64,000 nucleotides of DNA from Fertoeibacter niger (GTDB taxonomy: Bacteria > Pseudomonadota > Alphaproteobacteria > Rhodobacterales > Rhodobacteraceae), in the NCBI RefSeq assembly GCF_009380135.2, contig NZ_WHUT02000010.1:1-64000 (forward strand). The letters run 5' to 3'. Numbering within the stretch: position 1 is the first letter of the stretch; each line of letters begins with the position of its first letter. Made by a program: the position numbers and the translations under genes. Positions 1 to 64,000 of this stretch are shown here, piece by piece. The notes under the pieces were generated by a model that was not told the DNA's origin, ran no database searches, and saw nothing but the letters and a program-made list of their open reading frames with translations.

Positions 1-1
1 A

Positions 2-250
2 GATCCGCCGCCGCGACCGCGCCGCAGCGTCCTGATCACGGTCCGGCCCGGGGCGCCAGTTGCGGTTGATGTTGACCACCGGATGATAGGCCAGATCAGC
101 CGTCAGCAGCAGCTGCTCATTGCCCGACTGCACCAGAAAATTCGCCATGCCAGGCGTGTGGCCGGCCGGCGACGGCAGGGCAGGGCAGGGGGCGGCGGTC
201 AGCATGTTCATGCGGCGGTCGGGCGTCAGCACCGTTGTTTCCTTTCGCAT
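2..250 (-). pseudogene. C-terminal part of a metallo-beta-lactamase-fold hydrolase, running off the left edge
   Basis: Read leftward from an ATG at 250, the frame gives a PSPAGHTPGMANFLV stretch followed by LLLTADLAYHP, the typical late metal-binding His (GHTPG) and bridging Asp regions of metallo-beta-lactamase-fold hydrolases. The N-terminal HxHxDH metal site that should lie upstream is absent: the neighbouring LysR stop codon is only about 25 bases away and its coding sequence occupies that space. I therefore read this as an N-terminally truncated remnant; the true C-terminus lies outside the window. A short genuine protein starting at 250 cannot be excluded. Confidence 0.5.
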
Positions 251-275
251 GGCGCGGCTGGGGTGCTGCAAAGCT

Positions 276-1181
276 CTAGGAACCGCGCCACTCGTTGACC
301 AGCAGGTCACGGAACCGCGCGGCCGCTGGCGACAACCGTGCACCGCGCCGTTCTACCAGACCAATGGTCCGCGTCACCACCGGGTCTTGCAGAATCACCG
401 TGGCGATCAGCGGATGTTCACGCTGGGGGGTTGCTAGCTGCGGCAGGACCGAAATGCCCAGACCCGCCTCTACCAGACCCAGGGATGTGGACAGGTGGTT
501 CACCTCGTAGAACCAGTTCAGGTCAGGCCGTTTCGCAGCGGTGGCCAATGCGCGGTCCAGAACCGCACGGTTGCCGGATGTCTTTGAGACCCCGATCAGC
601 GGATGGCCCTCCAGTGCAGACCACGGCAGCGCCGCACGGGCGGCAAATTCATGATCGCGACGGCAGGCCAGAACAAACGGGTCTTCCATCAGCGGGGTAA
701 ACATCAGGTCATCGCGCGTTGCCCCGGTGATGTTGATGCCAAACTCCACCTCGCCATTTGCAACCGCGTCCAGCCCTTCGTTTGCTGACAGGTCCATGAT
801 CCGGAAACGGATTTCCGGATAGCGCGCATGGAAGGCCTGCACCACGCGCGGCAGGAAGTAAAAGGCGGCGGTGGGAACAGAGGCCAGCCGCACCTGCGCG
901 CGGTGCCGCCCACCCAGGTCGGAAATCGACAGGATCGATTCCTCGAATTCATCCACCAGCCGCCGCATCAGCGGCATCATTTCGCGCCCGACCTGCGTGG
1001 GTCCGACCCTGCGGGTTGTGCGTTCGATCAGCTGCGCGCCGACCGCCTCTTCCAGTGCCTTGATGCGCCGCGACAGCGCCGGAGGCGACAGGTTCAGCAG
1101 TTTGGCCGCCGCATGGAACGACGAAAGTTCCAGCACCGCCAGAAAGGCCTTGAGATCCAGAAACTCGAAATTATTCCGCAT
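276..1181 (-). CDS. LysR-family transcriptional regulator
   Basis: The product is about 301 residues, the usual LysR length. It has an N-terminal winged helix-turn-helix (residues about 5-62; [20 protein letters not shown] is the recognition region) and a periplasmic-binding-protein-like effector domain to the end. I chose the ATG at 1181 because the LysR domain starts there; an in-frame ATG at 1235 would add 18 unusual residues. Neither start has a strong ribosome site. It is divergent from the truncated galD/tctA remnant, the classic LysR arrangement, so it probably once controlled those genes. The inverted repeat at 1173-1189 overlaps the chosen start codon. The effector is unknown; an aromatic-acid pathway intermediate is plausible given the galD neighbour. 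Confidence 0.9.
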
Positions 1182-1189
1182 ATCGGAAT
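1173..1189. promoter_or_regulatory. Inverted-repeat operator copy (ATTCC-N7-GGAAT)
   Basis: ATTCCGCATATCGGAAT is a perfect 5+5 inverted repeat with 7-base spacer, in fact ATTCCG/CGGAAT. It belongs to the repeated motif found in front of most catabolic operons here. It overlaps the likely start codon of the LysR gene, so binding would block that gene directly. Confidence 0.6.
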
Positions 1190-1279
1190 AATGCTTCAAT
1201 TCTTTGCAATTCACAACAGAGTCCTTTCCCGGCATTTCAGGTCTCGACAGCGGCGCGACCGCTGGAGGGGAAGACGAAG

Positions 1280-1492
1280 ATGAATGATCTGCTGCGCATT
1301 CCGTGCGTCCTGATGCGTGGGGGCACGTCCGAGGGTCCGTTTTTTCTGCACAGCGATCTGCCCGCAGATCCGGCGGAACGGGACGCGCTGCTGATCGAGA
1401 TCATGGGCTCGGGTCATCCCTTGCAGATTGACGGGATAGGCGGTGGCAACCGGGCGCGAGCGGATGACCTTCGGGCTGCACATGCTGACTGA
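1280..1492 (+). pseudogene. galD: Truncated 4-oxalomesaconate tautomerase (N-terminal fragment)
   Basis: The first about 57 residues ([17 protein letters not shown], then [10 protein letters not shown]) match the start of the PrpF/GalD/LigU family, which isomerises 4-oxalomesaconate in gallate and protocatechuate 4,5-cleavage pathways. A full protein is about 360 residues. After GIGGGN the frame enters the DNA of a tctA gene out of register and stops at 1492. A GGAGGGG ribosome site lies 5' of the ATG. The fragment lacks most of the catalytic fold and should be inactive. Its relation to the ligK/ligJ genes at 10.4-12.1 kb supports the family call. Confidence 0.75.
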
Positions 1493-2390
1493 CGGCATCG
1501 AGTTTGTCGTGCTGGCCATGGGCATCTTCGGCTTTGGCGAAATCTTCAAGAACATCGCCGATCCGGAAAAGCGTGATGTGGTGCGCACGTCCATCGGGCG
1601 GCTTTGGCCCAGCCTGCAAGAGCTGCGCGAAAACATGGGCGCGATACTGCGCGGCACGGGGATCGGGTCGATCCTTGGCGTGTTGCCGGGCAATGGCGCG
1701 ATCCTGGGGCCCTTTGCCAGCTATGCTGTGGAAAAGCGCATCTCGAAACGGTCACAGGACTTTGGCACGGGCGTCTCTCAGGCAGTGGCGGGCCCGGAAT
1801 CGGCCAACAACGCCGGTGCGCAGACCAGCTTCATCCCTCTGCTGACGCTGGGCCTGCCGCCGAACGCGGTGATGGCGCTGATGGTGGGTGCGATGATGAT
1901 CCAGGGCATCGTGCCGGGCCCCCAGGTGATCGAGCGCAACCCCGAGCTGTTCTGGGGTCTGGTCGCCAGCATGTGGATCGGCAACCTGATGCTGGTCATC
2001 ATCAACCTGCCGATGATCGGGCTGTGGGTAAAGCTGCTGCAAGTGCCCTACCGCCTGCTGTTTCCGGCCATCGTGGCGTTCTGCTGCATCGGCCTGTTCT
2101 CCATCTCCAACGATCCTGCGCAAGTGATGCTGGCGGGGCTGATGGGGCTGCTGGGCTTCGGCCTGTGGAAGCTGCAATTCGAAGCGGCACCCCTGGCGCT
2201 TGGCTTTGTGCTGGGGCGGCTGCTGGAGGAAAAGCTGCGGCAGGCGCTGATCATCTCGGATGGCAGCATGATGACCTTTGTGCAATCGCCGCTGTCAGCA
2301 TCGCTGCTGGGGATTGGTGCCTTTGCCCTGCTGATCGCGGTGCTGCCGTCGATCCGCAAGTCGCGGGATGATGTGTTCAAGGACGCCTGA
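1443..2390 (+). pseudogene. tctA: TctA large membrane subunit of a tripartite tricarboxylate transporter, N-terminally truncated
   Basis: The frame reads [10 protein letters not shown] and then the second half of a TctA protein: ILGVLPGNGAILGPF, the AVAGPESANNAGA and SFIPLLTLGLPPNAVMAL blocks, and several hydrophobic helices to the end. Intact TctA proteins in this window are about 506 residues; only about 310 remain, so the N-terminal half including the first conserved GxxPGLGG block is missing. The break coincides with the end of the galD fragment near 1440, so one deletion removed the end of galD and the start of tctA. No TctB or TctC remnant lies beside it. Probably nonfunctional. Confidence 0.8.
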
Positions 2391-2808
2391 CCGAACAGGA
2401 AGCCGCGCGGCCCCGCAACGGCGGGGCCGCATCGCATGGCGCAGCCCGGCCCCCGTTTCACGATGCCGCCGGACCCCTGAGAGTTTTCAGATGTGTGGTG
2501 CTTGTCAGGCGCTTTACCGCAAGCGACACGCGCCAACAAACCGGGCATGACACCGCGTTGGCCTTGCGTCCCCGGTGCTTTCCCACAAAAGCAGCGACAG
2601 CAGGCGTGCGCGGTTTGCGGCGCAGCACAGTTCATGCGGTCAGCGGCGGGCCCGGGGTCTGCCGCGGCGGGTTGAAACCTGGGGGGTGCCGACCACACTC
2701 CGCAACATGCCGCCCCCCTGATCAGGGTGCTGTTCGCACCGAAAATTTCGGCTAGGTTTGCACAGGCCAGCGGTTTGCTGGCGCGAAATCACAGCAATCA
2801 GGCCCTGC
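2391..2808. other. Intergenic region with a strong hairpin, no gene seen
   Basis: About 418 bases without a convincing gene. Positions 2407-2430 form a perfect 10-bp GC stem (GCGGCCCCGC, loop AACG) just after the tctA stop, terminator-like but without a T tract. Short open frames here lack ribosome sites and recognisable domains. Confidence 0.5.
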
Positions 2809-4950
2809 ATGAAGATTGCCCTCACACCCTTGCCGATCATGGCGGCGGCTGTCAGCACCATGGTCGTGCTGGCGGCTGCGGTTATCTGGCTGGCACAGGC
2901 ACAACCCTGGACCGGCATGAGGCTTGCCGCCACTCAGGGTGGCACGGATGTCGTTGTGCTGGATGTGGCCCCGGGTGGGCCAGCCGCCATCGCAGGCCTG
3001 CGCCCGGGCGACCGTATAGCCGCCATCGCCGGCGTGACGCTGACGGAGCAAGATCTTGTGGAGGAGCCGGACACCCTGCGCAGTTATGATGACATGCGCC
3101 GGTTCTTTGCGCGGCAGGGCCAGTTTCACGATGCGCTGCGCAGCGGCGCGGTGACGGTGGGTGTCAGCATCGCTGATGGCGAACGTCTTGTCATGCTGCA
3201 CCCTGCGCAATCGCGTCCTCTGGCCACATTGCCGGTGGCGTTCTGGTTGCAGGTCATCACTTCGGCAGCGGGAATGCTGATCGGCCTTTGGGTCTGGAGC
3301 CTGCGCATCCGCGATGCTGCGGCGCAACTGACTGCGGTGGCTGGCACGGCGCTGGCCGTGATGGTCTTTCCCGCTGCCGTCTACAGCACGCGCGATCTGG
3401 CGCTGCCATCGGCCCTTTTCCGCGCGCTGGCGGCGCTGGATCACTATGGCGCCTTTGCCTTTGGCGTGGCGATGGTATCCCTGTTCTACATCTATCCGCA
3501 TCAGATCATCAGCCTGCGCAAGCTGCTGGTCCTGCCGCTGGTGATGGGGGTCTGGTGGCTGGCCGATACGCTGCGGATCGTGTTTCCGGGGCCGCCCACG
3601 GGGTTTCACCTGGCCGCCTTTCTGATGTTGCTGGCCTTTTTGCCAGCGGCACTGATGCAACACCGGCTGTCGCGCCATGACCCCGGCACGCGTGCGGCGC
3701 TGCGCTGGTTCACGCTGGCGGTGGCCTTTGGCACGGGCACGTTCGTGGCGCTGGTGGTTCTGCCCAACCTGTTCGGGTTGCAGCAACTGACTAGTCAGGC
3801 CAACGCCTTTGTGCTGCTACTGATCGTCTTTGCGGGCATCGGACTCAGCGTGGCGCGCTATCGCCTGTTCGAGCTGGAAAACTGGGCCTTCGGGCTGCTT
3901 TACAATCTGGCAGCGGTGATTGCGATCTTTGCGCTGGATGCGCTGCTGATCTTCGTGCTGGCCGTGAACCGGGTGGGCGCGCTCAGCCTGGCGCTGATCG
4001 TGGTGCTGCTGGCCTATCTGCCGGTCAGGGACATGCTGCGCAGACGGCATGCATCGTCAGAGGTGCAGCAGAACGCGCTGTTTCAAAGGGTGGTCGATGT
4101 GGCGCTGACCCCGCCCGATCTGGATCAGAACCAACGCTGGGCCGACCTGTTGCGCGCAGCCTATGACCCGTTGCACCTTGCGGCCGGTGATCCGGTCAGT
4201 GCGCCGCAGATCGTGGAGGATGGGCTGGGCCTTGCGCTGCCTGCGGTGGGCGGGGTGGCGGCGGTGCGGCTGGGCTATGCGCGGGGCGGGCGGCGGCTGT
4301 TTTCGCGCGCCGATGCCGCGCTGGCGCGCGAGCTTTGCGCCATGCTGGCACATGCGCTGGAAAGCCGCCACGCGCGCGAGGCAGGCGTGGCCGAGGAACG
4401 TGCCCGCATCGCGCGCGACATGCATGACAACATCGGGGCCAAGCTGCTTTCGGCGCTGCACTGCGCGGGGGCCGACCGCAAGGATACGATGATCCGCGAT
4501 GCGCTGGCCGATTTCCGCGACATCATCAATGACACCAGCGCCGATGCCCGCAGCCTGGAAGAGGCGCTGGCCGATCTGCGGGTGGAATGCGCCGAGAGGC
4601 TGGAGGCCGCGCAGATTGCGCTGGACTGGCACGCGGATGAGGATGGGCGCACAATGCTGACCGCCAACGCGGTGCATACTCTGCGGTCGATCCTGCGCGA
4701 GGCGGTCAGCAACGTGATCCGCCATGCCGATGCGCGCCGGGTGGTGGTGCGCGTGCGCTGCGACCTGGGCCGGATCGAGCTGTCGGTGCAGGATGACGGG
4801 CGCGGGTTCCTGACCCAGGCTGCGACACCTGCGGGGCACGGCCACGGGCTGACCAACATCCGCACGCGGCTGGAGGCGCTGAACGGCAATCTGCGCCTGA
4901 ACGGCAGCCGCCGTGGCACGCAGCTGATCGCGGCGTTTTCGGTGGGGTAG
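2809..4950 (+). CDS. Membrane sensor histidine kinase with PDZ domain and multi-helix membrane domain (NarL/DesK type)
   Basis: About 713 residues. After an N-terminal membrane helix comes a periplasmic PDZ-like domain (residues about 45-95, with GPAAIAGLRPGDRIAAI). A block of roughly seven to eight hydrophobic helices follows (about 145-395). The cytoplasmic part has a HisKA_3 dimerisation region with RIARDMHDNIGAKLL (phospho-acceptor His near residue 538), an N box (EAVSNVIRHADA), and ATP-binding glycine motifs (DDGRGF, GHGLTNIRTRLEAL). I chose the ATG at 2809 because it leads directly into the signal-anchor helix; an ATG at 2758 would add 17 residues. The response regulator gene follows after a few bases. 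The signal sensed is unknown. A plausible target is the downstream lipoprotein/Slam pair. Confidence 0.88.
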   Translation: MKIALTPLPIMAAAVSTMVVLAAAVIWLAQAQPWTGMRLAATQGGTDVVVLDVAPGGPAAIAGLRPGDRIAAIAGVTLTEQDLVEEPDTLRSYDDMRRFFARQGQFHDALRSGAVTVGVSIADGERLVMLHPAQSRPLATLPVAFWLQVITSAAGMLIGLWVWSLRIRDAAAQLTAVAGTALAVMVFPAAVYSTRDLALPSALFRALAALDHYGAFAFGVAMVSLFYIYPHQIISLRKLLVLPLVMGVWWLADTLRIVFPGPPTGFHLAAFLMLLAFLPAALMQHRLSRHDPGTRAALRWFTLAVAFGTGTFVALVVLPNLFGLQQLTSQANAFVLLLIVFAGIGLSVARYRLFELENWAFGLLYNLAAVIAIFALDALLIFVLAVNRVGALSLALIVVLLAYLPVRDMLRRRHASSEVQQNALFQRVVDVALTPPDLDQNQRWADLLRAAYDPLHLAAGDPVSAPQIVEDGLGLALPAVGGVAAVRLGYARGGRRLFSRADAALARELCAMLAHALESRHAREAGVAEERARIARDMHDNIGAKLLSALHCAGADRKDTMIRDALADFRDIINDTSADARSLEEALADLRVECAERLEAAQIALDWHADEDGRTMLTANAVHTLRSILREAVSNVIRHADARRVVVRVRCDLGRIELSVQDDGRGFLTQAATPAGHGHGLTNIRTRLEALNGNLRLNGSRRGTQLIAAFSVG

Positions 4951-4963
4951 GGGGGTGACAGGC

Positions 4964-5614
4964 ATGCAGCAGGTGTTGATCGTCGAGGATGTCGCCGAAA
5001 CGCGGCAATGGCTTGATGCAATGGCCGCAGCGGCCTTTCCCGGCTGCGCCACCACTTTGGTGGGCGGGGTGCGGGCGGCCCATGCGGCACTGGCCCACAT
5101 GCGGCCCGATGTGGCGCTGATCGACATCGGCCTGCCGGACGGCTCGGGGATCGACCTGCTGCGTGATATCCGCCGCACCTGCCCGCAGACCTTGTGCGTC
5201 ATCACCACCGTGCTGGGTGATGACGCCAACATCGTTGCCGCGCTGTCGGTGGGGGCCAGTGGCTATCTGCTGAAGGAACAGCCGCCCGACCGCATCATCC
5301 GCCAGCTTGCGCAATTGGCTGACGGCATTCCTGCGCTGTCACCCTCGATCGCGCGGCGCATCATGGAGCATTTCCGCCTGACGGGGCCCGTTGCCAACGA
5401 AGACTTCACCCTTACGGCGCGCGAACGGCAGGTTCTGGGCTTCATCAGCCGGGGGTTGCGCAACGTGGATGTGGCGCAGCAACTGGGGCTGGGCGAGGCG
5501 ACAGTGGCCAGCCACATCAAGGCGATCTACCGCAAACTCGGCATTTCGTCGCGGGCCGAGGCGTCTTGGCATGCCACCCGCATGGGCCTGACACCAGAGG
5601 GCGATGTGCCGTAG
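4964..5614 (+). CDS. NarL/FixJ-family response regulator
   Basis: About 216 residues. The N-terminal receiver domain has the acidic pair (LIVEDV), the phospho-acceptor Asp in ALIDIGLPDGSG and the conserved Lys in LLKEQ. The C-terminal LuxR-type helix-turn-helix reads LTARERQVLGFISRG and VASHIKAIYRKLGI. It is the partner of the histidine kinase just upstream (gap of about 13 bases). A GTG at 4955 is an alternative start; the G-rich run at 4949-4955 is a suitable ribosome site for the ATG at 4964. The receiver suggests phosphotransfer control of nearby genes, but no binding site can be assigned. Confidence 0.88.
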   Translation: MQQVLIVEDVAETRQWLDAMAAAAFPGCATTLVGGVRAAHAALAHMRPDVALIDIGLPDGSGIDLLRDIRRTCPQTLCVITTVLGDDANIVAALSVGASGYLLKEQPPDRIIRQLAQLADGIPALSPSIARRIMEHFRLTGPVANEDFTLTARERQVLGFISRGLRNVDVAQQLGLGEATVASHIKAIYRKLGISSRAEASWHATRMGLTPEGDVP

Positions 5615-5759
5615 CCCGGCCCCTACCCTGAACGGGGGAGTGACGTTCTGCCCCCCGGCGGGTCATGTTCTGGCACCGAACGGCGCGTTCCGGCGCGCAG
5701 GCGGTCGCCTTGCCCATGCCCTCGGGTTCGGGCGGGTGCCACTGAAAAAGGGTAGGAAC

Positions 5760-6398
5760 ATGCAGATACTACGGCTATTCATCGGACTTTCATCAGTGAT
5801 GGCGCTTGGCGCCTGTCTGGGCAATGGCAACGGCACTCCGGGGGGCCCCAATCCGCCGGACCCGACCGATTTTGCCGCGCGTTTTGATGCCGCCATCGGG
5901 CTTGGCCCCACCACCGACCTTCCCGTGGCAGGGCGCGCCAATTACGAAGGCCAGGTTCAGGTGAACATTCCGGGTGCCCCCCTGTCGCAGACCGAGGATG
6001 TGACCGTGCTGGGCGACGTGACGCTTGAGGTGGATTATGCCGCCGGGAACGCCTCGGTGCTGGACGGCATCGCGCAGAATTTCGCCGGAACCCTGAGCGA
6101 CAGCACCACCGCCGAGCTGGACGGCTTCCTGTTGCTGACGGCGGCAGGGTCGCAACTGCGGCGCACCGATCTGCCGGCGCCGGTCTCTGGGTCAACGGGA
6201 ACGCTTTCGGCGCTGTATGAAGGGCAACTGGGCTTTGACGGCACCAATGCGGCTGTTGATCTGACGCTGCAAGGCCCGGCTCTGGGTGCAGGCGGCGCGG
6301 CCTTTGCCGGGGCGGCAAATGCCTCGGTCGACTATGCGCCGGGCGAAGGCACCGATTTCATCGCCAACGGTGGCCAGTTCTATCTGGAACGTCAGTAA
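5760..6398 (+). CDS. Surface lipoprotein of the transferrin-binding-protein-B/HphA beta-barrel type, likely Slam substrate
   Basis: About 212 residues. A lipoprotein signal peptide ends in the lipobox LGAC (MQILRLFIGLSSVMALGAC), followed by a Gly/Pro/Asn-rich flexible linker. The rest is rich in alternating hydrophobic and Gly-containing strands (GRANYEGQVQVNI, TLSALYEGQLGFDG, NGGQFYLERQ at the very C-terminus), like the small C-terminal eight-stranded barrels of TbpB-like proteins. The neighbouring gene encodes a Slam (DUF560) translocator, which typically exports such lipoproteins to the cell surface. The family and partner are thus supported by both sequence pattern and context. Its ligand (heme, metal protein or other) is unknown. 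Start chosen at the ATG after GGTAGGAAC. Confidence 0.7.
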   Translation: MQILRLFIGLSSVMALGACLGNGNGTPGGPNPPDPTDFAARFDAAIGLGPTTDLPVAGRANYEGQVQVNIPGAPLSQTEDVTVLGDVTLEVDYAAGNASVLDGIAQNFAGTLSDSTTAELDGFLLLTAAGSQLRRTDLPAPVSGSTGTLSALYEGQLGFDGTNAAVDLTLQGPALGAGGAAFAGAANASVDYAPGEGTDFIANGGQFYLERQ

Positions 6399-6429
6399 CC
6401 ACGGGATTTCAGCAAGACATAAGCCAAGA

Positions 6430-7695
6430 ATGTGCGCATTTCTTACGACGCGAAGCCACGGCATCAAGGTGCCGTGGCTTTATTGCCTGTCTTGGGCGCT
6501 GTTGGCTTTCATGCTTGCCATCGCACCGGCGCAGGCGCAGCAACCGCTGAACCGTGGCGAGGCGGTGGCGCTGCTGCGGACAGAATTTGCACGGGCACAG
6601 GCCCTGCTCGAAGCGCGAAGGCCCGACGAGGCGCGCGCGATCCTTGAACGGCTGGTGATTGCCGCGCCTGAAACCCCCGCCTTCCGGCTTTTGCTGGCAG
6701 AGGTTCTGCTGCGTCAGGGCGTGGCAGACCGGGCGCGGTTTCACTATCATGCGCTGCGCGGCGCGCAACTTTCGCCTGCCGACCGCGCCCATGTCGAAGC
6801 ACGGCTGGCCGCGCTGGCCGGTGGTAAACGTTGGGCCGGGCACCTTTCCTTTGGCCTCGTGCCGCAAAGCAACGTGGGCAAGCGCACCGCCGATGATACC
6901 ATCACCATCGGCGGCATTGATTTTCAACTGGACGAGGCATCAAAGGCACGTTCGGGCACCGGCCTGTCATTCAGCGCGGGTCTGACACGGCGGGTGGTGC
7001 TTTCACATGATACCTTGCTGCGCTTTGGCGCGCAGGGCAGCGGGTTTGTCTATGCTGACCGCCGCTTCAATGACATGCGGCTGAACGCGCTGGTGGCGCT
7101 GGAACGGCAGGCCGGGCAGAACCTGACGGTCGAGATGGGCCTGAACCACACCTTGCGGCTGTTGGCCGACCGGCCCTATGCGCGCGGCCCCGGGCTGTGG
7201 CTGGCGGCCAGGACCAGGCTGGGGCGGGCTACGGTGCTGACGACCCGCGCGCAGGTGGATTGGCTGACCCATCCCGATGCACCCGGGCTGGATGGTGCGC
7301 GGCAGGGCCTGTCGCTGGGCCTGCACCATCAGGCCAGCCCGACGCTTGCGCTGACGGCGCAACTGTCGTTCGACCGCACCGATGCGCGGCAACCCGCCCA
7401 GGCGGGCGATGGTGCGTTGGTTGCGCTGGGGTTGCGGCAGGCCTTTGCGGGCGGGGTGACGGTGGGCCTTGATGCCAGCCTGCGCCGCGACGCACGCGAT
7501 GCGCCGGATGGGCTGTTTGGCCTGCGCCGCGAAGACCACACCACATCGGTCGCGCTGAAGCTGATGCGCCGCGATCTGCGGATTTTCAACCATGCCCCGA
7601 TGATCGAGATCCGTCACGAACAGCGCCGCTCGACCCTGCCCCTTGCTGCCTTTCGCAATACCAGCCTGGGTCTGTATCTGTCGCGCGAATTCTGA
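6430..7695 (+). CDS. Slam-family (surface lipoprotein assembly modifier, DUF560) outer-membrane protein
   Basis: About 421 residues from the ATG at 6430. A signal peptide (ALLAFMLAIAPAQAQ) precedes a TPR-like helical N-terminal domain (about residues 30-130, with RRPDEARAILERLVIAAPETPAFRLLLAEVLL split across repeats). The remainder is a DUF560-like beta barrel of alternating strands ending in an aromatic residue (LGLYLSREF), typical for BamA-dependent barrels. Slam proteins move surface lipoproteins across the outer membrane; the lipoprotein gene directly upstream is the obvious substrate. The start is uncertain: a GTG at 6469 or ATG at 6511 would avoid coding through the hairpin at 6453-6480. 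Confidence 0.78.
   Translation: MCAFLTTRSHGIKVPWLYCLSWALLAFMLAIAPAQAQQPLNRGEAVALLRTEFARAQALLEARRPDEARAILERLVIAAPETPAFRLLLAEVLLRQGVADRARFHYHALRGAQLSPADRAHVEARLAALAGGKRWAGHLSFGLVPQSNVGKRTADDTITIGGIDFQLDEASKARSGTGLSFSAGLTRRVVLSHDTLLRFGAQGSGFVYADRRFNDMRLNALVALERQAGQNLTVEMGLNHTLRLLADRPYARGPGLWLAARTRLGRATVLTTRAQVDWLTHPDAPGLDGARQGLSLGLHHQASPTLALTAQLSFDRTDARQPAQAGDGALVALGLRQAFAGGVTVGLDASLRRDARDAPDGLFGLRREDHTTSVALKLMRRDLRIFNHAPMIEIRHEQRRSTLPLAAFRNTSLGLYLSREF
6453..6480 (+). terminator. Hairpin between lipoprotein and Slam genes
   Basis: AAGCCACGGCA and TGCCGTGGCTT form an 11-bp perfect stem with a 6-base loop, followed by TATT. It resembles an intrinsic terminator or attenuator lying just inside or before the Slam start, and would lower Slam expression relative to its lipoprotein. 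Confidence 0.55.
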
Positions 7696-7832
7696 ATCGT
7701 GAAGGATGGCAGGGCCACCGGGATTGCGCGCGCACGGCGGGCATGTGCGCCGGGGCGAGGGCAGCGGTTGCGCCTGTTCCGCAGCATACCTCGCTGCCGA
7801 AACCCGATCCATCCGATGCCCGGTCTCATCGC

Positions 7833-8132
7833 CTAGCCGCAGCAACTGCAATCCTCGATCCCGTCATCGCGCAGGGCTGGCAGATACCAGCGCGGCGGCA
7901 GATCGGCGGGCGTGACATCCGCCACGGGCACAAAGAAGCGCAGGCGATGCCGCTCGCCTGCTGCATCCCAGAACGTTGCCAGTGTTTCGACGGGTGGGCA
8001 CCCCGGCACCTGGCAGTTCAACTGGGCCACGACGATCACCGCAGCATCGCCAAGGGCAAAGTGGTTGCGCAGCAGGGCCCGCAAAGCCGCGACTGCTGGG
8101 GCGTGTTCCCCCGGTTTGCGCATCCATTTCAT
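7833..8132 (-). CDS. Small conserved-looking protein with Cys pairs, function unknown
   Basis: A 99-residue acidic-to-neutral protein with no signal peptide. It has two conserved-looking cysteines in NCQVPGCPPVETLATFW and a C-terminal CSCCG, suggesting metal or disulfide chemistry. The predicted pattern is mixed alpha/beta. It is transcribed toward the Slam gene and away from the alcohol dehydrogenase operon, so its start lies beside the operator region at 8176. I do not recognise its family with certainty; the Cys motifs and the nearby CobW gene make a metal-related role possible but unproven. Confidence 0.55.
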   Translation of the reverse strand: MKWMRKPGEHAPAVAALRALLRNHFALGDAAVIVVAQLNCQVPGCPPVETLATFWDAAGERHRLRFFVPVADVTPADLPPRWYLPALRDDGIEDCSCCG

Positions 8133-8175
8133 CGTGATTTCCTGCGGCGTGGTGACTGGAAACTCTTATCATACG

Positions 8176-8200
8176 GTTCCCCTATATGGAACATTGTTCT
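8176..8200. promoter_or_regulatory. Inverted-repeat operator, extended copy
   Basis: GTTCC-N7-GGAAC (8176-8192) followed after 3 bases by GTTCT (8196-8200), which itself pairs with an imperfect GGACC seven bases on. It lies 68-84 bases before the alcohol dehydrogenase start, so it should control the 8.3-15.2 kb operon. Confidence 0.7.
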
Positions 8201-8259
8201 TGATAGCGGACCTGACCCCTGCTAGCCTTTTCCGGCAAGCCAGTGGTGGAGGATCAATC

Positions 8260-9369
8260 GTGACCGAAAAAGTACTCGCCGCCGTGCGCACTGCCGCCAG
8301 CACAACCGAGTTCCGCGAATACCCGATGCCTGAAGTGCCTCAGGATGGCGCACTGATGCGGGTGGAGGTGGCCGGTATCTGCGGCACGGATGTAAAGCTT
8401 TATGCCAACCCGCCCGGCGATGATCCGGTCATCATGGGACATGAAAACATCGGCATCATCGAAAAGGCCGGCAAGCAGTTTTTGCAGCGCAAGGGCGTGA
8501 AGGAAGGTGACCGGGTGTTCGTCGAACACTACGTGCCCTGCTTTCAGTGCGAATGGTGCCACAAGGGCGAATACCGCCTGTGCAGCGCGACCGACTGGCG
8601 CAAGAACCCCGATGCCATCCGCTATGGCTATACCTCGGCGCGGCGCGCGCCCCACCTTTGGGGAGGTTTCGCGCAATACATGTATCTGCCGTGGAATGCG
8701 GTGCTGCACAAAGTGCCCGATGGTGTCAGCGCGGAACGTGCGGGTGTGGTGACGCCGATGGCCAATGGCATCCAGTGGGCGCTCTTGGATTGCGGGGTGG
8801 GCTATAACTCCACCGTGCTGATCCAGGGGCCGGGCCAGCAGGGGCTGTCGCAGGCCATTGCCTGCAAGCAGGCCGGTGCCTCGCTGATCATCATGACCGG
8901 CACGGCGAAAGACACGGCGCGTCTGGCGGCGGCGAAACATCTGGGGGTGGATTACACCATCAACGTGTCGGAAGAAGACCCGCTGGAACGCATCCGCGAA
9001 ATCACCGGCGGGCGCGGCGTGGATGTGGCGCTGGATTGCACGGCGGGGGCGGGCACCATCCCCGTGCTGCTGGGCATCGAGGCGCTGGTGCGCAAGGGCG
9101 GCACCTTGCTTATCCAGGGCGAAATGTCTGATTTCCCCAATTTCCCGCTGGGCAAGATCGCCAACAAATACATCACCGTAAAGGCTGCACGGGGGCATAA
9201 CTACCTGTCGTGCGAGTTGGCCTTGCAGCAACTGGCGTCTGATCGATTTCCGGTGGACCTGATAACCACGCACCGCTTCGGCCTGAAGGACACAGATCTT
9301 GCGATCAAATCCGTAGGTGGCAAGGGGGCCGAAGGGGTCATCCACGTCTCGTTGCTGCCCTGGGAATAG
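8260..9369 (+). CDS. Zinc-dependent MDR-family alcohol dehydrogenase
   Basis: A 369-residue medium-chain dehydrogenase. Catalytic zinc region: GICGTDVKLY with the first Cys, GHEN (His-Glu), and a structural zinc lobe CFQCEWCHKGEYRLC. The Rossmann NAD(P) motif is altered to LIQGPGQQGLSQA, and GGRGVDVALDCTAG follows. Start is GTG at 8260, with GGAGGA six bases upstream; a longer open frame from 7912 includes the promoter and is not real. It is the first gene of an operon with CobW, LigK- and LigJ-type genes, and follows an operator at 8176. It probably oxidises an alcohol or hemiacetal intermediate of aromatic breakdown; the pathway normally uses a different enzyme (LigC) for the semialdehyde step, so the substrate remains open. 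Confidence 0.88.
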   Translation: MTEKVLAAVRTAASTTEFREYPMPEVPQDGALMRVEVAGICGTDVKLYANPPGDDPVIMGHENIGIIEKAGKQFLQRKGVKEGDRVFVEHYVPCFQCEWCHKGEYRLCSATDWRKNPDAIRYGYTSARRAPHLWGGFAQYMYLPWNAVLHKVPDGVSAERAGVVTPMANGIQWALLDCGVGYNSTVLIQGPGQQGLSQAIACKQAGASLIIMTGTAKDTARLAAAKHLGVDYTINVSEEDPLERIREITGGRGVDVALDCTAGAGTIPVLLGIEALVRKGGTLLIQGEMSDFPNFPLGKIANKYITVKAARGHNYLSCELALQQLASDRFPVDLITTHRFGLKDTDLAIKSVGGKGAEGVIHVSLLPWE

Positions 9370-9371
9370 CC

Positions 9372-10367
9372 ATGGTTCCGGTGGCGGTCATCACGGGGTT
9401 TCTGGGCGCGGGCAAGACCACGCTGCTGGGCCATATGCTGCACCATGCGCAGGGCAGGCGCTATGCGGTGATCGTGAATGAATTTGCCGCGGCGGGCATT
9501 GACGCCGAATTGCTGGACAGCGGTGCGGAAGACCTGATCGAGATGAACAACGGCTGCCTCTGCTGCACGGTGCGGGGCGATCTGATCCGCACATTGCACG
9601 GGCTGCTGCCGCGCCTTGCGGGCTTTGATGGCGTGATTATCGAGACCAGCGGTCTTGCCGCACCCGGCCCCGTGGCGCAGACCTTTCTGATTGACGAAAC
9701 CTTGCGCGCGCATCTGGCGCTGGACAGCATCACCACCGTTGTCGATGCGCTGCATCTGCTGGACCAGTTGCATGCGCAGGCCGAGGTGCATGACCAGATC
9801 GCCTTTGCAGACCAGATCGTGCTGAACAAGACCGACCTTGTGCGCCCTGCGGCCCTTGCGGCGCTGGAGGGCCGGCTGCGCCAGATGAATCCCTTTGCGC
9901 CGGTGCTGCGGGCTGTGCGCGCCGAAGTGCCGCCCGACGCGCTGTTCGGGCGCGGCGGCTTTGACCTTGACCGTCTCGCGGCGCTGCTTGCCGACCAGCC
10001 GCCTGCGCATGATCACCACCACGGCCACCATGACCACCACCACCATGATGGCCACGATCATGACCACGACCATGGCAGCATCACCAGCGTCGTGCTGCAC
10101 AGCGCGGCGGTGATGGACGCCGGCCGGCTGGGCGACTGGCTGGCCGGGCATCTTGCCGATCATGGCCGCGACCTTTTGCGCGGCAAGGGCATCATCCATG
10201 TGGCGGGGGATGACCGGCGGCTGGCGTTGCAATCGGTGCATATGATGCTGGAGGGCGCCTTCATCGGCCCCTGGCCCCCCGGCCCGCGCCTCAGCCGTCT
10301 TGTTCTGATCGGGCGCAATCTGGATGGCCCGGCCCTGCAATCTGCCTTTGAATCCTGCGCCGCCTGA
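9372..10367 (+). CDS. G3E GTPase of the CobW family with His-rich metal-binding loop
   Basis: A 331-residue P-loop GTPase: Walker A GFLGAGKTTLL, the CobW-family metal motif GCLCC (residues about 57-61), Walker B IIETSGLA, and NKTD base-specificity motif. Between the GTPase and C-terminal CobW_C domain is an about 25-residue stretch almost entirely of His and Asp (residues about 213-237). Such proteins deliver Zn, Co, Ni or Fe to client enzymes. It starts three bases after the alcohol dehydrogenase stop and is clearly in the same operon. Clients could be the Zn enzymes next door (dehydrogenase, LigJ-type hydratase) or the cupins elsewhere in the regulon; that is inference. Confidence 0.88.
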   Translation: MVPVAVITGFLGAGKTTLLGHMLHHAQGRRYAVIVNEFAAAGIDAELLDSGAEDLIEMNNGCLCCTVRGDLIRTLHGLLPRLAGFDGVIIETSGLAAPGPVAQTFLIDETLRAHLALDSITTVVDALHLLDQLHAQAEVHDQIAFADQIVLNKTDLVRPAALAALEGRLRQMNPFAPVLRAVRAEVPPDALFGRGGFDLDRLAALLADQPPAHDHHHGHHDHHHHDGHDHDHDHGSITSVVLHSAAVMDAGRLGDWLAGHLADHGRDLLRGKGIIHVAGDDRRLALQSVHMMLEGAFIGPWPPGPRLSRLVLIGRNLDGPALQSAFESCAA

Positions 10368-10385
10368 CCGGGGAAAGGAAAACCC

Positions 10386-11057
10386 ATGCATGTTGTCGTC
10401 CAGTCCATCACCCGTGCGGCCTCTGAAGTTGTCGCAGATCTTGCGACATATGGCGTCGCCACCATTCACGAGGCGCAGGGCCGCAGTGGCCTGATGGCCC
10501 CCTACATGCGGCCGGTCTGGTCCGGGGCGCGGCTGGCGGGCACGGCGGTAACGGTGAGCGTGCCGCCCTGCGACAACTGGATGATCCATGTGGCCATCGA
10601 GCAATGCCAACCCGGCGATGTGATGGTGGTGGCCCCCACCTCTGCCTCGGATGCCGGGTATTTTGGCGATCTCTTGGCCACGCTGTTCAAGGCGCGCGGG
10701 GTGCGTGGTCTGATCATCGACGCTGGCTGCCGCGACGTGGCCGAACTGACGCGGATGGAATTTCCGGTTTGGTCGAAATGCATATCCGCGCAGGGCACGG
10801 TCAAGGAAACGCTGGGCTCGGTGAATGTGCCCATCTGCTGTGCCGGGCAGATTGTGCATCCGGGCGATGTGATCATCGCGGATGACGATGGCGTGGTGGT
10901 GGTGCCGCAGGGCAGCGCCGCCGAGGTTGCCGAAGCCTCCGCCGCGCGCGAGGCGCGCGAGGCGCGGATCAGGGCCCGCTACGCGGCGGGCGAGTTGGGC
11001 CTTGACATGAACGACATGCGCCCGGCGCTGGCCGCCAAGGGCCTGACCTATATCTGA
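10386..11057 (+). CDS. ligK: 4-carboxy-4-hydroxy-2-oxoadipate / HMG aldolase (LigK/GalC, RraA fold)
   Basis: A 223-residue class II pyruvate aldolase with the RraA fold. Strong family blocks are [38 protein letters not shown] with IIDAGCRD (metal and substrate Asp/Arg), and [16 protein letters not shown], all matching LigK of protocatechuate 4,5-cleavage. It splits 4-carboxy-4-hydroxy-2-oxoadipate into pyruvate and oxaloacetate, the last step of the pathway. It sits directly before the LigJ-type hydratase that makes its substrate, in one operon. A generic RraA-like RNase regulator is unlikely because of these specific blocks. Confidence 0.9.
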
Positions 11058-11084
11058 CCGCCCCCATTCAGTGACGGAGCCAAC

Positions 11085-12104
11085 ATGATCATTGATTGCC
11101 ACGGCCATTACACAACCGCCCCGTCGCAGCTGCAAACCTTCCGCGATGCGCAGCTGGCCGCCTTTCGCAGCGGCGGCACCATGCCGACGCTTGCCGCTAT
11201 CAGTGATGATGCGATCCGCGAAAGCCTCGAGGCGAACCAGATCATGGCCCTGCGCGAACGGGGCTGCGACATGACGATCTTTTCGCCGAAGGCCAGCGCC
11301 ATGGCGCATCATGAGGGCGACGAGGCCGTGTCGATGGCTTGGACGCGGATCAACAACGACTTGATCCACCGCGTCACCACGCTTTACCCCGAGATTTTCA
11401 TCGGCGTCTGCCAACTGCCGCAATCGGTGGGCCAACCGATCGCCCATTCCATCGCCGAACTGGAACGCTGCGTGCTGGAGCTTGGCTTTGTGGGCTGTAA
11501 CCTGAACCCCGACCCCTCGGGTGGCCATTGGAACGGCCCGCCGCTGACCGACCGCGCCTGGTATCCGTTCTTCGAAAAACTGGTCGAGCTGAACGTGCCT
11601 GCGATGATCCATGTGTCGGGGTCGTGCAACGCCAATTTCCACGCCACCGGCGCGCATTACATCAATGCCGACACCACCGCCTTCATGCAGTTCCTGCAGG
11701 GTGATCTGTTCCGCGACTTTCCCGACCTGCAACTGGTCATCCCGCATGGCGGCGGGGCCGTGCCCTATCATTGGGGCCGTTATCGCGGGCTGGCCGACAT
11801 GCTGGGCAAGCCGCATCTGAACGAGCACATCATGCGCAACGTCAGCTTTGACACCTGCGTGTATCACCAGCCGGGGATTGACCTGCTGTTTCGGGTCATC
11901 AACGTGGAAAACATCCTGTTCGCCTCGGAAATGTTCGGCGCGGTCAAAGGGATAGACCCGGAAACCGGCCACAACTTCGATGATACGAAACGCTATATCG
12001 ATGCGCTGCCGCTGTCTGCCGCCGACCGGGCAAAGGTGTATGAGGGCAATGTGCGCCGCATCTATCCCCGGCTGGATGCCAAGCTGCGCGCGCGCGGGCT
12101 CTAA
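11085..12104 (+). CDS. ligJ: 4-oxalomesaconate hydratase (LigJ type, amidohydrolase superfamily)
   Basis: A 339-residue protein that closely follows LigJ: MIIDCHGHYTTAP at the N-terminus (zinc ligands His6 and His8), NLNPDPSGGHW, AMIHVSGSCN (His about 176), IPHGGGAVPYHWGR, and LFASEMFGAVKGIDP (Glu about 282). It hydrates 4-oxalomesaconate to 4-carboxy-4-hydroxy-2-oxoadipate, a cytoplasmic step of protocatechuate/gallate 4,5-cleavage. The aldolase that consumes this product lies immediately upstream, and a broken tautomerase gene for the preceding step lies at 1.3 kb. The family also contains decarboxylases, but motif match to hydratase is strong. Confidence 0.9.
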   Translation: MIIDCHGHYTTAPSQLQTFRDAQLAAFRSGGTMPTLAAISDDAIRESLEANQIMALRERGCDMTIFSPKASAMAHHEGDEAVSMAWTRINNDLIHRVTTLYPEIFIGVCQLPQSVGQPIAHSIAELERCVLELGFVGCNLNPDPSGGHWNGPPLTDRAWYPFFEKLVELNVPAMIHVSGSCNANFHATGAHYINADTTAFMQFLQGDLFRDFPDLQLVIPHGGGAVPYHWGRYRGLADMLGKPHLNEHIMRNVSFDTCVYHQPGIDLLFRVINVENILFASEMFGAVKGIDPETGHNFDDTKRYIDALPLSAADRAKVYEGNVRRIYPRLDAKLRARGL

Positions 12105-12107
12105 GCC

Positions 12108-14324
12108 GTGACCCCCGGACGCCGCGAAGATCACCGCCTGCTGACCGGGGCCGGGGCCTATCTGGCCGATGCGCTGCCCTCGGGCTGCCTGCATGCGGTT
12201 TTCGTGCGCGGCGACAGGGCGTCGGCCCGGCTGACCCGGATTGATGCGGATGCGGCCCGCGCGATGCCGGGTGTGCGGGCCGTGCTGCTGGCTGCCGATC
12301 TTGCGCCCTTGGCTGACCTGCCGCAGGACAGCCTGCCGCGCGACGACGGCGGCACCGCTTTTGCCTGCCCGGTGCCGCTGCTGGCGCATGCCACCCTGCG
12401 CCACATCGGCGAGCCTCTGGCCATGGTCATCGCCACCACCGCCGCGCAGGCGCTGGACGCCGCCGAGGCGGTGATGGTCACTTCCGAGGATATTGGTTTC
12501 ACGTCTGAAGTAGCCTTTGTGAAGCGGGCGGGCAATGCCGAAGCCGTGCAGGCCGCGCTGGCGGGGGCGGCCATGGTGGTGACAGTGCCCGTCACCGTGC
12601 CGCGCCTGCATGCCGCACCGCTGGAGCCGCGCGGCTGTTTTGCCGAAACGCTGCCCTGCGGCCGCCTGCACCTGCGCAGCAGCACGCAAAACCCCTTTGC
12701 CTTGCGCAAGGCCTTGGCACAGCTTATGCGCCGCCCGCCCGACAGCATCCGGGTGACGGCGGGTGATGTGGGCGGATCGTTCGGCCTGAAGGGCTTTCTG
12801 ACGCGGGAAGAGGCGCTGGTGGCCCATGCGGCCACGTTGCTGGGCCAGCCCGTATGCTGGTTGGCCACCCGGTCAGAATCCTTTCTGGCCGATCATCAGG
12901 GGCGCGGCGTGACCGGTCTCGTGACCCTTGGCCTTGACGGGGCGGGCCGCTTTCTGGCGCTTTCGGCCGCATTCTCGGCGGATGTCGGGGCCTATGCCTC
13001 GAACCGCTCGTTGGGGCTGGTGAACAATCTGGGCGGGCTGGTGGGGGTGTATGACATACCGCTCTCGCATGTGACCGTGACCGGGATGACATCGGCCCGC
13101 GCGCCGATTGCGCCGTTTCGCGGCCATGGCCGGCCCGAGGCGACACTGGCGCTGGAACAGGCTGTCGATGCCGCCGCCCGGCAGTTGGGTGTTAGCCGTG
13201 TGGCCCTGCGGCGGCGCAATCTGGTGACGGCGGCGCAGCTACCTTATCAGACCGCGCTGGCCTTCCGCTTTGACAGTGGCGATTTTCCCGCGCTGTTCGA
13301 CAGGCTGACCGCTCTGGCCGATGTAAAGGGCGCGCCGGGGCGTGCGGCGGCGGCGACCAGCCGGGGAATGCTGCACGGGCTGGGCGTGATCACCTGTGTC
13401 GAGGCGGCGGGCGGGCCGGTGCGCGCCCCGCGGCCCGACCATGCGCGGCTGACCTTCCGCGCCGATGGCACGATCCTGCTGGCCCCGGGTGTCATGTCGA
13501 CCGGGCAGGGGCATGAAACCGGCCTTGTGGCCATGGCCGCCGCCGCGCTGGATGTGCCAGTTGCTGCGATAACCTATCTGAATGGTGATACGGATGCCCT
13601 GGTGGACGGGCGCGGCAGCGGTGGGTCATCCGGTCTGGCCGTCGCAGGTGCCGCTTTGCATCTGGCGCTGGACAGGGTGCACGATGACGGCCTTCAGCTT
13701 GCCGCGCGGCATCTTGATTGCCCTGTCGAATCCATCACCTTTGCCGGCGGCGTGTTTCGTGCCGAAGCGCGCAATGCCACCCTGTCCCTTGCGGAACTGG
13801 CCGCCGCACAAGGTGGTGAATGGGTGGTGGGGGCCAGCTTTACGCCCCCCGCAGCAACCTTTCCCAATGGGGCTCATGCCTGCGAGATCGAGATTGATCC
13901 CGACACCGGCGCGATCAACATCACCCGCTACACGGCGGTTGAGGATGTTGGCACCGTGCTGAACCCCGCGCTGGTCGAAGGGCAGATGCAGGGCGGCATC
14001 GCGCAGGGGCTGGCGCAGGGGCTGGGCGAGTGCATGGAATTTGATGCCGAACAGCAGATCCTCACCGGATCATTCATGGATTACCGCATGTTCCGCTCGA
14101 CCGACTGCTTTCCGCTGGTTCTGGCCAGCCACCCCTCACCCACGCCGGTCAACCCGCTGGGCGTCAAGGGCGTGGGCGAGGCGGGCACCGTGGGCGCGCT
14201 GGCCGCGCTGAAATCGGCGGTGGATGACGCGCTGGCGCGTGCCGGTGTGACCGAACCGCTGCAACTGCCCGCCACCCCGCTGGCCGTGTGGCAGGCGTTG
14301 CAACACAAAGGCAATGCGCCATGA
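12108..14324 (+). CDS. Molybdenum hydroxylase large subunit (xanthine dehydrogenase/CoxL family)
   Basis: A 738-residue molybdopterin-binding subunit. N-terminal REDHRLLTGAGAYLADAL, then GDVGGSFGLKG, a FRGHGRPEA block (usually FRGAGRPE), a VMSTGQGHETG block, and the catalytic-Glu motif GVKGVGEAGT near the C-terminus. It starts at GTG 12108, three bases after the ligJ stop, and is a little short at the N-terminus compared with the family. Enzymes of this group hydroxylate aromatic heterocycles or oxidise aldehydes, normally with separate iron-sulfur and FAD subunits. No such subunits are encoded in the window, so it must work with partners encoded elsewhere or be incomplete. Substrate unknown. 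Confidence 0.85.
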   Translation: MTPGRREDHRLLTGAGAYLADALPSGCLHAVFVRGDRASARLTRIDADAARAMPGVRAVLLAADLAPLADLPQDSLPRDDGGTAFACPVPLLAHATLRHIGEPLAMVIATTAAQALDAAEAVMVTSEDIGFTSEVAFVKRAGNAEAVQAALAGAAMVVTVPVTVPRLHAAPLEPRGCFAETLPCGRLHLRSSTQNPFALRKALAQLMRRPPDSIRVTAGDVGGSFGLKGFLTREEALVAHAATLLGQPVCWLATRSESFLADHQGRGVTGLVTLGLDGAGRFLALSAAFSADVGAYASNRSLGLVNNLGGLVGVYDIPLSHVTVTGMTSARAPIAPFRGHGRPEATLALEQAVDAAARQLGVSRVALRRRNLVTAAQLPYQTALAFRFDSGDFPALFDRLTALADVKGAPGRAAAATSRGMLHGLGVITCVEAAGGPVRAPRPDHARLTFRADGTILLAPGVMSTGQGHETGLVAMAAAALDVPVAAITYLNGDTDALVDGRGSGGSSGLAVAGAALHLALDRVHDDGLQLAARHLDCPVESITFAGGVFRAEARNATLSLAELAAAQGGEWVVGASFTPPAATFPNGAHACEIEIDPDTGAINITRYTAVEDVGTVLNPALVEGQMQGGIAQGLAQGLGECMEFDAEQQILTGSFMDYRMFRSTDCFPLVLASHPSPTPVNPLGVKGVGEAGTVGALAALKSAVDDALARAGVTEPLQLPATPLAVWQALQHKGNAP

Positions 14325-15226
14325 CAGATGCGACCTTTGGCCAGCTTCTTGCCCTGACTTCGGCATTCCTGTTTGCGGCCAGCGGGGCCTGCATTTCGCG
14401 CAGCACGATGAAACTGGGCGACCGGGGCGTGATGTTTTCGGTGCTGGTGACAATCGTGTTCTCGGCGGTGCTGTGGCTTGCCATCGAGGGCCCGGATCTG
14501 AGCGGCGTGATGACGCCGCAAGGCTGGCGCGGCCTTGCGTGGTTTGCCTTTGCCGGGCTTTGCGCCATGGTGCTGGGCCGCAGCTTTCAATATGTGTCTT
14601 TGCGCAAGCTGGGTGTCACACGGTCCTCGGCCACCAAGCGGCTGAACCCGTTTTTTTCCGTGGCCATCGCCGCTATGGTGCTGGCAGAACCTGTATCGGC
14701 CATCGCCGCAGGCGGCATGGCGGTGACGGCGCTGGCGTTTTACCTGCTGATCCGGGCGGGGGCAGGGCGGGCCACGGCGGGCGTCGTGCCCCGGCTGATG
14801 GATTACAGCTGGGGCGTGGGGTCGGCGCTGGCCTATGCCGGGGCCTATATCACCCGCAAGATCGGGCTGATCGACCTGCCCTCACCCGCGCTTGGCACAT
14901 TGGTCAGCGCGCTGACCGGCATGGCGATCTTTCTGGCGCTGGCGCTGGTGAATGCGCGGCAGCGTGCCAGCCTTGTGGGGGTGTTCCGCTATCTTGACCG
15001 CTGGAACATCGCCGCTGCCGTGCTGATGTCGCTGGGGCAGATCGTGCTGTTCTGGGCGCTGCTTTATGAACGGGTGTCGGTGATCGTGATGATCGCCTCG
15101 CTTGAGGTGTTCATCGCCTCGTTCCTGTCGGTGGTCGTCCTGAAAACCGAGGCCCGCCCCGATCTTGCGACCTATGTGGCGGCGGGCCTTGGCACCCTGG
15201 GCGTGATCCTGATTGCCTCAGGCTGA
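14321..15226 (+). CDS. EamA/DMT-family membrane permease
   Basis: A 301-residue protein with about ten hydrophobic helices in two EamA repeats. It starts at the ATG at 14321, overlapping the stop of the molybdenum hydroxylase gene by ATGA, so it is translationally coupled and last in the 8.3-15.2 kb operon. The family exports or imports small metabolites; here an aromatic acid or intermediate is likely by context. Its 3' end overlaps the convergent dehydrogenase gene by nine bases. Confidence 0.85.
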   Translation: MTDATFGQLLALTSAFLFAASGACISRSTMKLGDRGVMFSVLVTIVFSAVLWLAIEGPDLSGVMTPQGWRGLAWFAFAGLCAMVLGRSFQYVSLRKLGVTRSSATKRLNPFFSVAIAAMVLAEPVSAIAAGGMAVTALAFYLLIRAGAGRATAGVVPRLMDYSWGVGSALAYAGAYITRKIGLIDLPSPALGTLVSALTGMAIFLALALVNARQRASLVGVFRYLDRWNIAAAVLMSLGQIVLFWALLYERVSVIVMIASLEVFIASFLSVVVLKTEARPDLATYVAAGLGTLGVILIASG

Positions 15227-16096
15227 GGCGGGCGCGCCAAAGCCGCCTTCCGCCGCCGTAAGCGGCACAACGCGGCCCCCCAGATACTCCGCTTCGGGGC
15301 CGTAAAGCAGGGCCTTGACCTTGGCGGGGCTCAACAGCTTTATCATCTGATCAACCTGCCCGAAAAACGGCAGCGGCAGCGCCCCAGCCTGCGAAAGCTC
15401 CAGCGCCACATCCATGTCCTTTTCATGCCAGGTGAAATTCGTGCTGTCCCAGCGTTCCAGCGTGGTGTTGCGCGCAGGCGATTTCAGCAGCAGCTCGCGC
15501 ATCTTCTGCGCGTCAAGGCCATAGCGTTTGGCCAGCAGCAGCACTTCGTAATTGGCCACGCACATCGCCCAGTGCATCATGTTGTTGCATGTCTTGGCCA
15601 GTTGCCCCGACCCGATGGCACCCACATGTTCGACAAACCGGCTGTAGCTTTCCAGCGCGGGCCGCAGGCGCGCGACATCTTCGGCGCTGCCACCGCAATA
15701 GGTGCCAAGGTCGCCGTCCACCGCGCCTTGCAGGCCGTAAACCACGGGCGCATCCACAAAGCCCACGCCCTGCGCGGCGCATTCGGCATGCAGGCGCACC
15801 ATGGTATCGGGATGGTTGGTGGCCGATATGGCAATGACGCTGCCCGGTGCCAGCCCTGCCGCCAGCAGGCCGCGTGTCACGGTTTCCGACTGCGCGTCGC
15901 TGACCACCACGATGATGAACACCTCGGCCTGTGCCGCGATGCCCGCCAGATCATCGGCCACGTTCAGCCCCGCATCCCGGGCCGCCGCGCGCTGCGCCGG
16001 ATTGACATCGGTTGCCCAGACCTCGTGCCCGGCGCGCAGCGCATGGCCCGCCATAGCCAGACCCATGGCACCTACCCCTACAAAGCCGACTTTCAT
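15218..16096 (-). CDS. NAD(P)-dependent beta-hydroxyacid dehydrogenase (HIBADH family)
   Basis: A 292-residue protein. N-terminal Rossmann motif VGFVGVGAMGLAMAGHAL, substrate-binding DAPVVYGLQGAVDGDL (family: DAPVSGG), and the catalytic Lys block QLAKTCNNMMHWA. It oxidises a 3-hydroxy acid or reduces the semialdehyde. Two operator-like repeats (16175 and 16225) lie 79 and 129 bases upstream of its start, placing it in the same regulon as the operon it faces. Exact substrate unknown. Confidence 0.87.
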   Translation of the reverse strand: MKVGFVGVGAMGLAMAGHALRAGHEVWATDVNPAQRAAARDAGLNVADDLAGIAAQAEVFIIVVVSDAQSETVTRGLLAAGLAPGSVIAISATNHPDTMVRLHAECAAQGVGFVDAPVVYGLQGAVDGDLGTYCGGSAEDVARLRPALESYSRFVEHVGAIGSGQLAKTCNNMMHWAMCVANYEVLLLAKRYGLDAQKMRELLLKSPARNTTLERWDSTNFTWHEKDMDVALELSQAGALPLPFFGQVDQMIKLLSPAKVKALLYGPEAEYLGGRVVPLTAAEGGFGAPASA

Positions 16097-16174
16097 CTTT
16101 TACCCTCCTGCTCAAGTGCTTGACACCACAAAGCTGACGCGCGGCGCGGTGCAGTCAAAAGCTGATTTTCGGGC

Positions 16175-16191
16175 ATTCGGCATGGCGGAAC
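16175..16191. promoter_or_regulatory. Inverted-repeat operator copy (ATTCG-N7-GGAAC)
   Basis: ATTCGGCATGGCGGAAC matches the window-wide RTTCC-N7-GGAAY motif at nine of ten arm positions. It is 79 bases before the beta-hydroxyacid dehydrogenase start. Confidence 0.5.
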
Positions 16192-16224
16192 CGGCATCGC
16201 CCAATCAGCGGAAACTGCGCGACA

Positions 16225-16241
16225 TTTCTTTCATGCGGAAC
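16225..16241. promoter_or_regulatory. Inverted-repeat operator copy, weaker (TTTCT-N7-GGAAC)
   Basis: TTTCTTTCATGCGGAAC has a perfect right arm and a 3/5 left arm; the same variant, TTTCT-TTGATGC-GGAAC, recurs at 52838. It is the second site before the beta-hydroxyacid dehydrogenase gene. Confidence 0.4.
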
Positions 16242-16268
16242 GGCGAACCGTATGGCGGTGTCGACCCG

Positions 16269-17189
16269 CTAAAGATGCCGCGAATGCTCGCCGATCTCGG
16301 CGTTCAGCCGGTCAACCAGCCGGTCGATGAAAGCCTCGAACCGCACGGCGTTCAGGCCCACAACCCCCTGGCGGCGGCGCACCAGAAACAGCGTGCGCGT
16401 GATGCGGGGGCGTTCGATCAGTTGGCTGGCAATCACGCCGCTGCGCAACTCGCCGATCATCGCGCCGCGTGGCAAAATGCTGGTGGCCGCGCCCTTGGCC
16501 ACAAGATTCTTGATCGCGCGCACCGATTGCACCTCGTAAGCCACCTTGAAGGGCAGGGAAAGCCGCGTGGCCTCATCCCGCACCAGATGCCAGACCACAT
16601 CCTGCCGGCTGGCCAGCGCCAGTTCGGTATTCATCGCCTCGGCAAAGCTGATTGCGGGCTCACCGTTCCAGTTTTCGGGGCTGGTTGCGAACAGCAGATC
16701 CTCTTCCAGCAGGGCCTTGCGGGTAAAGCCCTGCTCGATGGGGGCGTTGTAGGTCAGGGCGTAATGCAGCTCGTCCCGCTCCAGCCGCCTTTGCAGGATG
16801 AAGCTGAACTCCTCGACCAGCCGCAGGGCGATTTCAGGCAGCTCCTTGGCGGCCTCCTCGATGATTTCTGCACCCACAAGGCGCATGATGCTGGGCGTCA
16901 GACCCATGTTCACCACGATCTTGTCAGGTGATCCCGCCGCCTTCACCTCTTGCCCCGCCGTTTCCAGCCGCGCCAGAATTTCAAGCGCATGGCGATACAG
17001 CAGTTCGCCCGCCAGCGTCGGCTCTACCCCGCGGGAATGGCGGTTCAGCAGGTGGACGCCCAGTTCTTCTTCAAGGTTGCGGATCTGGATTCCCAGCGCA
17101 GTCTGGGCGATGTTCAGCTTTTCGGCGGCATGGGTGATGTTGCCCACCTCGATCGCGCGCGTGAAGTAGCGGAGTTGCTTGAAATTCAT
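16269..17189 (-). CDS. LysR-family regulator (Nac/Cbl-like N-terminus)
   Basis: About 306 residues. N-terminal HTH: MNFKQLRYFTRAIEVGNITH, then AEKLNIAQTALGIQIRNLEE, typical of LysR proteins. C-terminal effector domain to the end. The start at 17189 is set by the conserved MNFKQLRYF opening and a GGGAGGGG ribosome site; a longer frame from 17423 has no homology. It is divergent from a TctC gene, with one operator copy between them (17301-17325), so it may regulate uptake of that transporter's substrate. Confidence 0.9.
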   Translation of the reverse strand: MNFKQLRYFTRAIEVGNITHAAEKLNIAQTALGIQIRNLEEELGVHLLNRHSRGVEPTLAGELLYRHALEILARLETAGQEVKAAGSPDKIVVNMGLTPSIMRLVGAEIIEEAAKELPEIALRLVEEFSFILQRRLERDELHYALTYNAPIEQGFTRKALLEEDLLFATSPENWNGEPAISFAEAMNTELALASRQDVVWHLVRDEATRLSLPFKVAYEVQSVRAIKNLVAKGAATSILPRGAMIGELRSGVIASQLIERPRITRTLFLVRRRQGVVGLNAVRFEAFIDRLVDRLNAEIGEHSRHL

Positions 17190-17504
17190 GGCCAGCCCCT
17201 CCCGATGTCGCCAGCACCGACCCTTCGGAACCATCACGCTACTGACAGGCCAGATGAAAGGCAAATGCTGTGCCGAGGCCGCGCAAATAGTTTGGAGAAA
17301 ATTCCCCCATGCGGAACAATGTTCTGCCTGAATGCTTTGTGGCGGCCATAGCCCCATGAAAACAAGGCCCCGCTGATTTATCGCTGGATGACAGCAAAAT
17401 AGCTTTGATCGACTCATGTGCAAAAATCTCTAGAATCCTCACTAAGCCGAAATGGCTCGATGACGTTCGGGAGGGCGGCATCACACTAAGGGGAGGAGAT
17501 ACGG
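17190..17504. other. Divergent promoter region between lysR and tctC
   Basis: About 315 bases without a gene. It holds the operator at 17301-17325 and a short AT-richer stretch near 17380-17440. A GGGGAGGAG ribosome site precedes the tctC ATG. Confidence 0.5.
17301..17325. promoter_or_regulatory. Inverted-repeat operator, extended copy
   Basis: ATTCC-N7-GGAAC (17301-17317), then AAT and GTTCT (17321-17325), the same N7/N3 spacing as at 8176. Lies between divergent lysR and tctC. Confidence 0.65.
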
Positions 17505-18527
17505 ATGAACAGACGATCGGCTTTGGCCGCCCTTGCCTTTGCGGCCGCTTTCAGCGTGCCAACTGCAGGTGCAGCGCAGACGGTGGAGGAATTCTACACC
17601 GGCAATACGGTGGAGCTTTACATCGGTTATACCGTCGGCGGGGGCTATGATCTTTATGCCCGCGCCCTCGCTCGCTACATGGGGAAATACATTCCCGGCA
17701 ACCCGACGGTCGTTCCGGTGAACATGGACGGCGCGGGCAGCCTGCGGATGACCAACTGGCTTTATGAGGCCGCACCACAGGACGGCACCGTGTTTGGCAC
17801 CTTTGCCCGGGCCGCACCGTTCGACCCGCTGTTCGGCAACGCCGATGCGACCTTTGACGCCCTGAAGTTCAACTATATCGGCAGCGCCAACAACGAGGTC
17901 AGCATCTGTGCCGCGCTGGCACGTTCGGGCATCGAGACTTTTGACGACCTGAAGGAAAAGGAACTGATCATCGGCGGCACTGGCGACACCGCCGATACCG
18001 TGCAGTTCCCCAAGGTGCTGAACGCCGTGTTCGGCACCAAGATGCGGATCATCAACGGCTATCCCGGCGGCAACGACGTGGTGATGGCGATGGAGCGCAA
18101 CGAGGTCGATGGCCGCTGCGGCTGGTCCTACACCAGCGTCAAATCTGGCAGCGCGGAATGGCTTGCCAATGGCGACCTGAACATGCTGATGCAATTGTCC
18201 ACCACGAAGCACCCGGAAATCCCCGAAGTGCCGCTGGTGATGGATCTGGTGCAGAATGAAGAAGACCGCAAACTGCTGAACCTGGTCTTTGCACGCCAGA
18301 CGCTGGGCCGCCCCTATGCCGCCCCGCCGAATGTTCCCGCCGACCGCGTCGAGGCTTTGCGCTCTGCCTTCATGGCAACGATGGCCGACCCCGAGTTCCT
18401 GGCAGAAACCGCAGCACTGGAACTGGAGATCACCCCGGTTGATGGCGCGGCCATTCAGGCGCTGGTCGAAGAGGTCTACAAATCCGACCCTGCGGTGATC
18501 GAACGGCTGAACGGCATCCTGCAGTAA
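17505..18527 (+). CDS. tctC: TctC/Bug-family periplasmic solute-binding protein
   Basis: 340 residues with a Sec signal peptide (about 1-24, cleaved near AGAAQ). The mature part has the TctC fold signature GYTVGGGYDLYARAL (family: PPGGGxDxxAR) and PGGNDVVMAMERNEVDG. It binds carboxylate substrates for a tripartite tricarboxylate transporter. No TctA or TctB follows: a strong terminator comes next at 18552. Its membrane partner may be the TctA-TctB fusion at 53 kb, which has no binding protein beside it, or a copy outside the window. Regulation: operator at 17301 and a divergent LysR. Confidence 0.87.
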   Translation: MNRRSALAALAFAAAFSVPTAGAAQTVEEFYTGNTVELYIGYTVGGGYDLYARALARYMGKYIPGNPTVVPVNMDGAGSLRMTNWLYEAAPQDGTVFGTFARAAPFDPLFGNADATFDALKFNYIGSANNEVSICAALARSGIETFDDLKEKELIIGGTGDTADTVQFPKVLNAVFGTKMRIINGYPGGNDVVMAMERNEVDGRCGWSYTSVKSGSAEWLANGDLNMLMQLSTTKHPEIPEVPLVMDLVQNEEDRKLLNLVFARQTLGRPYAAPPNVPADRVEALRSAFMATMADPEFLAETAALELEITPVDGAAIQALVEEVYKSDPAVIERLNGILQ

Positions 18528-18994
18528 CGCTGGCTGCCCGATCACCACATGCACCCCCCGTCCGCGGGGGGTGTTTTCATGTGCGGATGGCGGGCCGGGG
18601 GATCATGGCAAATCAGGTGCCGCCCGTGCCAGCCCCGCGTTGGCGCCCTTGCCAAAGATGCCGTCGCCTTGCCGCGGCAGCGGGGCAAGCGATGGTCTGC
18701 CTCTGGCTGTTGCGCTTGCCGCCTGTCGCGGTAGACTGGGCTTGTGAGGAATCCAATGCCACATCGCCTTTGCCCGTCTTGCCGGTGACATGGCGCGCAT
18801 CGGCGCTGCCAGTGGGCGTGGCGGTGTTGGCCGTTCTTGTGGTGTTGTCGGTTCGGTGCATCCGGGCTTGGGGCACCATCGCGGCAAAGGGGACAGCAGC
18901 CAAGGCTCAGGTGGCGCTGCTGCACCACAAGGCGGTGGCGGTTGAGACCCGCCTTGCCCGGCATTTCAACCAAGATGACTGACAGGAGGCAATG
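18528..18994. other. Intergenic region, doubtful small ORFs
   Basis: About 467 bases after the tctC stop. Apart from the terminator at 18552-18577 there is an open frame at 18581-18982 (133 residues with one hydrophobic helix, LPVGVAVLAVLVVLSV) that has no good ribosome site and no family I recognise; it could be a small membrane protein but more likely is not coding. Confidence 0.4.
18552..18577 (+). terminator. Rho-independent terminator after tctC
   Basis: CACCCCCC and GGGGGGTG form an 8-bp stem around a 6-base loop, followed by TTTT. It ends the single-gene tctC transcript. Confidence 0.8.
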
Positions 18995-20164
18995 ATGTCT
19001 GATCCCATGATCGTCGGCTGGGCGCATACCAAATTCGGCAGGGCCGAGGCTGCCGATACCACAGCCCTGATGGCCGAAGTCGCGCGCCCCGCACTTGATC
19101 ACGCGGGTATCCCGCCCGATGGCGTGGATGGCATCTTTGTGGGCGTCTACAACAACGGCTTTTCGCGGCAGGACTTTCAGGGCGCACTGGTGGCGATGGG
19201 CACGCCGGAACTGGCGGGCATTCCGTTTCTGCGCACCGAGAACGCCTGCGCGACGGGTTCGGCGGCGCTTTATGCGGCGGCAGATTTCATCGCCTCGGGG
19301 CGCGGGCGCACGGCGCTGGTGATCGGGGCGGAAAAGATGACGGCAACGCCGACGGATGAGGTTGGCACCATCCTGTTGTCGGCCAGCCATGTGCCGGAAG
19401 AGGCCGCCATAGCGGGCGGCTTTGCCGGCGTGTTCGGCCAGATCGCCAACAGCTATTTCCAGCGCCATGGCGACCGTTCCGAAGAACTGGCAATGATCGC
19501 GGCCAAAAACCATTCCAACGGCATGCTGAACCCGCTGGCACATATGCAGAAAGACCTTGGCTTCGACTTCTGCAACCGGCCATCTGACAAGAATCCGCTG
19601 GTCGCAGGGCCGCTGCGCCGCACCGATTGCTCGCTGGTGTCGGATGGTGCCGCCGCCATTGTTCTTGCCGATGCCGAGGTGGCCGCCGGGCTGGCGCGCG
19701 CGCTGCGTTTCCGGGCGCGGGCACAGGCGGGCGACATTCTGGCCTTGTCGCGACGCGATCCCATTGCCTTTGATGGCGCGCACCGGGCATGGGCGCTGGC
19801 GCTGGAACAGGCGGGCTGCGTGATCTCTGACCTGGATCTGGTGGAGACGCATGATTGCTTCACCGTGGCGGAAATGATCGAGTATGAGGCGATGGGTCTG
19901 GCCGCGCCCGGCATGGGCTGGCGTGTGGTGCGCGACGGCACCACACGGTGCGACGGGGCCTTGCCGGTAAACCTGTCGGGCGGGCTGAAATCACGTGGCC
20001 ATCCGATCGGGGCCACCGGCGTTTCGCAGCATGTGATGGTGGCGATGCAGCTGATGGGCGAGGCCGGGGCAATGCAACGGCCCGGTGCCGGGCTGGGCGG
20101 CGTGTTCAACATGGGCGGTGCTGCGGTGGCGAACTACTGCTCGATCCTGGAGCGCGTCAGGTGA
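18995..20164 (+). CDS. Thiolase-family (SCP-x-like) acetyl-CoA acyltransferase
   Basis: About 389 residues. Nucleophile Cys in TENACATGSAAL and catalytic His in LKSRGHPIGATG are present; the usual C-terminal Cys-Gly-Gly motif is replaced by VFNMGGAAVAN, as in SCP-x-type thiolases that pair with a DUF35 protein. AGGAGG sits five bases before the ATG at 18995; an ATG three bases earlier is possible. It would cleave a beta-ketoacyl-CoA. The DUF35 and acyl-CoA ligase genes that should follow are decayed, so this enzyme has probably lost its local partners. Confidence 0.87.
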   Translation: MSDPMIVGWAHTKFGRAEAADTTALMAEVARPALDHAGIPPDGVDGIFVGVYNNGFSRQDFQGALVAMGTPELAGIPFLRTENACATGSAALYAAADFIASGRGRTALVIGAEKMTATPTDEVGTILLSASHVPEEAAIAGGFAGVFGQIANSYFQRHGDRSEELAMIAAKNHSNGMLNPLAHMQKDLGFDFCNRPSDKNPLVAGPLRRTDCSLVSDGAAAIVLADAEVAAGLARALRFRARAQAGDILALSRRDPIAFDGAHRAWALALEQAGCVISDLDLVETHDCFTVAEMIEYEAMGLAAPGMGWRVVRDGTTRCDGALPVNLSGGLKSRGHPIGATGVSQHVMVAMQLMGEAGAMQRPGAGLGGVFNMGGAAVANYCSILERVR

Positions 20165-20917
20165 GCGAGCACGGGGCGGCGTCGCGCCGGTATCAACCCG
20201 CGTGACGAACCTTGCCACGCTGCAGACCCCAGGTGGCGCGGCGCGACACTGAAGGCATCGCGCGGGTCATGGGTGAAGTGATCTGGACTTGGGCCGAATT
20301 CGAAAGGCGCACCGATGCGCTGGCCGCTGGCTTGCAACAGCGGCTGGGTGATGTGCCAGTTACAGAACTGCCGTGCGATGTTGCAGGCGATGTTTGCCGT
20401 GTGGCGGGCGGGGGCTGTCTGGGTGCCCGCCAATTTCCGCCAGACGGCGGAAGGATCAGCCTGGCTGACGCAACCCTCGGGCGCGCGGCTGCTTTTGTGC
20501 AAGGCGGGCTTTGCCGACCACGCGTCGGCATGCCGCGCAGGATGCGACGGATTGCAGGTGCTGTGCTACGGTGCGTCGGGTTTTGCGCCCTTGGTCAAGG
20601 CGCTGACCGGGGAATTTCTGGGCCAGAGGCCACAGGTCGCGGTGGCGGAACGTGACGAACCCTGCTGGTTCTTCTTCACCTTTGGCGCCACGGGCCGACC
20701 CAAGGCATCTGTGTTGACGCATGGGCAGGTGGCCTTTGCCGTCACCAACCATCTGGCCGATCTGACGTCCGCCGATGCCTTTCTGGTGGTGGCCCCCCTG
20801 TCACATAGTGCGGGGGTCCATCAACTGACCCAGATCGTGCGCATCGCCACAGGCGTCCACGGTCGGCTGGCGCCACGGCGCGCCATATCTGCATTGCCAC
20901 GGCATCTGGACAGCTGA
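20161..20917 (+). pseudogene. Decayed DUF35 start and AMP-dependent acyl-CoA ligase
   Basis: At 20161 a GTG begins SEHGAASRRYQPA, resembling the first residues of a DUF35 thiolase-associated protein, then stops. From about 20202 the frame-shifted translation shows an acyl-CoA ligase: VTNLATLQT, then (another frame) RDTEGIARVMGEVIWTWAEF and TDALAAGLQQRLG, then (third frame) NCRAMLQAMFAVWRAGAVWV and FFFTFGATGRPKASVLTHGQ, the AMP-binding P-loop-like motif. The C-terminal half is missing after LSHSAGVHQLTQIVRIATGV. At least two frameshifts and a truncation make it inactive. Confidence 0.75.
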
Positions 20918-21016
20918 CGGAACGCCACAGATGGGCCTTCTTCTGCCGTTTGACTCCGTGCTGTCGAATATACCAAAGTCAGTGGCCTTGGCAGCGCCGG
21001 TGCATGGTTCGGGGGC

Positions 21017-21150
21017 ATGCCAGATGCCGAGACCGCCTTTGCCCTGTTCACGCCGCAGGCCGATGCGCCGATCCCCGAACAGGTGGGCCGGATGGCGGCA
21101 CAGGCGCTTGCTTTCCCTGGCCGCATCGACGCACTGGTGAACAGCGCGGC
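21017..21150 (+). pseudogene. Possible remnant of a short-chain dehydrogenase
   Basis: The frame contains FPGRIDALVNSAAVAVF, which resembles the NNAG region of short-chain dehydrogenases, with no Rossmann start and no YxxxK downstream. It lies in the gap between the decayed acyl-CoA ligase and the alpha/beta hydrolase. Evidence is a single short motif. Confidence 0.3.
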
Positions 21151-21209
21151 TGTGGCGGTGTTCGCGTGGGTTGTGCAGACGAGGTTTGCGGCGGATCATC
21201 CACGTTGGC

Positions 21210-22058
21210 TCAGATGCCGCCCAGAAATTCCAGAATGCGGGCTGGTGCGGTGGCCACGGTCTGCTGATCCGGCGTTGTATCCCAGAACTGCACATTGGGC
21301 GAACATTCCTCGATGAATCGCGCGGCTGACAGGGCGTGCGACGCATCGCGGCCGGGGATGACCAGCGTGGGAATATCCAGGCGCATCAGGTCTTCGGGTT
21401 CGAAACCCGGCACCGAATCGCGGTCAAGCAATACGCGCGGCAGGCCCGCCACGATCAGCTTGTAATGCTCCGGCTTCTGGGCAAGGAAAGCCGCGCGAAA
21501 CGCCGGGTCGCGGCGCAGCACCGGGGCCCAGGGGCCGGGGCGCGGGTCTTTGCCAAAACCCTCCGTGGTGGCCAGCGCCAGATCGACCACGCCTTGCAGG
21601 CCGCCCGCCTCCACCTGCGCCAGATGCAGGGCAAAGCGCCGGTGCCCGTTCAGCCGGAACCCCGCCCCGCCCACGGGCCAGTATTGCACCATGCTCATCA
21701 CCCGTTCGGGATGCGCGCAGGCAAAGGCCGCCACCGGGCAGCAGCCCATGCAGCCGCCGATCAGATGCGCGCGGTCAATACCCAGATGGTCCAGCAGACC
21801 GCGCCCCTGCGCCACATAGTCGGCCCAGCCAATGCGCTGCACCCGCCCGCCCGACTGCCCGGTTTCCCGCCGGTCGAACAGGATGCAGGTGTAATGCTGC
21901 GGCAGATGGTCCATCAGCCGGATCTTGGCATAGATGCCAAGGTTTTCCCACTTGTCGGCACTGGCGTCAAAGCCGCCGGGCGCGAACATCAGCAGCGGCG
22001 GGCCGTCGCCGCGCAATTCATAATGGGTTTCGATACCGTCAATCATGGCGGTGGGCAT
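21210..22058 (-). CDS. Alpha/beta hydrolase with a cysteine at the nucleophile position
   Basis: 282 residues with the alpha/beta-hydrolase layout: oxyanion block LLMFAPGG, nucleophile elbow LIGGCMGCCPV, acid Asp in LVIPGRDASHAL. The elbow G-x-nucleophile-x-G reads G-G-C-M-G, so Cys takes the place of the usual Ser; the catalytic His near the C-terminus is not obvious (the family position reads TPDQQTVAT, without His). Dienelactone hydrolases use Cys, but this protein otherwise looks like a meta-cleavage or lactone hydrolase. GGAGG precedes the ATG. It is the last gene of the minus-strand 26.7-21.2 kb series, after the Pht5-like gene. Confidence 0.8.
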   Translation of the reverse strand: MPTAMIDGIETHYELRGDGPPLLMFAPGGFDASADKWENLGIYAKIRLMDHLPQHYTCILFDRRETGQSGGRVQRIGWADYVAQGRGLLDHLGIDRAHLIGGCMGCCPVAAFACAHPERVMSMVQYWPVGGAGFRLNGHRRFALHLAQVEAGGLQGVVDLALATTEGFGKDPRPGPWAPVLRRDPAFRAAFLAQKPEHYKLIVAGLPRVLLDRDSVPGFEPEDLMRLDIPTLVIPGRDASHALSAARFIEECSPNVQFWDTTPDQQTVATAPARILEFLGGI

Positions 22059-22085
22059 GGTGTCATCCTCCCATGGCGGGCCGTG

Positions 22086-23072
22086 TCAGATTACGAATTC
22101 GTCCTGCATTTCCGGTGCGAACAGATCGTCCGGTGTCAGCCTGCCGGTGCTGAGGCCCTGTTCGCGGTGATACCGCAGAAAGGTTTCCAGCACGCGGCGG
22201 TTCGGCTCCAGCCCATAGGGCCAGAAATCATCGCCCATCAGCGCCACCGCCTCTTCGACATGGGCGTTCAGCCAGGGCAGCATGCCCTTCAGCGCCGCCG
22301 TTTCGCGCAGCCCCTCATAGCAGATGGCCTGTGCCGCGTGGAATGCCTTGTAAAGCGCGCGGGCGATCCAGCGGTTCGCCTCATACACCTCGCGGCGGAT
22401 GGCGATCACATGCATGATGGGGAAGATGCCGGTTTCGCCCCAATAGGCTTTTTCCACCGCCACATGATCGGGGAACAGCCGCCGCACGGCCACCCCGTCA
22501 AAGGTTGAAGGTTTGCGTGCCGTCACCAGCGCGTCAATCTCGCCATCCCGCAGCATGCGCGACAGGGTCTGTTCGCCGCTGATCCGCTCCACCCGAAAGC
22601 CGGGCGGCAGGTTCAGCGGCATCTTTTCCTCGCGGCCCGGGGCCTCTTCGCCGCCGGTCACATGGATCATGCTGTCGGGGGCCACGCCGTAGTGTTCGTG
22701 CAGGATGCCCCTGATCCAGACCGGTGCCGTCATCTGGTATTCGGGGCTGCCCACGCGTTTGCCTGCCAGATCGGCGGGGGTGGTGATGCCGGATTTCGCG
22801 CTGACATAGATGCAGGAATGCCGGAAGAACCGGCTGGGGAACACAGGTATCGCCACAAAGGGCCGGTCTTCACGCTCCAGCGACATGATGTAGGACGACA
22901 TCGAAAGCTCGGACACGTCGAACTCACGGAAGCGCAGCATGCGGAAAAAGGTCTCTTCCACCACAAGATCCTGAAAATTCAGGTTGATGCCGTCGGGCGT
23001 CACGCTGCCATCCATCAGGGGGCGCACGCGGTCGTAATCCCAGCAGGCAAGGCTCAAGGTCAGCTTGCTCAT
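22086..23072 (-). CDS. 4,5-dihydroxyphthalate decarboxylase-like (Pht5 family) protein
   Basis: About 328 residues, matching Pht5 blocks: SKLTLSLACWDYDRVRPLMD at the start, SELSMSSYIMSLEREDRPFV, PSRFFRHSCIYVSAKSG, GSPEYQMTAPVWIRGILHEH. The family has a periplasmic-binding-protein fold but includes the cytoplasmic enzyme converting 4,5-dihydroxyphthalate to protocatechuate. No signal peptide is seen, so an enzyme is more likely than a transporter component. It lies between a flavin reductase and a hydrolase and feeds logically into the 4,5-cleavage genes. Start at the ATG at 23072. A shorter paralogue is at 47170. Confidence 0.8.
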   Translation of the reverse strand: MSKLTLSLACWDYDRVRPLMDGSVTPDGINLNFQDLVVEETFFRMLRFREFDVSELSMSSYIMSLEREDRPFVAIPVFPSRFFRHSCIYVSAKSGITTPADLAGKRVGSPEYQMTAPVWIRGILHEHYGVAPDSMIHVTGGEEAPGREEKMPLNLPPGFRVERISGEQTLSRMLRDGEIDALVTARKPSTFDGVAVRRLFPDHVAVEKAYWGETGIFPIMHVIAIRREVYEANRWIARALYKAFHAAQAICYEGLRETAALKGMLPWLNAHVEEAVALMGDDFWPYGLEPNRRVLETFLRYHREQGLSTGRLTPDDLFAPEMQDEFVI

Positions 23073-23100
23073 CCTTGTCTGGCCCTTTTTCTTTTGTGTT

Positions 23101-24099
23101 TCAGTAGAATTCGTCAAAGTGGATCTGCCCGGCAGGCACGCCTTGCGCATGCAGGCTGGTGCGTATGGCGGCGGCCATTGCGGGCGGCCCGGCAAAGTAG
23201 ATCTCGCATTCCGCCAGACGCGGGCCCAGATCGGCCAGCGCGATGTCATGGATGAACCCGATCGGCCCCGCCCAGTTTCCGGCCAGTGCAGGGTCTGATA
23301 TGGCCGTGACCAGCCGGAAACGGTCAGACACCAGCGGCGTGACACAGGCCGCCGGGGCCAGATCGGCCGGGCCGCGCCCACCAAAATAGAAATGCACCGT
23401 TCGCCCCTGCAAGCCCGGGGCCGCCACCGCTGCCCGCGCGATAGACACCATGGGCGACAGGCCCGAACCGCCAGCCAGCAGCACGATGTCGCGCGGAATG
23501 TCGGGGCGCAGATGGGCCAGCCCGTAGGGGCCATCCAGCGCGATGGCATCGCCGGGGCGCAGATTGTCGAACAGCAGCGTCGTGGCCGCCCCGCCCGGCA
23601 CCCGCTTTATCTGAAAGCGCCAGATATCCTCATCCGGCAGGTTGCACATGGAATAGACCCGCGCGCCCGCTACCCCCGGCACCGACAGCAGGGCATACTG
23701 GCCGGGCAGAAAGCCGGGCTCGCCGTCAATGCGAAAGGCAAATTCCGCCATGTCGTGATTGAGCGCATCGCGCGACACCAGCACGCCGCTGCGTTGCACG
23801 GGCCGATGCACCGGCACGGCATCGGGATCGGCCCGGAATTTCACCACACAATCGGACAGTGGCCGCGCCTGACAGCCCAGCCAGCGCCCGCGTTTGCGGT
23901 CCTTTTCCGTCCAGGCGGGCGCATCGGCGCGCAGATGGTCCACCGCGCCCGCGACAAGTTCAAACCGGCAGTTCCCGCAAGAGCCTACATTGCAGGAGTA
24001 TGACATCCCAACCCCGGCGCGCAGGGCAGCCCGCATAACGGTGTCGCGCTCGGCGCAGGCAAAGCTGAGATCACTGCCGGTCAGACTTATCTTGTGCAT
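23101..24099 (-). CDS. Ferredoxin-NAD(P)H reductase, electron transfer component of a ring oxygenase
   Basis: 332 residues. N-terminal plant-type [2Fe-2S] domain with SCNVGSCGNC and a fourth Cys in GCQARP, then an FAD domain (RVYSMCNLP) and NAD domain (LLAGGSGLSPM; FAGPPAMAAA near the end). The order 2Fe-2S, FAD, NAD is that of BenC/XylZ-type reductases, not of phthalate dioxygenase reductase (FMN, NAD, 2Fe-2S). It should pass electrons from NADH to the Rieske ferredoxin at 28 kb and the Rieske oxygenase at 28.5 kb. It starts six bases after the iclR stop. Confidence 0.9.
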   Translation of the reverse strand: MHKISLTGSDLSFACAERDTVMRAALRAGVGMSYSCNVGSCGNCRFELVAGAVDHLRADAPAWTEKDRKRGRWLGCQARPLSDCVVKFRADPDAVPVHRPVQRSGVLVSRDALNHDMAEFAFRIDGEPGFLPGQYALLSVPGVAGARVYSMCNLPDEDIWRFQIKRVPGGAATTLLFDNLRPGDAIALDGPYGLAHLRPDIPRDIVLLAGGSGLSPMVSIARAAVAAPGLQGRTVHFYFGGRGPADLAPAACVTPLVSDRFRLVTAISDPALAGNWAGPIGFIHDIALADLGPRLAECEIYFAGPPAMAAAIRTSLHAQGVPAGQIHFDEFY

Positions 24100-24105
24100 G
24101 GTTCC

Positions 24106-24936
24106 TCAGGGGCTTCGGACATAGATCGGCTGGCCGGGTTCATAGCCCAGCCGTTCCGACAGTTTCTGCGCCATGCCGATCACCAGATCGGCCAGCGAGG
24201 GGAAATCGCGCTTCTTGATGCGCAGCCGTGGCCCGGCCATGCCAAGCGCGGCAATCACCCGCCCGTCGGCCTGATGCACGGGTGCAGCGATGCAGCGGGT
24301 GCCTTCCTCGCATTCTTCATCTTCTGTTGCATAGCCCGCGCGTTTCACCCGGCGGATGCGTTCGGCCAGCTCATCGGGGTTGGTCAGCGTGTTGGCAGTG
24401 CGGGCCAAAAGCGGCTGGCCAAGAAATTCCTCCAGCGCGGGGGCGCGCAGACCCGCCAGCAGGCACAGCCCCTCGGCCGTGGTATGCGCCGGGCGGAACT
24501 GCCCGGTGATGGACCGCAGGCGAATGGATTCGTTGCTTTCAAAATCATGGATGAACACGACATTGCGTTTGTCGAGGATGGCCAGCCGGGCATTCTCGCC
24601 GGTACGCTGGCGCAGGTCATTCAGGAAAGGCTTGGCCTCGGCTGCCACATCCAGCCGCGTGCGCACCTGCGAGCCCAGCGAGAACAGCCCGATGCCCAGC
24701 CGGTAGCGGCCTGTTTCGGGGTTCTGTTCCAGCAGGCCCTCGTCCAGCAGGGCCGTGGCCAGACGGTGCACGGTGCTTTTGGCGATTTTCAGCCGCTTGG
24801 CCAGTTCGCTGATGCCCAACTCCCGCTCATCCAGTGAAAACGTCTTCATCAGGTGGATCGCCGTTGTCACCGACGACAGGCGCTGCGCATCGCGGCGGAT
24901 ATTGCGATTGATGGGCTTCGCGGGCTCTTCGTTCAT
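24106..24936 (-). CDS. IclR-family transcriptional regulator
   Basis: About 276 residues. N-terminal winged HTH (VTTAIHLMKTFS, GISELAKRLKIAKSTVHRLA) and a C-terminal IclR effector domain (GENARLAILDKRNVVFI, TAEGLCLLAG, CIAAPVHQADGRVIAALGMA). I prefer the ATG at 24936; the frame from 24996 would start upstream of the operator at 24965-24981. It is followed closely by the reductase gene, and preceded by an EutA-like gene. IclR proteins bind short inverted repeats with GGAAC-like arms, so it is the best candidate for binding the repeats found throughout this window, including its own promoter. Confidence 0.9.
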   Translation of the reverse strand: MNEEPAKPINRNIRRDAQRLSSVTTAIHLMKTFSLDERELGISELAKRLKIAKSTVHRLATALLDEGLLEQNPETGRYRLGIGLFSLGSQVRTRLDVAAEAKPFLNDLRQRTGENARLAILDKRNVVFIHDFESNESIRLRSITGQFRPAHTTAEGLCLLAGLRAPALEEFLGQPLLARTANTLTNPDELAERIRRVKRAGYATEDEECEEGTRCIAAPVHQADGRVIAALGMAGPRLRIKKRDFPSLADLVIGMAQKLSERLGYEPGQPIYVRSP

Positions 24937-24964
24937 TTTGCAGACCTTGTTCTGACGGACATGC

Positions 24965-24981
24965 GTTCCGTTATACAGAAC
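24965..24981. promoter_or_regulatory. Inverted-repeat operator in the iclR promoter
   Basis: GTTCCGTTATACAGAAC: GTTCC-N7-AGAAC, nine of ten arm bases match. It lies 29 bases before the iclR start, suggesting autoregulation. Confidence 0.65.
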
Positions 24982-25011
24982 CTGCGCCTTTCGCAAAGCC
25001 GGTGCTTCCCG

Positions 25012-26700
25012 TCAGCCATGGCTGTGGCCCTTGTGCGGGGCATGGGGATGTGGGTGGTGATCGTGGTGGTGATCGCCATGATGGTGGCCGGGGTCGCGGA
25101 AGTGAATCCGCTCACCCGCCGCGCTGTCGTCCTGGAACAGCAGCGACTTGATGGTGACAGGAACGGTCAGCGATGGCAGCCGGATGCGCCCAAGGTCGAT
25201 GAAATCGAAATTCCGCAGGGTGATGCCGTCAATCACCAGCAGGTCGCAGGCCAGATGCAATTCGTCCCGCAGAATGCCGCCCAAAGTCTGCGCTATGTCG
25301 CCGTCAATCATGATGTGCAGCGGCCCGCCATGGGCGATGCGGCCCGCCATGGCGGCGGCGATACCATCGGCCAGGCGGCGCAGCCGGGCATATTCCGGCA
25401 GCACCTGCCATTCGAAGGCCAGGGCTACCTCGCAATGGGTTGCGTCCAGATCAAACGCTGTCAGCTGCGCCAGAATCGCAGCGGCTATGTCGGACGCAAG
25501 GGGGTCGGCGGAGAAGTCGATTTCAGGCTTGATCACCTGCATGTTGCGGCGGGGCAAAAGCGCGCCCGGGCGGGTAATCAGGCTGGTCTGGCCCGACAAT
25601 TGCACCGAATATTCCGACGCCCCCAGCGCAGTGGCCCGGATGCAGGCACCCGCTGGCAACAGGGGTGCCGGAAACTGCCCGCTTTCCAGCCGGGCACGGA
25701 TGGCGCGGCCCAGATGCAGGCCCAGATCGCCAAAATCGCGCGGCTCGCGGTCATAGACATATTCCCCGACGCCGCCGGAAAACATGATGCCGCCGATATT
25801 GGCGAGCGTGGGGGGCAGGTCTGTCAGGAAAAGGTTGGCAATCGCAGGCAAAGGCGCGGGGCGCAATGCCTGCACCAGTGCATCGGCCATACCTTCGGCG
25901 ATGCGCGCCATGTCGGCTGCTTCCAGCGCCGTGCCCGGCGCAAGGTGCAGGCCCGCATTATGGGCATGATGCACGCCCGAAGGGTCGATCCGGGCAACGC
26001 GCCCATCCTCGGTCACGATCAGCCGCCCGCCAATATGCAGCGCCGCCGTCCAGCGCACGATGCCATTTTCAACAAGCGCCAGCTTGGTGGTGCCCCCGCC
26101 GATGTCGATGTTCAGGATGCGCTGCCCGCTGTCATGGCTGGCCCGTGCGGCACCTGACCCATAGGCGGCCAGCATCGCCTCCATATGGTTGCCGGCCGTG
26201 GCAGTCACGAAATCACCGCCACGCGCGGCCAGAATGGCGGCCACCGCCGCTGCATTCTCGCGCCGCAGCGCCTCGCCGGTCAGGATGACAACGCCGGTAT
26301 CAATCTGGCGCGGCAGGATTCCGGCCGCGGCATAGGCGCTGTCGATGATCGCCCCCAATGCCGCCGCATCAATGGTATGCGCATCAAGATAGGGCGTGAA
26401 GGCGACGGGCGACTGGTAGGCGGTCTTGCGGTCAACGATCACATAGCGGCTGCCCAGATCATTGCTGCGGCGTTGCAGATGGATCTGCGAAAAGATCACC
26501 TGTGTGCCGGCTGATCCCACATCAATGCCCACCGACGACAATTCCACATTGTCGCGCAGCCAGATCGGGTTGTCCTCCAGCGCGCCGGGAGCGATGTCGT
26601 CATGGTCATGATCCGAGGTTTCGTCATGCTCATGCGGGGCATATTCGCTGAACCGGTGGTCCGCGATCGAGTGCCCCTTGTTTCCGCCTGGTTCGGCCAT
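25012..26700 (-). CDS. EutA-like ATPase (reactivase family) with His-rich ends, copy 1
   Basis: 562 residues, longer than EutA (about 467) because of an acidic His-rich N-terminus (HEHDETSDHDHDD) and a C-terminal tail with about twelve His. The core is an ASKHA ATPase: phosphate-1 SVGIDVGSAGTQVIF, phosphate-2 LNIDIGGGTTKLALV, adenosine motif FSGGVGEYVYD, and LTGEALRRENAAAV. EutA reactivates B12-dependent ethanolamine ammonia-lyase, but no EutB/EutC is encoded here. It is divergent from a bicupin gene (26836), the same pairing seen at 44-51 kb. The His-rich ends suggest metal binding. An operator copy sits ten bases before its start. Confidence 0.85.
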   Translation of the reverse strand: MAEPGGNKGHSIADHRFSEYAPHEHDETSDHDHDDIAPGALEDNPIWLRDNVELSSVGIDVGSAGTQVIFSQIHLQRRSNDLGSRYVIVDRKTAYQSPVAFTPYLDAHTIDAAALGAIIDSAYAAAGILPRQIDTGVVILTGEALRRENAAAVAAILAARGGDFVTATAGNHMEAMLAAYGSGAARASHDSGQRILNIDIGGGTTKLALVENGIVRWTAALHIGGRLIVTEDGRVARIDPSGVHHAHNAGLHLAPGTALEAADMARIAEGMADALVQALRPAPLPAIANLFLTDLPPTLANIGGIMFSGGVGEYVYDREPRDFGDLGLHLGRAIRARLESGQFPAPLLPAGACIRATALGASEYSVQLSGQTSLITRPGALLPRRNMQVIKPEIDFSADPLASDIAAAILAQLTAFDLDATHCEVALAFEWQVLPEYARLRRLADGIAAAMAGRIAHGGPLHIMIDGDIAQTLGGILRDELHLACDLLVIDGITLRNFDFIDLGRIRLPSLTVPVTIKSLLFQDDSAAGERIHFRDPGHHHGDHHHDHHPHPHAPHKGHSHG

Positions 26701-26709
26701 CGGATTTCT

Positions 26710-26726
26710 GTTCCTCTATACGGATC
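26710..26726. promoter_or_regulatory. Inverted-repeat operator copy between eutA-like and bicupin genes
   Basis: GTTCCTCTATACGGATC: perfect left arm, 4/5 right arm, 7-base spacer. Another GGTCC-N6-GGAAC lies at 26730-26745. Shared divergent promoter. Confidence 0.55.
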
Positions 26727-26835
26727 ATCGGTCCATTGACGGAACAGTAGTCAGAACATACCCTGTCTGCAACGGTTGTTTGCAGCACTACGTGCAAAAG
26801 CCCGGATTTCTGAAATCATGAGGGGGAGACCAGCC

Positions 26836-27951
26836 ATGGCAAAGACGGCGATTGTTTCGGACAAGCTGGCCGACAAGTTCAAGACCGAGAAGGAAACACC
26901 CTATACCCGCTGGGTGGCGGCCGAAGGGTTGCAGATCATCGACGGCATCTATGTGCCCGACCTGAACACGGTGGAGTTGCGGCCCTGGGCACGGCGCGGC
27001 GGCAATGCGGTGTTCATCAACCACGACGGGTCGCGCACCTCGAACGACTGCTATGTGATGGAGATCGCGCCGGGCGGCAAACTCGCGCCGCAGCGCCAGA
27101 TGTATGAGGAAATGATCCTGATCCTGTCGGGGCGCGGGTCAACGACCGTGTGGAATGACAAGGGCGCGCGGATCACCTTTGAATGGGGGCCGGGCGCGAT
27201 CTTTGGCATTCCGTTGAACGCGCAGCACCAGCATTTCAACGGCTCAGGCTCTGCCCCCGCCCGGTTCTGTGCCGTGACCAACCTGCCGCCGCTGATGAAT
27301 ATATATGAAGAGCCGGAGTTCATCTTTGGCTGCACCCATGATTTCGCGGGCCGCTTCAACGGCGAGCCGGATTATTTCGCCAACAAGGGCGAACAGAAGG
27401 GCCTGCTGCTGGAAACGAATTTCGTGGCCGATGCGGTGAACCTGCCGCTGGTCGATGCCAAGGAACGTGGCGCGGGCGGCGGGCATATCCGTTTCCAGCT
27501 GGCGAAAAGCAGCATGAACAGCCACATCAGCCAATTTCCCGTGGGCACCTACAAGAAATGCCATCGCCACGGACCAGGCGCGCATGTGATCATCCTGTCG
27601 GGCGAGGGGTATAGCCTGATGTATCCCGAGGGCGAGGAACCGACGCGCTATGAATGGAAACCCGGCAGCCTGATCACCCCGCCGAACATGTGGTTTCACC
27701 AGCATTTCAACACCGGCACGACGCCCGCGCGCTATCTTGCGTTCAAGCATGAAGGTGTGGCGATCCGCAATGCGCAGGGCGTGCCGAAAGCCTGGATCTC
27801 GCAGCGCATCGGCGGCGACCAGATCGACTATGCCGATGAAAGCGCCGCCGTGCGCAGCATGTTCAGTGACGCGCTGGCGAAATACGGCATGACGCCGAAA
27901 ATGGACAAGGCCTATGAGGCCGAGCTGGCGGATTTGCCGCCCTTGGCCTGA
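26836..27951 (+). CDS. Bicupin protein, copy 1
   Basis: 371 residues with two cupin domains. The N-lobe has lost the HxH motif (PQRQMYEEMILILSGRG) but keeps LNAQHQHFN. The C-lobe has KKCHRHGPGAHVIILSGEG and WFHQHFN: HxH and the last His are present, the usual Glu is replaced and a His sits two positions further. Cupins bind Fe, Mn or Ni; gentisate-type dioxygenases are related bicupins. No function can be assigned. Divergent from EutA-like copy 1, with an operator between. Start at the ATG at 26836, preceded by AGGGGGAG. Confidence 0.82.
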   Translation: MAKTAIVSDKLADKFKTEKETPYTRWVAAEGLQIIDGIYVPDLNTVELRPWARRGGNAVFINHDGSRTSNDCYVMEIAPGGKLAPQRQMYEEMILILSGRGSTTVWNDKGARITFEWGPGAIFGIPLNAQHQHFNGSGSAPARFCAVTNLPPLMNIYEEPEFIFGCTHDFAGRFNGEPDYFANKGEQKGLLLETNFVADAVNLPLVDAKERGAGGGHIRFQLAKSSMNSHISQFPVGTYKKCHRHGPGAHVIILSGEGYSLMYPEGEEPTRYEWKPGSLITPPNMWFHQHFNTGTTPARYLAFKHEGVAIRNAQGVPKAWISQRIGGDQIDYADESAAVRSMFSDALAKYGMTPKMDKAYEAELADLPPLA

Positions 27952-27990
27952 TGGGGGAGTGCGGGGGCTTTTGGCCCGGCCCCCGCGCTT

Positions 27991-28317
27991 TCATTGCTGC
28001 GCCTGGATCTCGACCGTGACGCGCCCGTCGCGCAGCGTCACCGGATAGACCCGCAGGGGAATGCTGCACGGCGGCTCGATCACCTCGCCGGTGCGGATGT
28101 CAAAGCTGCCCTGATGGAAATCGCATTCGATCTCATAGCCCTCAAGGCAGCCGTCCGACAGGAAGCCGGGGCCATGGGTGCATTGGTCATCGCTGACGTA
28201 AAACTCGTCCTGCACGCGATAAACCGCGAAGACGCGCCCCCCCGCCTCGACCCGCAGGATGTCGCCCGGCTCCATGTCATCGCAGCCGATCAGATCATGT
28301 ATTTCGCTCACGCTCAT
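27991..28317 (-). CDS. Rieske [2Fe-2S] ferredoxin
   Basis: 108 residues. Rieske ligands Cys-His in DQCTHGPGFLSDG and Cys-His in IECDFHQGSFD, with flanking sheet. Acts as small electron carrier between the reductase at 23.1-24.1 kb and the oxygenase divergently encoded at 28492. Start chosen at MSVSEIHDL (28317), where the fold begins; a longer frame from 28389 overlaps the operator. Confidence 0.9.
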   Translation of the reverse strand: MSVSEIHDLIGCDDMEPGDILRVEAGGRVFAVYRVQDEFYVSDDQCTHGPGFLSDGCLEGYEIECDFHQGSFDIRTGEVIEPPCSIPLRVYPVTLRDGRVTVEIQAQQ

Positions 28318-28380
28318 TTTTCGTCCTTCAAGGTTGACGCGACGCGGGGTCAGATGTAGTTTTGGTGAAACGCGAACGGC

Positions 28381-28397
28381 GTTCCGCATATAGGAAT
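28381..28397. promoter_or_regulatory. Inverted-repeat operator between Rieske ferredoxin and oxygenase genes
   Basis: GTTCCGCATATAGGAAT matches the consensus (GTTCC, spacer GCATATA, GGAAT). It is in the divergent promoter of the ferredoxin and oxygenase genes and can control both. Confidence 0.7.
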
Positions 28398-28491
28398 ACC
28401 ACTTCCTAGCGCAATGCGGGCCGCAGCGTCAACGGACAATGCGTCGGACGCCGCCATTTTGCCCCGCCCCGACGACCAGGGAGAAACCGCC

Positions 28492-29778
28492 ATGCTGACC
28501 CGCGAAGTGAATGACCTGCTGACCCAGACCGGCGCAGACCGCCCGATGGGGCAGATGTTCCGCCGCTACTGGCAGCCCGCGCTGCTGGCCTCGGAACTGC
28601 CCGACGACGATTGCCCGCCCGTGCGCGTCAAGCTGCTGGGCGAGCGGCTGATCGCGTTCCGCGACAGCAAGGGCCGCTATGGCTTGATGGATGAATTCTG
28701 CGCCCATCGCGGCGTGTCGCTTTGGTTCGGCCGCAATGAACAGGACGGCCTGCGCTGCCCCTACCACGGCTGGAAATACGACTATACCGGCCAGTGCATC
28801 GAAGTGCCGTCGGAACCCGCCGAAAGCGGCTTTTGCGACAAGATCAAGCTGAAGGGCTATCCGCTGGTCAAGGTGGGCGATGTGCTTTGGACTTATATGG
28901 GCGACAAGGAACACCGCCCGCCGCTGCCCGCCTGGGAATTTTGCAACGTGCCCGCCGAGCAGACCTTCACCTCGAAACGCTGGCAGGAAAGCAACTGGTT
29001 GCAGGCGATGGAGGGCGGGATCGATTCCAGCCATGTGTCCTTCCTGCATTCCGGGTCATTGCAGACCGATCCGCTGTTTCGCGGGGCGGCGGGCAACAAA
29101 TACAATCAGGCCGACCGCAAGCCGGTGTTCGAGGTTGTCGATGCGCCCGGCGGGCTGTTCATCGGCGCGCGCCGCAACGCCGAGGACGGGCAGTATTACT
29201 GGCGCATCACGCCTTGGGTCATGCCCAGCTTCACCATGGTGCCGCCACGCGGCGACCATCCGGTGCATGGCCATTTCTGGGTGCCGATTGACGATGAGAA
29301 TTGCTGGGCCTGGAGTTTCGACTACCACCCCACCCGTGCGCTGTCCGACCATGAACGCCAGTCGATGATCGACGGCTATGGCGTGCACAACCAGTATGTG
29401 CCCGGCACCTTCCGCCCGCGCCAGAACAAGGACAACGACTATCTGATGGACCGCGACGCGCAGCGCCGGGGCGAAACCTATTCCGGCGTATGGGGCATCG
29501 CGTTGCAGGATGCGTCATTGCAGGAAAGCATGGGGCCCATCGTGGACCGCACCAAGGAAAACCTTGTTTCCACCGACAACGGCATAATCATGGCACGTCA
29601 CCGGCTGAAAAAAGCGGTGCAGGCGATGATGAAAACCGGGGCCACGCCGCCCGGCATCGTGCCGGAACATCAGCAGGTCCGGTCGGTGGCCGCCGTGCTG
29701 CCCGCCGACAAACCTTTTGCCGAGGCCTGCCGCGACGATCTGCGCGTGCGCCCCGGCGTCAAGCAAACCTCGGTCTGA
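28492..29778 (+). CDS. Rieske non-heme iron aromatic-ring oxygenase (phthalate 4,5-dioxygenase-like)
   Basis: About 428 residues. N-terminal Rieske domain: CAHRGVSLWFG and CPYHGWKYDYTG. Catalytic domain with the mononuclear iron site EGGIDSSHVSFLHSG (Asp, His, His). Overall length and Rieske spacing match the phthalate 4,5-dioxygenase/vanillate demethylase-like group. It needs the ferredoxin (27991) and the reductase (23101). Start at the ATG after GACCAGGGAGAAACCGCC; the frame upstream from 28414 is non-homologous. First gene of a tight operon reaching 33942. The substrate is probably an aromatic carboxylate. Confidence 0.9.
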   Translation: MLTREVNDLLTQTGADRPMGQMFRRYWQPALLASELPDDDCPPVRVKLLGERLIAFRDSKGRYGLMDEFCAHRGVSLWFGRNEQDGLRCPYHGWKYDYTGQCIEVPSEPAESGFCDKIKLKGYPLVKVGDVLWTYMGDKEHRPPLPAWEFCNVPAEQTFTSKRWQESNWLQAMEGGIDSSHVSFLHSGSLQTDPLFRGAAGNKYNQADRKPVFEVVDAPGGLFIGARRNAEDGQYYWRITPWVMPSFTMVPPRGDHPVHGHFWVPIDDENCWAWSFDYHPTRALSDHERQSMIDGYGVHNQYVPGTFRPRQNKDNDYLMDRDAQRRGETYSGVWGIALQDASLQESMGPIVDRTKENLVSTDNGIIMARHRLKKAVQAMMKTGATPPGIVPEHQQVRSVAAVLPADKPFAEACRDDLRVRPGVKQTSV

Positions 29779-29781
29779 CCG

Positions 29782-30321
29782 ATGCATGATGATGATCTTG
29801 AACCGCATCCCGAACCGCAGCCCACCTTTGCGCGGCCCACGCTGCTGAACTCCTGCGCGCGGGCGGCTACGGCTTCCGAGGCGCGGTTTCGGGTGCCCTA
29901 TGCCAATTCGCTGCCGCGTGTATCCTCGATCATCGCGCTGGATGCGGCGTCGGCGGCCATGATGGCCGCGATCAGCGAAGACCCGTGGAAAGGCGCGCGG
30001 TTCCTGACACTTGCGCAGCAGCCCGACATCAGCCCCAACGAGGTGCTGCTGACCGGCCCGGATGGCGCCGGTCTGCGCCTGACCGACGAACTGGCCACGA
30101 CCGATCTGGTGGTGATGATCGCCACCGAAAGCCGCGCCGAGAAGCAGGCCGAAACCATCGGCCGACTGGCGCGCGGCGCGGCGGTGATGACGGCGGGGAT
30201 CGTGGTGGCGGGGGTGGATGTGGAGGCTGTGGTGCAGGCCTTGCGGCCCAATGCCGCCGTGCTGGTCATCGCATCCGATGCCGATTACCTGCCCGCCATG
30301 CTCACCGCGATGCGGGCCTGA
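29782..30321 (+). CDS. Protein of unknown function in the Rieske operon
   Basis: 179 residues, no signal peptide or membrane segment. The first 20 residues are acidic and Pro-rich; the rest alternates beta strands and helices (TTDLVVMIATESRAEKQAET, GAAVMTAGIVVAGV, NAAVLVIASDADYL), compatible with a Rossmann-like fold but without a nucleotide-binding motif I recognise. It begins 3 bases after the oxygenase stop and ends 5 bases before the class II aldolase start, so it is translated with them. Its constant place suggests a role in the same pathway, but nothing in the sequence gives a reaction. Confidence 0.6.
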   Translation: MHDDDLEPHPEPQPTFARPTLLNSCARAATASEARFRVPYANSLPRVSSIIALDAASAAMMAAISEDPWKGARFLTLAQQPDISPNEVLLTGPDGAGLRLTDELATTDLVVMIATESRAEKQAETIGRLARGAAVMTAGIVVAGVDVEAVVQALRPNAAVLVIASDADYLPAMLTAMRA

Positions 30322-30326
30322 CGGGC

Positions 30327-30989
30327 ATGGATCAGGGCACGGCAACAGCGGTTTGCGAGGCCCTGCGGTTCCTGACTTCCGCCGGCGTGGTGGATTACAA
30401 CGGCCATGCGTCACAGCGTCTGGCCTCGGGCGGGTTCCTCATAAACGGTGCGGCCAGCAACCGCGCCGCCCCGACGCCCGACCAGTTGAGCGTGGTCGCT
30501 GCGGATGGCCAACACACAGGCCCGCGCCCGCCGAATGAGGTGGCGCTGCACGCCGCCATCTACCGGGCGCGTCCCGATGTGGGGGCAGTGGTGCATGGCC
30601 ACCCGGATTGGCTGACAACCCTGTCATCCGCGCGCCAGCCCTTGCTGCCGGTGATGGCGCAGGGCTGTCTGGTGCATGACATGCCGACCTATCCGCAGGC
30701 CCATTCGATCAGCACAACGGCGCGGGGCGATGCGGTGGCCGCGCTTCTGGGTGCCGGTGTCGGCGTGATCCTGCAAGGCCATGGCATCGTGACCGTGGGG
30801 CCTGATCTGCTGACAGCGGCGGTGCGGGCGCTTTATGCGGAACAAACCGCCCAGCGGCAGGTTCGCGCGGCCCCCTTCGGTGGCGCGCAGCCGCTGACCG
30901 CTGATGAGGTTGCCGAATACCGCCAGTCGCTGAACACCCCCGCCCTGTTCCGCAAGTGCTGGGACTTTTACCTAGGCCTCGAAAGGTGA
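30327..30989 (+). CDS. Class II aldolase/adducin-family protein, possible dihydroxyphthalate decarboxylase
   Basis: 220 residues. Metal ligands HGHPD and LQGHGIVTVG, with the family start VCEALRFLTSAGVVDYNGHAS. Members include fuculose-phosphate aldolase and 3,4-dihydroxyphthalate decarboxylase of phthalate pathways. In a Rieske oxygenase operon the decarboxylase role is attractive, removing a carboxylate from a dihydroxylated ring acid; an aldol cleavage is equally possible on sequence alone. It starts at ATG 30327, five bases after the previous stop. Confidence 0.82.
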   Translation: MDQGTATAVCEALRFLTSAGVVDYNGHASQRLASGGFLINGAASNRAAPTPDQLSVVAADGQHTGPRPPNEVALHAAIYRARPDVGAVVHGHPDWLTTLSSARQPLLPVMAQGCLVHDMPTYPQAHSISTTARGDAVAALLGAGVGVILQGHGIVTVGPDLLTAAVRALYAEQTAQRQVRAAPFGGAQPLTADEVAEYRQSLNTPALFRKCWDFYLGLER

Positions 30990-30992
30990 TGC

Positions 30993-31637
30993 ATGATCGT
31001 CGGCTCCCCGTCGCCTGACCAGGATCCGGAACGCGCCAAGCCGGAACCCGAGATCGAATTCTGGCGCAACCCGCGCTGGTGGCGGATCTGGGCGTTTGAA
31101 AGCTTCAGTCCGATGTTCCACGTCTTTCTGGTGCTGGCCTTCATCAGCGGCGCGCTGGTCTGGTGGCTGAAGGGCGAAGAGGTTTTCTTTGCAGCGCTGG
31201 CTGCCGATTTCCAGATGGTGCTGGATACGGTGCCCCGCGTGATGGCGGCCATCGGGGTGGCCGCAACGCTGTGGGTGCTTATTCCGCGCGAGAAGATTTC
31301 GGCGCTGATCGGGCGCAACTCCGGCTTTCTGGGGCTGATGCTGGCCACCGTGGGCGGCGCGATCACGCCGGGCGGCCCCACCTCGGCCTTCTCTTTGCTG
31401 GCGATGCTGGGGGCTTTGGGGGCCGATCGGGGGATGATGATCACCTATATCTCGGCCTGGGCGACACTGGGCTTGCAGCGCATTCTGGTCTGGGATGTGC
31501 CGATGATGGGCATGGATTTTTCCCTGCTGCGCTTTGTGGCCACCCTGCCGCTGCCGATTCTGGCCGGGCTGCTGGCCCGTTCCCTGCCGATCACCCTGAC
31601 GCTGAAAGAAGAGCGTCGCCTGCGGGATCGGTTGTAA
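30993..31637 (+). CDS. Membrane permease half, ArsP/YraQ-like, first part
   Basis: 214 residues with about five hydrophobic helices after a charged N-terminus. The block IPREKISALIGRNSGFLGLM and GGAITPGGPTSAFSLL matches the repeat of predicted permeases of the ArsP/YraQ family. The next gene encodes the matching second repeat and starts on the overlapping TAATG, so the two probably form one transporter. A role in efflux or uptake of an aromatic acid is inferred from the operon. Confidence 0.7.
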   Translation: MIVGSPSPDQDPERAKPEPEIEFWRNPRWWRIWAFESFSPMFHVFLVLAFISGALVWWLKGEEVFFAALAADFQMVLDTVPRVMAAIGVAATLWVLIPREKISALIGRNSGFLGLMLATVGGAITPGGPTSAFSLLAMLGALGADRGMMITYISAWATLGLQRILVWDVPMMGMDFSLLRFVATLPLPILAGLLARSLPITLTLKEERRLRDRL

Positions 31638-32128
31638 TGGGCGCGCTGCTGCTGGGATTTGCCTTTCTGGTCCTGTTGGTGGTCGTGCTGCGGCGCGGAC
31701 GGGCCACGGCGCTGGACGCCGCCGAACGCGCACTTGAACAATTCGCCTTTGTCATCCCGCAACTGGGGCTGGCGCTGATCGTGGCCGGGTTCCTGTCAAA
31801 GCTGATCCCGGCCGAATTCATTGCCGCCTATCTGGGCCCCGAAGCGGGCTGGATGGGGCTGATTGTCGCCTCTGTTGCAGGCCCGATCGTGCCCGCCGGG
31901 CCGGTGCTGGCCTTTTCCATCGCGGCGCTGCTGGAACGGGCGGGGGCCACGCCCGAAACGCTGGTCGCCTTTGTGACATCGTGGAGCATCTTCACCGTGC
32001 ACCGCATGATCACCTTCGAGCTGCCGCTGCTGGGCTGGAGCTTTCTGAAACTGCGCCTTCTGTCGGCGGGGCTGATGCCCATTGCCGCAGGGCTGATTGC
32101 GGCGGGCATCATCCGCGCCATCGGCTGA
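31637..32128 (+). CDS. Membrane permease half, ArsP/YraQ-like, second part
   Basis: 163 residues, about five hydrophobic helices. SKLIPAEFIAAYLGPEAGW and AGPIVPAGPVLAFSIA repeat the pattern of the preceding gene. Start ATG overlaps the upstream stop as TAATG. ArsP-type permeases normally carry both halves in one chain of about 300-350 residues, and the Cys-containing motif of the arsenical exporters is absent here, so the substrate is likely not arsenical. Confidence 0.7.
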   Translation: MGALLLGFAFLVLLVVVLRRGRATALDAAERALEQFAFVIPQLGLALIVAGFLSKLIPAEFIAAYLGPEAGWMGLIVASVAGPIVPAGPVLAFSIAALLERAGATPETLVAFVTSWSIFTVHRMITFELPLLGWSFLKLRLLSAGLMPIAAGLIAAGIIRAIG

Positions 32129-32157
32129 GATCTTCTATCCAAAAAGGGAGGACCACC

Positions 32158-33942
32158 ATGGAAGACGGAAAGCCGCTGGATGCCGTTCCGGGCTATGACC
32201 GCGACGCCTATGAAAAGTATCAGTCCGACGTGATCGTCGATCTGATGCAGCATTACGGGTTCAAATATGTGGCCATCAATCCGGGTGCCAGCTTTCGCGG
32301 GTTGCACGACAGCATCGTGAACTATGGCGACAACAGCCCCAACATGCTGGTCTGCCAGCATGAGGAAACGGCGGTGCAGATTGCGCATGGCTACGCCCGC
32401 GCATCCGGCGAGCCGATGGCCTGCATCGTGCATGATCTGGTGGGCCTGCTGCACGGGCAGATGGCGATCTACTACGCCTTCGTGGACCGCGCCCCGGTGT
32501 TCGTGATCGGCGCGACCGGCCCGATGGACGAAAGCCGCCGCCGCCCGCGCAGCGACTGGAGCCATACAGCGATGAACCAGGGCGAGGCGGTGCGCAATTT
32601 CACCAAGTTCGACTATCAGCCGCATACCATTCATGGCGTGGTTGACAGTTTCCAGCGCGCCTATTCCAGCATGGTGACGGAACCGGCCGGCCCGATCTAC
32701 ATGTGCTACGACGCCATGTTGCAGGAAGAAAAGCTGACCGCCGACATCCGCATGCCCGCGCCGGGCACCGCACTGGCCCCGGCACCGATGCAGGCCGATC
32801 CAGCGGCGCTGGAGCCGATTGTCGATGCGCTGCTGGCCGCCGAATGCCCCTATATCATGGCCGAATACTCGGGTCGTCATGAGGGCAGCTTCGACAAGCT
32901 GGTGGAACTGGCCGAAACGCTGGGTGTCGCGGTCTGGGATCTCAACGGCTCGCTGTGTTTCCCCGGCCGCCACCCGCAGAACCTGTCGATGTGCACAGAA
33001 AACCTGCGCAAGACCGATGCGATCCTCGCGCTGGATGCGCGCGACTGGGAAAAGGCCACCGCCAAGCTTGATAGCACCAGCCGCACCGTGGTGTCGCACC
33101 TGAAACCCGATGTGCTGTGGATGGAGGTGGGTTTCCACGAGATCGGCATCGGGTCATGGGCACTGGACTATGGCCGCTACCTGACCAAATCGCATTCGGC
33201 GCTGGGGGATCCGCGTCTGGCGATGCCGCAGATGGTGGCGATTGCCAAAGCAAAGCTGGCGGCCTCGCCGGAATTGCAGGCCAGGGTGGATGCCAGAAAG
33301 GCGATGTTTGCCGAACGCAGCACCGCCCTGTTCGCCAAATGGGAAGCGCAGGCGCTGGTGAACCGCGATGCCAGCCCCCTGACCCTGCCGCGTCTGGCGC
33401 AGGAGGTGTGGGATGTGATCAAGGACGAGGATTGGGTGCTGTCAAACGGCACGCTGAAAGACTGGGCGCGCAAGCTGTGGAACTTTGACAAGCCCTATCA
33501 GCACCCGGGCCGTTCACTGGGCACCTCGACCGAGATCGGGCTGTCGCTGGGCTGTGCGCTGGCGCACAAGGATACCGGCAAGCTGGTGGTGGCGCTGCAA
33601 CCCGATGGCGACCTGATGTTCGATGCGGGGGCCTTGTGGACGGCGGCCAAACACCGCCTGCCGATCCTGATCGTGATGTTCAACAACCGCGCCTATTACA
33701 ATGATTGGGAGCATCAGATCCGTGTGGCCCGCCAGCGCGGCACAGATGAATCAAAAGCCCATATCGGCATGGACATCTTTGATCCGGAACCCGATTTCGG
33801 CGCCATCGCACGTGGCATGGGCATGTATGGCGAAGGCCCGATCGAAAACCCCGCCGATGTGGCCGCCGCCCTGCGCCGCGCCATCGCGGTGGTGAAATCC
33901 GGCAAGCCCGCGCTGGTTGACATCATCACCCAGCACCGCTGA
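32158..33942 (+). CDS. Thiamine-diphosphate-dependent enzyme (acetolactate synthase/benzoylformate decarboxylase superfamily)
   Basis: 594 residues in three domains. N-terminal PYR domain has the cofactor-activating Glu in VCQHEETAVQIAHGYARA; the C-terminal PP domain has GDLMFDAG and NNRAYYN, the ThDP/Mg binding motif. A central domain lies between. It could decarboxylate a 2-oxo acid or carry out an aldehyde transfer. It is the last gene of the Rieske operon; AAAAGGGAGG precedes the ATG. The family's precise substrate cannot be read from sequence; oxoacid products of ring cleavage are candidates. Confidence 0.85.
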   Translation: MEDGKPLDAVPGYDRDAYEKYQSDVIVDLMQHYGFKYVAINPGASFRGLHDSIVNYGDNSPNMLVCQHEETAVQIAHGYARASGEPMACIVHDLVGLLHGQMAIYYAFVDRAPVFVIGATGPMDESRRRPRSDWSHTAMNQGEAVRNFTKFDYQPHTIHGVVDSFQRAYSSMVTEPAGPIYMCYDAMLQEEKLTADIRMPAPGTALAPAPMQADPAALEPIVDALLAAECPYIMAEYSGRHEGSFDKLVELAETLGVAVWDLNGSLCFPGRHPQNLSMCTENLRKTDAILALDARDWEKATAKLDSTSRTVVSHLKPDVLWMEVGFHEIGIGSWALDYGRYLTKSHSALGDPRLAMPQMVAIAKAKLAASPELQARVDARKAMFAERSTALFAKWEAQALVNRDASPLTLPRLAQEVWDVIKDEDWVLSNGTLKDWARKLWNFDKPYQHPGRSLGTSTEIGLSLGCALAHKDTGKLVVALQPDGDLMFDAGALWTAAKHRLPILIVMFNNRAYYNDWEHQIRVARQRGTDESKAHIGMDIFDPEPDFGAIARGMGMYGEGPIENPADVAAALRRAIAVVKSGKPALVDIITQHR

Positions 33943-33981
33943 GCCTTGCCCTGCACCAGTCTAGGGCAGGGTATGAATAGC

Positions 33982-34014
33982 AAAAGACCCGGGGCGGCAA
34001 ACCCCGGGTCTTTT
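33982..34014. terminator. Bidirectional terminator between convergent TPP-enzyme and tctA genes
   Basis: AAAAGACCCGGGG and CCCCGGGTCTTTT form a perfect 13-bp stem with a 7-base loop, with A and T runs on either side, ending both convergent transcripts. Confidence 0.88.
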
Positions 34015-34037
34015 GGCATTTGGCTGATCCGCCGGCC

Positions 34038-35558
34038 TCAGGGCTTGGCAACCAGGCTTCTTGCCACACGGCGTTTCGCCATCTTGCGACGCAGCAGCGG
34101 CAGCAGGAAGGTGCCGATCGTGCACAGGATCAGGATCACCGATATCGGACGCGCGACCATGAACCCCACCGGATTTCCGTCAGAGATCAGGTTGACCATG
34201 TGGAACGACCGTTCCGCCGTTTCGCCCAGCACCAGCGCGATGATCAGCGTCAGACGCGGATAGTCGAAGCGGATCATGATATAGCCGACAAGGCCCATGA
34301 CCATGGTCAGCACCACGTCGGCCATGCGGCCTTCCAGAACATACACGCCCGTGAGGGAGATCGCGATGACCAGCGGCACGATGATCGAGACGTTGACATG
34401 GGTGATCTTGACCATCCAGCGGGTGAACATCAGGCCGATCACCGATGCAAACACGGTTGAAAGCGTCAGGGCCACGATCAGGCCATAGATCTCGCGCTCG
34501 TTCTCGATCAGGATAGCGGGGCCGGGGCTGATGCCATGCAGCACCAGGATGGCCAGGAAAATCGCCATTTCCGCGCTGCCCGGAATGCCGAAAGCCACGG
34601 TGGGGATCAGGCTGCCGCCATCCTTGGCGTTGTTCGCGGCCTCTGGGGCAATGACGCCGCGGATGTTGCCCTTGCCGAAACTGTCAGGATCCTTGTCGCT
34701 TTGTGCGGTGGAGGAATAGGACAGGAACGCCGCAACAGTGCCGCCCAACCCCGGAACCGCGCCGATCAGCGTCCCGATCAGTGATCCGCGCAGCAGGGCA
34801 TCCCAATGTTTGAAGGATGACCAGATGCCTTCCCACACGCCGGTGATCTTCATGTTGGCGCTGGATTTTTCGGCGACTGTGCCGCCCTTCAGCGCCAGTT
34901 CGATCATCTGCGAGATCGCAAACAGCCCGGTCAGTGTAGGCACCAGCGGAATGCCGTCCCACAGGTAGTCAAACCCCCCAGTGTAGCGCAGATCGCCGGT
35001 GATGGCGTCCGCGCCGACAAAAGCCAGAAGCAACCCCAGCAGACCTGCGATCAGCCCGCGCAACAGCTTGCCACGCACAGAAATCGCAATCGCACTCAGC
35101 CCCAGCACTGCAAGCAGGAAAAACTCCGACGGGCCAAAGGACAGCACGACCTGCCGGGCAAAGGGCATGAACAACAGCAGCGTGAAGATCCCGATGATCC
35201 CGCCAAGCGCCGAGGATGAGGCCGCAGCGCCAATGGCTTGCCCCGCACGGCCCTGCAGCGCCATGGGATAGCCGTCAAACACCGTCGCGGCACTGGGCGC
35301 GGTACCGGGCGTGTTCAGCAGGATCGCCGTGACGGAACCGCCGAAGGACACGGCCCCCATGACCCCGCCCGCCAGATACATCGCATCCAGCGGGTCCAGC
35401 GCATAGGTGACAGGTATCAGCAGGGCCAGTGCGGTGGTGCCACCCAACCCGGGGATGATGCCGAACAACAAGCCGACCATCATACCCGACAGCAAGTATA
35501 GCAGACTTCCGCCGGCGAATATCATCGCAAAAGCGCCGAACAGCGCGTCAAGTCCCAT
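34038..35558 (-). CDS. tctA: TctA large membrane subunit of a TTT transporter (set 3)
   Basis: 506 residues, about 11-12 membrane helices. Both TctA signatures are present: GIIPGLGGTTALALLIPVTY in the N-half and GAVPGLGGTVAAFLSY in the C-half, plus the APEAANNAKDGGSLIPT and FGIPGSAEMAI blocks. With the TctC and TctB genes just upstream (35632, 36629) it forms a complete uptake system for a carboxylate. Order on the minus strand is TctB, TctC, TctA. An operator copy lies before the operon at 37322. Confidence 0.92.
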   Translation of the reverse strand: MGLDALFGAFAMIFAGGSLLYLLSGMMVGLLFGIIPGLGGTTALALLIPVTYALDPLDAMYLAGGVMGAVSFGGSVTAILLNTPGTAPSAATVFDGYPMALQGRAGQAIGAAASSSALGGIIGIFTLLLFMPFARQVVLSFGPSEFFLLAVLGLSAIAISVRGKLLRGLIAGLLGLLLAFVGADAITGDLRYTGGFDYLWDGIPLVPTLTGLFAISQMIELALKGGTVAEKSSANMKITGVWEGIWSSFKHWDALLRGSLIGTLIGAVPGLGGTVAAFLSYSSTAQSDKDPDSFGKGNIRGVIAPEAANNAKDGGSLIPTVAFGIPGSAEMAIFLAILVLHGISPGPAILIENEREIYGLIVALTLSTVFASVIGLMFTRWMVKITHVNVSIIVPLVIAISLTGVYVLEGRMADVVLTMVMGLVGYIMIRFDYPRLTLIIALVLGETAERSFHMVNLISDGNPVGFMVARPISVILILCTIGTFLLPLLRRKMAKRRVARSLVAKP

Positions 35559-35631
35559 GGCGTTTCACTTCTTTTTGCTGGGGTGCATGCCCTCTTGCGG
35601 GCACGCAAATGGCGTTCTGCCGGTGGAAAGG

Positions 35632-36585
35632 TCAGCCCTTGGTCTGCAACAGCAGCGGCGCATATTTTTCATAGAACTTCGCCAGTTCCAGCATCAGCGC
35701 TTCGGTCGCCGGGGCGTCAAGCGGCAACAGCCCAGTATCGGTCGAGGCCGCCCATTCGACGAACTTCGGCGATGCCGTGATTTCCATGAACGTATCCGAC
35801 AGCTTCTTGACCAGATCTTCGGGCATGCCGGGGGGGCCGCCCACCACGCGGTTCAGGCCAAAGGACGATATCTCGGGGTATCCGAGTTCGGTCGTGGTCG
35901 GGATGCCCTCGACCAGCGGTTCTTCGGACAGGGTGGCCAGCAGCCGCAGATCGCCGGATTCCAGATAGCCCTGCATCGAATTCAGGGGTTTCAGCGTTGC
36001 ATCCACCTCACCGCGCATAACCGCGATCATGGTCTCATTTGACCCGCTGTAGCCGGTGATGTTCTGGATCTCGCAGCCGATGATCGAAAAGGATATCACG
36101 GCGGTGATCGACGACGTGCTGTCAACGCCGGTGTCCGAAAGGCGGATCGGCCGGTCAAGCGCGCACAGTTCCGCCACGGTGGTGATCGGCGAATCCTTGG
36201 CCACGGCAAGGGCATAGCGATCGGACGCGATATTGGCGATCCAGGTCACATCGCCCAGTTCAAAGCCGATGTCGGTTTCGGTTGCCTGGCTGACCGTCAG
36301 GCCAGGGATGTTGTAGATGCCGATGGTGTAACCGTCGGGTTCGGCCCGGGCCACGGCCTGACCGCCGCGCGTGCCGGATGCCCCGGGAATGTTTTCCGGG
36401 GTGACGGTGGTGCCCAGCCGGGCCTCCAGTTCGGGCGCAAGAACCCGAACGATGGTGTCAAACCCGCCGCCGGGGCCATAGGGGATCACGAAGGTGATGG
36501 GCTTGTCCACCGGCCATTCGGCCAGTGCGGCGCCGGGCGCGGTTGTGGCCAGTGCAATCAGGCCGGCTTTCAGAAGTGCGGTCAT
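35632..36585 (-). CDS. tctC: TctC/Bug periplasmic binding protein (set 3)
   Basis: 317 residues with a short N-terminal Sec signal (LLKAGLIALATTAPGAALA). Mature part carries VIPYGPGGGFDTIVR (family PxGPGGGxDxxAR) and TGYSGSNETMIAVMRGEVD. It captures the substrate for the TctA/TctB pair in the same operon. Start ATG at 36585. Confidence 0.9.
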   Translation of the reverse strand: MTALLKAGLIALATTAPGAALAEWPVDKPITFVIPYGPGGGFDTIVRVLAPELEARLGTTVTPENIPGASGTRGGQAVARAEPDGYTIGIYNIPGLTVSQATETDIGFELGDVTWIANIASDRYALAVAKDSPITTVAELCALDRPIRLSDTGVDSTSSITAVISFSIIGCEIQNITGYSGSNETMIAVMRGEVDATLKPLNSMQGYLESGDLRLLATLSEEPLVEGIPTTTELGYPEISSFGLNRVVGGPPGMPEDLVKKLSDTFMEITASPKFVEWAASTDTGLLPLDAPATEALMLELAKFYEKYAPLLLQTKG

Positions 36586-36628
36586 CTAGGGTCTCCTCCC
36601 ATGAGACGGAAATGGACAGGGCAGGGGC

Positions 36629-37156
36629 CTACCAGGCCGCCATGCCGCCCGGCGTGAACAGGATTCCGCGGTAAAGATCGTAATCCAGCAGAAACTCGAA
36701 CACGGTGTAGGTGAAGATCAGCATGCCGCCGCCCACCATTGCGGCCGTGCGCAAGGGCAACCTGCCGCGCAGCCAGACATATCCACCGCAATACAGCGGC
36801 AAGGTCGGCAGAATGCCGACCAGTGCCATCCCGAAAAGGCACGCCATGGCCCAGCCGATCTCTGCAAGCTCGGAACGCAAGGGCGGATCAAACGGCATCT
36901 CGCGCCGTTCAAACCCTGCACCCCAGAAATCCGCCATGCCGGCCGCCCCGGGCAGCGTGCTGCGGCACCACAGGTCAACGCAGGCAAAGATCACCAGAAG
37001 GCCACCCACTGCCGTCGGAAACCGCGCCGCGCTTTCGCGATAGCCCATGCCGACCGTCAACATGGCCAGCCCGATGCCGATCAGCACCACCGGGGCAACC
37101 CATGACCGGATGATCCAGGGCGTATCGCTTTGTGCAGGGTGCTGTGTGTCGTCCAT
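36629..37156 (-). CDS. tctB: TctB small membrane subunit (set 3)
   Basis: 175 residues with four hydrophobic segments (SWVAPVVLIGIGLAMLTVG, AVGGLLVIFACVDLW, WAMACLFGMALVGILPTL, TAAMVGGGMLIFTYTVFEFL) typical of TctB. Start chosen at MDDTQHPAQ (37156), where the protein opens into its first helix; a frame from 37261 adds 35 unrelated residues. First gene of a TctB-TctC-TctA operon. Confidence 0.85.
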   Translation of the reverse strand: MDDTQHPAQSDTPWIIRSWVAPVVLIGIGLAMLTVGMGYRESAARFPTAVGGLLVIFACVDLWCRSTLPGAAGMADFWGAGFERREMPFDPPLRSELAEIGWAMACLFGMALVGILPTLPLYCGGYVWLRGRLPLRTAAMVGGGMLIFTYTVFEFLLDYDLYRGILFTPGGMAAW

Positions 37157-37790
37157 GGTCACTCCCCAACCTGGCGCGCGAGTGGTGGCTGCGGTGCCAG
37201 TGTCTTTGTGTGGCAGCCTGCCTGAACATGCGCTGCACCTCTCCTCCACAGGTGGCAACAACGCATTTCAGGCCTCGCCTGCACCGTAGGGCCGGATGTG
37301 TTCCGCTGTCAATGGGATGCCGTTTTGCATAGAGGAACGAAATTTGCTGCGAAGGAAGCATTATTTCATCGGGCCACTTTCTGCTGCGCAGCAATTCAGG
37401 CAAACTTGCGGATGAATCCTGCCGTCGGAACGGTGGCAATTCCCCCGCGCGGTCAAGGGGAAGCGAAGGTGGAATTCTTTTCCGCCATCCTGCGGCAACC
37501 GGCTGGGGGTCCGATGCCTGTGAGTGGTGGTCCAGCTGTCTCAAGCGCCACGAAGCCATCTGCCAAAGGCATGGACGATCTCGGATCTGTCGAGGGTCGA
37601 CCCAGGCTAGCCATGCCCGACCCGGTCCGACAGACGATCCAGCTGCGGGCAAAGAAGTTGCGGCAGCGTTCTGGGAACCACCCGAGTGACGACGCGGGGC
37701 AAGCGTGCCGATCCGACCATCGAGGTTTATCCTTCGCTCTTTGCGAAGCTGTCGGTTAACCTGTGCTGATCCCAATACAGGGCAGTGATC
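37157..37790. other. Intergenic region with one operator, no gene recognised
   Basis: About 634 bases between the divergent tctBCA operon and tctD. It holds the operator at 37322-37338. The 37298-37759 frame (153 residues) has no ribosome site and no similarity I can see. The stretch around 37560-37760 might be a gene remnant. Confidence 0.5.
37322..37338. promoter_or_regulatory. Inverted-repeat operator copy before tctBCA set 3
   Basis: GTTTTGCATAGAGGAAC: perfect right arm, 3/5 left arm, spacer GCATAGA close to the consensus GCATAAA. It is 166 bases before the tctB start. Confidence 0.45.
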
Positions 37791-38468
37791 ATGCGGCTTT
37801 TGCTTGTCGAGGACGACCAGGATCTTGCGGAGTGGCTGGCGCAAAGCCTTGTCGGGCGCGGCTTTCAGGTGGATTGGGCCGAGGACGGGCGCAGCGCGGA
37901 GCACCGGATCGCCGCCGAGGATTATGACCTGATCCTGCTGGACCTCGGCTTGCCGCTGATGACGGGGGCCGAGTTGCTGGCCCGGCTCAAGGCGGGCGGC
38001 AACGAAACGCCGCTGCTGGTGATGACGGCGCGGGACAGTCTGGCACAGCGGGTCGCACTGCTTCGCGATGGCGCGGACGATTTCATGGGCAAGCCCTTTG
38101 CCATCGAAGAGCTGGAGATGCGCATCCACGCCCTGATCCGCCGCAGCCATGGCCGGGCGCGCGGGGTCTATGCCTGCGGGCCGCTCAGCTTCGATCAGGC
38201 CGGGCAGCGGTTTACGCTTGCGGGCGACGTGCTGGCCCTGTCGCCGCGCGAACATGCGGTCTTGCGGCTGTTGATCCAGAAGCTGGGCGATCCGTTGTCC
38301 AAACAGCAGATCATCGACCGGCTGGTGTCGATGGAAAGCGACATGAACCCCGAGGCGGTGGAGGTGATCGTGCACCGCCTGCGCAAGCGGCTGGCGCAGG
38401 CGCCGGTGCAGATCGTCACGCTGCGCGGCATTGGATACCTCTTGGAACATGACGAGGGTGCCGCATGA
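37791..38468 (+). CDS. tctD: OmpR-family response regulator TctD
   Basis: 225 residues. Receiver domain with LVEDDQD, phospho-acceptor Asp in LILLDLGLPLM, Thr and Lys (MTARD, MGKPF), and an OmpR winged helix C-terminal domain ending RGIGYLLEHDEG. The kinase TctE follows with ATGA overlap, and the TctC-TctB-TctA genes after it are the expected target. The family controls tricarboxylate uptake. Confidence 0.9.
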   Translation: MRLLLVEDDQDLAEWLAQSLVGRGFQVDWAEDGRSAEHRIAAEDYDLILLDLGLPLMTGAELLARLKAGGNETPLLVMTARDSLAQRVALLRDGADDFMGKPFAIEELEMRIHALIRRSHGRARGVYACGPLSFDQAGQRFTLAGDVLALSPREHAVLRLLIQKLGDPLSKQQIIDRLVSMESDMNPEAVEVIVHRLRKRLAQAPVQIVTLRGIGYLLEHDEGAA

Positions 38469-39904
38469 CCCGCGCCGCAGCCCCCGCACCGGGCCGCCCG
38501 CTGTGGCGGACACTGGCGCTGTGGATGCTGCCGATCCTGCTGTTCCTGATGGTCGCCAGCCTGATGCTGTCGATGAAGACCCTGCGCGAGGTGGCCGACA
38601 GCGCCTATGATCGCTCGCTTCGCGGCGCGATCCGGGCGATCGACCTGCGCATTTCCACCGAAAGCGGCGGGCTTGGGGTCGAACTGCCCTATCCGCTGTT
38701 CGAAAGTTTTCAGGCGACGGCAGAGGGAGAGGTGCTGTTCCGGGTTTCGACCGATGACGGTCTGGTCCAGATCGGTGACGCGCTGCTGCCCGCGCCGCCG
38801 CCGCTGACGGTGGGGCAGGTGGTGTTCTATGACGCCATCTATTTCAACCGGCCCATCCGGGTCGGTGCCTACATGCGTCCGCTGGATCCGCCGCTTTACG
38901 GGGCTGTGGGGCAGAACCTGATCATCGAGATCGCTGAGACGACGGAATCGCGCGAGGCGTTTCTGCGCACCGTGATCAGCCGGACCATGCTGCGCGATCT
39001 GGCGGCGCTGCTGGCCGCGGCGCTGCTGCTGGCGGTGGGTGTCCATGCCGGGTTGCGGCCGCTGCGGGCGCTGCGCGACCGGCTGGATCTTCGCGCCTCG
39101 GATGACCTGCGGCAGATGGATCCGGCGGGGCTGCCGCGCGAGGTGCAGCCGCTGGTGCGATCTGTCAACCGCCTTGTCGACCGCCACCGCATTCAGGGCG
39201 AGGCGCAGCGGCGCTATATCGAGGATGCCTCGCACCAGCTGAAAACGCCGCTGGCCGTGCTGCGCGCGCAGATCGACCGGGGCCTGCAGCTGAACGACCC
39301 GGAAGCCCTTCACGGCGTGCTGCGCGCAATGCGCGAGATCACCGACCGCTCGTCGCACCTGACCAGCCAGCTACTGGCCCTGGCTTTGGCCCGGAACAGC
39401 GCGTTGTGGAGCGGTTCGGCGGCGGAAGAGGTCGATCTCTCTGCGCTGCTGGACGGGGTTGTGCGGTTGCATCTGCCAAGCGCCCGCAAGCGGCGGATCG
39501 TGCTGGAGGTCGATGCCCCAGCCGATGCCGGGGCGGTCCACGCGACCGAGGCGCTGCTGTTCGAGGCGGTCAGCAACCTGTTGCAGAACGCCATAACGGC
39601 TAGCCCGGCCGGGGGGGTGATCGTCATGTCGGTGCAGAACGACGCGGAGCAGACGGTGATCGCGGTGCGTGACGAAGGGCCCGGAGTGTCCGACGACCTT
39701 CTGCGCAGGCTCGATCAGGGGCTGCGCTTCAACCTGCCCCGGACTCGGCCCAGCTGGTCTGCCAGCACCGGGCTGGGCCTTGCCATCGTGCAGGAGATCA
39801 TGGCGACGATGGGGGGCAGGCTGGTCCTGGCCAACCGCGCGCCGGGTGGTCTGTTGGCCAGTCTGCATCTGCCCAAAAAACACGCAGGACTGAAAGCCGG
39901 TTGA
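38465..39904 (+). CDS. tctE: Sensor histidine kinase TctE
   Basis: 479 residues. Two membrane helices (about 15-38 and 172-190) enclose a periplasmic sensor domain with repeats like ESGGLGVELPYPLFESF; then a HAMP-like region, the phospho-acceptor His in IEDASHQLKTPLAVLR, and a C-terminal HATPase (AVSNLLQNAI, GPGVSDDLL, GLGLAIVQEIM). Start overlaps the tctD stop (ATGA). Senses a tricarboxylate or related acid in the periplasm. Confidence 0.9.
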   Translation: MTRAAAPAPGRPLWRTLALWMLPILLFLMVASLMLSMKTLREVADSAYDRSLRGAIRAIDLRISTESGGLGVELPYPLFESFQATAEGEVLFRVSTDDGLVQIGDALLPAPPPLTVGQVVFYDAIYFNRPIRVGAYMRPLDPPLYGAVGQNLIIEIAETTESREAFLRTVISRTMLRDLAALLAAALLLAVGVHAGLRPLRALRDRLDLRASDDLRQMDPAGLPREVQPLVRSVNRLVDRHRIQGEAQRRYIEDASHQLKTPLAVLRAQIDRGLQLNDPEALHGVLRAMREITDRSSHLTSQLLALALARNSALWSGSAAEEVDLSALLDGVVRLHLPSARKRRIVLEVDAPADAGAVHATEALLFEAVSNLLQNAITASPAGGVIVMSVQNDAEQTVIAVRDEGPGVSDDLLRRLDQGLRFNLPRTRPSWSASTGLGLAIVQEIMATMGGRLVLANRAPGGLLASLHLPKKHAGLKAG

Positions 39905-39970
39905 AAGCTTGGCTGTCGTAACGTGGGCAATGGGCTCGGGAGGCCCGTCATTATCCTTGGGAGGGAAGCC

Positions 39971-40960
39971 ATGTTCCGCATCACGAAGGGCCGCGCCACA
40001 GCGCTGGCCGCACCGTTGTTTGTCCTGTCCGCCACGCTGGCCTCGGCCGCGCCGGACCGGCCCGAATGTATCGCGCCCGCACAGCCGGGCGGCGGGTTCG
40101 ACATCACCTGCAAACTGGCCCAGGCCGCGCTGACCGATGCCGCCGTGCTCGATGCGCCGCTGCGGGTGTCCTACATGCCCGGCGGCATCGGCGCCGTGGC
40201 CTACAGCACCATCGTCGGCCAGCGCACGGACGAGCCGGGGACCATCGTCGCCTTCTCGGCCGGCTCTCTGCTGAACCTCGCGCAGGGCAAGTTCGGTGCG
40301 CATGACGAGACGGACGTGCGTTGGGTAGCGTCGATCGGCACCGATTACGGTGCTGTCGTGGTGCCGGCCGACAGCGAGTGGGAAAGTCTTTCCGCGATGA
40401 TGGAAGGGATCAAGGCCGATGCGGGTTCGGTGATCCTGGGCGCTGGCGGCACCATCGGCAGCCAGGACTGGATGAAGGCCGCGATGACCGCGCGCGCCGC
40501 CGGGATCGACCACAAGTCCATGCGCTTTGTCGCCTTCGAAGGCGGCGGCGACTGTGCCACCGCGCTGCAGGGCGGGCATGTCGATGCCTGCATGAACGAT
40601 GTCGGCGACAGCCAGGCGGCCATCGATGGTGGCGCACCGCTGAAGCTGCTGGCGGTGTTTGCGCCCGAACGGCTGCCAGGCAAGCTGGCAGAGGTGCCGA
40701 CGGCTGCCGAACAGGGCTTCGACATCGAATGGCCGATCGTGCGCGGGTTCTATGTCGGCCCCGAGGTTTCGGATGCGGATTACCAGTGGTGGGTCGAGGC
40801 TTTTGAGACCGCGATGGCGGCACCGGGCTATGGGGCGCTGCTGGAAAGCCGCAGCCTGCTGCCGCTGCCGATGACCGGGGATGAGCTGAACAGCTTTGTC
40901 ACCGAGGCGGTTGCCAAGTATCGCACGCTGGCTGCCGAATTCGAACTGGTTCAGCAGTAA
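39971..40960 (+). CDS. tctC: TctC/Bug periplasmic binding protein (set 4)
   Basis: 329 residues with a Sec signal peptide (ALAAPLFVLSATLASAAP). Mature protein shows CIAPAQPGGGFDITCKLAQ and VSYMPGGIGAVAYS typical of TctC, with two Cys that may form a disulfide. The TctB and TctA genes follow 12 bases and 0 bases apart; TctDE lies directly before. The start at 39971 is preceded by GGGAGGGAAG. Confidence 0.9.
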   Translation: MFRITKGRATALAAPLFVLSATLASAAPDRPECIAPAQPGGGFDITCKLAQAALTDAAVLDAPLRVSYMPGGIGAVAYSTIVGQRTDEPGTIVAFSAGSLLNLAQGKFGAHDETDVRWVASIGTDYGAVVVPADSEWESLSAMMEGIKADAGSVILGAGGTIGSQDWMKAAMTARAAGIDHKSMRFVAFEGGGDCATALQGGHVDACMNDVGDSQAAIDGGAPLKLLAVFAPERLPGKLAEVPTAAEQGFDIEWPIVRGFYVGPEVSDADYQWWVEAFETAMAAPGYGALLESRSLLPLPMTGDELNSFVTEAVAKYRTLAAEFELVQQ

Positions 40961-40972
40961 GGACCCCGCGCC

Positions 40973-41413
40973 ATGAGCAGTAACAGAAGCCTTGGGGCCA
41001 TGGCATTGCTCATGGCTGCCACCCTCGCAGCCTTTGGCTGGGGGTTGGTTGCGCCCTTCGCCTACGAGCCGGTGGGCCCGCGTGCCTTTCCGATGCTGAC
41101 GGCGGGCCTGATCGCGCTGTGCGGGGTCATCCTGCTGATCGGCGGCGGCAATGATGCAGAGGCTGTCAGCCACCGCACCATGACCGGCATCGTGATGCTG
41201 ACGGTGACGCTGCTGGTCTACGCCGTGATCTTCGAGCGTCTGGGATATGTGCCCGCGACTTTCCTGATGTCGGGAATCGTCGCCCGGATCTTCGGGGCAA
41301 GCTGGGTTCAGGCGGCGGTGTCGGGCGCGGTGCTGTCAGTCGGCTCCTATCTCTTGTTCGACCGCGGGCTGGACGTGGTCCTGCCCGCGGGCATTCTGGG
41401 GGGCTTGTTCTGA
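40973..41413 (+). CDS. tctB: TctB small membrane subunit (set 4)
   Basis: 146 residues with four hydrophobic helices (ALLMAATLAAFGWGLV, FPMLTAGLIALCGVILLI, MTGIVMLTVTLLVYAVIF, VQAAVSGAVLSVGSYLLF). The stop overlaps the tctA start by one base (TGATG), showing translational coupling. Confidence 0.87.
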   Translation: MSSNRSLGAMALLMAATLAAFGWGLVAPFAYEPVGPRAFPMLTAGLIALCGVILLIGGGNDAEAVSHRTMTGIVMLTVTLLVYAVIFERLGYVPATFLMSGIVARIFGASWVQAAVSGAVLSVGSYLLFDRGLDVVLPAGILGGLF

Positions 41414-42936
41414 TGGAAACCTTGACCCTTCTGATGACGGGATTTGCCGTCGCGGGCACCCCGATGAATCTGGCACTGGCGGCGGTTGGCGCCGTGTTGG
41501 GCACCATGGTCGGCGTGCTGCCGGGGCTTGGCCCGGTCAATGCCGTGGCCATGCTGGTGCCGGTGGTCTTTGCTCTTGGCCTGCCGCCCGAAAGCTCGAT
41601 GATCCTGATGGCCGCGATCTATATCGGGTCGGAATATGGCGGGCGCATCAGCGCCATTCTGATCAACGTTCCCGGCGAGGCATCCGCCGTGATGACCGCG
41701 TTGGAGGGATACCCCCTGTCGCGTCAGGGGCTTGCCGGGGTGGCGCTGTCGCTGTCGGCCTGGACTTCTTTCCTCGGGTCGGTGCTGGCGACGGTGGGCA
41801 TCGTGCTGGCCGCGCCTGTGTTGTCGCGGTGGGCGTTGGCCTTCGGACCGGTGGAATATGTCGCGCTGATGATCTTCGCCTTTGCCTGCCTGACCGGTCT
41901 TCTGTCAGACCAGCCGATCAAGGCGTTGCTGGCCACCGGCATCGGCCTTGCCCTGTCCACCATTGGCATCGACGCCAATTCCGGTGTCATGCGCTATACG
42001 TTCGACATGCCGAACCTGATCGACGGGCTGGCCTTCTCGACCTTGGTCATCGGGCTCTTTGCGATCTCGGAGCTGCTGATCCTGCTGCAAAGCCACCGCG
42101 ACGGGGTTTCGGTCAAGATCGAACGAATGGGACGCAACCTGTTCAATTTCAAGGAAATGCGCTTCACCCTGCCCGCAGCCCTGCGCGGGGCGGGGATCGG
42201 CTTCTTCATAGGCCTGTTGCCGGGCGCCGGCGGCACCGTCGCCTCGGCGCTGGCCTATTCGACCGAACGCAAGATCACCGAACGCAACGACCCCGAAGGG
42301 AGCCGGTTCGGCAAGGGCGACCTGCGGGGGCTGGCGACGGTCGAGGCGGCCAACAACTCGGCCTCGAACTCCAACTTCATCCCAATGCTGACGCTCGGGA
42401 TCCCAAGCTCGGGCACCACGGCGATCATGTTGGGGGTGCTGACGCTTTACAACCTGACGCCGGGGCCGATGCTGTTCACCTCGCAGCCAGAGCTGGTCTG
42501 GGGCCTGATCGCCTCGCTGTTCATCGGCAACGTCATGCTGCTCGCGATGAACATTCCGCTGGTGGGCGTGTTCGCGCGGATGCTGTCGGTGCCGGCCTGG
42601 GTGCTGGTGCCCTTCATCGTCGTCGTCTCTGCGGTCGGGGTCTATTCCGGCAAGTCCGCCAGCTTCGATCTGATCCTGATGGTTGTCGTCGGGGCTGCAG
42701 CCTACTGGCTGCGCCGCATGCAGGTGCCGATGGCGCCGCTGATCCTGGGCTTTGTGCTGGGCGGCATCTTGGAGACCAACCTGCGCCGCGCCCTGTCGCT
42801 GTCGGCCGGCGAAATGCAGATCCTGTGGTCCAGCCCGATCGCCATCGCGCTTTGGCTGGCGGCTGCGGGAATCCTGCTGTTGCCGCGTCTGCTGCGCCGG
42901 GTGCTGCCCCCCGAAGCGCGTCTGTCGGACGATTGA
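41413..42936 (+). CDS. tctA: TctA large membrane subunit (set 4)
   Basis: 507 residues, about 11-12 helices. First signature GVLPGLGPVNAVAMLVPVVF, second GLLPGAGGTVASALAY, with VEAANNSASNSNFIPMLTLG and GIPSSGTTAIML. Completes the TctC-TctB-TctA set under TctDE. The methylisocitrate-lyase-like gene starts one base after its stop. Confidence 0.92.
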   Translation: METLTLLMTGFAVAGTPMNLALAAVGAVLGTMVGVLPGLGPVNAVAMLVPVVFALGLPPESSMILMAAIYIGSEYGGRISAILINVPGEASAVMTALEGYPLSRQGLAGVALSLSAWTSFLGSVLATVGIVLAAPVLSRWALAFGPVEYVALMIFAFACLTGLLSDQPIKALLATGIGLALSTIGIDANSGVMRYTFDMPNLIDGLAFSTLVIGLFAISELLILLQSHRDGVSVKIERMGRNLFNFKEMRFTLPAALRGAGIGFFIGLLPGAGGTVASALAYSTERKITERNDPEGSRFGKGDLRGLATVEAANNSASNSNFIPMLTLGIPSSGTTAIMLGVLTLYNLTPGPMLFTSQPELVWGLIASLFIGNVMLLAMNIPLVGVFARMLSVPAWVLVPFIVVVSAVGVYSGKSASFDLILMVVVGAAAYWLRRMQVPMAPLILGFVLGGILETNLRRALSLSAGEMQILWSSPIAIALWLAAAGILLLPRLLRRVLPPEARLSDD

Positions 42937-42937
42937 G

Positions 42938-43843
42938 ATGACCTGGCTCGCACGGCACGATCCTGTTTCAGCCGGGCGTCGCTTTCGCGACCGCCTGAAC
43001 CGGCCGGACATCTACCGCCTGCCCGGCGCCCATAACGGGCAGGCGGCGCTGCAGGCGCGCGCGGCGGGGTTTGAGGGGCTTTATCTGTCGGGGGCCGCGA
43101 TGAGCGCGTCGATGGGCCTGCCCGACCTTGGGCTGATCACGATCGAGGATGTGTGCTTCTTCATCCGTCAGGTCGCGGGTGCCTCGGGCCTGCCGGTGCT
43201 GGTCGATGCCGATACGGGCTATGGCGAGGCGCTGAACGTCATGGTGATGACCCGCCGCTTCGAAGAGGCGGGGGCCGGGGCCATCCATCTCGAGGACCAG
43301 ATCCTGCCGAAGAAATGCGGCCATCTGTCCGACAAGCGGCTGGCCGCGCCCGCAGAGATGGCCGCCAAGGTCGCCGCCGCCGTGAAGGCCCGGCGCGACA
43401 TGGTGGTGATCGCCCGTACCGATGCGCTGGCGAACGAGGGTCTGGACGCCGCCATTGCCCGCGCGCGCCTTTATCTGCAGGCCGGTGCGGATGCCATTTT
43501 CCCCGAGGCGCTGACCGATATCGACCTGATGCGCCGCTTTGCCCAAGGCTTGCCGGGCGTCCCCCTGCTGGCGAACATGACCGAATTCGGGCGCACCCCG
43601 CAGCTGACAGGCGCAGAACTGCAGGATCTGGGATACAGGATGGTGATCTGGCCTGTCTCGTCCCTGCGCGTGGCCAACCATGCGCAGCAGCAGCTTTACG
43701 CCGCGCTGCGGGACCATGACACGACCGCGCCGATGCTGGAACAGATGCAGACGCGCGCGCAGCTTTACGATGTGATCGACTACTTCGGGTTCGAGGCGCT
43801 TGACCAGTCCATCAGCAAAAGCGTGCTGCCGGAACCGCGCTGA
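42938..43843 (+). CDS. Isocitrate/2-methylisocitrate lyase-family enzyme
   Basis: 301 residues of the ICL/PEP-mutase superfamily. VLVDADTGYGEALNV (metal-binding), HLEDQILPKKCGHL with the catalytic Cys motif KKCGH, and the C-terminal TRAQLYDVIDYFGFE resembling PrpB. It likely splits 2-methylisocitrate (or a related acid) into pyruvate and succinate. Being last in a TctDE-TctCBA operon, it suggests that this transporter imports a methylcitrate-like or tricarboxylic substrate, but related lyases act on dimethylmalate or oxaloacetate-derived acids too. Confidence 0.85.
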   Translation: MTWLARHDPVSAGRRFRDRLNRPDIYRLPGAHNGQAALQARAAGFEGLYLSGAAMSASMGLPDLGLITIEDVCFFIRQVAGASGLPVLVDADTGYGEALNVMVMTRRFEEAGAGAIHLEDQILPKKCGHLSDKRLAAPAEMAAKVAAAVKARRDMVVIARTDALANEGLDAAIARARLYLQAGADAIFPEALTDIDLMRRFAQGLPGVPLLANMTEFGRTPQLTGAELQDLGYRMVIWPVSSLRVANHAQQQLYAALRDHDTTAPMLEQMQTRAQLYDVIDYFGFEALDQSISKSVLPEPR

Positions 43844-44389
43844 TCGTCCGCGCGGTAACGGTGAGTGCGGTGGAGGTTAGAGTCTGCTGCTGCGCGTTTT
43901 CGATATGTCGCCCGATCAGACCGCAGACAAGGGCAGGACTTCTGTCCTGCAGGCGGCTTTCAACATGAAGTAAGCGTTCCGGCATTCGTTTTGCATGGCC
44001 GGGTCGGATGGGCTGCAACCCCAGTTCCGCCCGCGTCTTTCCGCCAGAGCGGCGCGCATTGTGGTGGGAATATCTGCCACGCTTCTTCGCCGATCACCAA
44101 GTCGTGCGGTGCCCCGTCGTTTCGCTTCGGGTCCAGCCAGGCGGCATGAAGGCGAGCTGAGGCGACACCAAGGTTCGCGGTGCAGTTCTGAAGCCGGGAT
44201 CGACAGCGGGTCTCGCATCGCGCAACGGGTGGCCGCGCCTTTCTTTTGCGGGGCGCGTTGCGGCTGTTGCGTCAGGTCGGGAAGCGCGCTAATCTGACAG
44301 CAGAACATAGTTCCGCATAAAGGAACAACATCCCGATGCCTCGGCACTGGCAGCAGGCCGGGCACCCGATTGCGATGGAGGAACGCGCG
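43844..44389. other. Intergenic region carrying the clearest operator copy
   Basis: About 546 bases. No gene recognised; short open frames lack ribosome sites. It ends with the operator at 44302-44326 and the GGAGGA ribosome site of the bicupin gene. The part from 43860 to 44290 may be decayed sequence. Confidence 0.5.
44302..44326. promoter_or_regulatory. Inverted-repeat operator, best copy, extended
   Basis: AGAAC, 3 bases, then GTTCCGCATAAAGGAAC (44310-44326), a perfect 5+5 inverted repeat with spacer GCATAAA. It is 64 bases before the bicupin copy 2 start and heads the 44.4-50.8 kb operon. Confidence 0.75.
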
Positions 44390-45622
44390 ATGCATGACGA
44401 TCCCAAGTTCGGCGGCACCCACTGGCACGAACCCGCCGGCAACAAGAAGGCGGGCTTTGGCGAGTTCAAGAAGCAGCCCACCCCCTATGACCAGTTCATG
44501 CTGGAGGAAGGCATCCCGGTGTTCCGCGATCTTGGCGTGTCATCGGTGAAGAACCTGCCGCTGAAGCCCTGGGGCCGCACCGGTGGGCGTGGCACCTATA
44601 TCCAGCTGCATGGCACGGAAACGAAATGGGGTTGCCATCTGGTCGAGGTGCCCGCAGCGGGCGCGCTAAACCCCGAAAAGCACATGTATGAGGAAATCTA
44701 CATCGTCGTCGAAGGCCGTGGCTCAACCGAGGTGTGGCTGGATGGCCAGACCGAGGCACATGAGTTCGAATGGCAGGAAGGCTCGATGTTCTCGATCCCG
44801 ATGAATGCCATGCACCGGATCGTCAACGCCACCAACAAGCCCGCGCTGCTGCTGGGCGGCACCACCGCCCCGGTGGTGATCAACGCGCTGCAAAACATCG
44901 ACGCGGTGCTGAACAACCCCTTCGTGTTCACCGACCGCTTTTCGGGCGCGGATGATTTCTACAAATACCGCGAGGAGATCGAGCCTGATCCGGTGCGTGG
45001 CCTTGCGATGCGGCGCACGAATTTCATCCCGGATGCCGTGCATTGCGACCTGCCGCTTGATAACCGCCGTTCGCCCGGCTACCGCCGGGTCGAGCCGTTC
45101 ATGACCAACAACAGCTTTTACTTCTGGTTCGGCCAGCATGAAAACGGGCGCTATTCCAAGGCGCATGCCCATACATCGGCGGCGATCCTGATCTGTTTGC
45201 AGGGCGAGGGCTATACCTATACCTGGCCGGAAAAATACGGCGTGAACCCCTGGAAAGACGGCCATGCCGACAAGGTGCGCCGGCTGGATTATGGCAAGTT
45301 CGGCATGGTCACGGCGGCACCTGGCGGCGCGCGCTGGTATCACCAGCATTTCAGCGTGTCGAAAGAGCCGTTCCGCCTGATGGCGTGGTTCGGCCCGCAC
45401 AACCCGGGCCGCGATCCGGGCGCGCCGGGTGAAAAGCACACCGATTACACCGCGATTGACGTGAATGAGGGTGGCACAGCCATTCCCTACTGGATGGAAG
45501 ACCCCTTCATCCGCAAGGAATATGAGGCGCATCTGGCCCGCAACGGCGTGGAATGCCGCATGAAGCCCGAATGGTATGAAACGCCCGCCGATACCACCAT
45601 CGCGCGATCAACGGTTGTCTGA
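44390..45622 (+). CDS. Bicupin protein, copy 2
   Basis: 410 residues. N-lobe: NPEKHMYEEIYIVVEGRG and MNAMHRIVN (partial ligand set H, E, H). C-lobe: KAHAHTSAAILICLQGEG and WYHQHFS, with HxH but no canonical Glu. Two cupin domains, no signal peptide. Start chosen at the ATG six bases after GGAGGAA; an ATG at 44375 adds five residues. First gene of a five-gene unit (bicupin, EutA-like, Pht5-like, bicupin, EutA-like). Function unknown; the repeated link to EutA-like ATPases is the best clue. Confidence 0.82.
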   Translation: MHDDPKFGGTHWHEPAGNKKAGFGEFKKQPTPYDQFMLEEGIPVFRDLGVSSVKNLPLKPWGRTGGRGTYIQLHGTETKWGCHLVEVPAAGALNPEKHMYEEIYIVVEGRGSTEVWLDGQTEAHEFEWQEGSMFSIPMNAMHRIVNATNKPALLLGGTTAPVVINALQNIDAVLNNPFVFTDRFSGADDFYKYREEIEPDPVRGLAMRRTNFIPDAVHCDLPLDNRRSPGYRRVEPFMTNNSFYFWFGQHENGRYSKAHAHTSAAILICLQGEGYTYTWPEKYGVNPWKDGHADKVRRLDYGKFGMVTAAPGGARWYHQHFSVSKEPFRLMAWFGPHNPGRDPGAPGEKHTDYTAIDVNEGGTAIPYWMEDPFIRKEYEAHLARNGVECRMKPEWYETPADTTIARSTVV

Positions 45623-45623
45623 C

Positions 45624-47135
45624 ATGCCCGAGGACGAACAGGGCGGCCGGGTGTTCTTTTCGAACACCGGCCGCAGCATGGAGGTGGAGGACGAGATAGA
45701 GCTGACCAGCGTCGGCATCGACATCGGTTCGTCCACCTCGCATCTGGCCTTTTCCAAGATCGTGCTGGAGCGGCTGGATACACGCTATATCGTGGTCGAA
45801 CGCACCCTGCTGCACCAGTCGGATGTGCTGCTGACGCCCTACAGCGCCGATGACACGATTGATGCGGTGGCCTTGGGGGCGTTCATCCGCGCGCAATATG
45901 CGGCGGCGGGGCTGACGCCGGAACAGATTGACACCGGCGCGCTGATATTGACCGGCGTGGCCGTGCGGCGCAGCAATGCGCGTGCCATCGGCGATCTGTT
46001 TTCCGCCGAAAGCGGTCGGTTCGTGGTGGTCAGCGCGGGGGATGGGCTGGAAACCACGCTTGCGGCCTTCGGCTCCGGTGCCGTGGCGCGTTCGGGGCGG
46101 GGTGGCGGCGCGCGGGTACTGAACATCGACATCGGTGGCGGCACGTCAAAGCTGGCGCTGTGTCAGGGCGGGGCGATCGCCCATATCAGCGCCATCGACA
46201 TCGGCGCGCGGGTGGTGGCGGTGGACAGCCAGCGCCGCGTGATCCGGCTGGAGGAGGCGGGGCGCCATTTCGCGCGGCAGATCGGGCTGACGCTGGAGAT
46301 TGGCGAGACCCTCACCACAGGCGATGCCGAACGACTGGCGGCGGCAATGGCCGACCACCTGTTTGCCGCATTGCAGGGTGGCGATCTGCCGCCGGATCTT
46401 GTGGCCCTGCACCGTCTGCCGCCGCTGCCTGCCGGGCCGCGCCCTGATGTGGTGGCGGTGTCGGGCGGCGTCGCCGAATATTTCTATGCCGAAACCACCG
46501 AGGATTTCGGCGATCTGGGCCTGCCGCTGGCCCGTGCCATCCGCGCGCGGATCGAGGGCTGGGGCGCGCGCATCGAACAGCCCGATCAGGGCATCCGCGC
46601 GACGGTGGTAGGGGCATCGCAATACACCGTGCAGGTCAGCGGCAGCACGATATTCGTGCGCCCCATCGGCCTGTTGCCGCTGCGCAATCTGCCGGTCATC
46701 AAGCCCGATCTGCCGTTCGATCAGACCATCGACGCCGACGCCGTTGCCGCAGCCGTGCGTCTGGCCTTGACGCGCCTTGATCTGCAAGATGGGCACAGCC
46801 CGGTGGCAATTTGCTATCGCTGGCGCGGGTCGGCCACCTATCACCGGCTGGATGCCTTTTGCCGGGGCATCACCGAGGGGCTGGCCGATGTGCTGGCGCA
46901 GGGTCATCCACTGGTGCTTGTGGCCGAGGGCGACATTGGTGGGCTGGTCGGGCTGCACTGCCATGAAACGCTGGGGGTGCAGCGGCTGGTATCAATCGAC
47001 GGCATCGGGCTGGAGGAGTTCGACTTCATCGACATCGGCGCAATTCTGGCCACTTCGGGCGCGGTGCCCGTGGTGATCAAGTCATTGGTGTTTCCCACGC
47101 AGGGCTTGGGGCGCAGCGCGCTTGAACGGGCCTGA
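45624..47135 (+). CDS. EutA-like ATPase, copy 2
   Basis: 503 residues. ASKHA ATPase motifs: TSVGIDIGSSTSHLAFSKI, LNIDIGGGTSKLALCQ, VSGGVAEYFYAE, and a C-terminal SGAVPVVIKSLVFP like that of EutA. It starts one base after the bicupin copy 2 stop, in the same operon. Unlike copy 1 it lacks His-rich ends. Acts presumably as an ATP-driven chaperone or activator in the cytoplasm; client unknown, with the neighbouring bicupin the leading candidate. Confidence 0.85.
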   Translation: MPEDEQGGRVFFSNTGRSMEVEDEIELTSVGIDIGSSTSHLAFSKIVLERLDTRYIVVERTLLHQSDVLLTPYSADDTIDAVALGAFIRAQYAAAGLTPEQIDTGALILTGVAVRRSNARAIGDLFSAESGRFVVVSAGDGLETTLAAFGSGAVARSGRGGGARVLNIDIGGGTSKLALCQGGAIAHISAIDIGARVVAVDSQRRVIRLEEAGRHFARQIGLTLEIGETLTTGDAERLAAAMADHLFAALQGGDLPPDLVALHRLPPLPAGPRPDVVAVSGGVAEYFYAETTEDFGDLGLPLARAIRARIEGWGARIEQPDQGIRATVVGASQYTVQVSGSTIFVRPIGLLPLRNLPVIKPDLPFDQTIDADAVAAAVRLALTRLDLQDGHSPVAICYRWRGSATYHRLDAFCRGITEGLADVLAQGHPLVLVAEGDIGGLVGLHCHETLGVQRLVSIDGIGLEEFDFIDIGAILATSGAVPVVIKSLVFPTQGLGRSALERA

Positions 47136-47169
47136 GGCGGACGCAACCGAAAGCAACGAAAGGGCAGAT

Positions 47170-48033
47170 ATGGAACAACTGGTTCTGCGCACGGCCTTGG
47201 GCCAACATGATCATGTCGCCCCCCTGCGCGATGGGCGGGTGACATCCGACCGGCTTCGGCTTGATTTCCGCGACTACCCGTCCTTGCCAAAGGCATTCCG
47301 GGTGATGATCCGCGGCGATGAGCTGGATGTGGCGGAAATGGCCGTGGTCACGCATCTTCTGGCGCATCACTTTGGCAAACCCCTTACCGGCATCGCCATT
47401 CCCCTGTGGAGCAGGCTGCCCCATGCCAATCTGGTCTGTGCCGCCGACAGCGCGCTAACCGGGCCGGGTGATCTGGCGGGCCAGCGGCTGGGGGTGCGCG
47501 CCTATGCCCAGACCTCGGGTGTCTGGGTGCGCGGGGTGTTGCAGCACGAATACGGGCTGGATCTGGCCGCGCTCCGCTGGGGCACGATGGAGGATGCGCA
47601 TCTGGCGGAATACACCGATCCGCCGTTCTGCCAGCGCTACACTCCGCCGCCGGGCCTGCGTGACCTGATGCTGGCCGGTGAATTTGCCGCCATCATGGGC
47701 GAGCGCGAGATTGACCCCGCAGGCATCCGCACCGTCATCCCGGATGCAGATACCGCCGCGCGCGCATGGATTGCGCGCAGCGGTGTGACGCCGGTGAACC
47801 ATACGCTGACGCTGCGCAGCGACCTTGTGGCGCAACATCCCTGGCTGCCGCAGGAACTCGCCGATCTTTTCGCCCGCGCGCGTGACATGGCAGTGGCCGA
47901 AGGTGCTACCCCACCGCCGCCCTATGGGCTGGCAGCCAATGCCTTTGGCCTGCAACGACTGCTGGATTATTCCCATGAACAGGCCATCACGCCGCGCCGC
48001 TATCTGACGGACGAACTTTACCTGCCGATCTAG
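47170..48033 (+). CDS. Shorter Pht5-like (4,5-dihydroxyphthalate decarboxylase family) protein
   Basis: 287 residues, related to the 22086 gene: ALGQHDHVAPLRDGRVTSD, FRVMIRGDELDVAEMAVV, GVRAYAQTSGVWVRGVLQHEYG. It lacks about 40 residues compared with the first copy. No signal peptide is apparent, so a cytoplasmic enzyme or sensor is likely. It lies between EutA-like copy 2 and bicupin copy 3 with short gaps. Start at ATG 47170 in preference to 47122, which lies in the 3' end of the previous gene. Confidence 0.75.
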   Translation: MEQLVLRTALGQHDHVAPLRDGRVTSDRLRLDFRDYPSLPKAFRVMIRGDELDVAEMAVVTHLLAHHFGKPLTGIAIPLWSRLPHANLVCAADSALTGPGDLAGQRLGVRAYAQTSGVWVRGVLQHEYGLDLAALRWGTMEDAHLAEYTDPPFCQRYTPPPGLRDLMLAGEFAAIMGEREIDPAGIRTVIPDADTAARAWIARSGVTPVNHTLTLRSDLVAQHPWLPQELADLFARARDMAVAEGATPPPPYGLAANAFGLQRLLDYSHEQAITPRRYLTDELYLPI

Positions 48034-48071
48034 CCGCCCCGCCGCCCCAGACCCATCAACGGAGACGTGCC

Positions 48072-49280
48072 ATGACCAGCGACCCCACCGATCTGCCGCT
48101 CACCCCCGACCCGGAACACCGCAAATTCCTGCTCGACCCCTACAAAAGCTGGTCCGAGGGTGAAGGCATCCCGATCCACCTCGATTTCGGGCACAACCTG
48201 CTGCATCTGGAAACGGCGGCATGGGACCGCTACGACGCCAAGGGCTGTTTCGCGCATACGCGCGGCATGGGCGATTTCATGGCAAATTACGTGCTGGAGG
48301 TGGAGCCGGGGAAAAAGACCCGCCCGGTGCGGCATATCTATGAGGCGTTCATTTTCGTGCTGTCGGGCTATGGGTCCACGATCGTCTGGTTGCCGGGGGG
48401 GCAGACGCGCACCTTCGAATGGGGGCCAAAGGCGCTGTTCGCCATTCCGCTGAACTGCCGCTACCAGATCTTGAACGCCTCGGGCACCGAGCCTGCGCGG
48501 CTGTCAGTCACCAACAACGCGCCCCTGACCATCAACCTGTTTCACAATCTGGATTTCGTGTTTGAAAACAGCTTTGAATTTGCCGACCGCGTGGGCGACC
48601 CGCAGCATTTTGAAGGCGGCGGAAACCTGTATTCCTACAGCCGCGATTCACTGACCAAGGTGCAGAACATCTGGGAAACCAATTTTATCAACGACCTGTC
48701 GAAGGTGAAACTCTATGCCTTCGAGGGCAGGGGCAAAGGGTCTACCAACGTCAACTTTGCGCTGGCCGATGGCACGGTGCATGCCCATGTGTCGCAGATG
48801 CCGGTTGGCCGCTACAAGAAGGCGCATCGGCATGCGGCGGGCACCCATGTCCATGCCATTGACGGCACAGGCTATTCGCTCTTGTGGTTCGAGGGGGATG
48901 AGGAATTCGTGGAAATTCCGTGGGAGCATGGCTTCATGTATACCCCGCCGTTCTGGATGTATCACCAGCACTTCAACACCTGCGATCAGCCTGCCCGCTA
49001 TTTTGCATGCAGCCTGGGCAGCCGCCGCTACCCGTTCATCGCGTTGCGCCGCAAAAGTGCCGAAGGTGGCGGGGCTTTGTCCGTCAAGAAGGGCGGACGG
49101 CAGATCGAATACGAGGATCAGGACGACCGCGTGCACCGCAAATATCTGGAGGAACTGCAGAAAACCGGCGTCCCTTCGGAAATGGGCGATGTGTTTGATG
49201 AGCCTGCCATTCTGGCCCTGCCGCCGGAAAGCCTGACAGGCGTGATAAAAACCCCGGTGTCAGTAGGCCCCGCCGTCTGA
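48072..49280 (+). CDS. Bicupin protein, copy 3
   Basis: 402 residues. N-lobe: PVRHIYEAFIFVLSGYG and LNCRYQILN (final His replaced by Tyr). C-lobe: KKAHRHAAGTHVHAIDGTG and WMYHQHFN, with HxH, an extra His two positions past the missing Glu position, and the last His. Nearest relative in the window is copy 1 (same extra His). GGAGACG precedes the ATG. Followed by EutA-like copy 3. Confidence 0.82.
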   Translation: MTSDPTDLPLTPDPEHRKFLLDPYKSWSEGEGIPIHLDFGHNLLHLETAAWDRYDAKGCFAHTRGMGDFMANYVLEVEPGKKTRPVRHIYEAFIFVLSGYGSTIVWLPGGQTRTFEWGPKALFAIPLNCRYQILNASGTEPARLSVTNNAPLTINLFHNLDFVFENSFEFADRVGDPQHFEGGGNLYSYSRDSLTKVQNIWETNFINDLSKVKLYAFEGRGKGSTNVNFALADGTVHAHVSQMPVGRYKKAHRHAAGTHVHAIDGTGYSLLWFEGDEEFVEIPWEHGFMYTPPFWMYHQHFNTCDQPARYFACSLGSRRYPFIALRRKSAEGGGALSVKKGGRQIEYEDQDDRVHRKYLEELQKTGVPSEMGDVFDEPAILALPPESLTGVIKTPVSVGPAV

Positions 49281-49301
49281 ACGCGTTTGGAATGAACAGC
49301 C

Positions 49302-50801
49302 ATGCATGACCTAGATTTCAACCATCAGCACGAGGCCGCCCTGTCGGATGCCGAACGGCTGGCCATCGCACAGGCGATATGGGAGCAGGAAACCGTCGAC
49401 ATGCTGACGGTCGGCATCGACATCGGCAGTTCGACCACGCATCTGCTGTTCGCCCGCGTCATCCTGCGGCGCGAACAGCATGAACTTTCCAGTCGATTTG
49501 TGGTGGTGGAACGCCGCATCGTCTGGCGCAGCCCGATCATGCTGACGCCTTTCCTGCCTGATGGAACGATTGATGCCCATGCGCTGCGGCACTTCTTTCA
49601 CGACAGCTATCACGATGCGGGCTTTGCGCCCGGTGATGTGGATTCCGGCGCGGTGATCCTGACGGGTGAGGCGATCAAGCGCACCAATGCCCGGCTGATC
49701 GACGAGATTTTTGCAGCCGAGTCGGGAAAGTTTGTCTGTGCCACGGCCGGGCACAAGCTGGAATGCATTTTGGCGGCGCATGGGTCGGGGGCGACTGCGC
49801 TGTCGGCGAAGCGTGGCGGTGTCAGCCTGCATGTGGACATCGGCGGCGGCACGACCAAACTCGCGTTGCTGCGCAATGGCGAGATTACCAGCGTGGCTGC
49901 CTTTGCCGTGGGCGGGCGGTTGTTGGCGCAAGACGCCGCTGGCGAATGGACGCGCATCGACGATTCGGCGCGGCTGGTGGCGCAGTCGCTGGGCATCGCG
50001 GCGGAACCCGCGCAGATGGCTGACCCGGCACAGCGCCAGCGCATTGCCGCGCGGCTGGCCGATCTGCTGTTTGACCAGATCACCGGCGCGCCGCTGGATG
50101 ACCTTGGTCGCGCGCTGCAACTGACTGAACCGCTTGACCGCAGCCTGACGCCGGATTTCATCACCTTTTCCGGCGGTGTGTCGGAATATGTCTATGGCTA
50201 TGAAGCCAATGACTACGGCGACATCGCCCGGCCTTTGGCCGACGCGCTGACCAAGCGGCTGGCAAATCTGACTGTGCCGGTGGTGGACGCAGGCCAGCGC
50301 ATCCGGGCCACGGTGATCGGGGCGTCACAGTTCACCGTGCAGGTCAGCGGCAAGACCCTGCACCTGACCACGCCCGATGCCCTGCCAAAGCGCAACATTC
50401 CTGTCGTGCATCTGGGCCAGCCCTTGCCGGAGGAGCTTGACCCGGTGGTGTTGGCCGCCGCCTTTCGCCAGCGTGCCGATGTTCAGGATTGCGATCTGTC
50501 AGCCCCGCTGGCGCTGGCTTTCGACTGGTCGGGCATACCGGAATATCCGCGTCTGCGGGCGATGGCCGAGGCTATTCTGCTGGTCGCGGGCCAAAGCCGC
50601 CAGCATCTGCTGGCCGTGGTCATCGAGGGTGACGTGGGCCAAAGCATCGGGCGCATCATCGAACGCGAACTGGGCTTTGCGGGCAATCTTGTATGTCTGG
50701 ACGGGGTGCAGCTGAAAGACCTTGATTTCATTGATATCGGGCAATTGATGGACCCGCCGGGCGTGGTGCCGGTGGTGATCAAGTCACTTTTGTTTTCCTG
50801 A
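49302..50801 (+). CDS. EutA-like ATPase, copy 3
   Basis: 499 residues. TVGIDIGSSTTHLLFARV, VDIGGGTTKLALLRN, FSGGVSEYVYGYEA and the C-terminal PPGVVPVVIKSLLFS. A His at the start (DLDFNHQHEAALSD) but no His-rich tails. Last gene of the 44.4-50.8 kb unit; ends at a strong terminator. The three copies are paralogues of about equal size with the same four ATPase motifs. Confidence 0.85.
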   Translation: MHDLDFNHQHEAALSDAERLAIAQAIWEQETVDMLTVGIDIGSSTTHLLFARVILRREQHELSSRFVVVERRIVWRSPIMLTPFLPDGTIDAHALRHFFHDSYHDAGFAPGDVDSGAVILTGEAIKRTNARLIDEIFAAESGKFVCATAGHKLECILAAHGSGATALSAKRGGVSLHVDIGGGTTKLALLRNGEITSVAAFAVGGRLLAQDAAGEWTRIDDSARLVAQSLGIAAEPAQMADPAQRQRIAARLADLLFDQITGAPLDDLGRALQLTEPLDRSLTPDFITFSGGVSEYVYGYEANDYGDIARPLADALTKRLANLTVPVVDAGQRIRATVIGASQFTVQVSGKTLHLTTPDALPKRNIPVVHLGQPLPEELDPVVLAAAFRQRADVQDCDLSAPLALAFDWSGIPEYPRLRAMAEAILLVAGQSRQHLLAVVIEGDVGQSIGRIIERELGFAGNLVCLDGVQLKDLDFIDIGQLMDPPGVVPVVIKSLLFS

Positions 50802-50826
50802 TTGGTCACGGCATGCCGGACAATGA

Positions 50827-50858
50827 AAAACGCGCCCAGGTTTTCCCGGGCGCGTTTT
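50827..50858. terminator. Bidirectional terminator after EutA-like copy 3
   Basis: AAAACGCGCCC and GGGCGCGTTTT pair over 11 bases with a 10-base loop, A and T runs outside. Separates the plus-strand unit from the minus-strand HupE/UreJ gene. Confidence 0.85.
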
Positions 50859-50876
50859 CCTTTGCAACAGGTCGCG

Positions 50877-51458
50877 TCAGCCGACCGCGATGGCCAGCCC
50901 GCCAAACATCGTGGCCAGCCCCAGGCCGCGCAGAACCAGCGCCCCCTTGGCTGCGGCCAGGCGGGTCAACAGGCCCCGGCCCAGCATGATGCCCGCACCA
51001 TGCAGCGCAGCGGTGGCAACGGCGAAGCCCGCAGCGTAGGCCAGCGCGCCCGCGCCACCCATCTCGCCGCCATGGGCAAAGCCGTGGAACAGCCCGAACG
51101 CCGCGACAACCGCTGCCATGGCCGGCACCGGCAGACGCAGGGCAGCCGCAACCACCGCACCCAGCACGATGACCGAGGCCAGAATGGTCGGCTCGACCAG
51201 CGGCAGCGGCAGGCCGACCAGAGCCAGCACAAACCCGGCCAGCATCGCGCCCACAAAGGCCAGCGGCAGGGCATAAAGCGCCTGCCCGCCACGGGTCGCG
51301 GCCAAAAGCCCGACAGCCACCATCGCAAGCAGATGGTCGGCACCAAACAGCGGGTGGGTGGCCCCTGCCATCAGCGATCCGTGTTCGGCAGGGTCAAGGT
51401 GGGCCAGTGCGGGCGTCGCAAGCAGCAGGGCCGGAAGGGTGGCCAACAGGCGTTTCAT
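50877..51458 (-). CDS. HupE/UreJ-family metal-related membrane protein
   Basis: 193 residues. Signal peptide (LLATLPALLLATPALA), then ALAHLDPAEHGSLMAGATHP with the family GHxxHPL-like His block, six helices, FGLFHGFAHGGEMG. The HupE/UreJ family is associated with nickel/cobalt uptake and hydrogenase or urease maturation. No such enzyme is visible; the shared operator (51551) ties it to the cupin/EutA-like genes instead, suggesting a Ni, Co or other metal supply for the cupins. Start at the ATG 51458. Confidence 0.85.
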   Translation of the reverse strand: MKRLLATLPALLLATPALAHLDPAEHGSLMAGATHPLFGADHLLAMVAVGLLAATRGGQALYALPLAFVGAMLAGFVLALVGLPLPLVEPTILASVIVLGAVVAAALRLPVPAMAAVVAAFGLFHGFAHGGEMGGAGALAYAAGFAVATAALHGAGIMLGRGLLTRLAAAKGALVLRGLGLATMFGGLAIAVG

Positions 51459-51542
51459 CTTCGCTTCTCCTTTGGGTGTGGCGCCGGCATCGGCTTTGAT
51501 CCCCGGATCATACCGGCAGAGCGGCGGCGGGCAATCAAAAAT

Positions 51543-51567
51543 GGAACCATGTTCTGCATAAAGGAAC
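51543..51567. promoter_or_regulatory. Inverted-repeat operator, extended copy, between hupE-like and cupin genes
   Basis: GGAAC, 3 bases, GTTCT-GCATAAA-GGAAC. The core at 51551-51567 is 93 bases before the HupE/UreJ start. The N3/N7 spacing equals that at 44302. Confidence 0.68.
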
Positions 51568-51584
51568 ATTGGCGGCCCCGCGCG

Positions 51585-52187
51585 TCAGCCCGGGTTGCGC
51601 AGATACTGCCGGATGGTCTCGGCAGTCAGCACCGCCCCCGCTTCATACTCCGGCGCATCCTCGATCTGCTCCAGATCGTTCAGGCCCGAGTATTTGAAGA
51701 TGCGGTTGGTCGAAGAAATCAGCCGCGCCGGGCGCGCGGGATCGGCGTTGAAGTGCTGGTGGATCGTGTTCGGCGGAATGTAGATCACATCGCCGGCTTC
51801 CCAGTCAAACCGCTGCACAAGATCCTGCGGTTTCCAGAAATACTCATCAGTGATCTCCACATCGCAATCCTGATGCAGGTCATAGCCGCTGCCTTCCAGC
51901 ACATACAGGCATTCCTCGGCCAGATGGCGGTGCTTGCCGGATCGGCTGCCGGGCGGAATGATCTGCATATAGGCATCGACCGTTTCCATGCGGGTGTTCA
52001 TCGCCTCGTTGATCAGGTGCTTCAACAGGCCCTGACGTGCCATTTCCCAAGGCATTTCATCGGGCCGCACCACCTTTTTGCGCAGGGCATTGCGGGCGGG
52101 CGCGGTTGCCGCATCATCCAGCAGCGCCTGATACAGCGGCTGGTTGGCGTCACCGGCGATCCAGCTGCGGGTTTCATCCCATGCCAT
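51585..52187 (-). CDS. Single-domain cupin protein
   Basis: 200 residues. One cupin domain with the complete metal set: KHRHLAEECLYVLEGSG (His, His, Glu) and IPPNTIHQHFN (His). It starts one base after the stop of the upstream cupin gene, so the two are co-transcribed. Probable dioxygenase, decarboxylase or isomerase, or a binding protein. Confidence 0.85.
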   Translation of the reverse strand: MAWDETRSWIAGDANQPLYQALLDDAATAPARNALRKKVVRPDEMPWEMARQGLLKHLINEAMNTRMETVDAYMQIIPPGSRSGKHRHLAEECLYVLEGSGYDLHQDCDVEITDEYFWKPQDLVQRFDWEAGDVIYIPPNTIHQHFNADPARPARLISSTNRIFKYSGLNDLEQIEDAPEYEAGAVLTAETIRQYLRNPG

Positions 52188-52188
52188 G

Positions 52189-52785
52189 TCAGTAACCCCC
52201 CTCGGGATGGTTGAAATCGGCCTCTTCCTCGCGCGCCGCGAAACCTTCGCCTCCGGGGGCGGGTGTGGTGTGGCGCGGTTCCACCGTTTTCTGGAACAGC
52301 ATGTTCATGAACAGATACATGGGCTTGGTCTTGATCACCAAGGCGCGCGCCGGTTTGGTGTCTGACGCGTTGAAATGCTGGTGCACGCAATTGTTGTGCA
52401 CGATCGCCACATCCCCGGCCTTCCAGTCGTAGCGGATGTTGTCATGCACCTCATAGCCTTCGCCATCCAGAATGTAGAAGGCCGCCTCGTTCACATGGCC
52501 ATGTTTCTGGCTTTTGCCGCCGGGGCCATATTCCTCCAGATGCAGGTGAAAGGTCTGGGTGATGCCGTCTTTCGGTTCGACATAGTGGCGGCTGTAGGCC
52601 TGCGGGCCATCGACAAACTTGATCTCGCTGGCCTTGCGCACGCGCGGCATGGCGCGCAGCCGTGCCAGCTCGTCGGTCAGGTTGTAGGCCCCCTGAATGG
52701 CGCGCACAAAGATGCGGTCCTTCTTGGAATGGTAATAGCCTGCGGGCCCTGCACTTTCGGGCGGGGCGTCTTTTGCGTCGGTCAT
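52189..52785 (-). CDS. Single-domain cupin protein with complete metal ligands
   Basis: 198 residues. QKHGHVNEAAFYILDGEGYE (His, His, Glu) and NNCVHQHFN (His). Domain layout is like the 51585 product but they share only modest sequence. Start ATG at 52785; a frame from 52899 runs through the operators. First gene of the two-cupin unit and divergent from the TctA-TctB fusion. Confidence 0.85.
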   Translation of the reverse strand: MTDAKDAPPESAGPAGYYHSKKDRIFVRAIQGAYNLTDELARLRAMPRVRKASEIKFVDGPQAYSRHYVEPKDGITQTFHLHLEEYGPGGKSQKHGHVNEAAFYILDGEGYEVHDNIRYDWKAGDVAIVHNNCVHQHFNASDTKPARALVIKTKPMYLFMNMLFQKTVEPRHTTPAPGGEGFAAREEEADFNHPEGGY

Positions 52786-52829
52786 GGCTGTGTCCTCCCT
52801 GGTGCGACAGCTAGCATGAGTCCGAATAT

Positions 52830-52870
52830 GGAACAACTTTCTTTGATGCGGAACGTCCGCCATGCGGAAC
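52830..52870. promoter_or_regulatory. Cluster of GGAAC half-sites between cupins and tctAB
   Basis: GGAAC (52830-52834), 3 bases, TTTCT-TTGATGC-GGAAC (52838-52854), then GCCATGC-GGAAC (52859-52870). Three right arms in 41 bases, with the same N3/N7 pattern as other copies. It can act on both divergent genes. Confidence 0.55.
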
Positions 52871-53026
52871 ACCGGGCGGTGGCCGCCCCCGATCAGCATT
52901 TATTAGCTGGCAGCGTCCAGAATATAACTCTTACTTTGCTGCCCCAAAACCAACAGGCTGCATGGGGGAGAGTGTGGCCCGCAGACCGTTCAGGCTGTTG
53001 GCCACACGACGGGAGGAAGAAAAGAC

Positions 53027-55063
53027 ATGGAATTTATGCTTGTCGCTGCGGGCGAGGCATTCCTGCAGCTCATGAGCCTGGAGCGGATGGGATGGCTGGC
53101 CGTTGGCGTGTTCGTCGGGCTGATCATCGGCATCATCCCGGGCCTTGGCGGGGTTTCGGCGCTGGCGCTGCTGCTGCCCTTCACCTTCGGGATGGACCCT
53201 TACTCGGCCATTGCCCTGCTGCTGGGGATGGGGGCTGTCACCACGACGGGCGATTCGATCCCCGCAATCCTGTTCGGGGTGCCAGGCACGTCGGCAGCAC
53301 AGGCCACCTGCATCGACGGCTATGCCATGGCCAAGAAGGGCGAGGCGGGGCGGGCGCTGTCGGCCGCCTACACGGCGTCGATGATCGGCGGCATCTTCGG
53401 CGCGTTCGTTCTGGGCATCTCGATACCGATCCTGCGGCCGATCATGTTGCAGATCGGTGCGCCGGAACTGCTGGCCTTTTCGGTCTTTGGCATTTCGATG
53501 GTGGCGGTCCTGTCTGGCCGCGCCCCGCTGATCGGTGTCGCGGTCGCGGGCATGGGCGTGATGCTGGCGATGATCGGCAGCGACCCGCAGGGCGGTGAGC
53601 TGCGCTGGACACTGGGCACGCTTTACCTGTTTGACGGGATGCCCCTTCTGCCATTTGCTTTGGGGGTTTTTGCCCTGCCCGAACTGGTGGATTTGGCGAT
53701 AAAGCGCACATCCGTTTCGCAGGTGCAGAAGTTCAACGTGCGCGAGGGCATGTGGCAGGGCGTGAAGGACACATTTAGCCACAAATGGCTGATCTTCAAG
53801 TGTTCCACCCTGGGCACCATCGTTGGCGCCATCCCCGGGCTCGGGTCCAGCGTGGTGGATTGGTTCGCCTATGGCTTTGCCGCGCGCACCGAAAAGGATG
53901 CCAAACTGACCTTTGGCACGGGCGATGTGCGCGGTGTTCTGGCACCCGAAAGCGCCGCCAACGCCAAAGAGGGCGGCAGCCTTGTGCCGACCATCGCCTT
54001 TGGCGTTCCCGGCAGCGCCAGCATGGCGATCCTGTTGGGGGCCTTCATGATCCACGGCCTGCAACCGGGGCCGGAAATGGTGACAAAGAACCTCGACATC
54101 ACCTATGCGATGGTGTGGAGCATCGCCCTGGCCAACATTCTGGGCGCGGGCACCTGTTTTCTGCTCAGCGGCCAGTTTGCCAAGATTGCGACCCTGCGCT
54201 GGACGCTGACCCTGCCGCTGATCATGTCGGTGCTGATGATCGGCGCCTATCAGGGCCAGGGCGCATGGGGCGACCTTTACACCCTGCTGATCTTTGGCGT
54301 CATCGGCTGGGTGATGAAGCAGATGAAATGGCCGCGCCCGCCGCTGATCCTGGGGTTCGTGCTGGGTGATCTGATCGAACGCTACATGTTCATCTCGACC
54401 ATGCGCTATGGCACGGACTGGCTGTTCAAGCCGCTGGTGGTGATCTTGTTGACCCTGTCTGTGATCGGGCTGTTCCGCCCGGCGGTGGAAGAATATCTGC
54501 GCAAGCGCCGGTTGGGTGTGCCCCCCCGTGGCATCCAGCCGCTGAAGCTGGTGCCCGGCGACGCCATGCACATGGTGCTGATCGTGGTCATCTGCTGGAT
54601 GCTGTGGCAGGCCACGCTGTTCAATGACTTTGAATCGCAGGTGGCACCCTTTGTGGTGGGCGGCATTGCGCTGACGCTGATCAGCATCAGCTTTGCCAAC
54701 CGCATCCTGCGCCGCCCGGATGAGGCACCTGCCGACGATGGCGCACCCATGCACATGGACATGGTGTTTGACGGTGATCAGCCGCGTTCGGTGGTGCTGC
54801 GGCGCGCGGCGACATTCTTTGGCTGGCTGATCGGGTTCATGCTGTCGATGGCGGTGTTCGGTTATCTGCCGACTGTGCCGGTGTTCATCCTGGCCTTCAT
54901 GTGGTCGGAAAACCGCGAGGCCCTGAGCTTGCGCATCAAGATGGCCGTGGGTGTGACGCTGTTCCTTTATGTGATGTTCGAGGCGGTTCTTGGCATTCGC
55001 TGGCCAGACAGCGTGATCGGCGGCTGGTTCCCGTCACTCGCGGCCTTGATCCCTTCGATGTAG
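53027..55063 (+). CDS. TctA-TctB fusion protein of a TTT transporter
   Basis: 678 residues. The first about 500 are TctA (GIIPGLGGVSALALLLPFTF, GAIPGLGSSVVDWFAY, APESAANAKEGGSLVPT); the C-terminal about 180 residues add a TctB-like four-helix domain (MHMVLIVVICWMLWQATL, VAPFVVGGIALTLISI, FGWLIGFMLSMAVFGYLP, ALSLRIKMAVGVTLFLYVMF). Such fusions occur in the family. No TctC lies beside it; the orphan TctC at 17505 or another copy could serve. The half-sites at 52830 precede it. Confidence 0.9.
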   Translation: MEFMLVAAGEAFLQLMSLERMGWLAVGVFVGLIIGIIPGLGGVSALALLLPFTFGMDPYSAIALLLGMGAVTTTGDSIPAILFGVPGTSAAQATCIDGYAMAKKGEAGRALSAAYTASMIGGIFGAFVLGISIPILRPIMLQIGAPELLAFSVFGISMVAVLSGRAPLIGVAVAGMGVMLAMIGSDPQGGELRWTLGTLYLFDGMPLLPFALGVFALPELVDLAIKRTSVSQVQKFNVREGMWQGVKDTFSHKWLIFKCSTLGTIVGAIPGLGSSVVDWFAYGFAARTEKDAKLTFGTGDVRGVLAPESAANAKEGGSLVPTIAFGVPGSASMAILLGAFMIHGLQPGPEMVTKNLDITYAMVWSIALANILGAGTCFLLSGQFAKIATLRWTLTLPLIMSVLMIGAYQGQGAWGDLYTLLIFGVIGWVMKQMKWPRPPLILGFVLGDLIERYMFISTMRYGTDWLFKPLVVILLTLSVIGLFRPAVEEYLRKRRLGVPPRGIQPLKLVPGDAMHMVLIVVICWMLWQATLFNDFESQVAPFVVGGIALTLISISFANRILRRPDEAPADDGAPMHMDMVFDGDQPRSVVLRRAATFFGWLIGFMLSMAVFGYLPTVPVFILAFMWSENREALSLRIKMAVGVTLFLYVMFEAVLGIRWPDSVIGGWFPSLAALIPSM

Positions 55064-55568
55064 CGGCAACGTCCGGGCCGGATGAGCATCATCCGGCCCC
55101 GCACAGCAGGCGGGCCACATCCCTTCTTCAAATCCGTGGCCCGCCTCACATCACCCTGCCGTGGCGTGCCGCATTGGCAAAGCCGTAGTCGCAGACCAAG
55201 ACCAAAGTCATTCCCTGAAGGTTGTGACTGACTGCCACAGACGGCAGTTCTGGCCCGCAAGAACGCCATGTCCGGCACTGTATCGGCGTGTCGCGCCATC
55301 TTGCGGTGCGCGACGGCAATGGTGCGGCTTTCATGCGCTTTTGTGCAGACCGGTTCCGCCCCTTCACCCTGTCTGCGGAATGATGCCGCCTTTCCAGGCC
55401 CGGTTCCGCAGGCCATCGGTCCTGCCTTCGAGCTGCTGGTTGTCATGCGTATCCGCCTGGTCAGACGGGGGTTCATCGCGGTGCGTTTCGTTCCGGTATG
55501 GACAAGTTTCGCCCCGGGGTGCAGAAAGGGCGGTGGCGGAAATGGCGGCAATCGGGGCGCTTCGGACA
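55064..55568. other. Intergenic region with a hairpin
   Basis: About 505 bases, no gene recognised. Positions 55075-55099 form an 11-bp stem (GGGCCGGATGA, loop GCA) right after the tctAB stop: a terminator-like hairpin without T tract. Confidence 0.5.
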
Positions 55569-56534
55569 ATGACGCAGCAACCTACCCTTGTCGCCGACAT
55601 CGGCCTGCTGATCTATCCCGGCTGTGCGCTGGCGGCGGTTTATGGGCTGACTGACCTGTTCCGGATCGCCGAAGACTGGACGGGTGATCAGGCGCGTGCG
55701 ATCCGCGTCTCGCATTGGCAGGCAGACAACGCGGGCGTCACCTGCGTCTGGGGCAGCCACCCCGGCACCGCGCATCGGCTGACCCACATCATCGCCCCGC
55801 CCAGCATCGTCATGCCCGAACGGATGGCCCCCGCGCCTGCGGCGGCAGCCTGGCTGCGGGTCCATCATGCGGCCGGGGCCACCCTGTGTTCGGTTTGCGC
55901 CGGGGCTTTCGTGCTGGCGGAAACCGGGCTGATCGACGGGCGGCGCGCGACGACGCACTGGGCCTTTGCCCGGCAGCTTGCGCAGCGCTTTCCCAAGGTG
56001 CAACTCGCAGACGAGCACATGGTGGTGGATGACGGCGACATCATGACGGCGGGCGGCATCCTCGCCTGGGCTGATCTGGGGCTCACGTTGGTCGGCCGCC
56101 TGCTTGGCCCCGCCACGATGCTGGCCACCGCGCGGTTCCTGCTGATCGAGCCGCCGCGGTCCAGCCAGCGGCCTTTTGCCCAGTTCATCCCACGCTTTGA
56201 CCATGGCGACGATGCCATCCGCGCCAGCCAGCACCACATCCACGCCCATGCTGCAACGCTGCAGGGGGTGGCCGATCTCGCCGATCAGGCGGGGATGACG
56301 GCGCGCACCTTTCTGCGCCGGTTCAGTGCGGCGACAGGGCTGACCCCGGTCGAATATCTGCAACAGGTCCGCATCGCCAAGGCGCGCGAGGCGCTGGAGC
56401 GTTCGCTGACCCCGGTGGACCGCATCGCCTGGGATGTCGGCTATTCCGACCCGGCAGCGTTCCGCAAGCTGTTCCAGAAGCTGACCGGACTGCCCCCCGC
56501 AGCCTATCGCCAGCAATTCGGCATCGCTGGATGA
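55569..56534 (+). CDS. GlxA-type AraC-family transcriptional regulator
   Basis: 321 residues. N-terminal DJ-1/PfpI-like domain (IGLLIYPGCALAAVYGLTD, CSVCAGAFVLAETGL) and C-terminal AraC DNA-binding domain (VADLADQAGMTARTFLRRFS, IAWDVGYSDPAAFRKLFQK). It senses an amino-acid or small-molecule signal in known members. Start chosen at ATG 55569 where the domain begins. Likely controls the following oxidative cluster, but a 476-base gap lies between. Confidence 0.88.
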   Translation: MTQQPTLVADIGLLIYPGCALAAVYGLTDLFRIAEDWTGDQARAIRVSHWQADNAGVTCVWGSHPGTAHRLTHIIAPPSIVMPERMAPAPAAAAWLRVHHAAGATLCSVCAGAFVLAETGLIDGRRATTHWAFARQLAQRFPKVQLADEHMVVDDGDIMTAGGILAWADLGLTLVGRLLGPATMLATARFLLIEPPRSSQRPFAQFIPRFDHGDDAIRASQHHIHAHAATLQGVADLADQAGMTARTFLRRFSAATGLTPVEYLQQVRIAKAREALERSLTPVDRIAWDVGYSDPAAFRKLFQKLTGLPPAAYRQQFGIAG

Positions 56535-57010
56535 GGCGCGGTGGGTGCCTTTGCGGCACCCGCCCTTGCCGCCGCATTGCAGGGGCAAGAACCGCCCTTG
56601 CCGCGCGTCAGGGCGCGAAAACAAAAATACCCTACTGCCACATGTCCCGGCCCGGGCGATCACCGGGAAAATGCTGCCAGCCGATCTGTCGGCTTTGCCA
56701 CGGCTGAGCCCGCAAGCTGCGCCGCGGCCGTCGCGCCTTCGTGACCTTCCTCCAGATGCTGTGAATGCCAGACCTTGTTCTTGCGGCCCGATGCCCTGTG
56801 GCCATAGCCGCCCGCCGCTCGACCCCGCCCGCGAAAATCCGGCATGGCAACCCAGGCTGCGTCTTGCAGAAGGCCACGCCGGTTCACAAAGACGGGTCTT
56901 TCACTAGCGCGCTTGTGATTGCTATATTTGATGGATTTGATAATTTATATTGAATTTGAAACTTGGCTTGGATAGTGGGTGGCCACGTATCAGGCCAGCA
57001 GGAAAGACCA
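56535..57010. other. Intergenic region with AT-rich promoter stretch
   Basis: About 476 bases, no gene recognised. The last part (about 56913-56960) is markedly AT-rich in a GC-rich window and is a probable promoter for the GMC oxidoreductase gene; I cannot place the -35/-10 boxes with confidence. Confidence 0.45.
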
Positions 57011-58630
57011 ATGGAACAGATTGCACAGAAGATGACCGGCGCATCCGCCGGACGCGATGCCCATGACTTCGACTTCATTGTTTGCGGAGCAGGCTCCAGC
57101 GGATCGGTCGTGGCGGCACGGTTGGCCCAGGATGGGCAGGCGCGCGTGCTATTGCTGGAGGCCGGTGGCGATGACGTCGACAGCAGGGTAACGGACCCCG
57201 CGCAATGGCCGCTCAATCTTGGCAGCGAACGCGACTGGGGTTTCGTCGGTCAGCCTGCACCGGGGCTGGCCGGTCGGCGCCTTCCTCTGAGCATGGGCAA
57301 GGGGCTGGGCGGCGGGTCCAGCATCAATGTCATGGTATGGGCGCGTGGCCACAAGGAGGATTGGAACCATTTCGCGGCCGAGGCGGGTGACGAAAGGTGG
57401 GGCTACGAGTCGGTGCTTGGCTACTACCGCCGGATCGAAGACTGGCGCGGCGCACCAGACCCAGTGCGCCGGGGCAGCGGTGGCCCGGTGCATGTCGCGC
57501 AACCGGATGCACCCCAGCCCATTGCACAGACGCTGGTCACGGCCGCCGGTCTTGCGGGAATTCCGGTTTTCGACAGCCCGAACGGTGAAATGATGGAAAG
57601 CGACGGCGGGGCCGCCATTGCGGAACTGCGCATAAACGGCGGCCAACGGGAATCGGTGTTCCGGTCTTATGTCGCGCCGATGCTGGCGCATCCGAACCTG
57701 ACGGTTCTGACCGATGCGCTGGTGACGGGGCTGGTGTTTGCCGGCAGGAAAGTGGTCGGCGTTGATGCTGTGGTGCGCGGTGAACCCCGGCGTTTCCACG
57801 CGCGCTGTGAAACCGTCCTGTCGCTGGGTGCCGTGCATACGCCAAAGGTTCTGATGCAATCCGGCATCGGACACCGGGACGAGTTGCACGCCCATGGCAT
57901 TTCCGTCATCCAGCATCTGCCCGGCGTCGGCCAGAATCATCAGGACCACATCGCCTTTGGCTGCACCTGGGCCTATCACGCGCCGCAAGGGGTTGGAGGT
58001 GGCGGCTGCGAAGCGGCGCTTTACTGGAAAAGCGATTCCCGCCTGAACCATCCTGATATCCTGCAATGCCAGCTTGAATTCCCGGTGCCTGCGCCGGCAG
58101 AGGCCGGGATCGCCACACCCGAACATGGCTGGACGATGTTTGCCGGCCTGGCCCAGCCGAAAAGCCGCGGGCGGCTACGGCTGTCCGGGCCGGATGCGCG
58201 TGATCCGGTCCTGATCGAGCCGAACTCGCTCAGCGAACCCGAAGATGTTGCTGCCGCACTGGCCGCTGTGGAACTGTGCCGCGAGGTTGGCAACAGCGCG
58301 GCCTTCGCGCCGCTGGTGCGCGGCGAAGCGGCCCCCGGCCCGCGGGATAAGTCTGGCATGATCGACTTCATCCGCAAGTCGGCGGTCACCTACTGGCACC
58401 AATCCTGCACCGCAATGATGGGGCGCGACAGCATGGCGGTCGTGGACAACGAGTTGCGGGTCTATGGCGTCGAAGGTCTTCGCATCGCTGACGCCTCGAT
58501 CATGCCGCGGATCCCCGTCGGAAACACCATGGCCCCCTGTGTTGTCATCGGCGAGCGGGCGGCGGATCTGATCCGCCTGGCGCATGGCCTGTCGTCCGCG
58601 CATGGCATCGGGAATCCGGTGCGCGTCTGA
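57011..58630 (+). CDS. GMC-family FAD-dependent alcohol oxidoreductase (choline dehydrogenase-like)
   Basis: 539 residues. N-terminal FAD motif FIVCGAGSSGSVVAARLA, GMC signature GKGLGGGSSINVMVWARG, catalytic His region TYWHQSCTAMM and PVGNTMAPCVVIGERAADL at the end. Oxidises an alcohol to an aldehyde with FAD. Start at ATG 57011 after AGGAAAGACCA. First gene of a four-gene module (GMC, P450, flavin monooxygenase, HTH-GAF). Substrate unknown. Confidence 0.9.
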   Translation: MEQIAQKMTGASAGRDAHDFDFIVCGAGSSGSVVAARLAQDGQARVLLLEAGGDDVDSRVTDPAQWPLNLGSERDWGFVGQPAPGLAGRRLPLSMGKGLGGGSSINVMVWARGHKEDWNHFAAEAGDERWGYESVLGYYRRIEDWRGAPDPVRRGSGGPVHVAQPDAPQPIAQTLVTAAGLAGIPVFDSPNGEMMESDGGAAIAELRINGGQRESVFRSYVAPMLAHPNLTVLTDALVTGLVFAGRKVVGVDAVVRGEPRRFHARCETVLSLGAVHTPKVLMQSGIGHRDELHAHGISVIQHLPGVGQNHQDHIAFGCTWAYHAPQGVGGGGCEAALYWKSDSRLNHPDILQCQLEFPVPAPAEAGIATPEHGWTMFAGLAQPKSRGRLRLSGPDARDPVLIEPNSLSEPEDVAAALAAVELCREVGNSAAFAPLVRGEAAPGPRDKSGMIDFIRKSAVTYWHQSCTAMMGRDSMAVVDNELRVYGVEGLRIADASIMPRIPVGNTMAPCVVIGERAADLIRLAHGLSSAHGIGNPVRV

Positions 58631-58757
58631 CAACACGGCCCGGCCATTCCGGCTGATCCCAGCGTGGCGACGGATGGCGTCACGCTGATTTTCACCCCCC
58701 GCCACAGCGCAGTCGCAGGCCGACCGCAGGGTTTTACATCACAGAAAGGAAGACAGA

Positions 58758-59963
58758 ATGTTGACGGATGATCGCGTCGTGCCGGTGATTGCGGCAGCAG
58801 ACATTGAACGGGATGCCCACGCCGCTTTCCGGCGCTACCGCGCAACCCACCCCTTTGCCATTCTCGAGACAGGTGGCCATGTCGTGCTGCGGCACGAGGA
58901 TGTCACCCGCCTATCGCGGGATCCCAGGCTGCAGGCAACCGAAACCGCCATTCCGGCTCAGGGCGGTGTGACCGCGGGGCCGCTGTTCGATATTTTCCAG
59001 CATGGGATGCTGACCGCGAATGGGCAGGCTCACGGACGGCGCCGGACACCCATGTCGCGCGCATTGGCAGCCCAGGCGATCGACGATTTCCGTCCGGCCG
59101 TCCGGGTGGCGGCAGAATCGCTGATCGAAGGGTGCCATCGCGACGGCAGCATTGAGCTGGCAAGCGGTTTCGCGGCCAGACTGCCGGTTCTGGCACTTGC
59201 CGCGATGTTCGGGCTTCCTGACCAGGAGGTTCCGGAATTCATCCAAGATATCAATGAAATGAACGAGTTCTTTCGCCCGAATGCCACTGCGAGGGGGATG
59301 GCCGATGCCGAACTGGCTGCTGCCAAGGTTCAGTATTCCCTCAAGAAACTGATCGCCCGGAAATGGGTGGGTCAGGCTGACGATTTCCTGTCGCAGTATC
59401 TGGCGCTTGCCGAAGGCTATCAGCAGCTTTCGGGCATGGAGATCCTTATCCAGATCGTTCAACTGATCATCGGCGGCACTGAATCGGTGCAGACCGCATT
59501 GGTGGCGCAGACCGCAAATCTGCTTTTGAACCGATCGCAATGGATGGCGGTGTGCGATGACCCAACGCTGGTGCCGGCGGCAGTCTCTGAATCGCTGCGT
59601 TTCGAACCGGGGATCGCAGGCGTTGTCAGGGTGTCCACCGAAGACATCGACATTGATCGCTGGACCCTGCCCGCCGGGCAACTGGTGATCCTGTCCTCGA
59701 TGTCGGCTTTGCGGGACGAGCGCGTTTTCAGCCGGCCGGATGACTTCAACATTTTCCGCACCGAACTTGCGGCCTCCAATCTCGCCTTCGGCGGTGGCCC
59801 GCACAAATGCGTGGCCGAAGCGTTCGGGCGGGCAGAGCTGGAGGTGGGGTTGAGTGTGCTGGCAGAGCGGCTTCCCGGTCTGACGCTGGACAGCCGCCCG
59901 GCCTTCTCGGGCCATGTCTTTGTCCGCAGGACAACGGAATGCCGGGTCAGCTGGCAAAGCTGA
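58758..59963 (+). CDS. Cytochrome P450
   Basis: 401 residues. Heme-Cys block FGGGPHKCVAEAFGRAE (Cys about 351), ExxR as SESLRFEPG, I-helix region IGGTESVQTAL. The I-helix acid-alcohol pair is Glu-Ser rather than the usual Asp/Glu-Thr, and the small residue after the heme Cys differs from the canonical CxG. These are uncommon but known variants in substrate-specific P450s. Class I type, needing a ferredoxin from elsewhere. Confidence 0.9.
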   Translation: MLTDDRVVPVIAAADIERDAHAAFRRYRATHPFAILETGGHVVLRHEDVTRLSRDPRLQATETAIPAQGGVTAGPLFDIFQHGMLTANGQAHGRRRTPMSRALAAQAIDDFRPAVRVAAESLIEGCHRDGSIELASGFAARLPVLALAAMFGLPDQEVPEFIQDINEMNEFFRPNATARGMADAELAAAKVQYSLKKLIARKWVGQADDFLSQYLALAEGYQQLSGMEILIQIVQLIIGGTESVQTALVAQTANLLLNRSQWMAVCDDPTLVPAAVSESLRFEPGIAGVVRVSTEDIDIDRWTLPAGQLVILSSMSALRDERVFSRPDDFNIFRTELAASNLAFGGGPHKCVAEAFGRAELEVGLSVLAERLPGLTLDSRPAFSGHVFVRRTTECRVSWQS

Positions 59964-60063
59964 ACACCGCCAATGCCGAACATGATTTTGCGGGGGAACT
60001 GCCCCATCTGTGCGGCCTTGCTTGGCCGCACAGGCGCCACTTCAGCGAGAAGCGTGAACACAG

Positions 60064-61173
60064 ATGCGAATACTTGTCGTAGGTGCCGGCCTTGCGGGGC
60101 TGGCAACATGCCGCGCGCTTTCGCTGCGCGGATTTGATGCCACAATTGTTGAACGAAGCACGTTTCCCGGCAGCGGCGGCGCAGGGCTGTTCCTGCCCGG
60201 CAATGCTGTGCGCGCCGCAGGGGAGCTGGGATTGCTTGCTGGCGTGCTGGCGAATTCGCAGCCAATCCGGCAGCAGCGCTTTTGCGATGAGACGGGCCAG
60301 TTGCTCAACATCGTCGACACCGATGATTTCTGGCGTGACGTCGGACCTTGCAGGGCGATGAAACGGTCCGCGATGTGGGATCTGTTGTGCAGCAGCGTGG
60401 GTGCCGAAAAGATCCGGAACCACCGGGTCGCGACGTTGACAAACCGTGCCGACGGTTGCGATGTCCACTTTGAGGACGGCGAAACCGCCGCATACGATCT
60501 GGTGATCGGCGCGGATGGCGTGAACTCCACCGTGCGGCGCGCCGCTTTTCCCGATGCGCCTTTGCCTGTTTATGTCGGAAACCTGTGCTGGCGCATGGTG
60601 GTGCCCAACGTCTGCCGGATCAGCAGTTGGACAGTCAGCCTGGCGACCGATAGAAGCTTGCTCGGGATTCCCGTATCGGCGACAGAGCTTTATCTTTACG
60701 CCGACCTCGCCGCCGATGAATCAGCAATCGCACCCTGTTCCGCGTCAACCGCGCTGGTGTCGCTGTTTGGTGACATGGCGGGGCCGCTGTCGCCAGCACT
60801 TCAACTTTCGGCAAACGCAGACATGCATTTCGGTGCCTTGATGCGGCTGCGCATGGATGCGGTCCATCGAAACCGCGTCGTGCTTGTCGGCGATGCCGCA
60901 CACGCATCGCCGCCCAGCATGGCACAGGGCGCAGCCATGGCGTTTGAAGATGCCCTCGTGCTTGCCGACGAACTGGCACATGCCAACGACATCAAGACCG
61001 CGCTCGCGCGTCACGAGGCCAGACGGAAACCGCGTGTAGACTGGGTGCATCGTCAGACATCCGTGCGCGACAGGATGCGCCGCTTGCCGCGGGCGATCAG
61101 AAACCTGTTGCTGGCCTATGGTGGAAACAGCCTTTACCAGCGGTCCTACCACCACCTCACAGCGCCAATCTGA
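60064..61173 (+). CDS. FAD-dependent monooxygenase (PHBH/UbiH-like)
   Basis: 369 residues. FAD motif RILVVGAGLAGLATCRAL, DG motif DLVIGADGVNSTVR, and GD motif RVVLVGDAAHASPPSMAQGA: all three marks of the aromatic-hydroxylase family. Inserts one oxygen atom into a substrate, often a phenol or polyketide. Follows the P450 by 100 bases and precedes the regulator by 24. Confidence 0.9.
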   Translation: MRILVVGAGLAGLATCRALSLRGFDATIVERSTFPGSGGAGLFLPGNAVRAAGELGLLAGVLANSQPIRQQRFCDETGQLLNIVDTDDFWRDVGPCRAMKRSAMWDLLCSSVGAEKIRNHRVATLTNRADGCDVHFEDGETAAYDLVIGADGVNSTVRRAAFPDAPLPVYVGNLCWRMVVPNVCRISSWTVSLATDRSLLGIPVSATELYLYADLAADESAIAPCSASTALVSLFGDMAGPLSPALQLSANADMHFGALMRLRMDAVHRNRVVLVGDAAHASPPSMAQGAAMAFEDALVLADELAHANDIKTALARHEARRKPRVDWVHRQTSVRDRMRRLPRAIRNLLLAYGGNSLYQRSYHHLTAPI

Positions 61174-61197
61174 CGGGATCTGAAAGGAAAGCGCGAC

Positions 61198-62394
61198 ATG
61201 GGTGCCTTGCGACCCGTGCAGCCTGCCGGACCGCAACCCACCAGGCGGTTGCGTTTTGTTGCAACTGCGGCACTTCTTCCTATATCTGCGCCTGCAAGGG
61301 TGGACCACGATGTGAAAGATGTTCTGACGACGGCAAACGCGGCGGAATTGTTGGGTGTGTCAACGCGCACGGCCCAGTTGTGGGTGGAAAGCGGCCAACT
61401 TCCTTCCTGGAAGACACCCGGCGGCCACCGCCGCATACCGCGACAAGCCGTGCTGGACCTGATCGAAACCTCTACTTCCGAGGCTCCGGTCATGCAGGCC
61501 CGTGCGATTGTTCTTGCCGGTGACGGCCGGGGAGATGAATGGCGTCTTGCGGGTCTTCCCGGAACGGGTTTGCTGGTCGCTGTCTCGGAAGACATTGCGA
61601 CGGTCCAGGGGTGGATTGCCGCCATACCGCCGATGCTGTTGATCATCGAAAACACCGACGACGGGCCGCGCAAGAAGCTGGCTTTGGCCGTCGAAAAGGA
61701 TGGGCGGTTTGGCAGGACGACCATCATCAGCGTGGCGCCGCGCAATGCGGCTGATCCTGTGGCCACCGGTGCGAACCGCGTCCGGGCCAAAATGCTGCCT
61801 GACACCGCCGCGACTGCCGCTGCGATTGTCGCATACCTCAGATCAGCCGGGCATGGGCTTGCGAAACCTCTCGCTTTCGCGACCCCATGGAATGAACCCG
61901 CGCGGTTGGAGGCCGTTGCTCGATCCGGCCTCGTCGGGTCTGCGCCGGATGTCGCATTCGACCGCCTTGTGCGGCTGGCAGCGCATGCGACCCACGCCCC
62001 GATTGCGATGTTCACGCTGATCACGCAATCCGAACAATGGTTCAGATCCCGCATCGGTTTCGACGGCGAGGCCACACCACGGGACTGGGCCTTCTGCAAC
62101 GAGACACTTGTTGCCAACGAGTTTACCGTCCTCGAAGATCTCACAAAACTTGCCAGTCAGGCACAAAATCCGACGCTGTCCGAACCACATGGCTTCCGGT
62201 TTTACGCCGGTGCCCCGGTTCGCGATCCGCTGGGTTTTGTTCTGGGGTCGATCTGCATCATCGACGTTGTGCCAAGAGCGCTCGATCAATCCGAACGCGA
62301 GGCCATGATCACGATCGCTGACGCCGCTTCCAATCTGATCCACAACCGGATTTTGCTTCACGGGTCGCAAGACCTGCGCGGGATGGCGCAGTAG
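61198..62394 (+). CDS. HTH and GAF domain protein, probable sensor-regulator
   Basis: 398 residues. An excisionase/MerR-type HTH near residues 40-80 (LTTANAAELLGVSTRTAQLW and SGQLPSWKTPGGHRR), a middle region of uncertain fold (GTGLLVAVSEDIATVQGW), and a C-terminal GAF domain (AFDRLVRLAAHATHAPIAMF, WAFCNETLVANE, GAPVRDPLGFVLGSICIID). Likely binds DNA with the HTH and a small molecule or redox signal with the GAF. AGGAAA precedes the ATG; a GTG at 61300 is possible. Probably regulates the adjoining oxidative genes. Confidence 0.78.
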   Translation: MGALRPVQPAGPQPTRRLRFVATAALLPISAPARVDHDVKDVLTTANAAELLGVSTRTAQLWVESGQLPSWKTPGGHRRIPRQAVLDLIETSTSEAPVMQARAIVLAGDGRGDEWRLAGLPGTGLLVAVSEDIATVQGWIAAIPPMLLIIENTDDGPRKKLALAVEKDGRFGRTTIISVAPRNAADPVATGANRVRAKMLPDTAATAAAIVAYLRSAGHGLAKPLAFATPWNEPARLEAVARSGLVGSAPDVAFDRLVRLAAHATHAPIAMFTLITQSEQWFRSRIGFDGEATPRDWAFCNETLVANEFTVLEDLTKLASQAQNPTLSEPHGFRFYAGAPVRDPLGFVLGSICIIDVVPRALDQSEREAMITIADAASNLIHNRILLHGSQDLRGMAQ

Positions 62395-62570
62395 ATCCTT
62401 GCCGTGGACCGATCAAGACAATGATCGGCAGCCACAAGGAGCGGCGCTGCATCGCAACCCGGCATGGCCAATGCACACGAAAACTCATCGCAGCTTTCGC
62501 CCTGGTGGCAGTTGTCATGTTTCGGCCTTGACGCCCTGTGAGGCTGTTGGTCAGGCTAGGATGGCCAAGT

Positions 62571-63533
62571 TCAGGCCGGGCCGCATGTCTGATCATAACG
62601 CTCCACCAACGCCTGCACCTCGGCAAAACGGGCCTGAACGCCGGGGATTTCAAGTGGTTGATAGCGAAACAGGGTTTGCCCTTCACGATTGCCTATGGTG
62701 AGTGTCAAGCCCTGGCCGAAACGCGACCACAGTTGGTGCCATGCAAACAGTTCTGCCACATCTTCTCCCATCGCGGCCGTCGCATAGAGCGACACGAACG
62801 GGCTCATTTGCAGCGACCGGTAGATTTTTGGGGCGCGGCTCAACGGGATCGGCGGCTGCGAACGAAATATGGTCCTCGCATATGGGGCAGAAGAATACGG
62901 TTCGGCAAGGCTGCGCAGATCTGTCCAGATCCCGGCACGCAAAGGATCTGTGGCCTCGTCTGTCAGACCCGCAACTTGATCGACAATGTGCGTCGCCTCG
63001 TGGAACAAGACATATGTCAGCGCATCACTTTCGCCAGCATCGAATGCAATGTTCACGCCAGATCCGTCATCATGGAACAGGCGTGCTTCCTTGGTGTTCA
63101 GAAAAGTTGTGAGATCCTCGTCAAGCAGACTGGCCCGAAAGGTGATGTCAAACCGGGGCGTTGCATCGTCACTGTCCAGCTTGCGCGTCAGGGCGCTGCC
63201 TGCCCCGGAGGTGAGGCTCAGAAAACTGATCCGGTTCAGGTGCCGCTGAAGCACCTCGCGGTGCAGGCGCGGCAGACGCGCGAAGGCCAGTCTGATCCTC
63301 TCCTCTTCCGACATCGTCAGGTCGTGGGTTGCAATGTTCGACGCGCCAGTCCCCGCGAACATCGCGATCACTTCCGGATCGGCCGGACCCACCCGCGCTT
63401 CCAGGGGCGCTGTGTCCGCGCTTCCCAACTCGATACAGACCGGTTCGGCATGGCCGGTCTGCGCAAAGGCCGGGCAAGTGGCACCCTGAAGCACGAGGCT
63501 GAAAAGGGCGATGGCGGTCGGTCCGGCGTTCAA
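62571..63533 (-). CDS. Secreted protein with HExxH zinc-protease-like motif
   Basis: About 320 residues from a TTG at 63533, which gives a plausible ribosome site (AGGGGG) and a clean signal peptide (AIALFSLVLQGATCPAFAQ). The mature protein has LFHEATHIVDQVAG, an HExxH motif typical of zinc metallopeptidases, and GEDVAELFAWHQLW. A long upstream frame to 63665 is unlikely. Family not identified; a third metal ligand (usually Glu or Asp) may be in GEDVAEL. A role in cell envelope or extracellular proteolysis is possible. Confidence 0.6.
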   Translation of the reverse strand: MNAGPTAIALFSLVLQGATCPAFAQTGHAEPVCIELGSADTAPLEARVGPADPEVIAMFAGTGASNIATHDLTMSEEERIRLAFARLPRLHREVLQRHLNRISFLSLTSGAGSALTRKLDSDDATPRFDITFRASLLDEDLTTFLNTKEARLFHDDGSGVNIAFDAGESDALTYVLFHEATHIVDQVAGLTDEATDPLRAGIWTDLRSLAEPYSSAPYARTIFRSQPPIPLSRAPKIYRSLQMSPFVSLYATAAMGEDVAELFAWHQLWSRFGQGLTLTIGNREGQTLFRYQPLEIPGVQARFAEVQALVERYDQTCGPA

Positions 63534-63790
63534 TGCGTGTTTCCCCCTGCCCTTCTTGTTGTTTCGTCCCGCGCATGGCCGGTGGTCGGGATAGACCAGC
63601 CTACTTTGCCTGACTGCCAAGAGTTTGACAGATTTATTGATCAGATACAGCAGCATAGTCCGCATCTGTTCCTGTGGATCCGATCAATTTCCCGGTAGCG
63701 GGGCCTCTTTTCACATTGTCAGGCTGGGAAACGTGGCCGGGGTCTGTGATCTTCTGGTCGGGCAGCCAAGCGGCACAGATGCAGGCCACG

Positions 63791-64000
63791 TCACAACGCC
63801 CCCAAAGGCGCGTCCGCTGCAAAATGGCACAGGGCGACGTGGCCAGCCCCCCGCTGCACCATCGGCGGCGCGGTCTCGCACACTGCCCGCGCCGCCGGGC
63901 AACGGGTGCGAAAACGACAACCCGAGGGCGGGTTCATCGGGCTTGGCACGTCACCCGACAGCAGGATGCGCCGCCGCGCCTGTTCGTCGTCCGGGTTGGT
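63791..64000 (-). CDS. C-terminal part of an oligopeptide/dipeptide ABC transporter ATP-binding protein
   Basis: The last 69 residues of a gene running off the right edge. It reads [20 protein letters not shown] and then [14 protein letters not shown], the oligo_HPY tail of OppD/OppF-type ATPases, with Cys residues typical of this tail. It is transcribed leftward. The Walker motifs lie outside the window. Confidence 0.85.

Follow-up and report, generated by a model that had tools for sequence, protein, structure and literature searches.

EutA-like ATPases of Alphaproteobacteria probably partner a dioxygenase-fold bicupin and help it to obtain or renew its active metal

Introduction

EutA swaps damaged cobalamin in ethanolamine ammonia-lyase, and the locus studied here raises the question of which protein an EutA-like ATPase serves when that enzyme is not encoded nearby. 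The window, a 64,000-nucleotide stretch of DNA from Fertoeibacter niger that we analyzed as a whole, carries three EutA-like genes, each next to a bicupin gene, and the initial annotation saw in this threefold pairing the sign of a fixed functional unit, without any B12 enzyme, in which the ATPase would activate or load the bicupin. EutA proteins of the window type are automatically annotated as ethanolamine ammonia-lyase reactivating factor, for example in Phyllobacterium zundukense, and genomes may thus be assigned an ability to use ethanolamine that they do not have. If the ATPase serves the bicupin as proposed below, ATP-driven exchange by EutA would be a general device beyond B12, mononuclear cupin dioxygenases, which are thought to acquire their metal unaided, could own a dedicated ATPase, and a catabolic cluster conserved in marine and soil bacteria would gain a testable handle. 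Among the papers listed from an open-access PMC library, the pair is described in none of the titles and abstracts shown.

Results

The six genes lie where the initial annotation had placed them, as judged by open reading frames and Pfam (longest ORFs were used for the scan of window genes). The EutA-like ATPases are EutA 1 at 25012-26700 on the minus strand (class 1; PF06277, 371.9 bits; modelled ASKHA fold), EutA 2 at 45624-47135 on the plus strand (class 2; 374.4 bits; longest ORF from 45576) and EutA 3 at 49302-50801 on the plus strand (class 3; 368.4 bits), all full-length matches covering 465-471 residues at a cut-off of 27. Their neighbours, all on the plus strand, are bicupin 1 at 26836-27951 (Cupin_2, 51.9 bits), divergent from EutA 1 across 135 bp, bicupin 2 at 44390-45622 (43.6 bits), 1 bp from EutA 2, and bicupin 3 at 48072-49280 (31.4 bits), 21 bp from EutA 3. 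The ASKHA motifs described earlier, GIDVGS or GIDIGS, DIGGGT and SGGV-EY, are present in all three translations; the C-terminus VVPVVIKSL that had been ascribed to all three is exact in the third EutA only, the other two reading TVPVTIKSL and AVPVVIKSL. The motif columns are invariant over the 19 proteins of alignment A3, which includes the three window classes, and the ATPases share with EutA reactivating factors both the phosphate and adenosine motifs and a full-length family match. However, they score 195-306 bits with the NCBIfam EutA equivalogs, whose cut-offs are 598-952 (best 305.9 against 598). A PDB sequence search with EutA 1 gave no match, and the fold matches of its model include the ASKHA activators 1hux and 9gai.

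We gathered 72 non-canonical EutA copies, defined as loci without EutB/EutC after 10 repeat loci were dropped; class-1, class-2 and class-3 loci number 34, 24 and 14. In the tree, 71 sequences of this type form a clade of their own (support only 0.69) apart from 9 canonical sequences; a tenth EutB-linked EutA (L146) is divergent and placed by itself. Five positions distinguish nearly all non-canonical from canonical EutAs, for instance Lys for Asn after DIGGGT. The 'EutA' of Ruegeria, listed as an ectoine utilization protein (PMC4334477), is a different protein of the same name and was set aside.

The absence of a B12 enzyme, as had been claimed, holds for the window and for EutB: no EutB (PF06751) was found in the whole F. 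niger genome, in a search in which the E. coli control matched, or in any of the 22 genomes with a non-canonical EutA. Nor did tblastn of 96 non-canonical stretches give any match to EutB, EutC or the two mutases of the F. niger genome, whereas all 8 canonical control stretches matched EutB and EutC. A search for diol dehydratase had a control that gave no match. Conversely, EutB was present in all five genomes with a canonical EutA, its matches lying 53-157 bp from those of EutA, and the bicupin in none. The claim fails for the genome at large, which carries two methylmalonyl-CoA-mutase-family genes on other contigs, and the EutA-like proteins might be imagined to serve such an enzyme encoded elsewhere. 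Mutases, however, are equipped with a G-protein chaperone of their own, MeaB, and occur widely in Rhodobacteraceae, unlike EutA, which exceeded the cut-off in just 12 of 295 genomes of the family; together with the missing EutB and the empty stretches, this makes a distant B12 client very improbable.

A bicupin ORF lies within 600 bp of 62 of the 72 non-canonical EutA copies, in three gene orders. Class-1 EutA goes with bicupin 1 in 31/31 pairs and class 2 with bicupin 2 in 22/22, while paired class-3 copies have bicupin 3 in 7 cases and a bicupin-1-like protein in 2. Class-1 pairs are mostly on opposite strands (27, against 4 on the same strand), class-2 pairs always on the same strand (22) and class-3 pairs on the same strand in 8 cases and on opposite strands in 1. 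Such pairs are rare, yet in the sampled genomes they were found wherever either gene occurs. In the family sample the bicupin profile (E<=1e-25) hit the identical 12 of 295 genomes as EutA; in a class sample of 385 genomes EutA was found in 11 and the bicupin in those 11 and in one more (G518, 70% complete), where the bicupin at a contig end has a 63-codon EutA fragment beside it, so that the numbers become 12 and 12 once this fragment is counted. Among 200 phylum-wide genomes the bicupin search was positive in F. niger alone. Because of this co-occurrence in genomes, chance is excluded as an explanation of the pairing.

The unit is nevertheless less fixed than had been supposed. Of the bicupins listed in the class sample, 47 at a limit of five scored per genome, 20 are on a different contig from EutA or separated from every copy of it by more than 6 kb, and EutA would have to work in trans or be dispensable for many of them. 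One of these 20 is the contig-end bicupin beside the truncated EutA. In two loci (L130, L132) EutA is solitary, and in four others (L121, L129, L133, L139), a single clade within class 3, a UbiD gene is found at a distance of 64-91 bp and a monocupin instead of a bicupin beside EutA. The last group raises the possibility that the ATPase serves all kinds of metal-dependent catabolic enzymes (bicupin, monocupin, UbiD), of which the bicupin would merely be the commonest client. The adjacency of 62/72 copies to a bicupin speaks against so broad a role, and since the UbiD loci also have a monocupin adjacent or next but one (NicO and monocupin come next in three of the four), a cupin client is still possible there; we consider a general client range improbable. 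A functional unit of EutA and bicupin without a local B12 enzyme is, by contrast, well supported, because EutB, EutC and mutases are absent nearby and the pairs recur, even in isolation: in three loci of a single genus (L131, L137, L140) its neighbours are genes for an antiporter, DUF192, cold-shock and Sel1-repeat proteins and citrate synthase. The conditions named at the outset as refuting, rarity of such pairs in other genomes or EutB/EutC and other B12 enzymes always close by in relatives, were examined and did not overturn the initial interpretation of the paired genes, which as a whole is partly supported.

Most pairs belong to a catabolic cluster that also encodes a Rieske oxygenase, aldolases, a ThDP enzyme and TctABC, in Rhodobacteraceae, SAR116, Hyphomicrobiales and related bacteria. 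In the window, an IclR regulator (24106-24996, minus strand; PF01614, 140 bits) follows EutA 1, with a 2Fe-2S/FAD/NAD reductase at 23101-24099 on the same strand; a Rieske ferredoxin (27991-28389, minus strand; PF00355, 57.1 bits) and, on the plus strand, a Rieske oxygenase alpha subunit of the LigXa_C type (28414-29778; PF00355, 68.5 bits; PF19301, 113.4 bits) lie downstream of bicupin 1. Between pairs 2 and 3 is a gene for a 303-aa protein with no Pfam match (47122-48033, plus strand), a paralogue of which (27% identity) is encoded at 22086-23066 on the minus strand. Beside EutA 3, on the minus strand, is a HupE/UreJ-family permease, nickel-type by family name (50877-51569; PF04955, 168.8 bits); the same strand carries two single-domain cupins conserved in relatives (51585-52187 and 52189-52899; Cupin_2, 46.4 and 49.6 bits), and a CobW/G3E-family GTPase at 9372-10367 on the plus strand (PF02492, 184.6 bits) is likewise conserved in the cluster of relatives. 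Homarine degradation was considered as the pathway of the cluster and dropped, the open-access PMC search having given only literature unrelated by title.

Given the cluster, EutA-like protein and bicupin could also be subunits or consecutive catabolic enzymes, the ATPase activating a substrate on which the bicupin then acts; kinases and ASKHA proteins of the acetone/acetophenone carboxylase type do activate substrates with ATP, and the duplication into classes 1-3 resembles that of isozymes. On the other hand, some genomes have several bicupins per EutA, the nearest family is a reactivase and class 1 carries the His tails described below, all of which fit an accessory protein better, and the isolated pairs occur outside the cluster. 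We regard such a division of labour as unlikely, though worth keeping in mind.

A mirror-tree comparison of the 62 pairs gave r=0.92, and by class r=0.90, 0.84 and 0.89 for classes 1, 2 and 3, the best shuffle reaching 0.87. In the control, run with 18 of the 31 class-1 loci, r was 0.48 for EutA and bicupin, 0.64 for EutA and Rieske and 0.83 for EutA and IclR, that is, no coevolution signal specific to EutA and bicupin appeared in these loci against other locus genes. Given that the signal was gone once such controls were used, the mirror-tree is not evidence of interaction.

The model of bicupin 1 (pLDDT 84.7) indicates a double barrel of the gentisate/salicylate 1,2-dioxygenase (GDO/SDO) fold. 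VIA-align ranked salicylate 1,2-dioxygenase first (2phd_B; Z 21.6, rmsd 3.3 over 254 residues), followed by 3bu7_B (Z 21.0) and further bicupins from Z 19.7 down, whereas Foldseek placed oxalate decarboxylase and MncA on top (TM 0.46-0.51); as the tops differ, we assign the match at the level of the bicupin class, SDO/GDO being the best within it. Sequence identity to 2phd and 3bu7 is 10-15%, a PDB sequence search gave two weak cupin matches only, and among NCBIfam equivalogs 5-aminosalicylate dioxygenase matched bicupins 1 and 3 partially (25-29 bits against a cut-off of 650), bicupin 2 being without any match. The HxH of the N-terminal barrel is lost and, as in GDO/SDO enzymes, a single barrel keeps a 3-His site, here the C-terminal one, where alignment A1 places H243, H245 and H290, together with H288 (27562-27705, plus strand). 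All four histidines are conserved in 35/35 copies of bicupin 1 and 12/12 of bicupin 3, and the H243/H245/H290 site in 18/22 of bicupin 2. In the other four copies of bicupin 2 two ligand histidines are replaced by Tyr and Pro, and all four stand beside a class-2 EutA; this counts against the explanation favoured below and loosens the proposed unit further.

EutA and the cupin EutQ both occur in the eut operon of Clostridium difficile (PMC3483176), and the pair might be seen as ordinary EutA and EutQ of an eroded ethanolamine operon. The bicupin, however, has no Pfam EutQ match (E<=0.001), has two barrels with SDO/GDO as nearest folds, and keeps metal histidines that EutQ lacks according to the same paper. 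On fold, ligands and Pfam we set a EutQ remnant aside as scarcely credible.

A metal theme runs through the class-1 loci. EutA 1 ends in a His-rich tail of 42 aa with 14 His (25015-25140, minus strand), predicted to be disordered (pLDDT <50 for residues 519-562), and begins with a His/Asp-rich stretch (26590-26643, minus strand) conserved in class 1. C-terminal tails with 4-34 His are found in 33/33 full-length class-1 EutAs, the window's included; the tail is absent from class 2 (0-1 C-terminal His) and class 3 (0-2), EutA 3 having only a short N-terminal HxH stretch. A NicO-type permease, assigned by 38-46% identity to Pfam-confirmed NicO or, in L076, by the locus's own Pfam match, is encoded in 22/34 class-1 loci, and HupE occupies its slot in two more (L066, Pfam-confirmed, and L071), giving a permease that is nickel/cobalt-type by family name in 24/34. 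Against this, 9/34 have neither in the stretch read, one of the nine (L057) with a contig end interrupting the slot; in the window's class-1 locus HupE lies elsewhere in the cluster. NicO is found in none of the 24 class-2 loci and HupE in 3, including the window, and 9/14 class-3 loci are without NicO, HupE and YjbE; NicO lies 19-21 bp from EutA in three UbiD-type loci (L129, L133, L139) and YjbE about 1.1 kb from it in P. zundukense. Tails and permease linkage of class-1 EutA are, at the level of sequence, new observations.

With the tails and NicO/HupE in mind, the class-1 protein could be a His-rich sink that stores or buffers metal, co-regulated with the bicupin and without ATP-driven action. 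The invariant ASKHA motif columns argue against a mere sink, and class 2 keeps the pairing without tail or NicO; we consider pure storage quite improbable. Nickel or cobalt is suggested by the NicO or same-slot HupE that most class-1 loci encode. Iron, however, would be favoured for the bicupin by the use of Fe(II) in known 3-His GDO/SDO enzymes. We consider nickel or cobalt, as opposed to iron or manganese, somewhat less likely than not.

Discussion

Our data suggest that in many marine and soil alphaproteobacteria the EutA-like ATPase works together with a GDO/SDO-fold cupin and probably helps it to acquire or renew its active metal. On this reading, one branch of the EutA family would have parted from ethanolamine ammonia-lyase and taken the bicupin as its partner; the ATPase would bind the bicupin and spend ATP to open it, whereupon the sole remaining 3-His site, in the C-terminal barrel, could receive its metal or have a wrong or oxidised one exchanged, after which the enzyme may cleave an aromatic ring. 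By analogy, this would follow the logic of EutA's exchange of damaged cobalamin, a metal ion replacing B12, and the His-rich tail of the class-1 ATPase would hold the metal. Of the parts, the bicupin, or a cupin, as client is fairly likely, and loading or exchange of metal as the action of the ATPase is plausible at somewhat less than even chances; EutA repurposed as an ATP-driven activator or reactivator that loads the 3-His site, taken as a whole, is the best explanation, and we judge it about evenly poised. The boldest extension, that ASKHA ATPases include an unrecognised ATP-driven metal insertase or reactivase, derived from the EutA fold so far linked to cobalamin exchange, and that a Ni(II)- or Co(II)-dependent aromatic bicupin dioxygenase is served by a dedicated set of permease, His-rich carrier and ATPase, is rather doubtful.

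Compared with known systems, the window proteins have the full-length homology, ASKHA motifs and ASKHA fold of EutA reactivating factor; unlike it they stand beside a bicupin with no EutB/EutC encoded with them, fall in a separate clade and stay below the equivalog cut-offs. The bicupin shares two barrels and a 3-His site with gentisate and salicylate dioxygenases (2phd, 3bu7), but its site is C-terminal, the N-terminal HxH having been lost, whereas in SDO the N-terminal site is the one retained. We know of no partner ATPase for the cupin quercetinase QueD. This enzyme takes Ni, Co or Mn and works with a 3His/1Glu or 4His site (PMC4416304), which makes it a precedent for a Ni/Co-active cupin dioxygenase, though the bicupin has no Glu ligand in its surviving barrel; the word 'chaperone' does not occur in the text of that paper. 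The NTPase metallochaperones UreG, HypB and CobW/G3E offer another parallel in their His-rich stretch, which in our proteins is present in class 1 (33/33) and absent from classes 2 and 3, in belonging to a nucleotide-binding family and in their linkage to NicO/HupE, which here goes by family name alone; they are P-loop NTPases, whereas the window proteins are ASKHA in family and fold. By word search, the main text of a review (PMC9164220) contains none of the terms ASKHA, actin, EutA, reactivase, histidine-rich or SIMIBI. The activators 1hux and 9gai, which act on 2-hydroxyacyl-CoA dehydratases and benzoyl-CoA reductases, are likewise ASKHA ATPases, and what they activate is a redox enzyme; they carry an Fe-S cluster themselves and donate electrons.

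Three pairs of EutA-family ATPases and bicupins

The initial annotation had described three EutA-like ATPases, each adjoining a bicupin, and this arrangement was seen in the window. EutA 1 (25012-26700, minus strand) is divergent from bicupin 1 (26836-27951, plus strand) across a gap of 135 bp, and bicupin 2 (44390-45622), EutA 2 (45624-47135), a protein of 303 aa with no Pfam match (47122-48033; 27% identity to the protein encoded at 22086-23066), bicupin 3 (48072-49280) and EutA 3 (49302-50801) form a single tightly packed series on the plus strand. The three EutA ORFs belong to PF06277 with scores of 368-374 bits, and all three fall far short of the NCBIfam EutA equivalog cut-offs. The pairs had also been described as lacking any B12 enzyme. 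This is valid only locally and of EutB, which was not found in the source genome (99% complete), because two mutase-family B12 genes lie elsewhere in that genome, both outside the window's contig.

Co-occurrence and adjacency in other genomes

EutA above the Pfam cut-off was found in 12 of 295 genomes of the same family, and a search with a bicupin profile built from 34 sequences returned the identical 12 genomes and none besides. Among 385 genomes of the class, 11 carried EutA and 12 carried a bicupin, i.e. the same 11 and genome G518, in which the bicupin adjoins an EutA fragment at a contig end; five families were involved (f1, f104, f109, f113 and f122). All four records of a plasmid collection with a relative of bicupin 1 also carry an EutA relative (40-42% identity), and Phyllobacterium zundukense has an annotated EutA-bicupin pair within a similar catabolic cluster. 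EutB/EutC or other B12 enzymes always lying close by in relatives had been named at the outset as evidence against an undescribed system. EutB was present in none of the 22 genomes with EutA of the non-canonical type (not linked to EutB/EutC) and in all five other EutA genomes, where the EutA and EutB matches are spaced by 53-157 bp and bicupin was not found. Four more canonical EutA loci (three haloarchaea, Cetobacterium) also neighbour EutB/EutC by annotation. A tblastn search of 104 stretches, with EutB, EutC and the source genome's two mutases as queries, found EutB and EutC in each of the 8 canonical stretches and gave zero matches to any query in the 96 non-canonical ones. Among the matches listed from open-access literature, no description of an EutA-bicupin system was found.

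After removal of 10 repeats, 75 EutA loci were kept, 3 canonical and 72 non-canonical (34 class 1, 24 class 2 and 14 class 3, numbered after the window pairs). A bicupin ORF lies within 600 bp of EutA at 62 of the 72. In these pairs class 1 is always with bicupin 1 (31/31) and class 2 with bicupin 2 (22/22), and class 3 has bicupin 3 in seven and a bicupin-1-like protein in two. The order of the two genes varies among classes and also inside class 1, and at loci L131, L137 and L140, from three genomes of one genus, the pair lies amid antiporter, DUF192, Sel1-repeat, cold-shock and citrate-synthase genes. Given that gene orders differ and that the pair occurs among unrelated genes, adjacency has been preserved despite rearrangement, and this is the best evidence that EutA and bicupin share a function.

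Ten loci fell outside the 600-bp pairing. The bicupin adjoins EutA with a broken reading frame in L054, lies 25 bp away and is cut by the contig end in L141, and is 3.9 kb away in an inverted operon in L058. In L121, L129, L133 and L139, whose EutA proteins form one clade within class 3, a UbiD-family decarboxylase (checked with Pfam in L139 only) lies 64-91 bp from EutA and a monocupin is neighbouring or next but one to EutA in all four; a partner switch in this clade is possible. NicO occurs in three of these four. In L130 and L132 a class-2 EutA is solitary, with no cupin seen nearby; a methyltransferase-like flanking gene is nearly identical in the two, and EutA of L132 adjoins a response regulator (Pfam) resembling KdpE. 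The last, L076, has NicO 31 bp upstream of EutA, and its genome carries bicupin 1 on contig C29. A single reading frame (9992-13468) joins its class-1 EutA to a very long, His-rich linker and to a membrane stretch that by eye resembles an ABC permease. This record, labelled Bordetella parapertussis, is probably a mislabelled metagenome bin.

The EutA-bicupin relation is one-sided. Bicupins outnumber EutA in two families. The class sample, with no more than five bicupins scored per genome, gave 47, of which 27 have EutA within 6 kb. The remaining 20 do not, and one of them, in G518, neighbours a truncated EutA. Across 16 stretches with EutA-distant bicupins, the first His-x-His motif pattern was matched in 20 of 22 long cupin ORFs; it was not matched in either long cupin ORF of L164. 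Tandem bicupin-3 genes, two or three per run, occur in L120, L124, L127 and L179, with a single EutA beside each of the first three runs and none in the L179 stretch.

Catabolic surroundings and metal-related features

The pair-1 cluster and its relatives encode a Rieske oxygenase, ferredoxin, reductase, IclR and LysR regulators, alpha/beta hydrolase, RraA-like aldolase, amidohydrolase, alcohol dehydrogenase, a ThDP enzyme, several Tct-type transport proteins and, as seen in L054, a PanB-like enzyme; the Tct and LysR names are presumptive. This gene content points to uptake and breakdown of a carboxylate, probably an aromatic one. Most class-1 loci have kept, downstream of the Rieske oxygenase gene, a small protein without Pfam match (29782-30321 in the window). 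An apparent two-component system, then Tct transporter genes and then a PEP-mutase/isocitrate-lyase-family enzyme (Pfam) occupy 37785-43843, the enzyme gene lying immediately upstream of pair 2.

All 33 full-length class-1 EutA proteins carry a His-rich C-terminal tail (4-34 His), disordered in the predicted EutA model, and an N-terminal His/Asp stretch is common to the class; class 2 has neither, and class 3 has a short N-terminal His stretch only. The usual class-1 order in relatives, on one strand, is bicupin 1, Rieske oxygenase, small uncharacterised protein and NicO. NicO was found in 22 of 34 class-1 loci, including L076 (there beside EutA), and HupE/UreJ occupies the NicO slot in L066 (Pfam-confirmed) and L071. 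Going by their family names, NicO and HupE are putative nickel/cobalt carriers. The swap of permease families at the same slot hints that selection acts on metal import as such. Neither permease is present in the stretch read at nine class-1 loci (L054, L057, L065, L072, L079, L131, L137, L138 and L140), the slot of L057 being truncated where the contig stops. In L072 an ORF at 5712-6308, close to the usual NicO slot, encodes a protein whose C-terminus is His-rich. NicO is absent from all 24 class-2 loci and HupE is present in three, the window among them; the 14 class-3 loci have NicO in three, HupE in one (the window, where HupE/UreJ at 50877-51569 adjoins EutA 3) and YjbE in one. In most cluster-type loci a CobW GTPase is encoded 5.6-8.7 kb away from EutA 1; the distance is 3.4 kb in L138 and 14.7 kb in the window.

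Predicted structures and the bicupin metal

The predicted bicupin 1 model (pLDDT 84.7, pTM 0.86) best matched salicylate 1,2-dioxygenase (SDO; 2phd_B, Z 21.6, rmsd 3.3 over 254 residues), with gentisate 1,2-dioxygenase (GDO; 3bu7) at Z 21.0. Because oxalate decarboxylases and seed globulins come within about 2-3 Z units of these matches, we regard placing the modelled bicupin with SDO/GDO as likely but not as firm. The C-terminal barrel histidines H243, H245, H288 and H290 are present in 35/35 bicupin 1 and 12/12 bicupin 3 proteins and retained in 18/22 bicupin 2 proteins; in those of L119, L122, L123 and L135, Tyr and Pro replace the first two metal-ligand histidines. These four copies, possibly pseudo-enzymes or scaffolds, adjoin EutA 2. 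The N-terminal barrel has lost HxH; its Glu is retained in 69/69 bicupins. The predicted EutA model (pLDDT 74.7) has an ASKHA fold.

GDO and SDO are iron enzymes and a Rieske iron enzyme belongs to the same gene run, so the bicupin metal is possibly iron; the NicO/HupE permeases speak for nickel or cobalt.

Comparison with known systems

Canonical EutA uses ATP to exchange damaged cobalamin from ethanolamine ammonia-lyase. Whereas that enzyme is the canonical client, the constant partner here is a mononuclear-type metal enzyme, the bicupin, and class-1 EutA differs further in its His-rich tail and, mostly, a permease gene. The simplest transfer of the canonical mechanism would be that the EutA-family ATPase uses ATP to load or renew the metal of the bicupin. 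The main rival reading is that EutA and bicupin are two parts of a single ATP-using catabolic enzyme. We favour reading the ATPase as an ASKHA reactivase that would serve a new client; the bolder reading, in which it would be a metal insertase of a new kind, seems to us rather unlikely. According to PMC4416304, the quercetinase QueD requires Ni, Co or Mn, functions with either a 3His/1Glu or a 4His site, and precipitated when in-vitro reconstitution was attempted, providing a precedent for a cupin dioxygenase active with nickel or cobalt.
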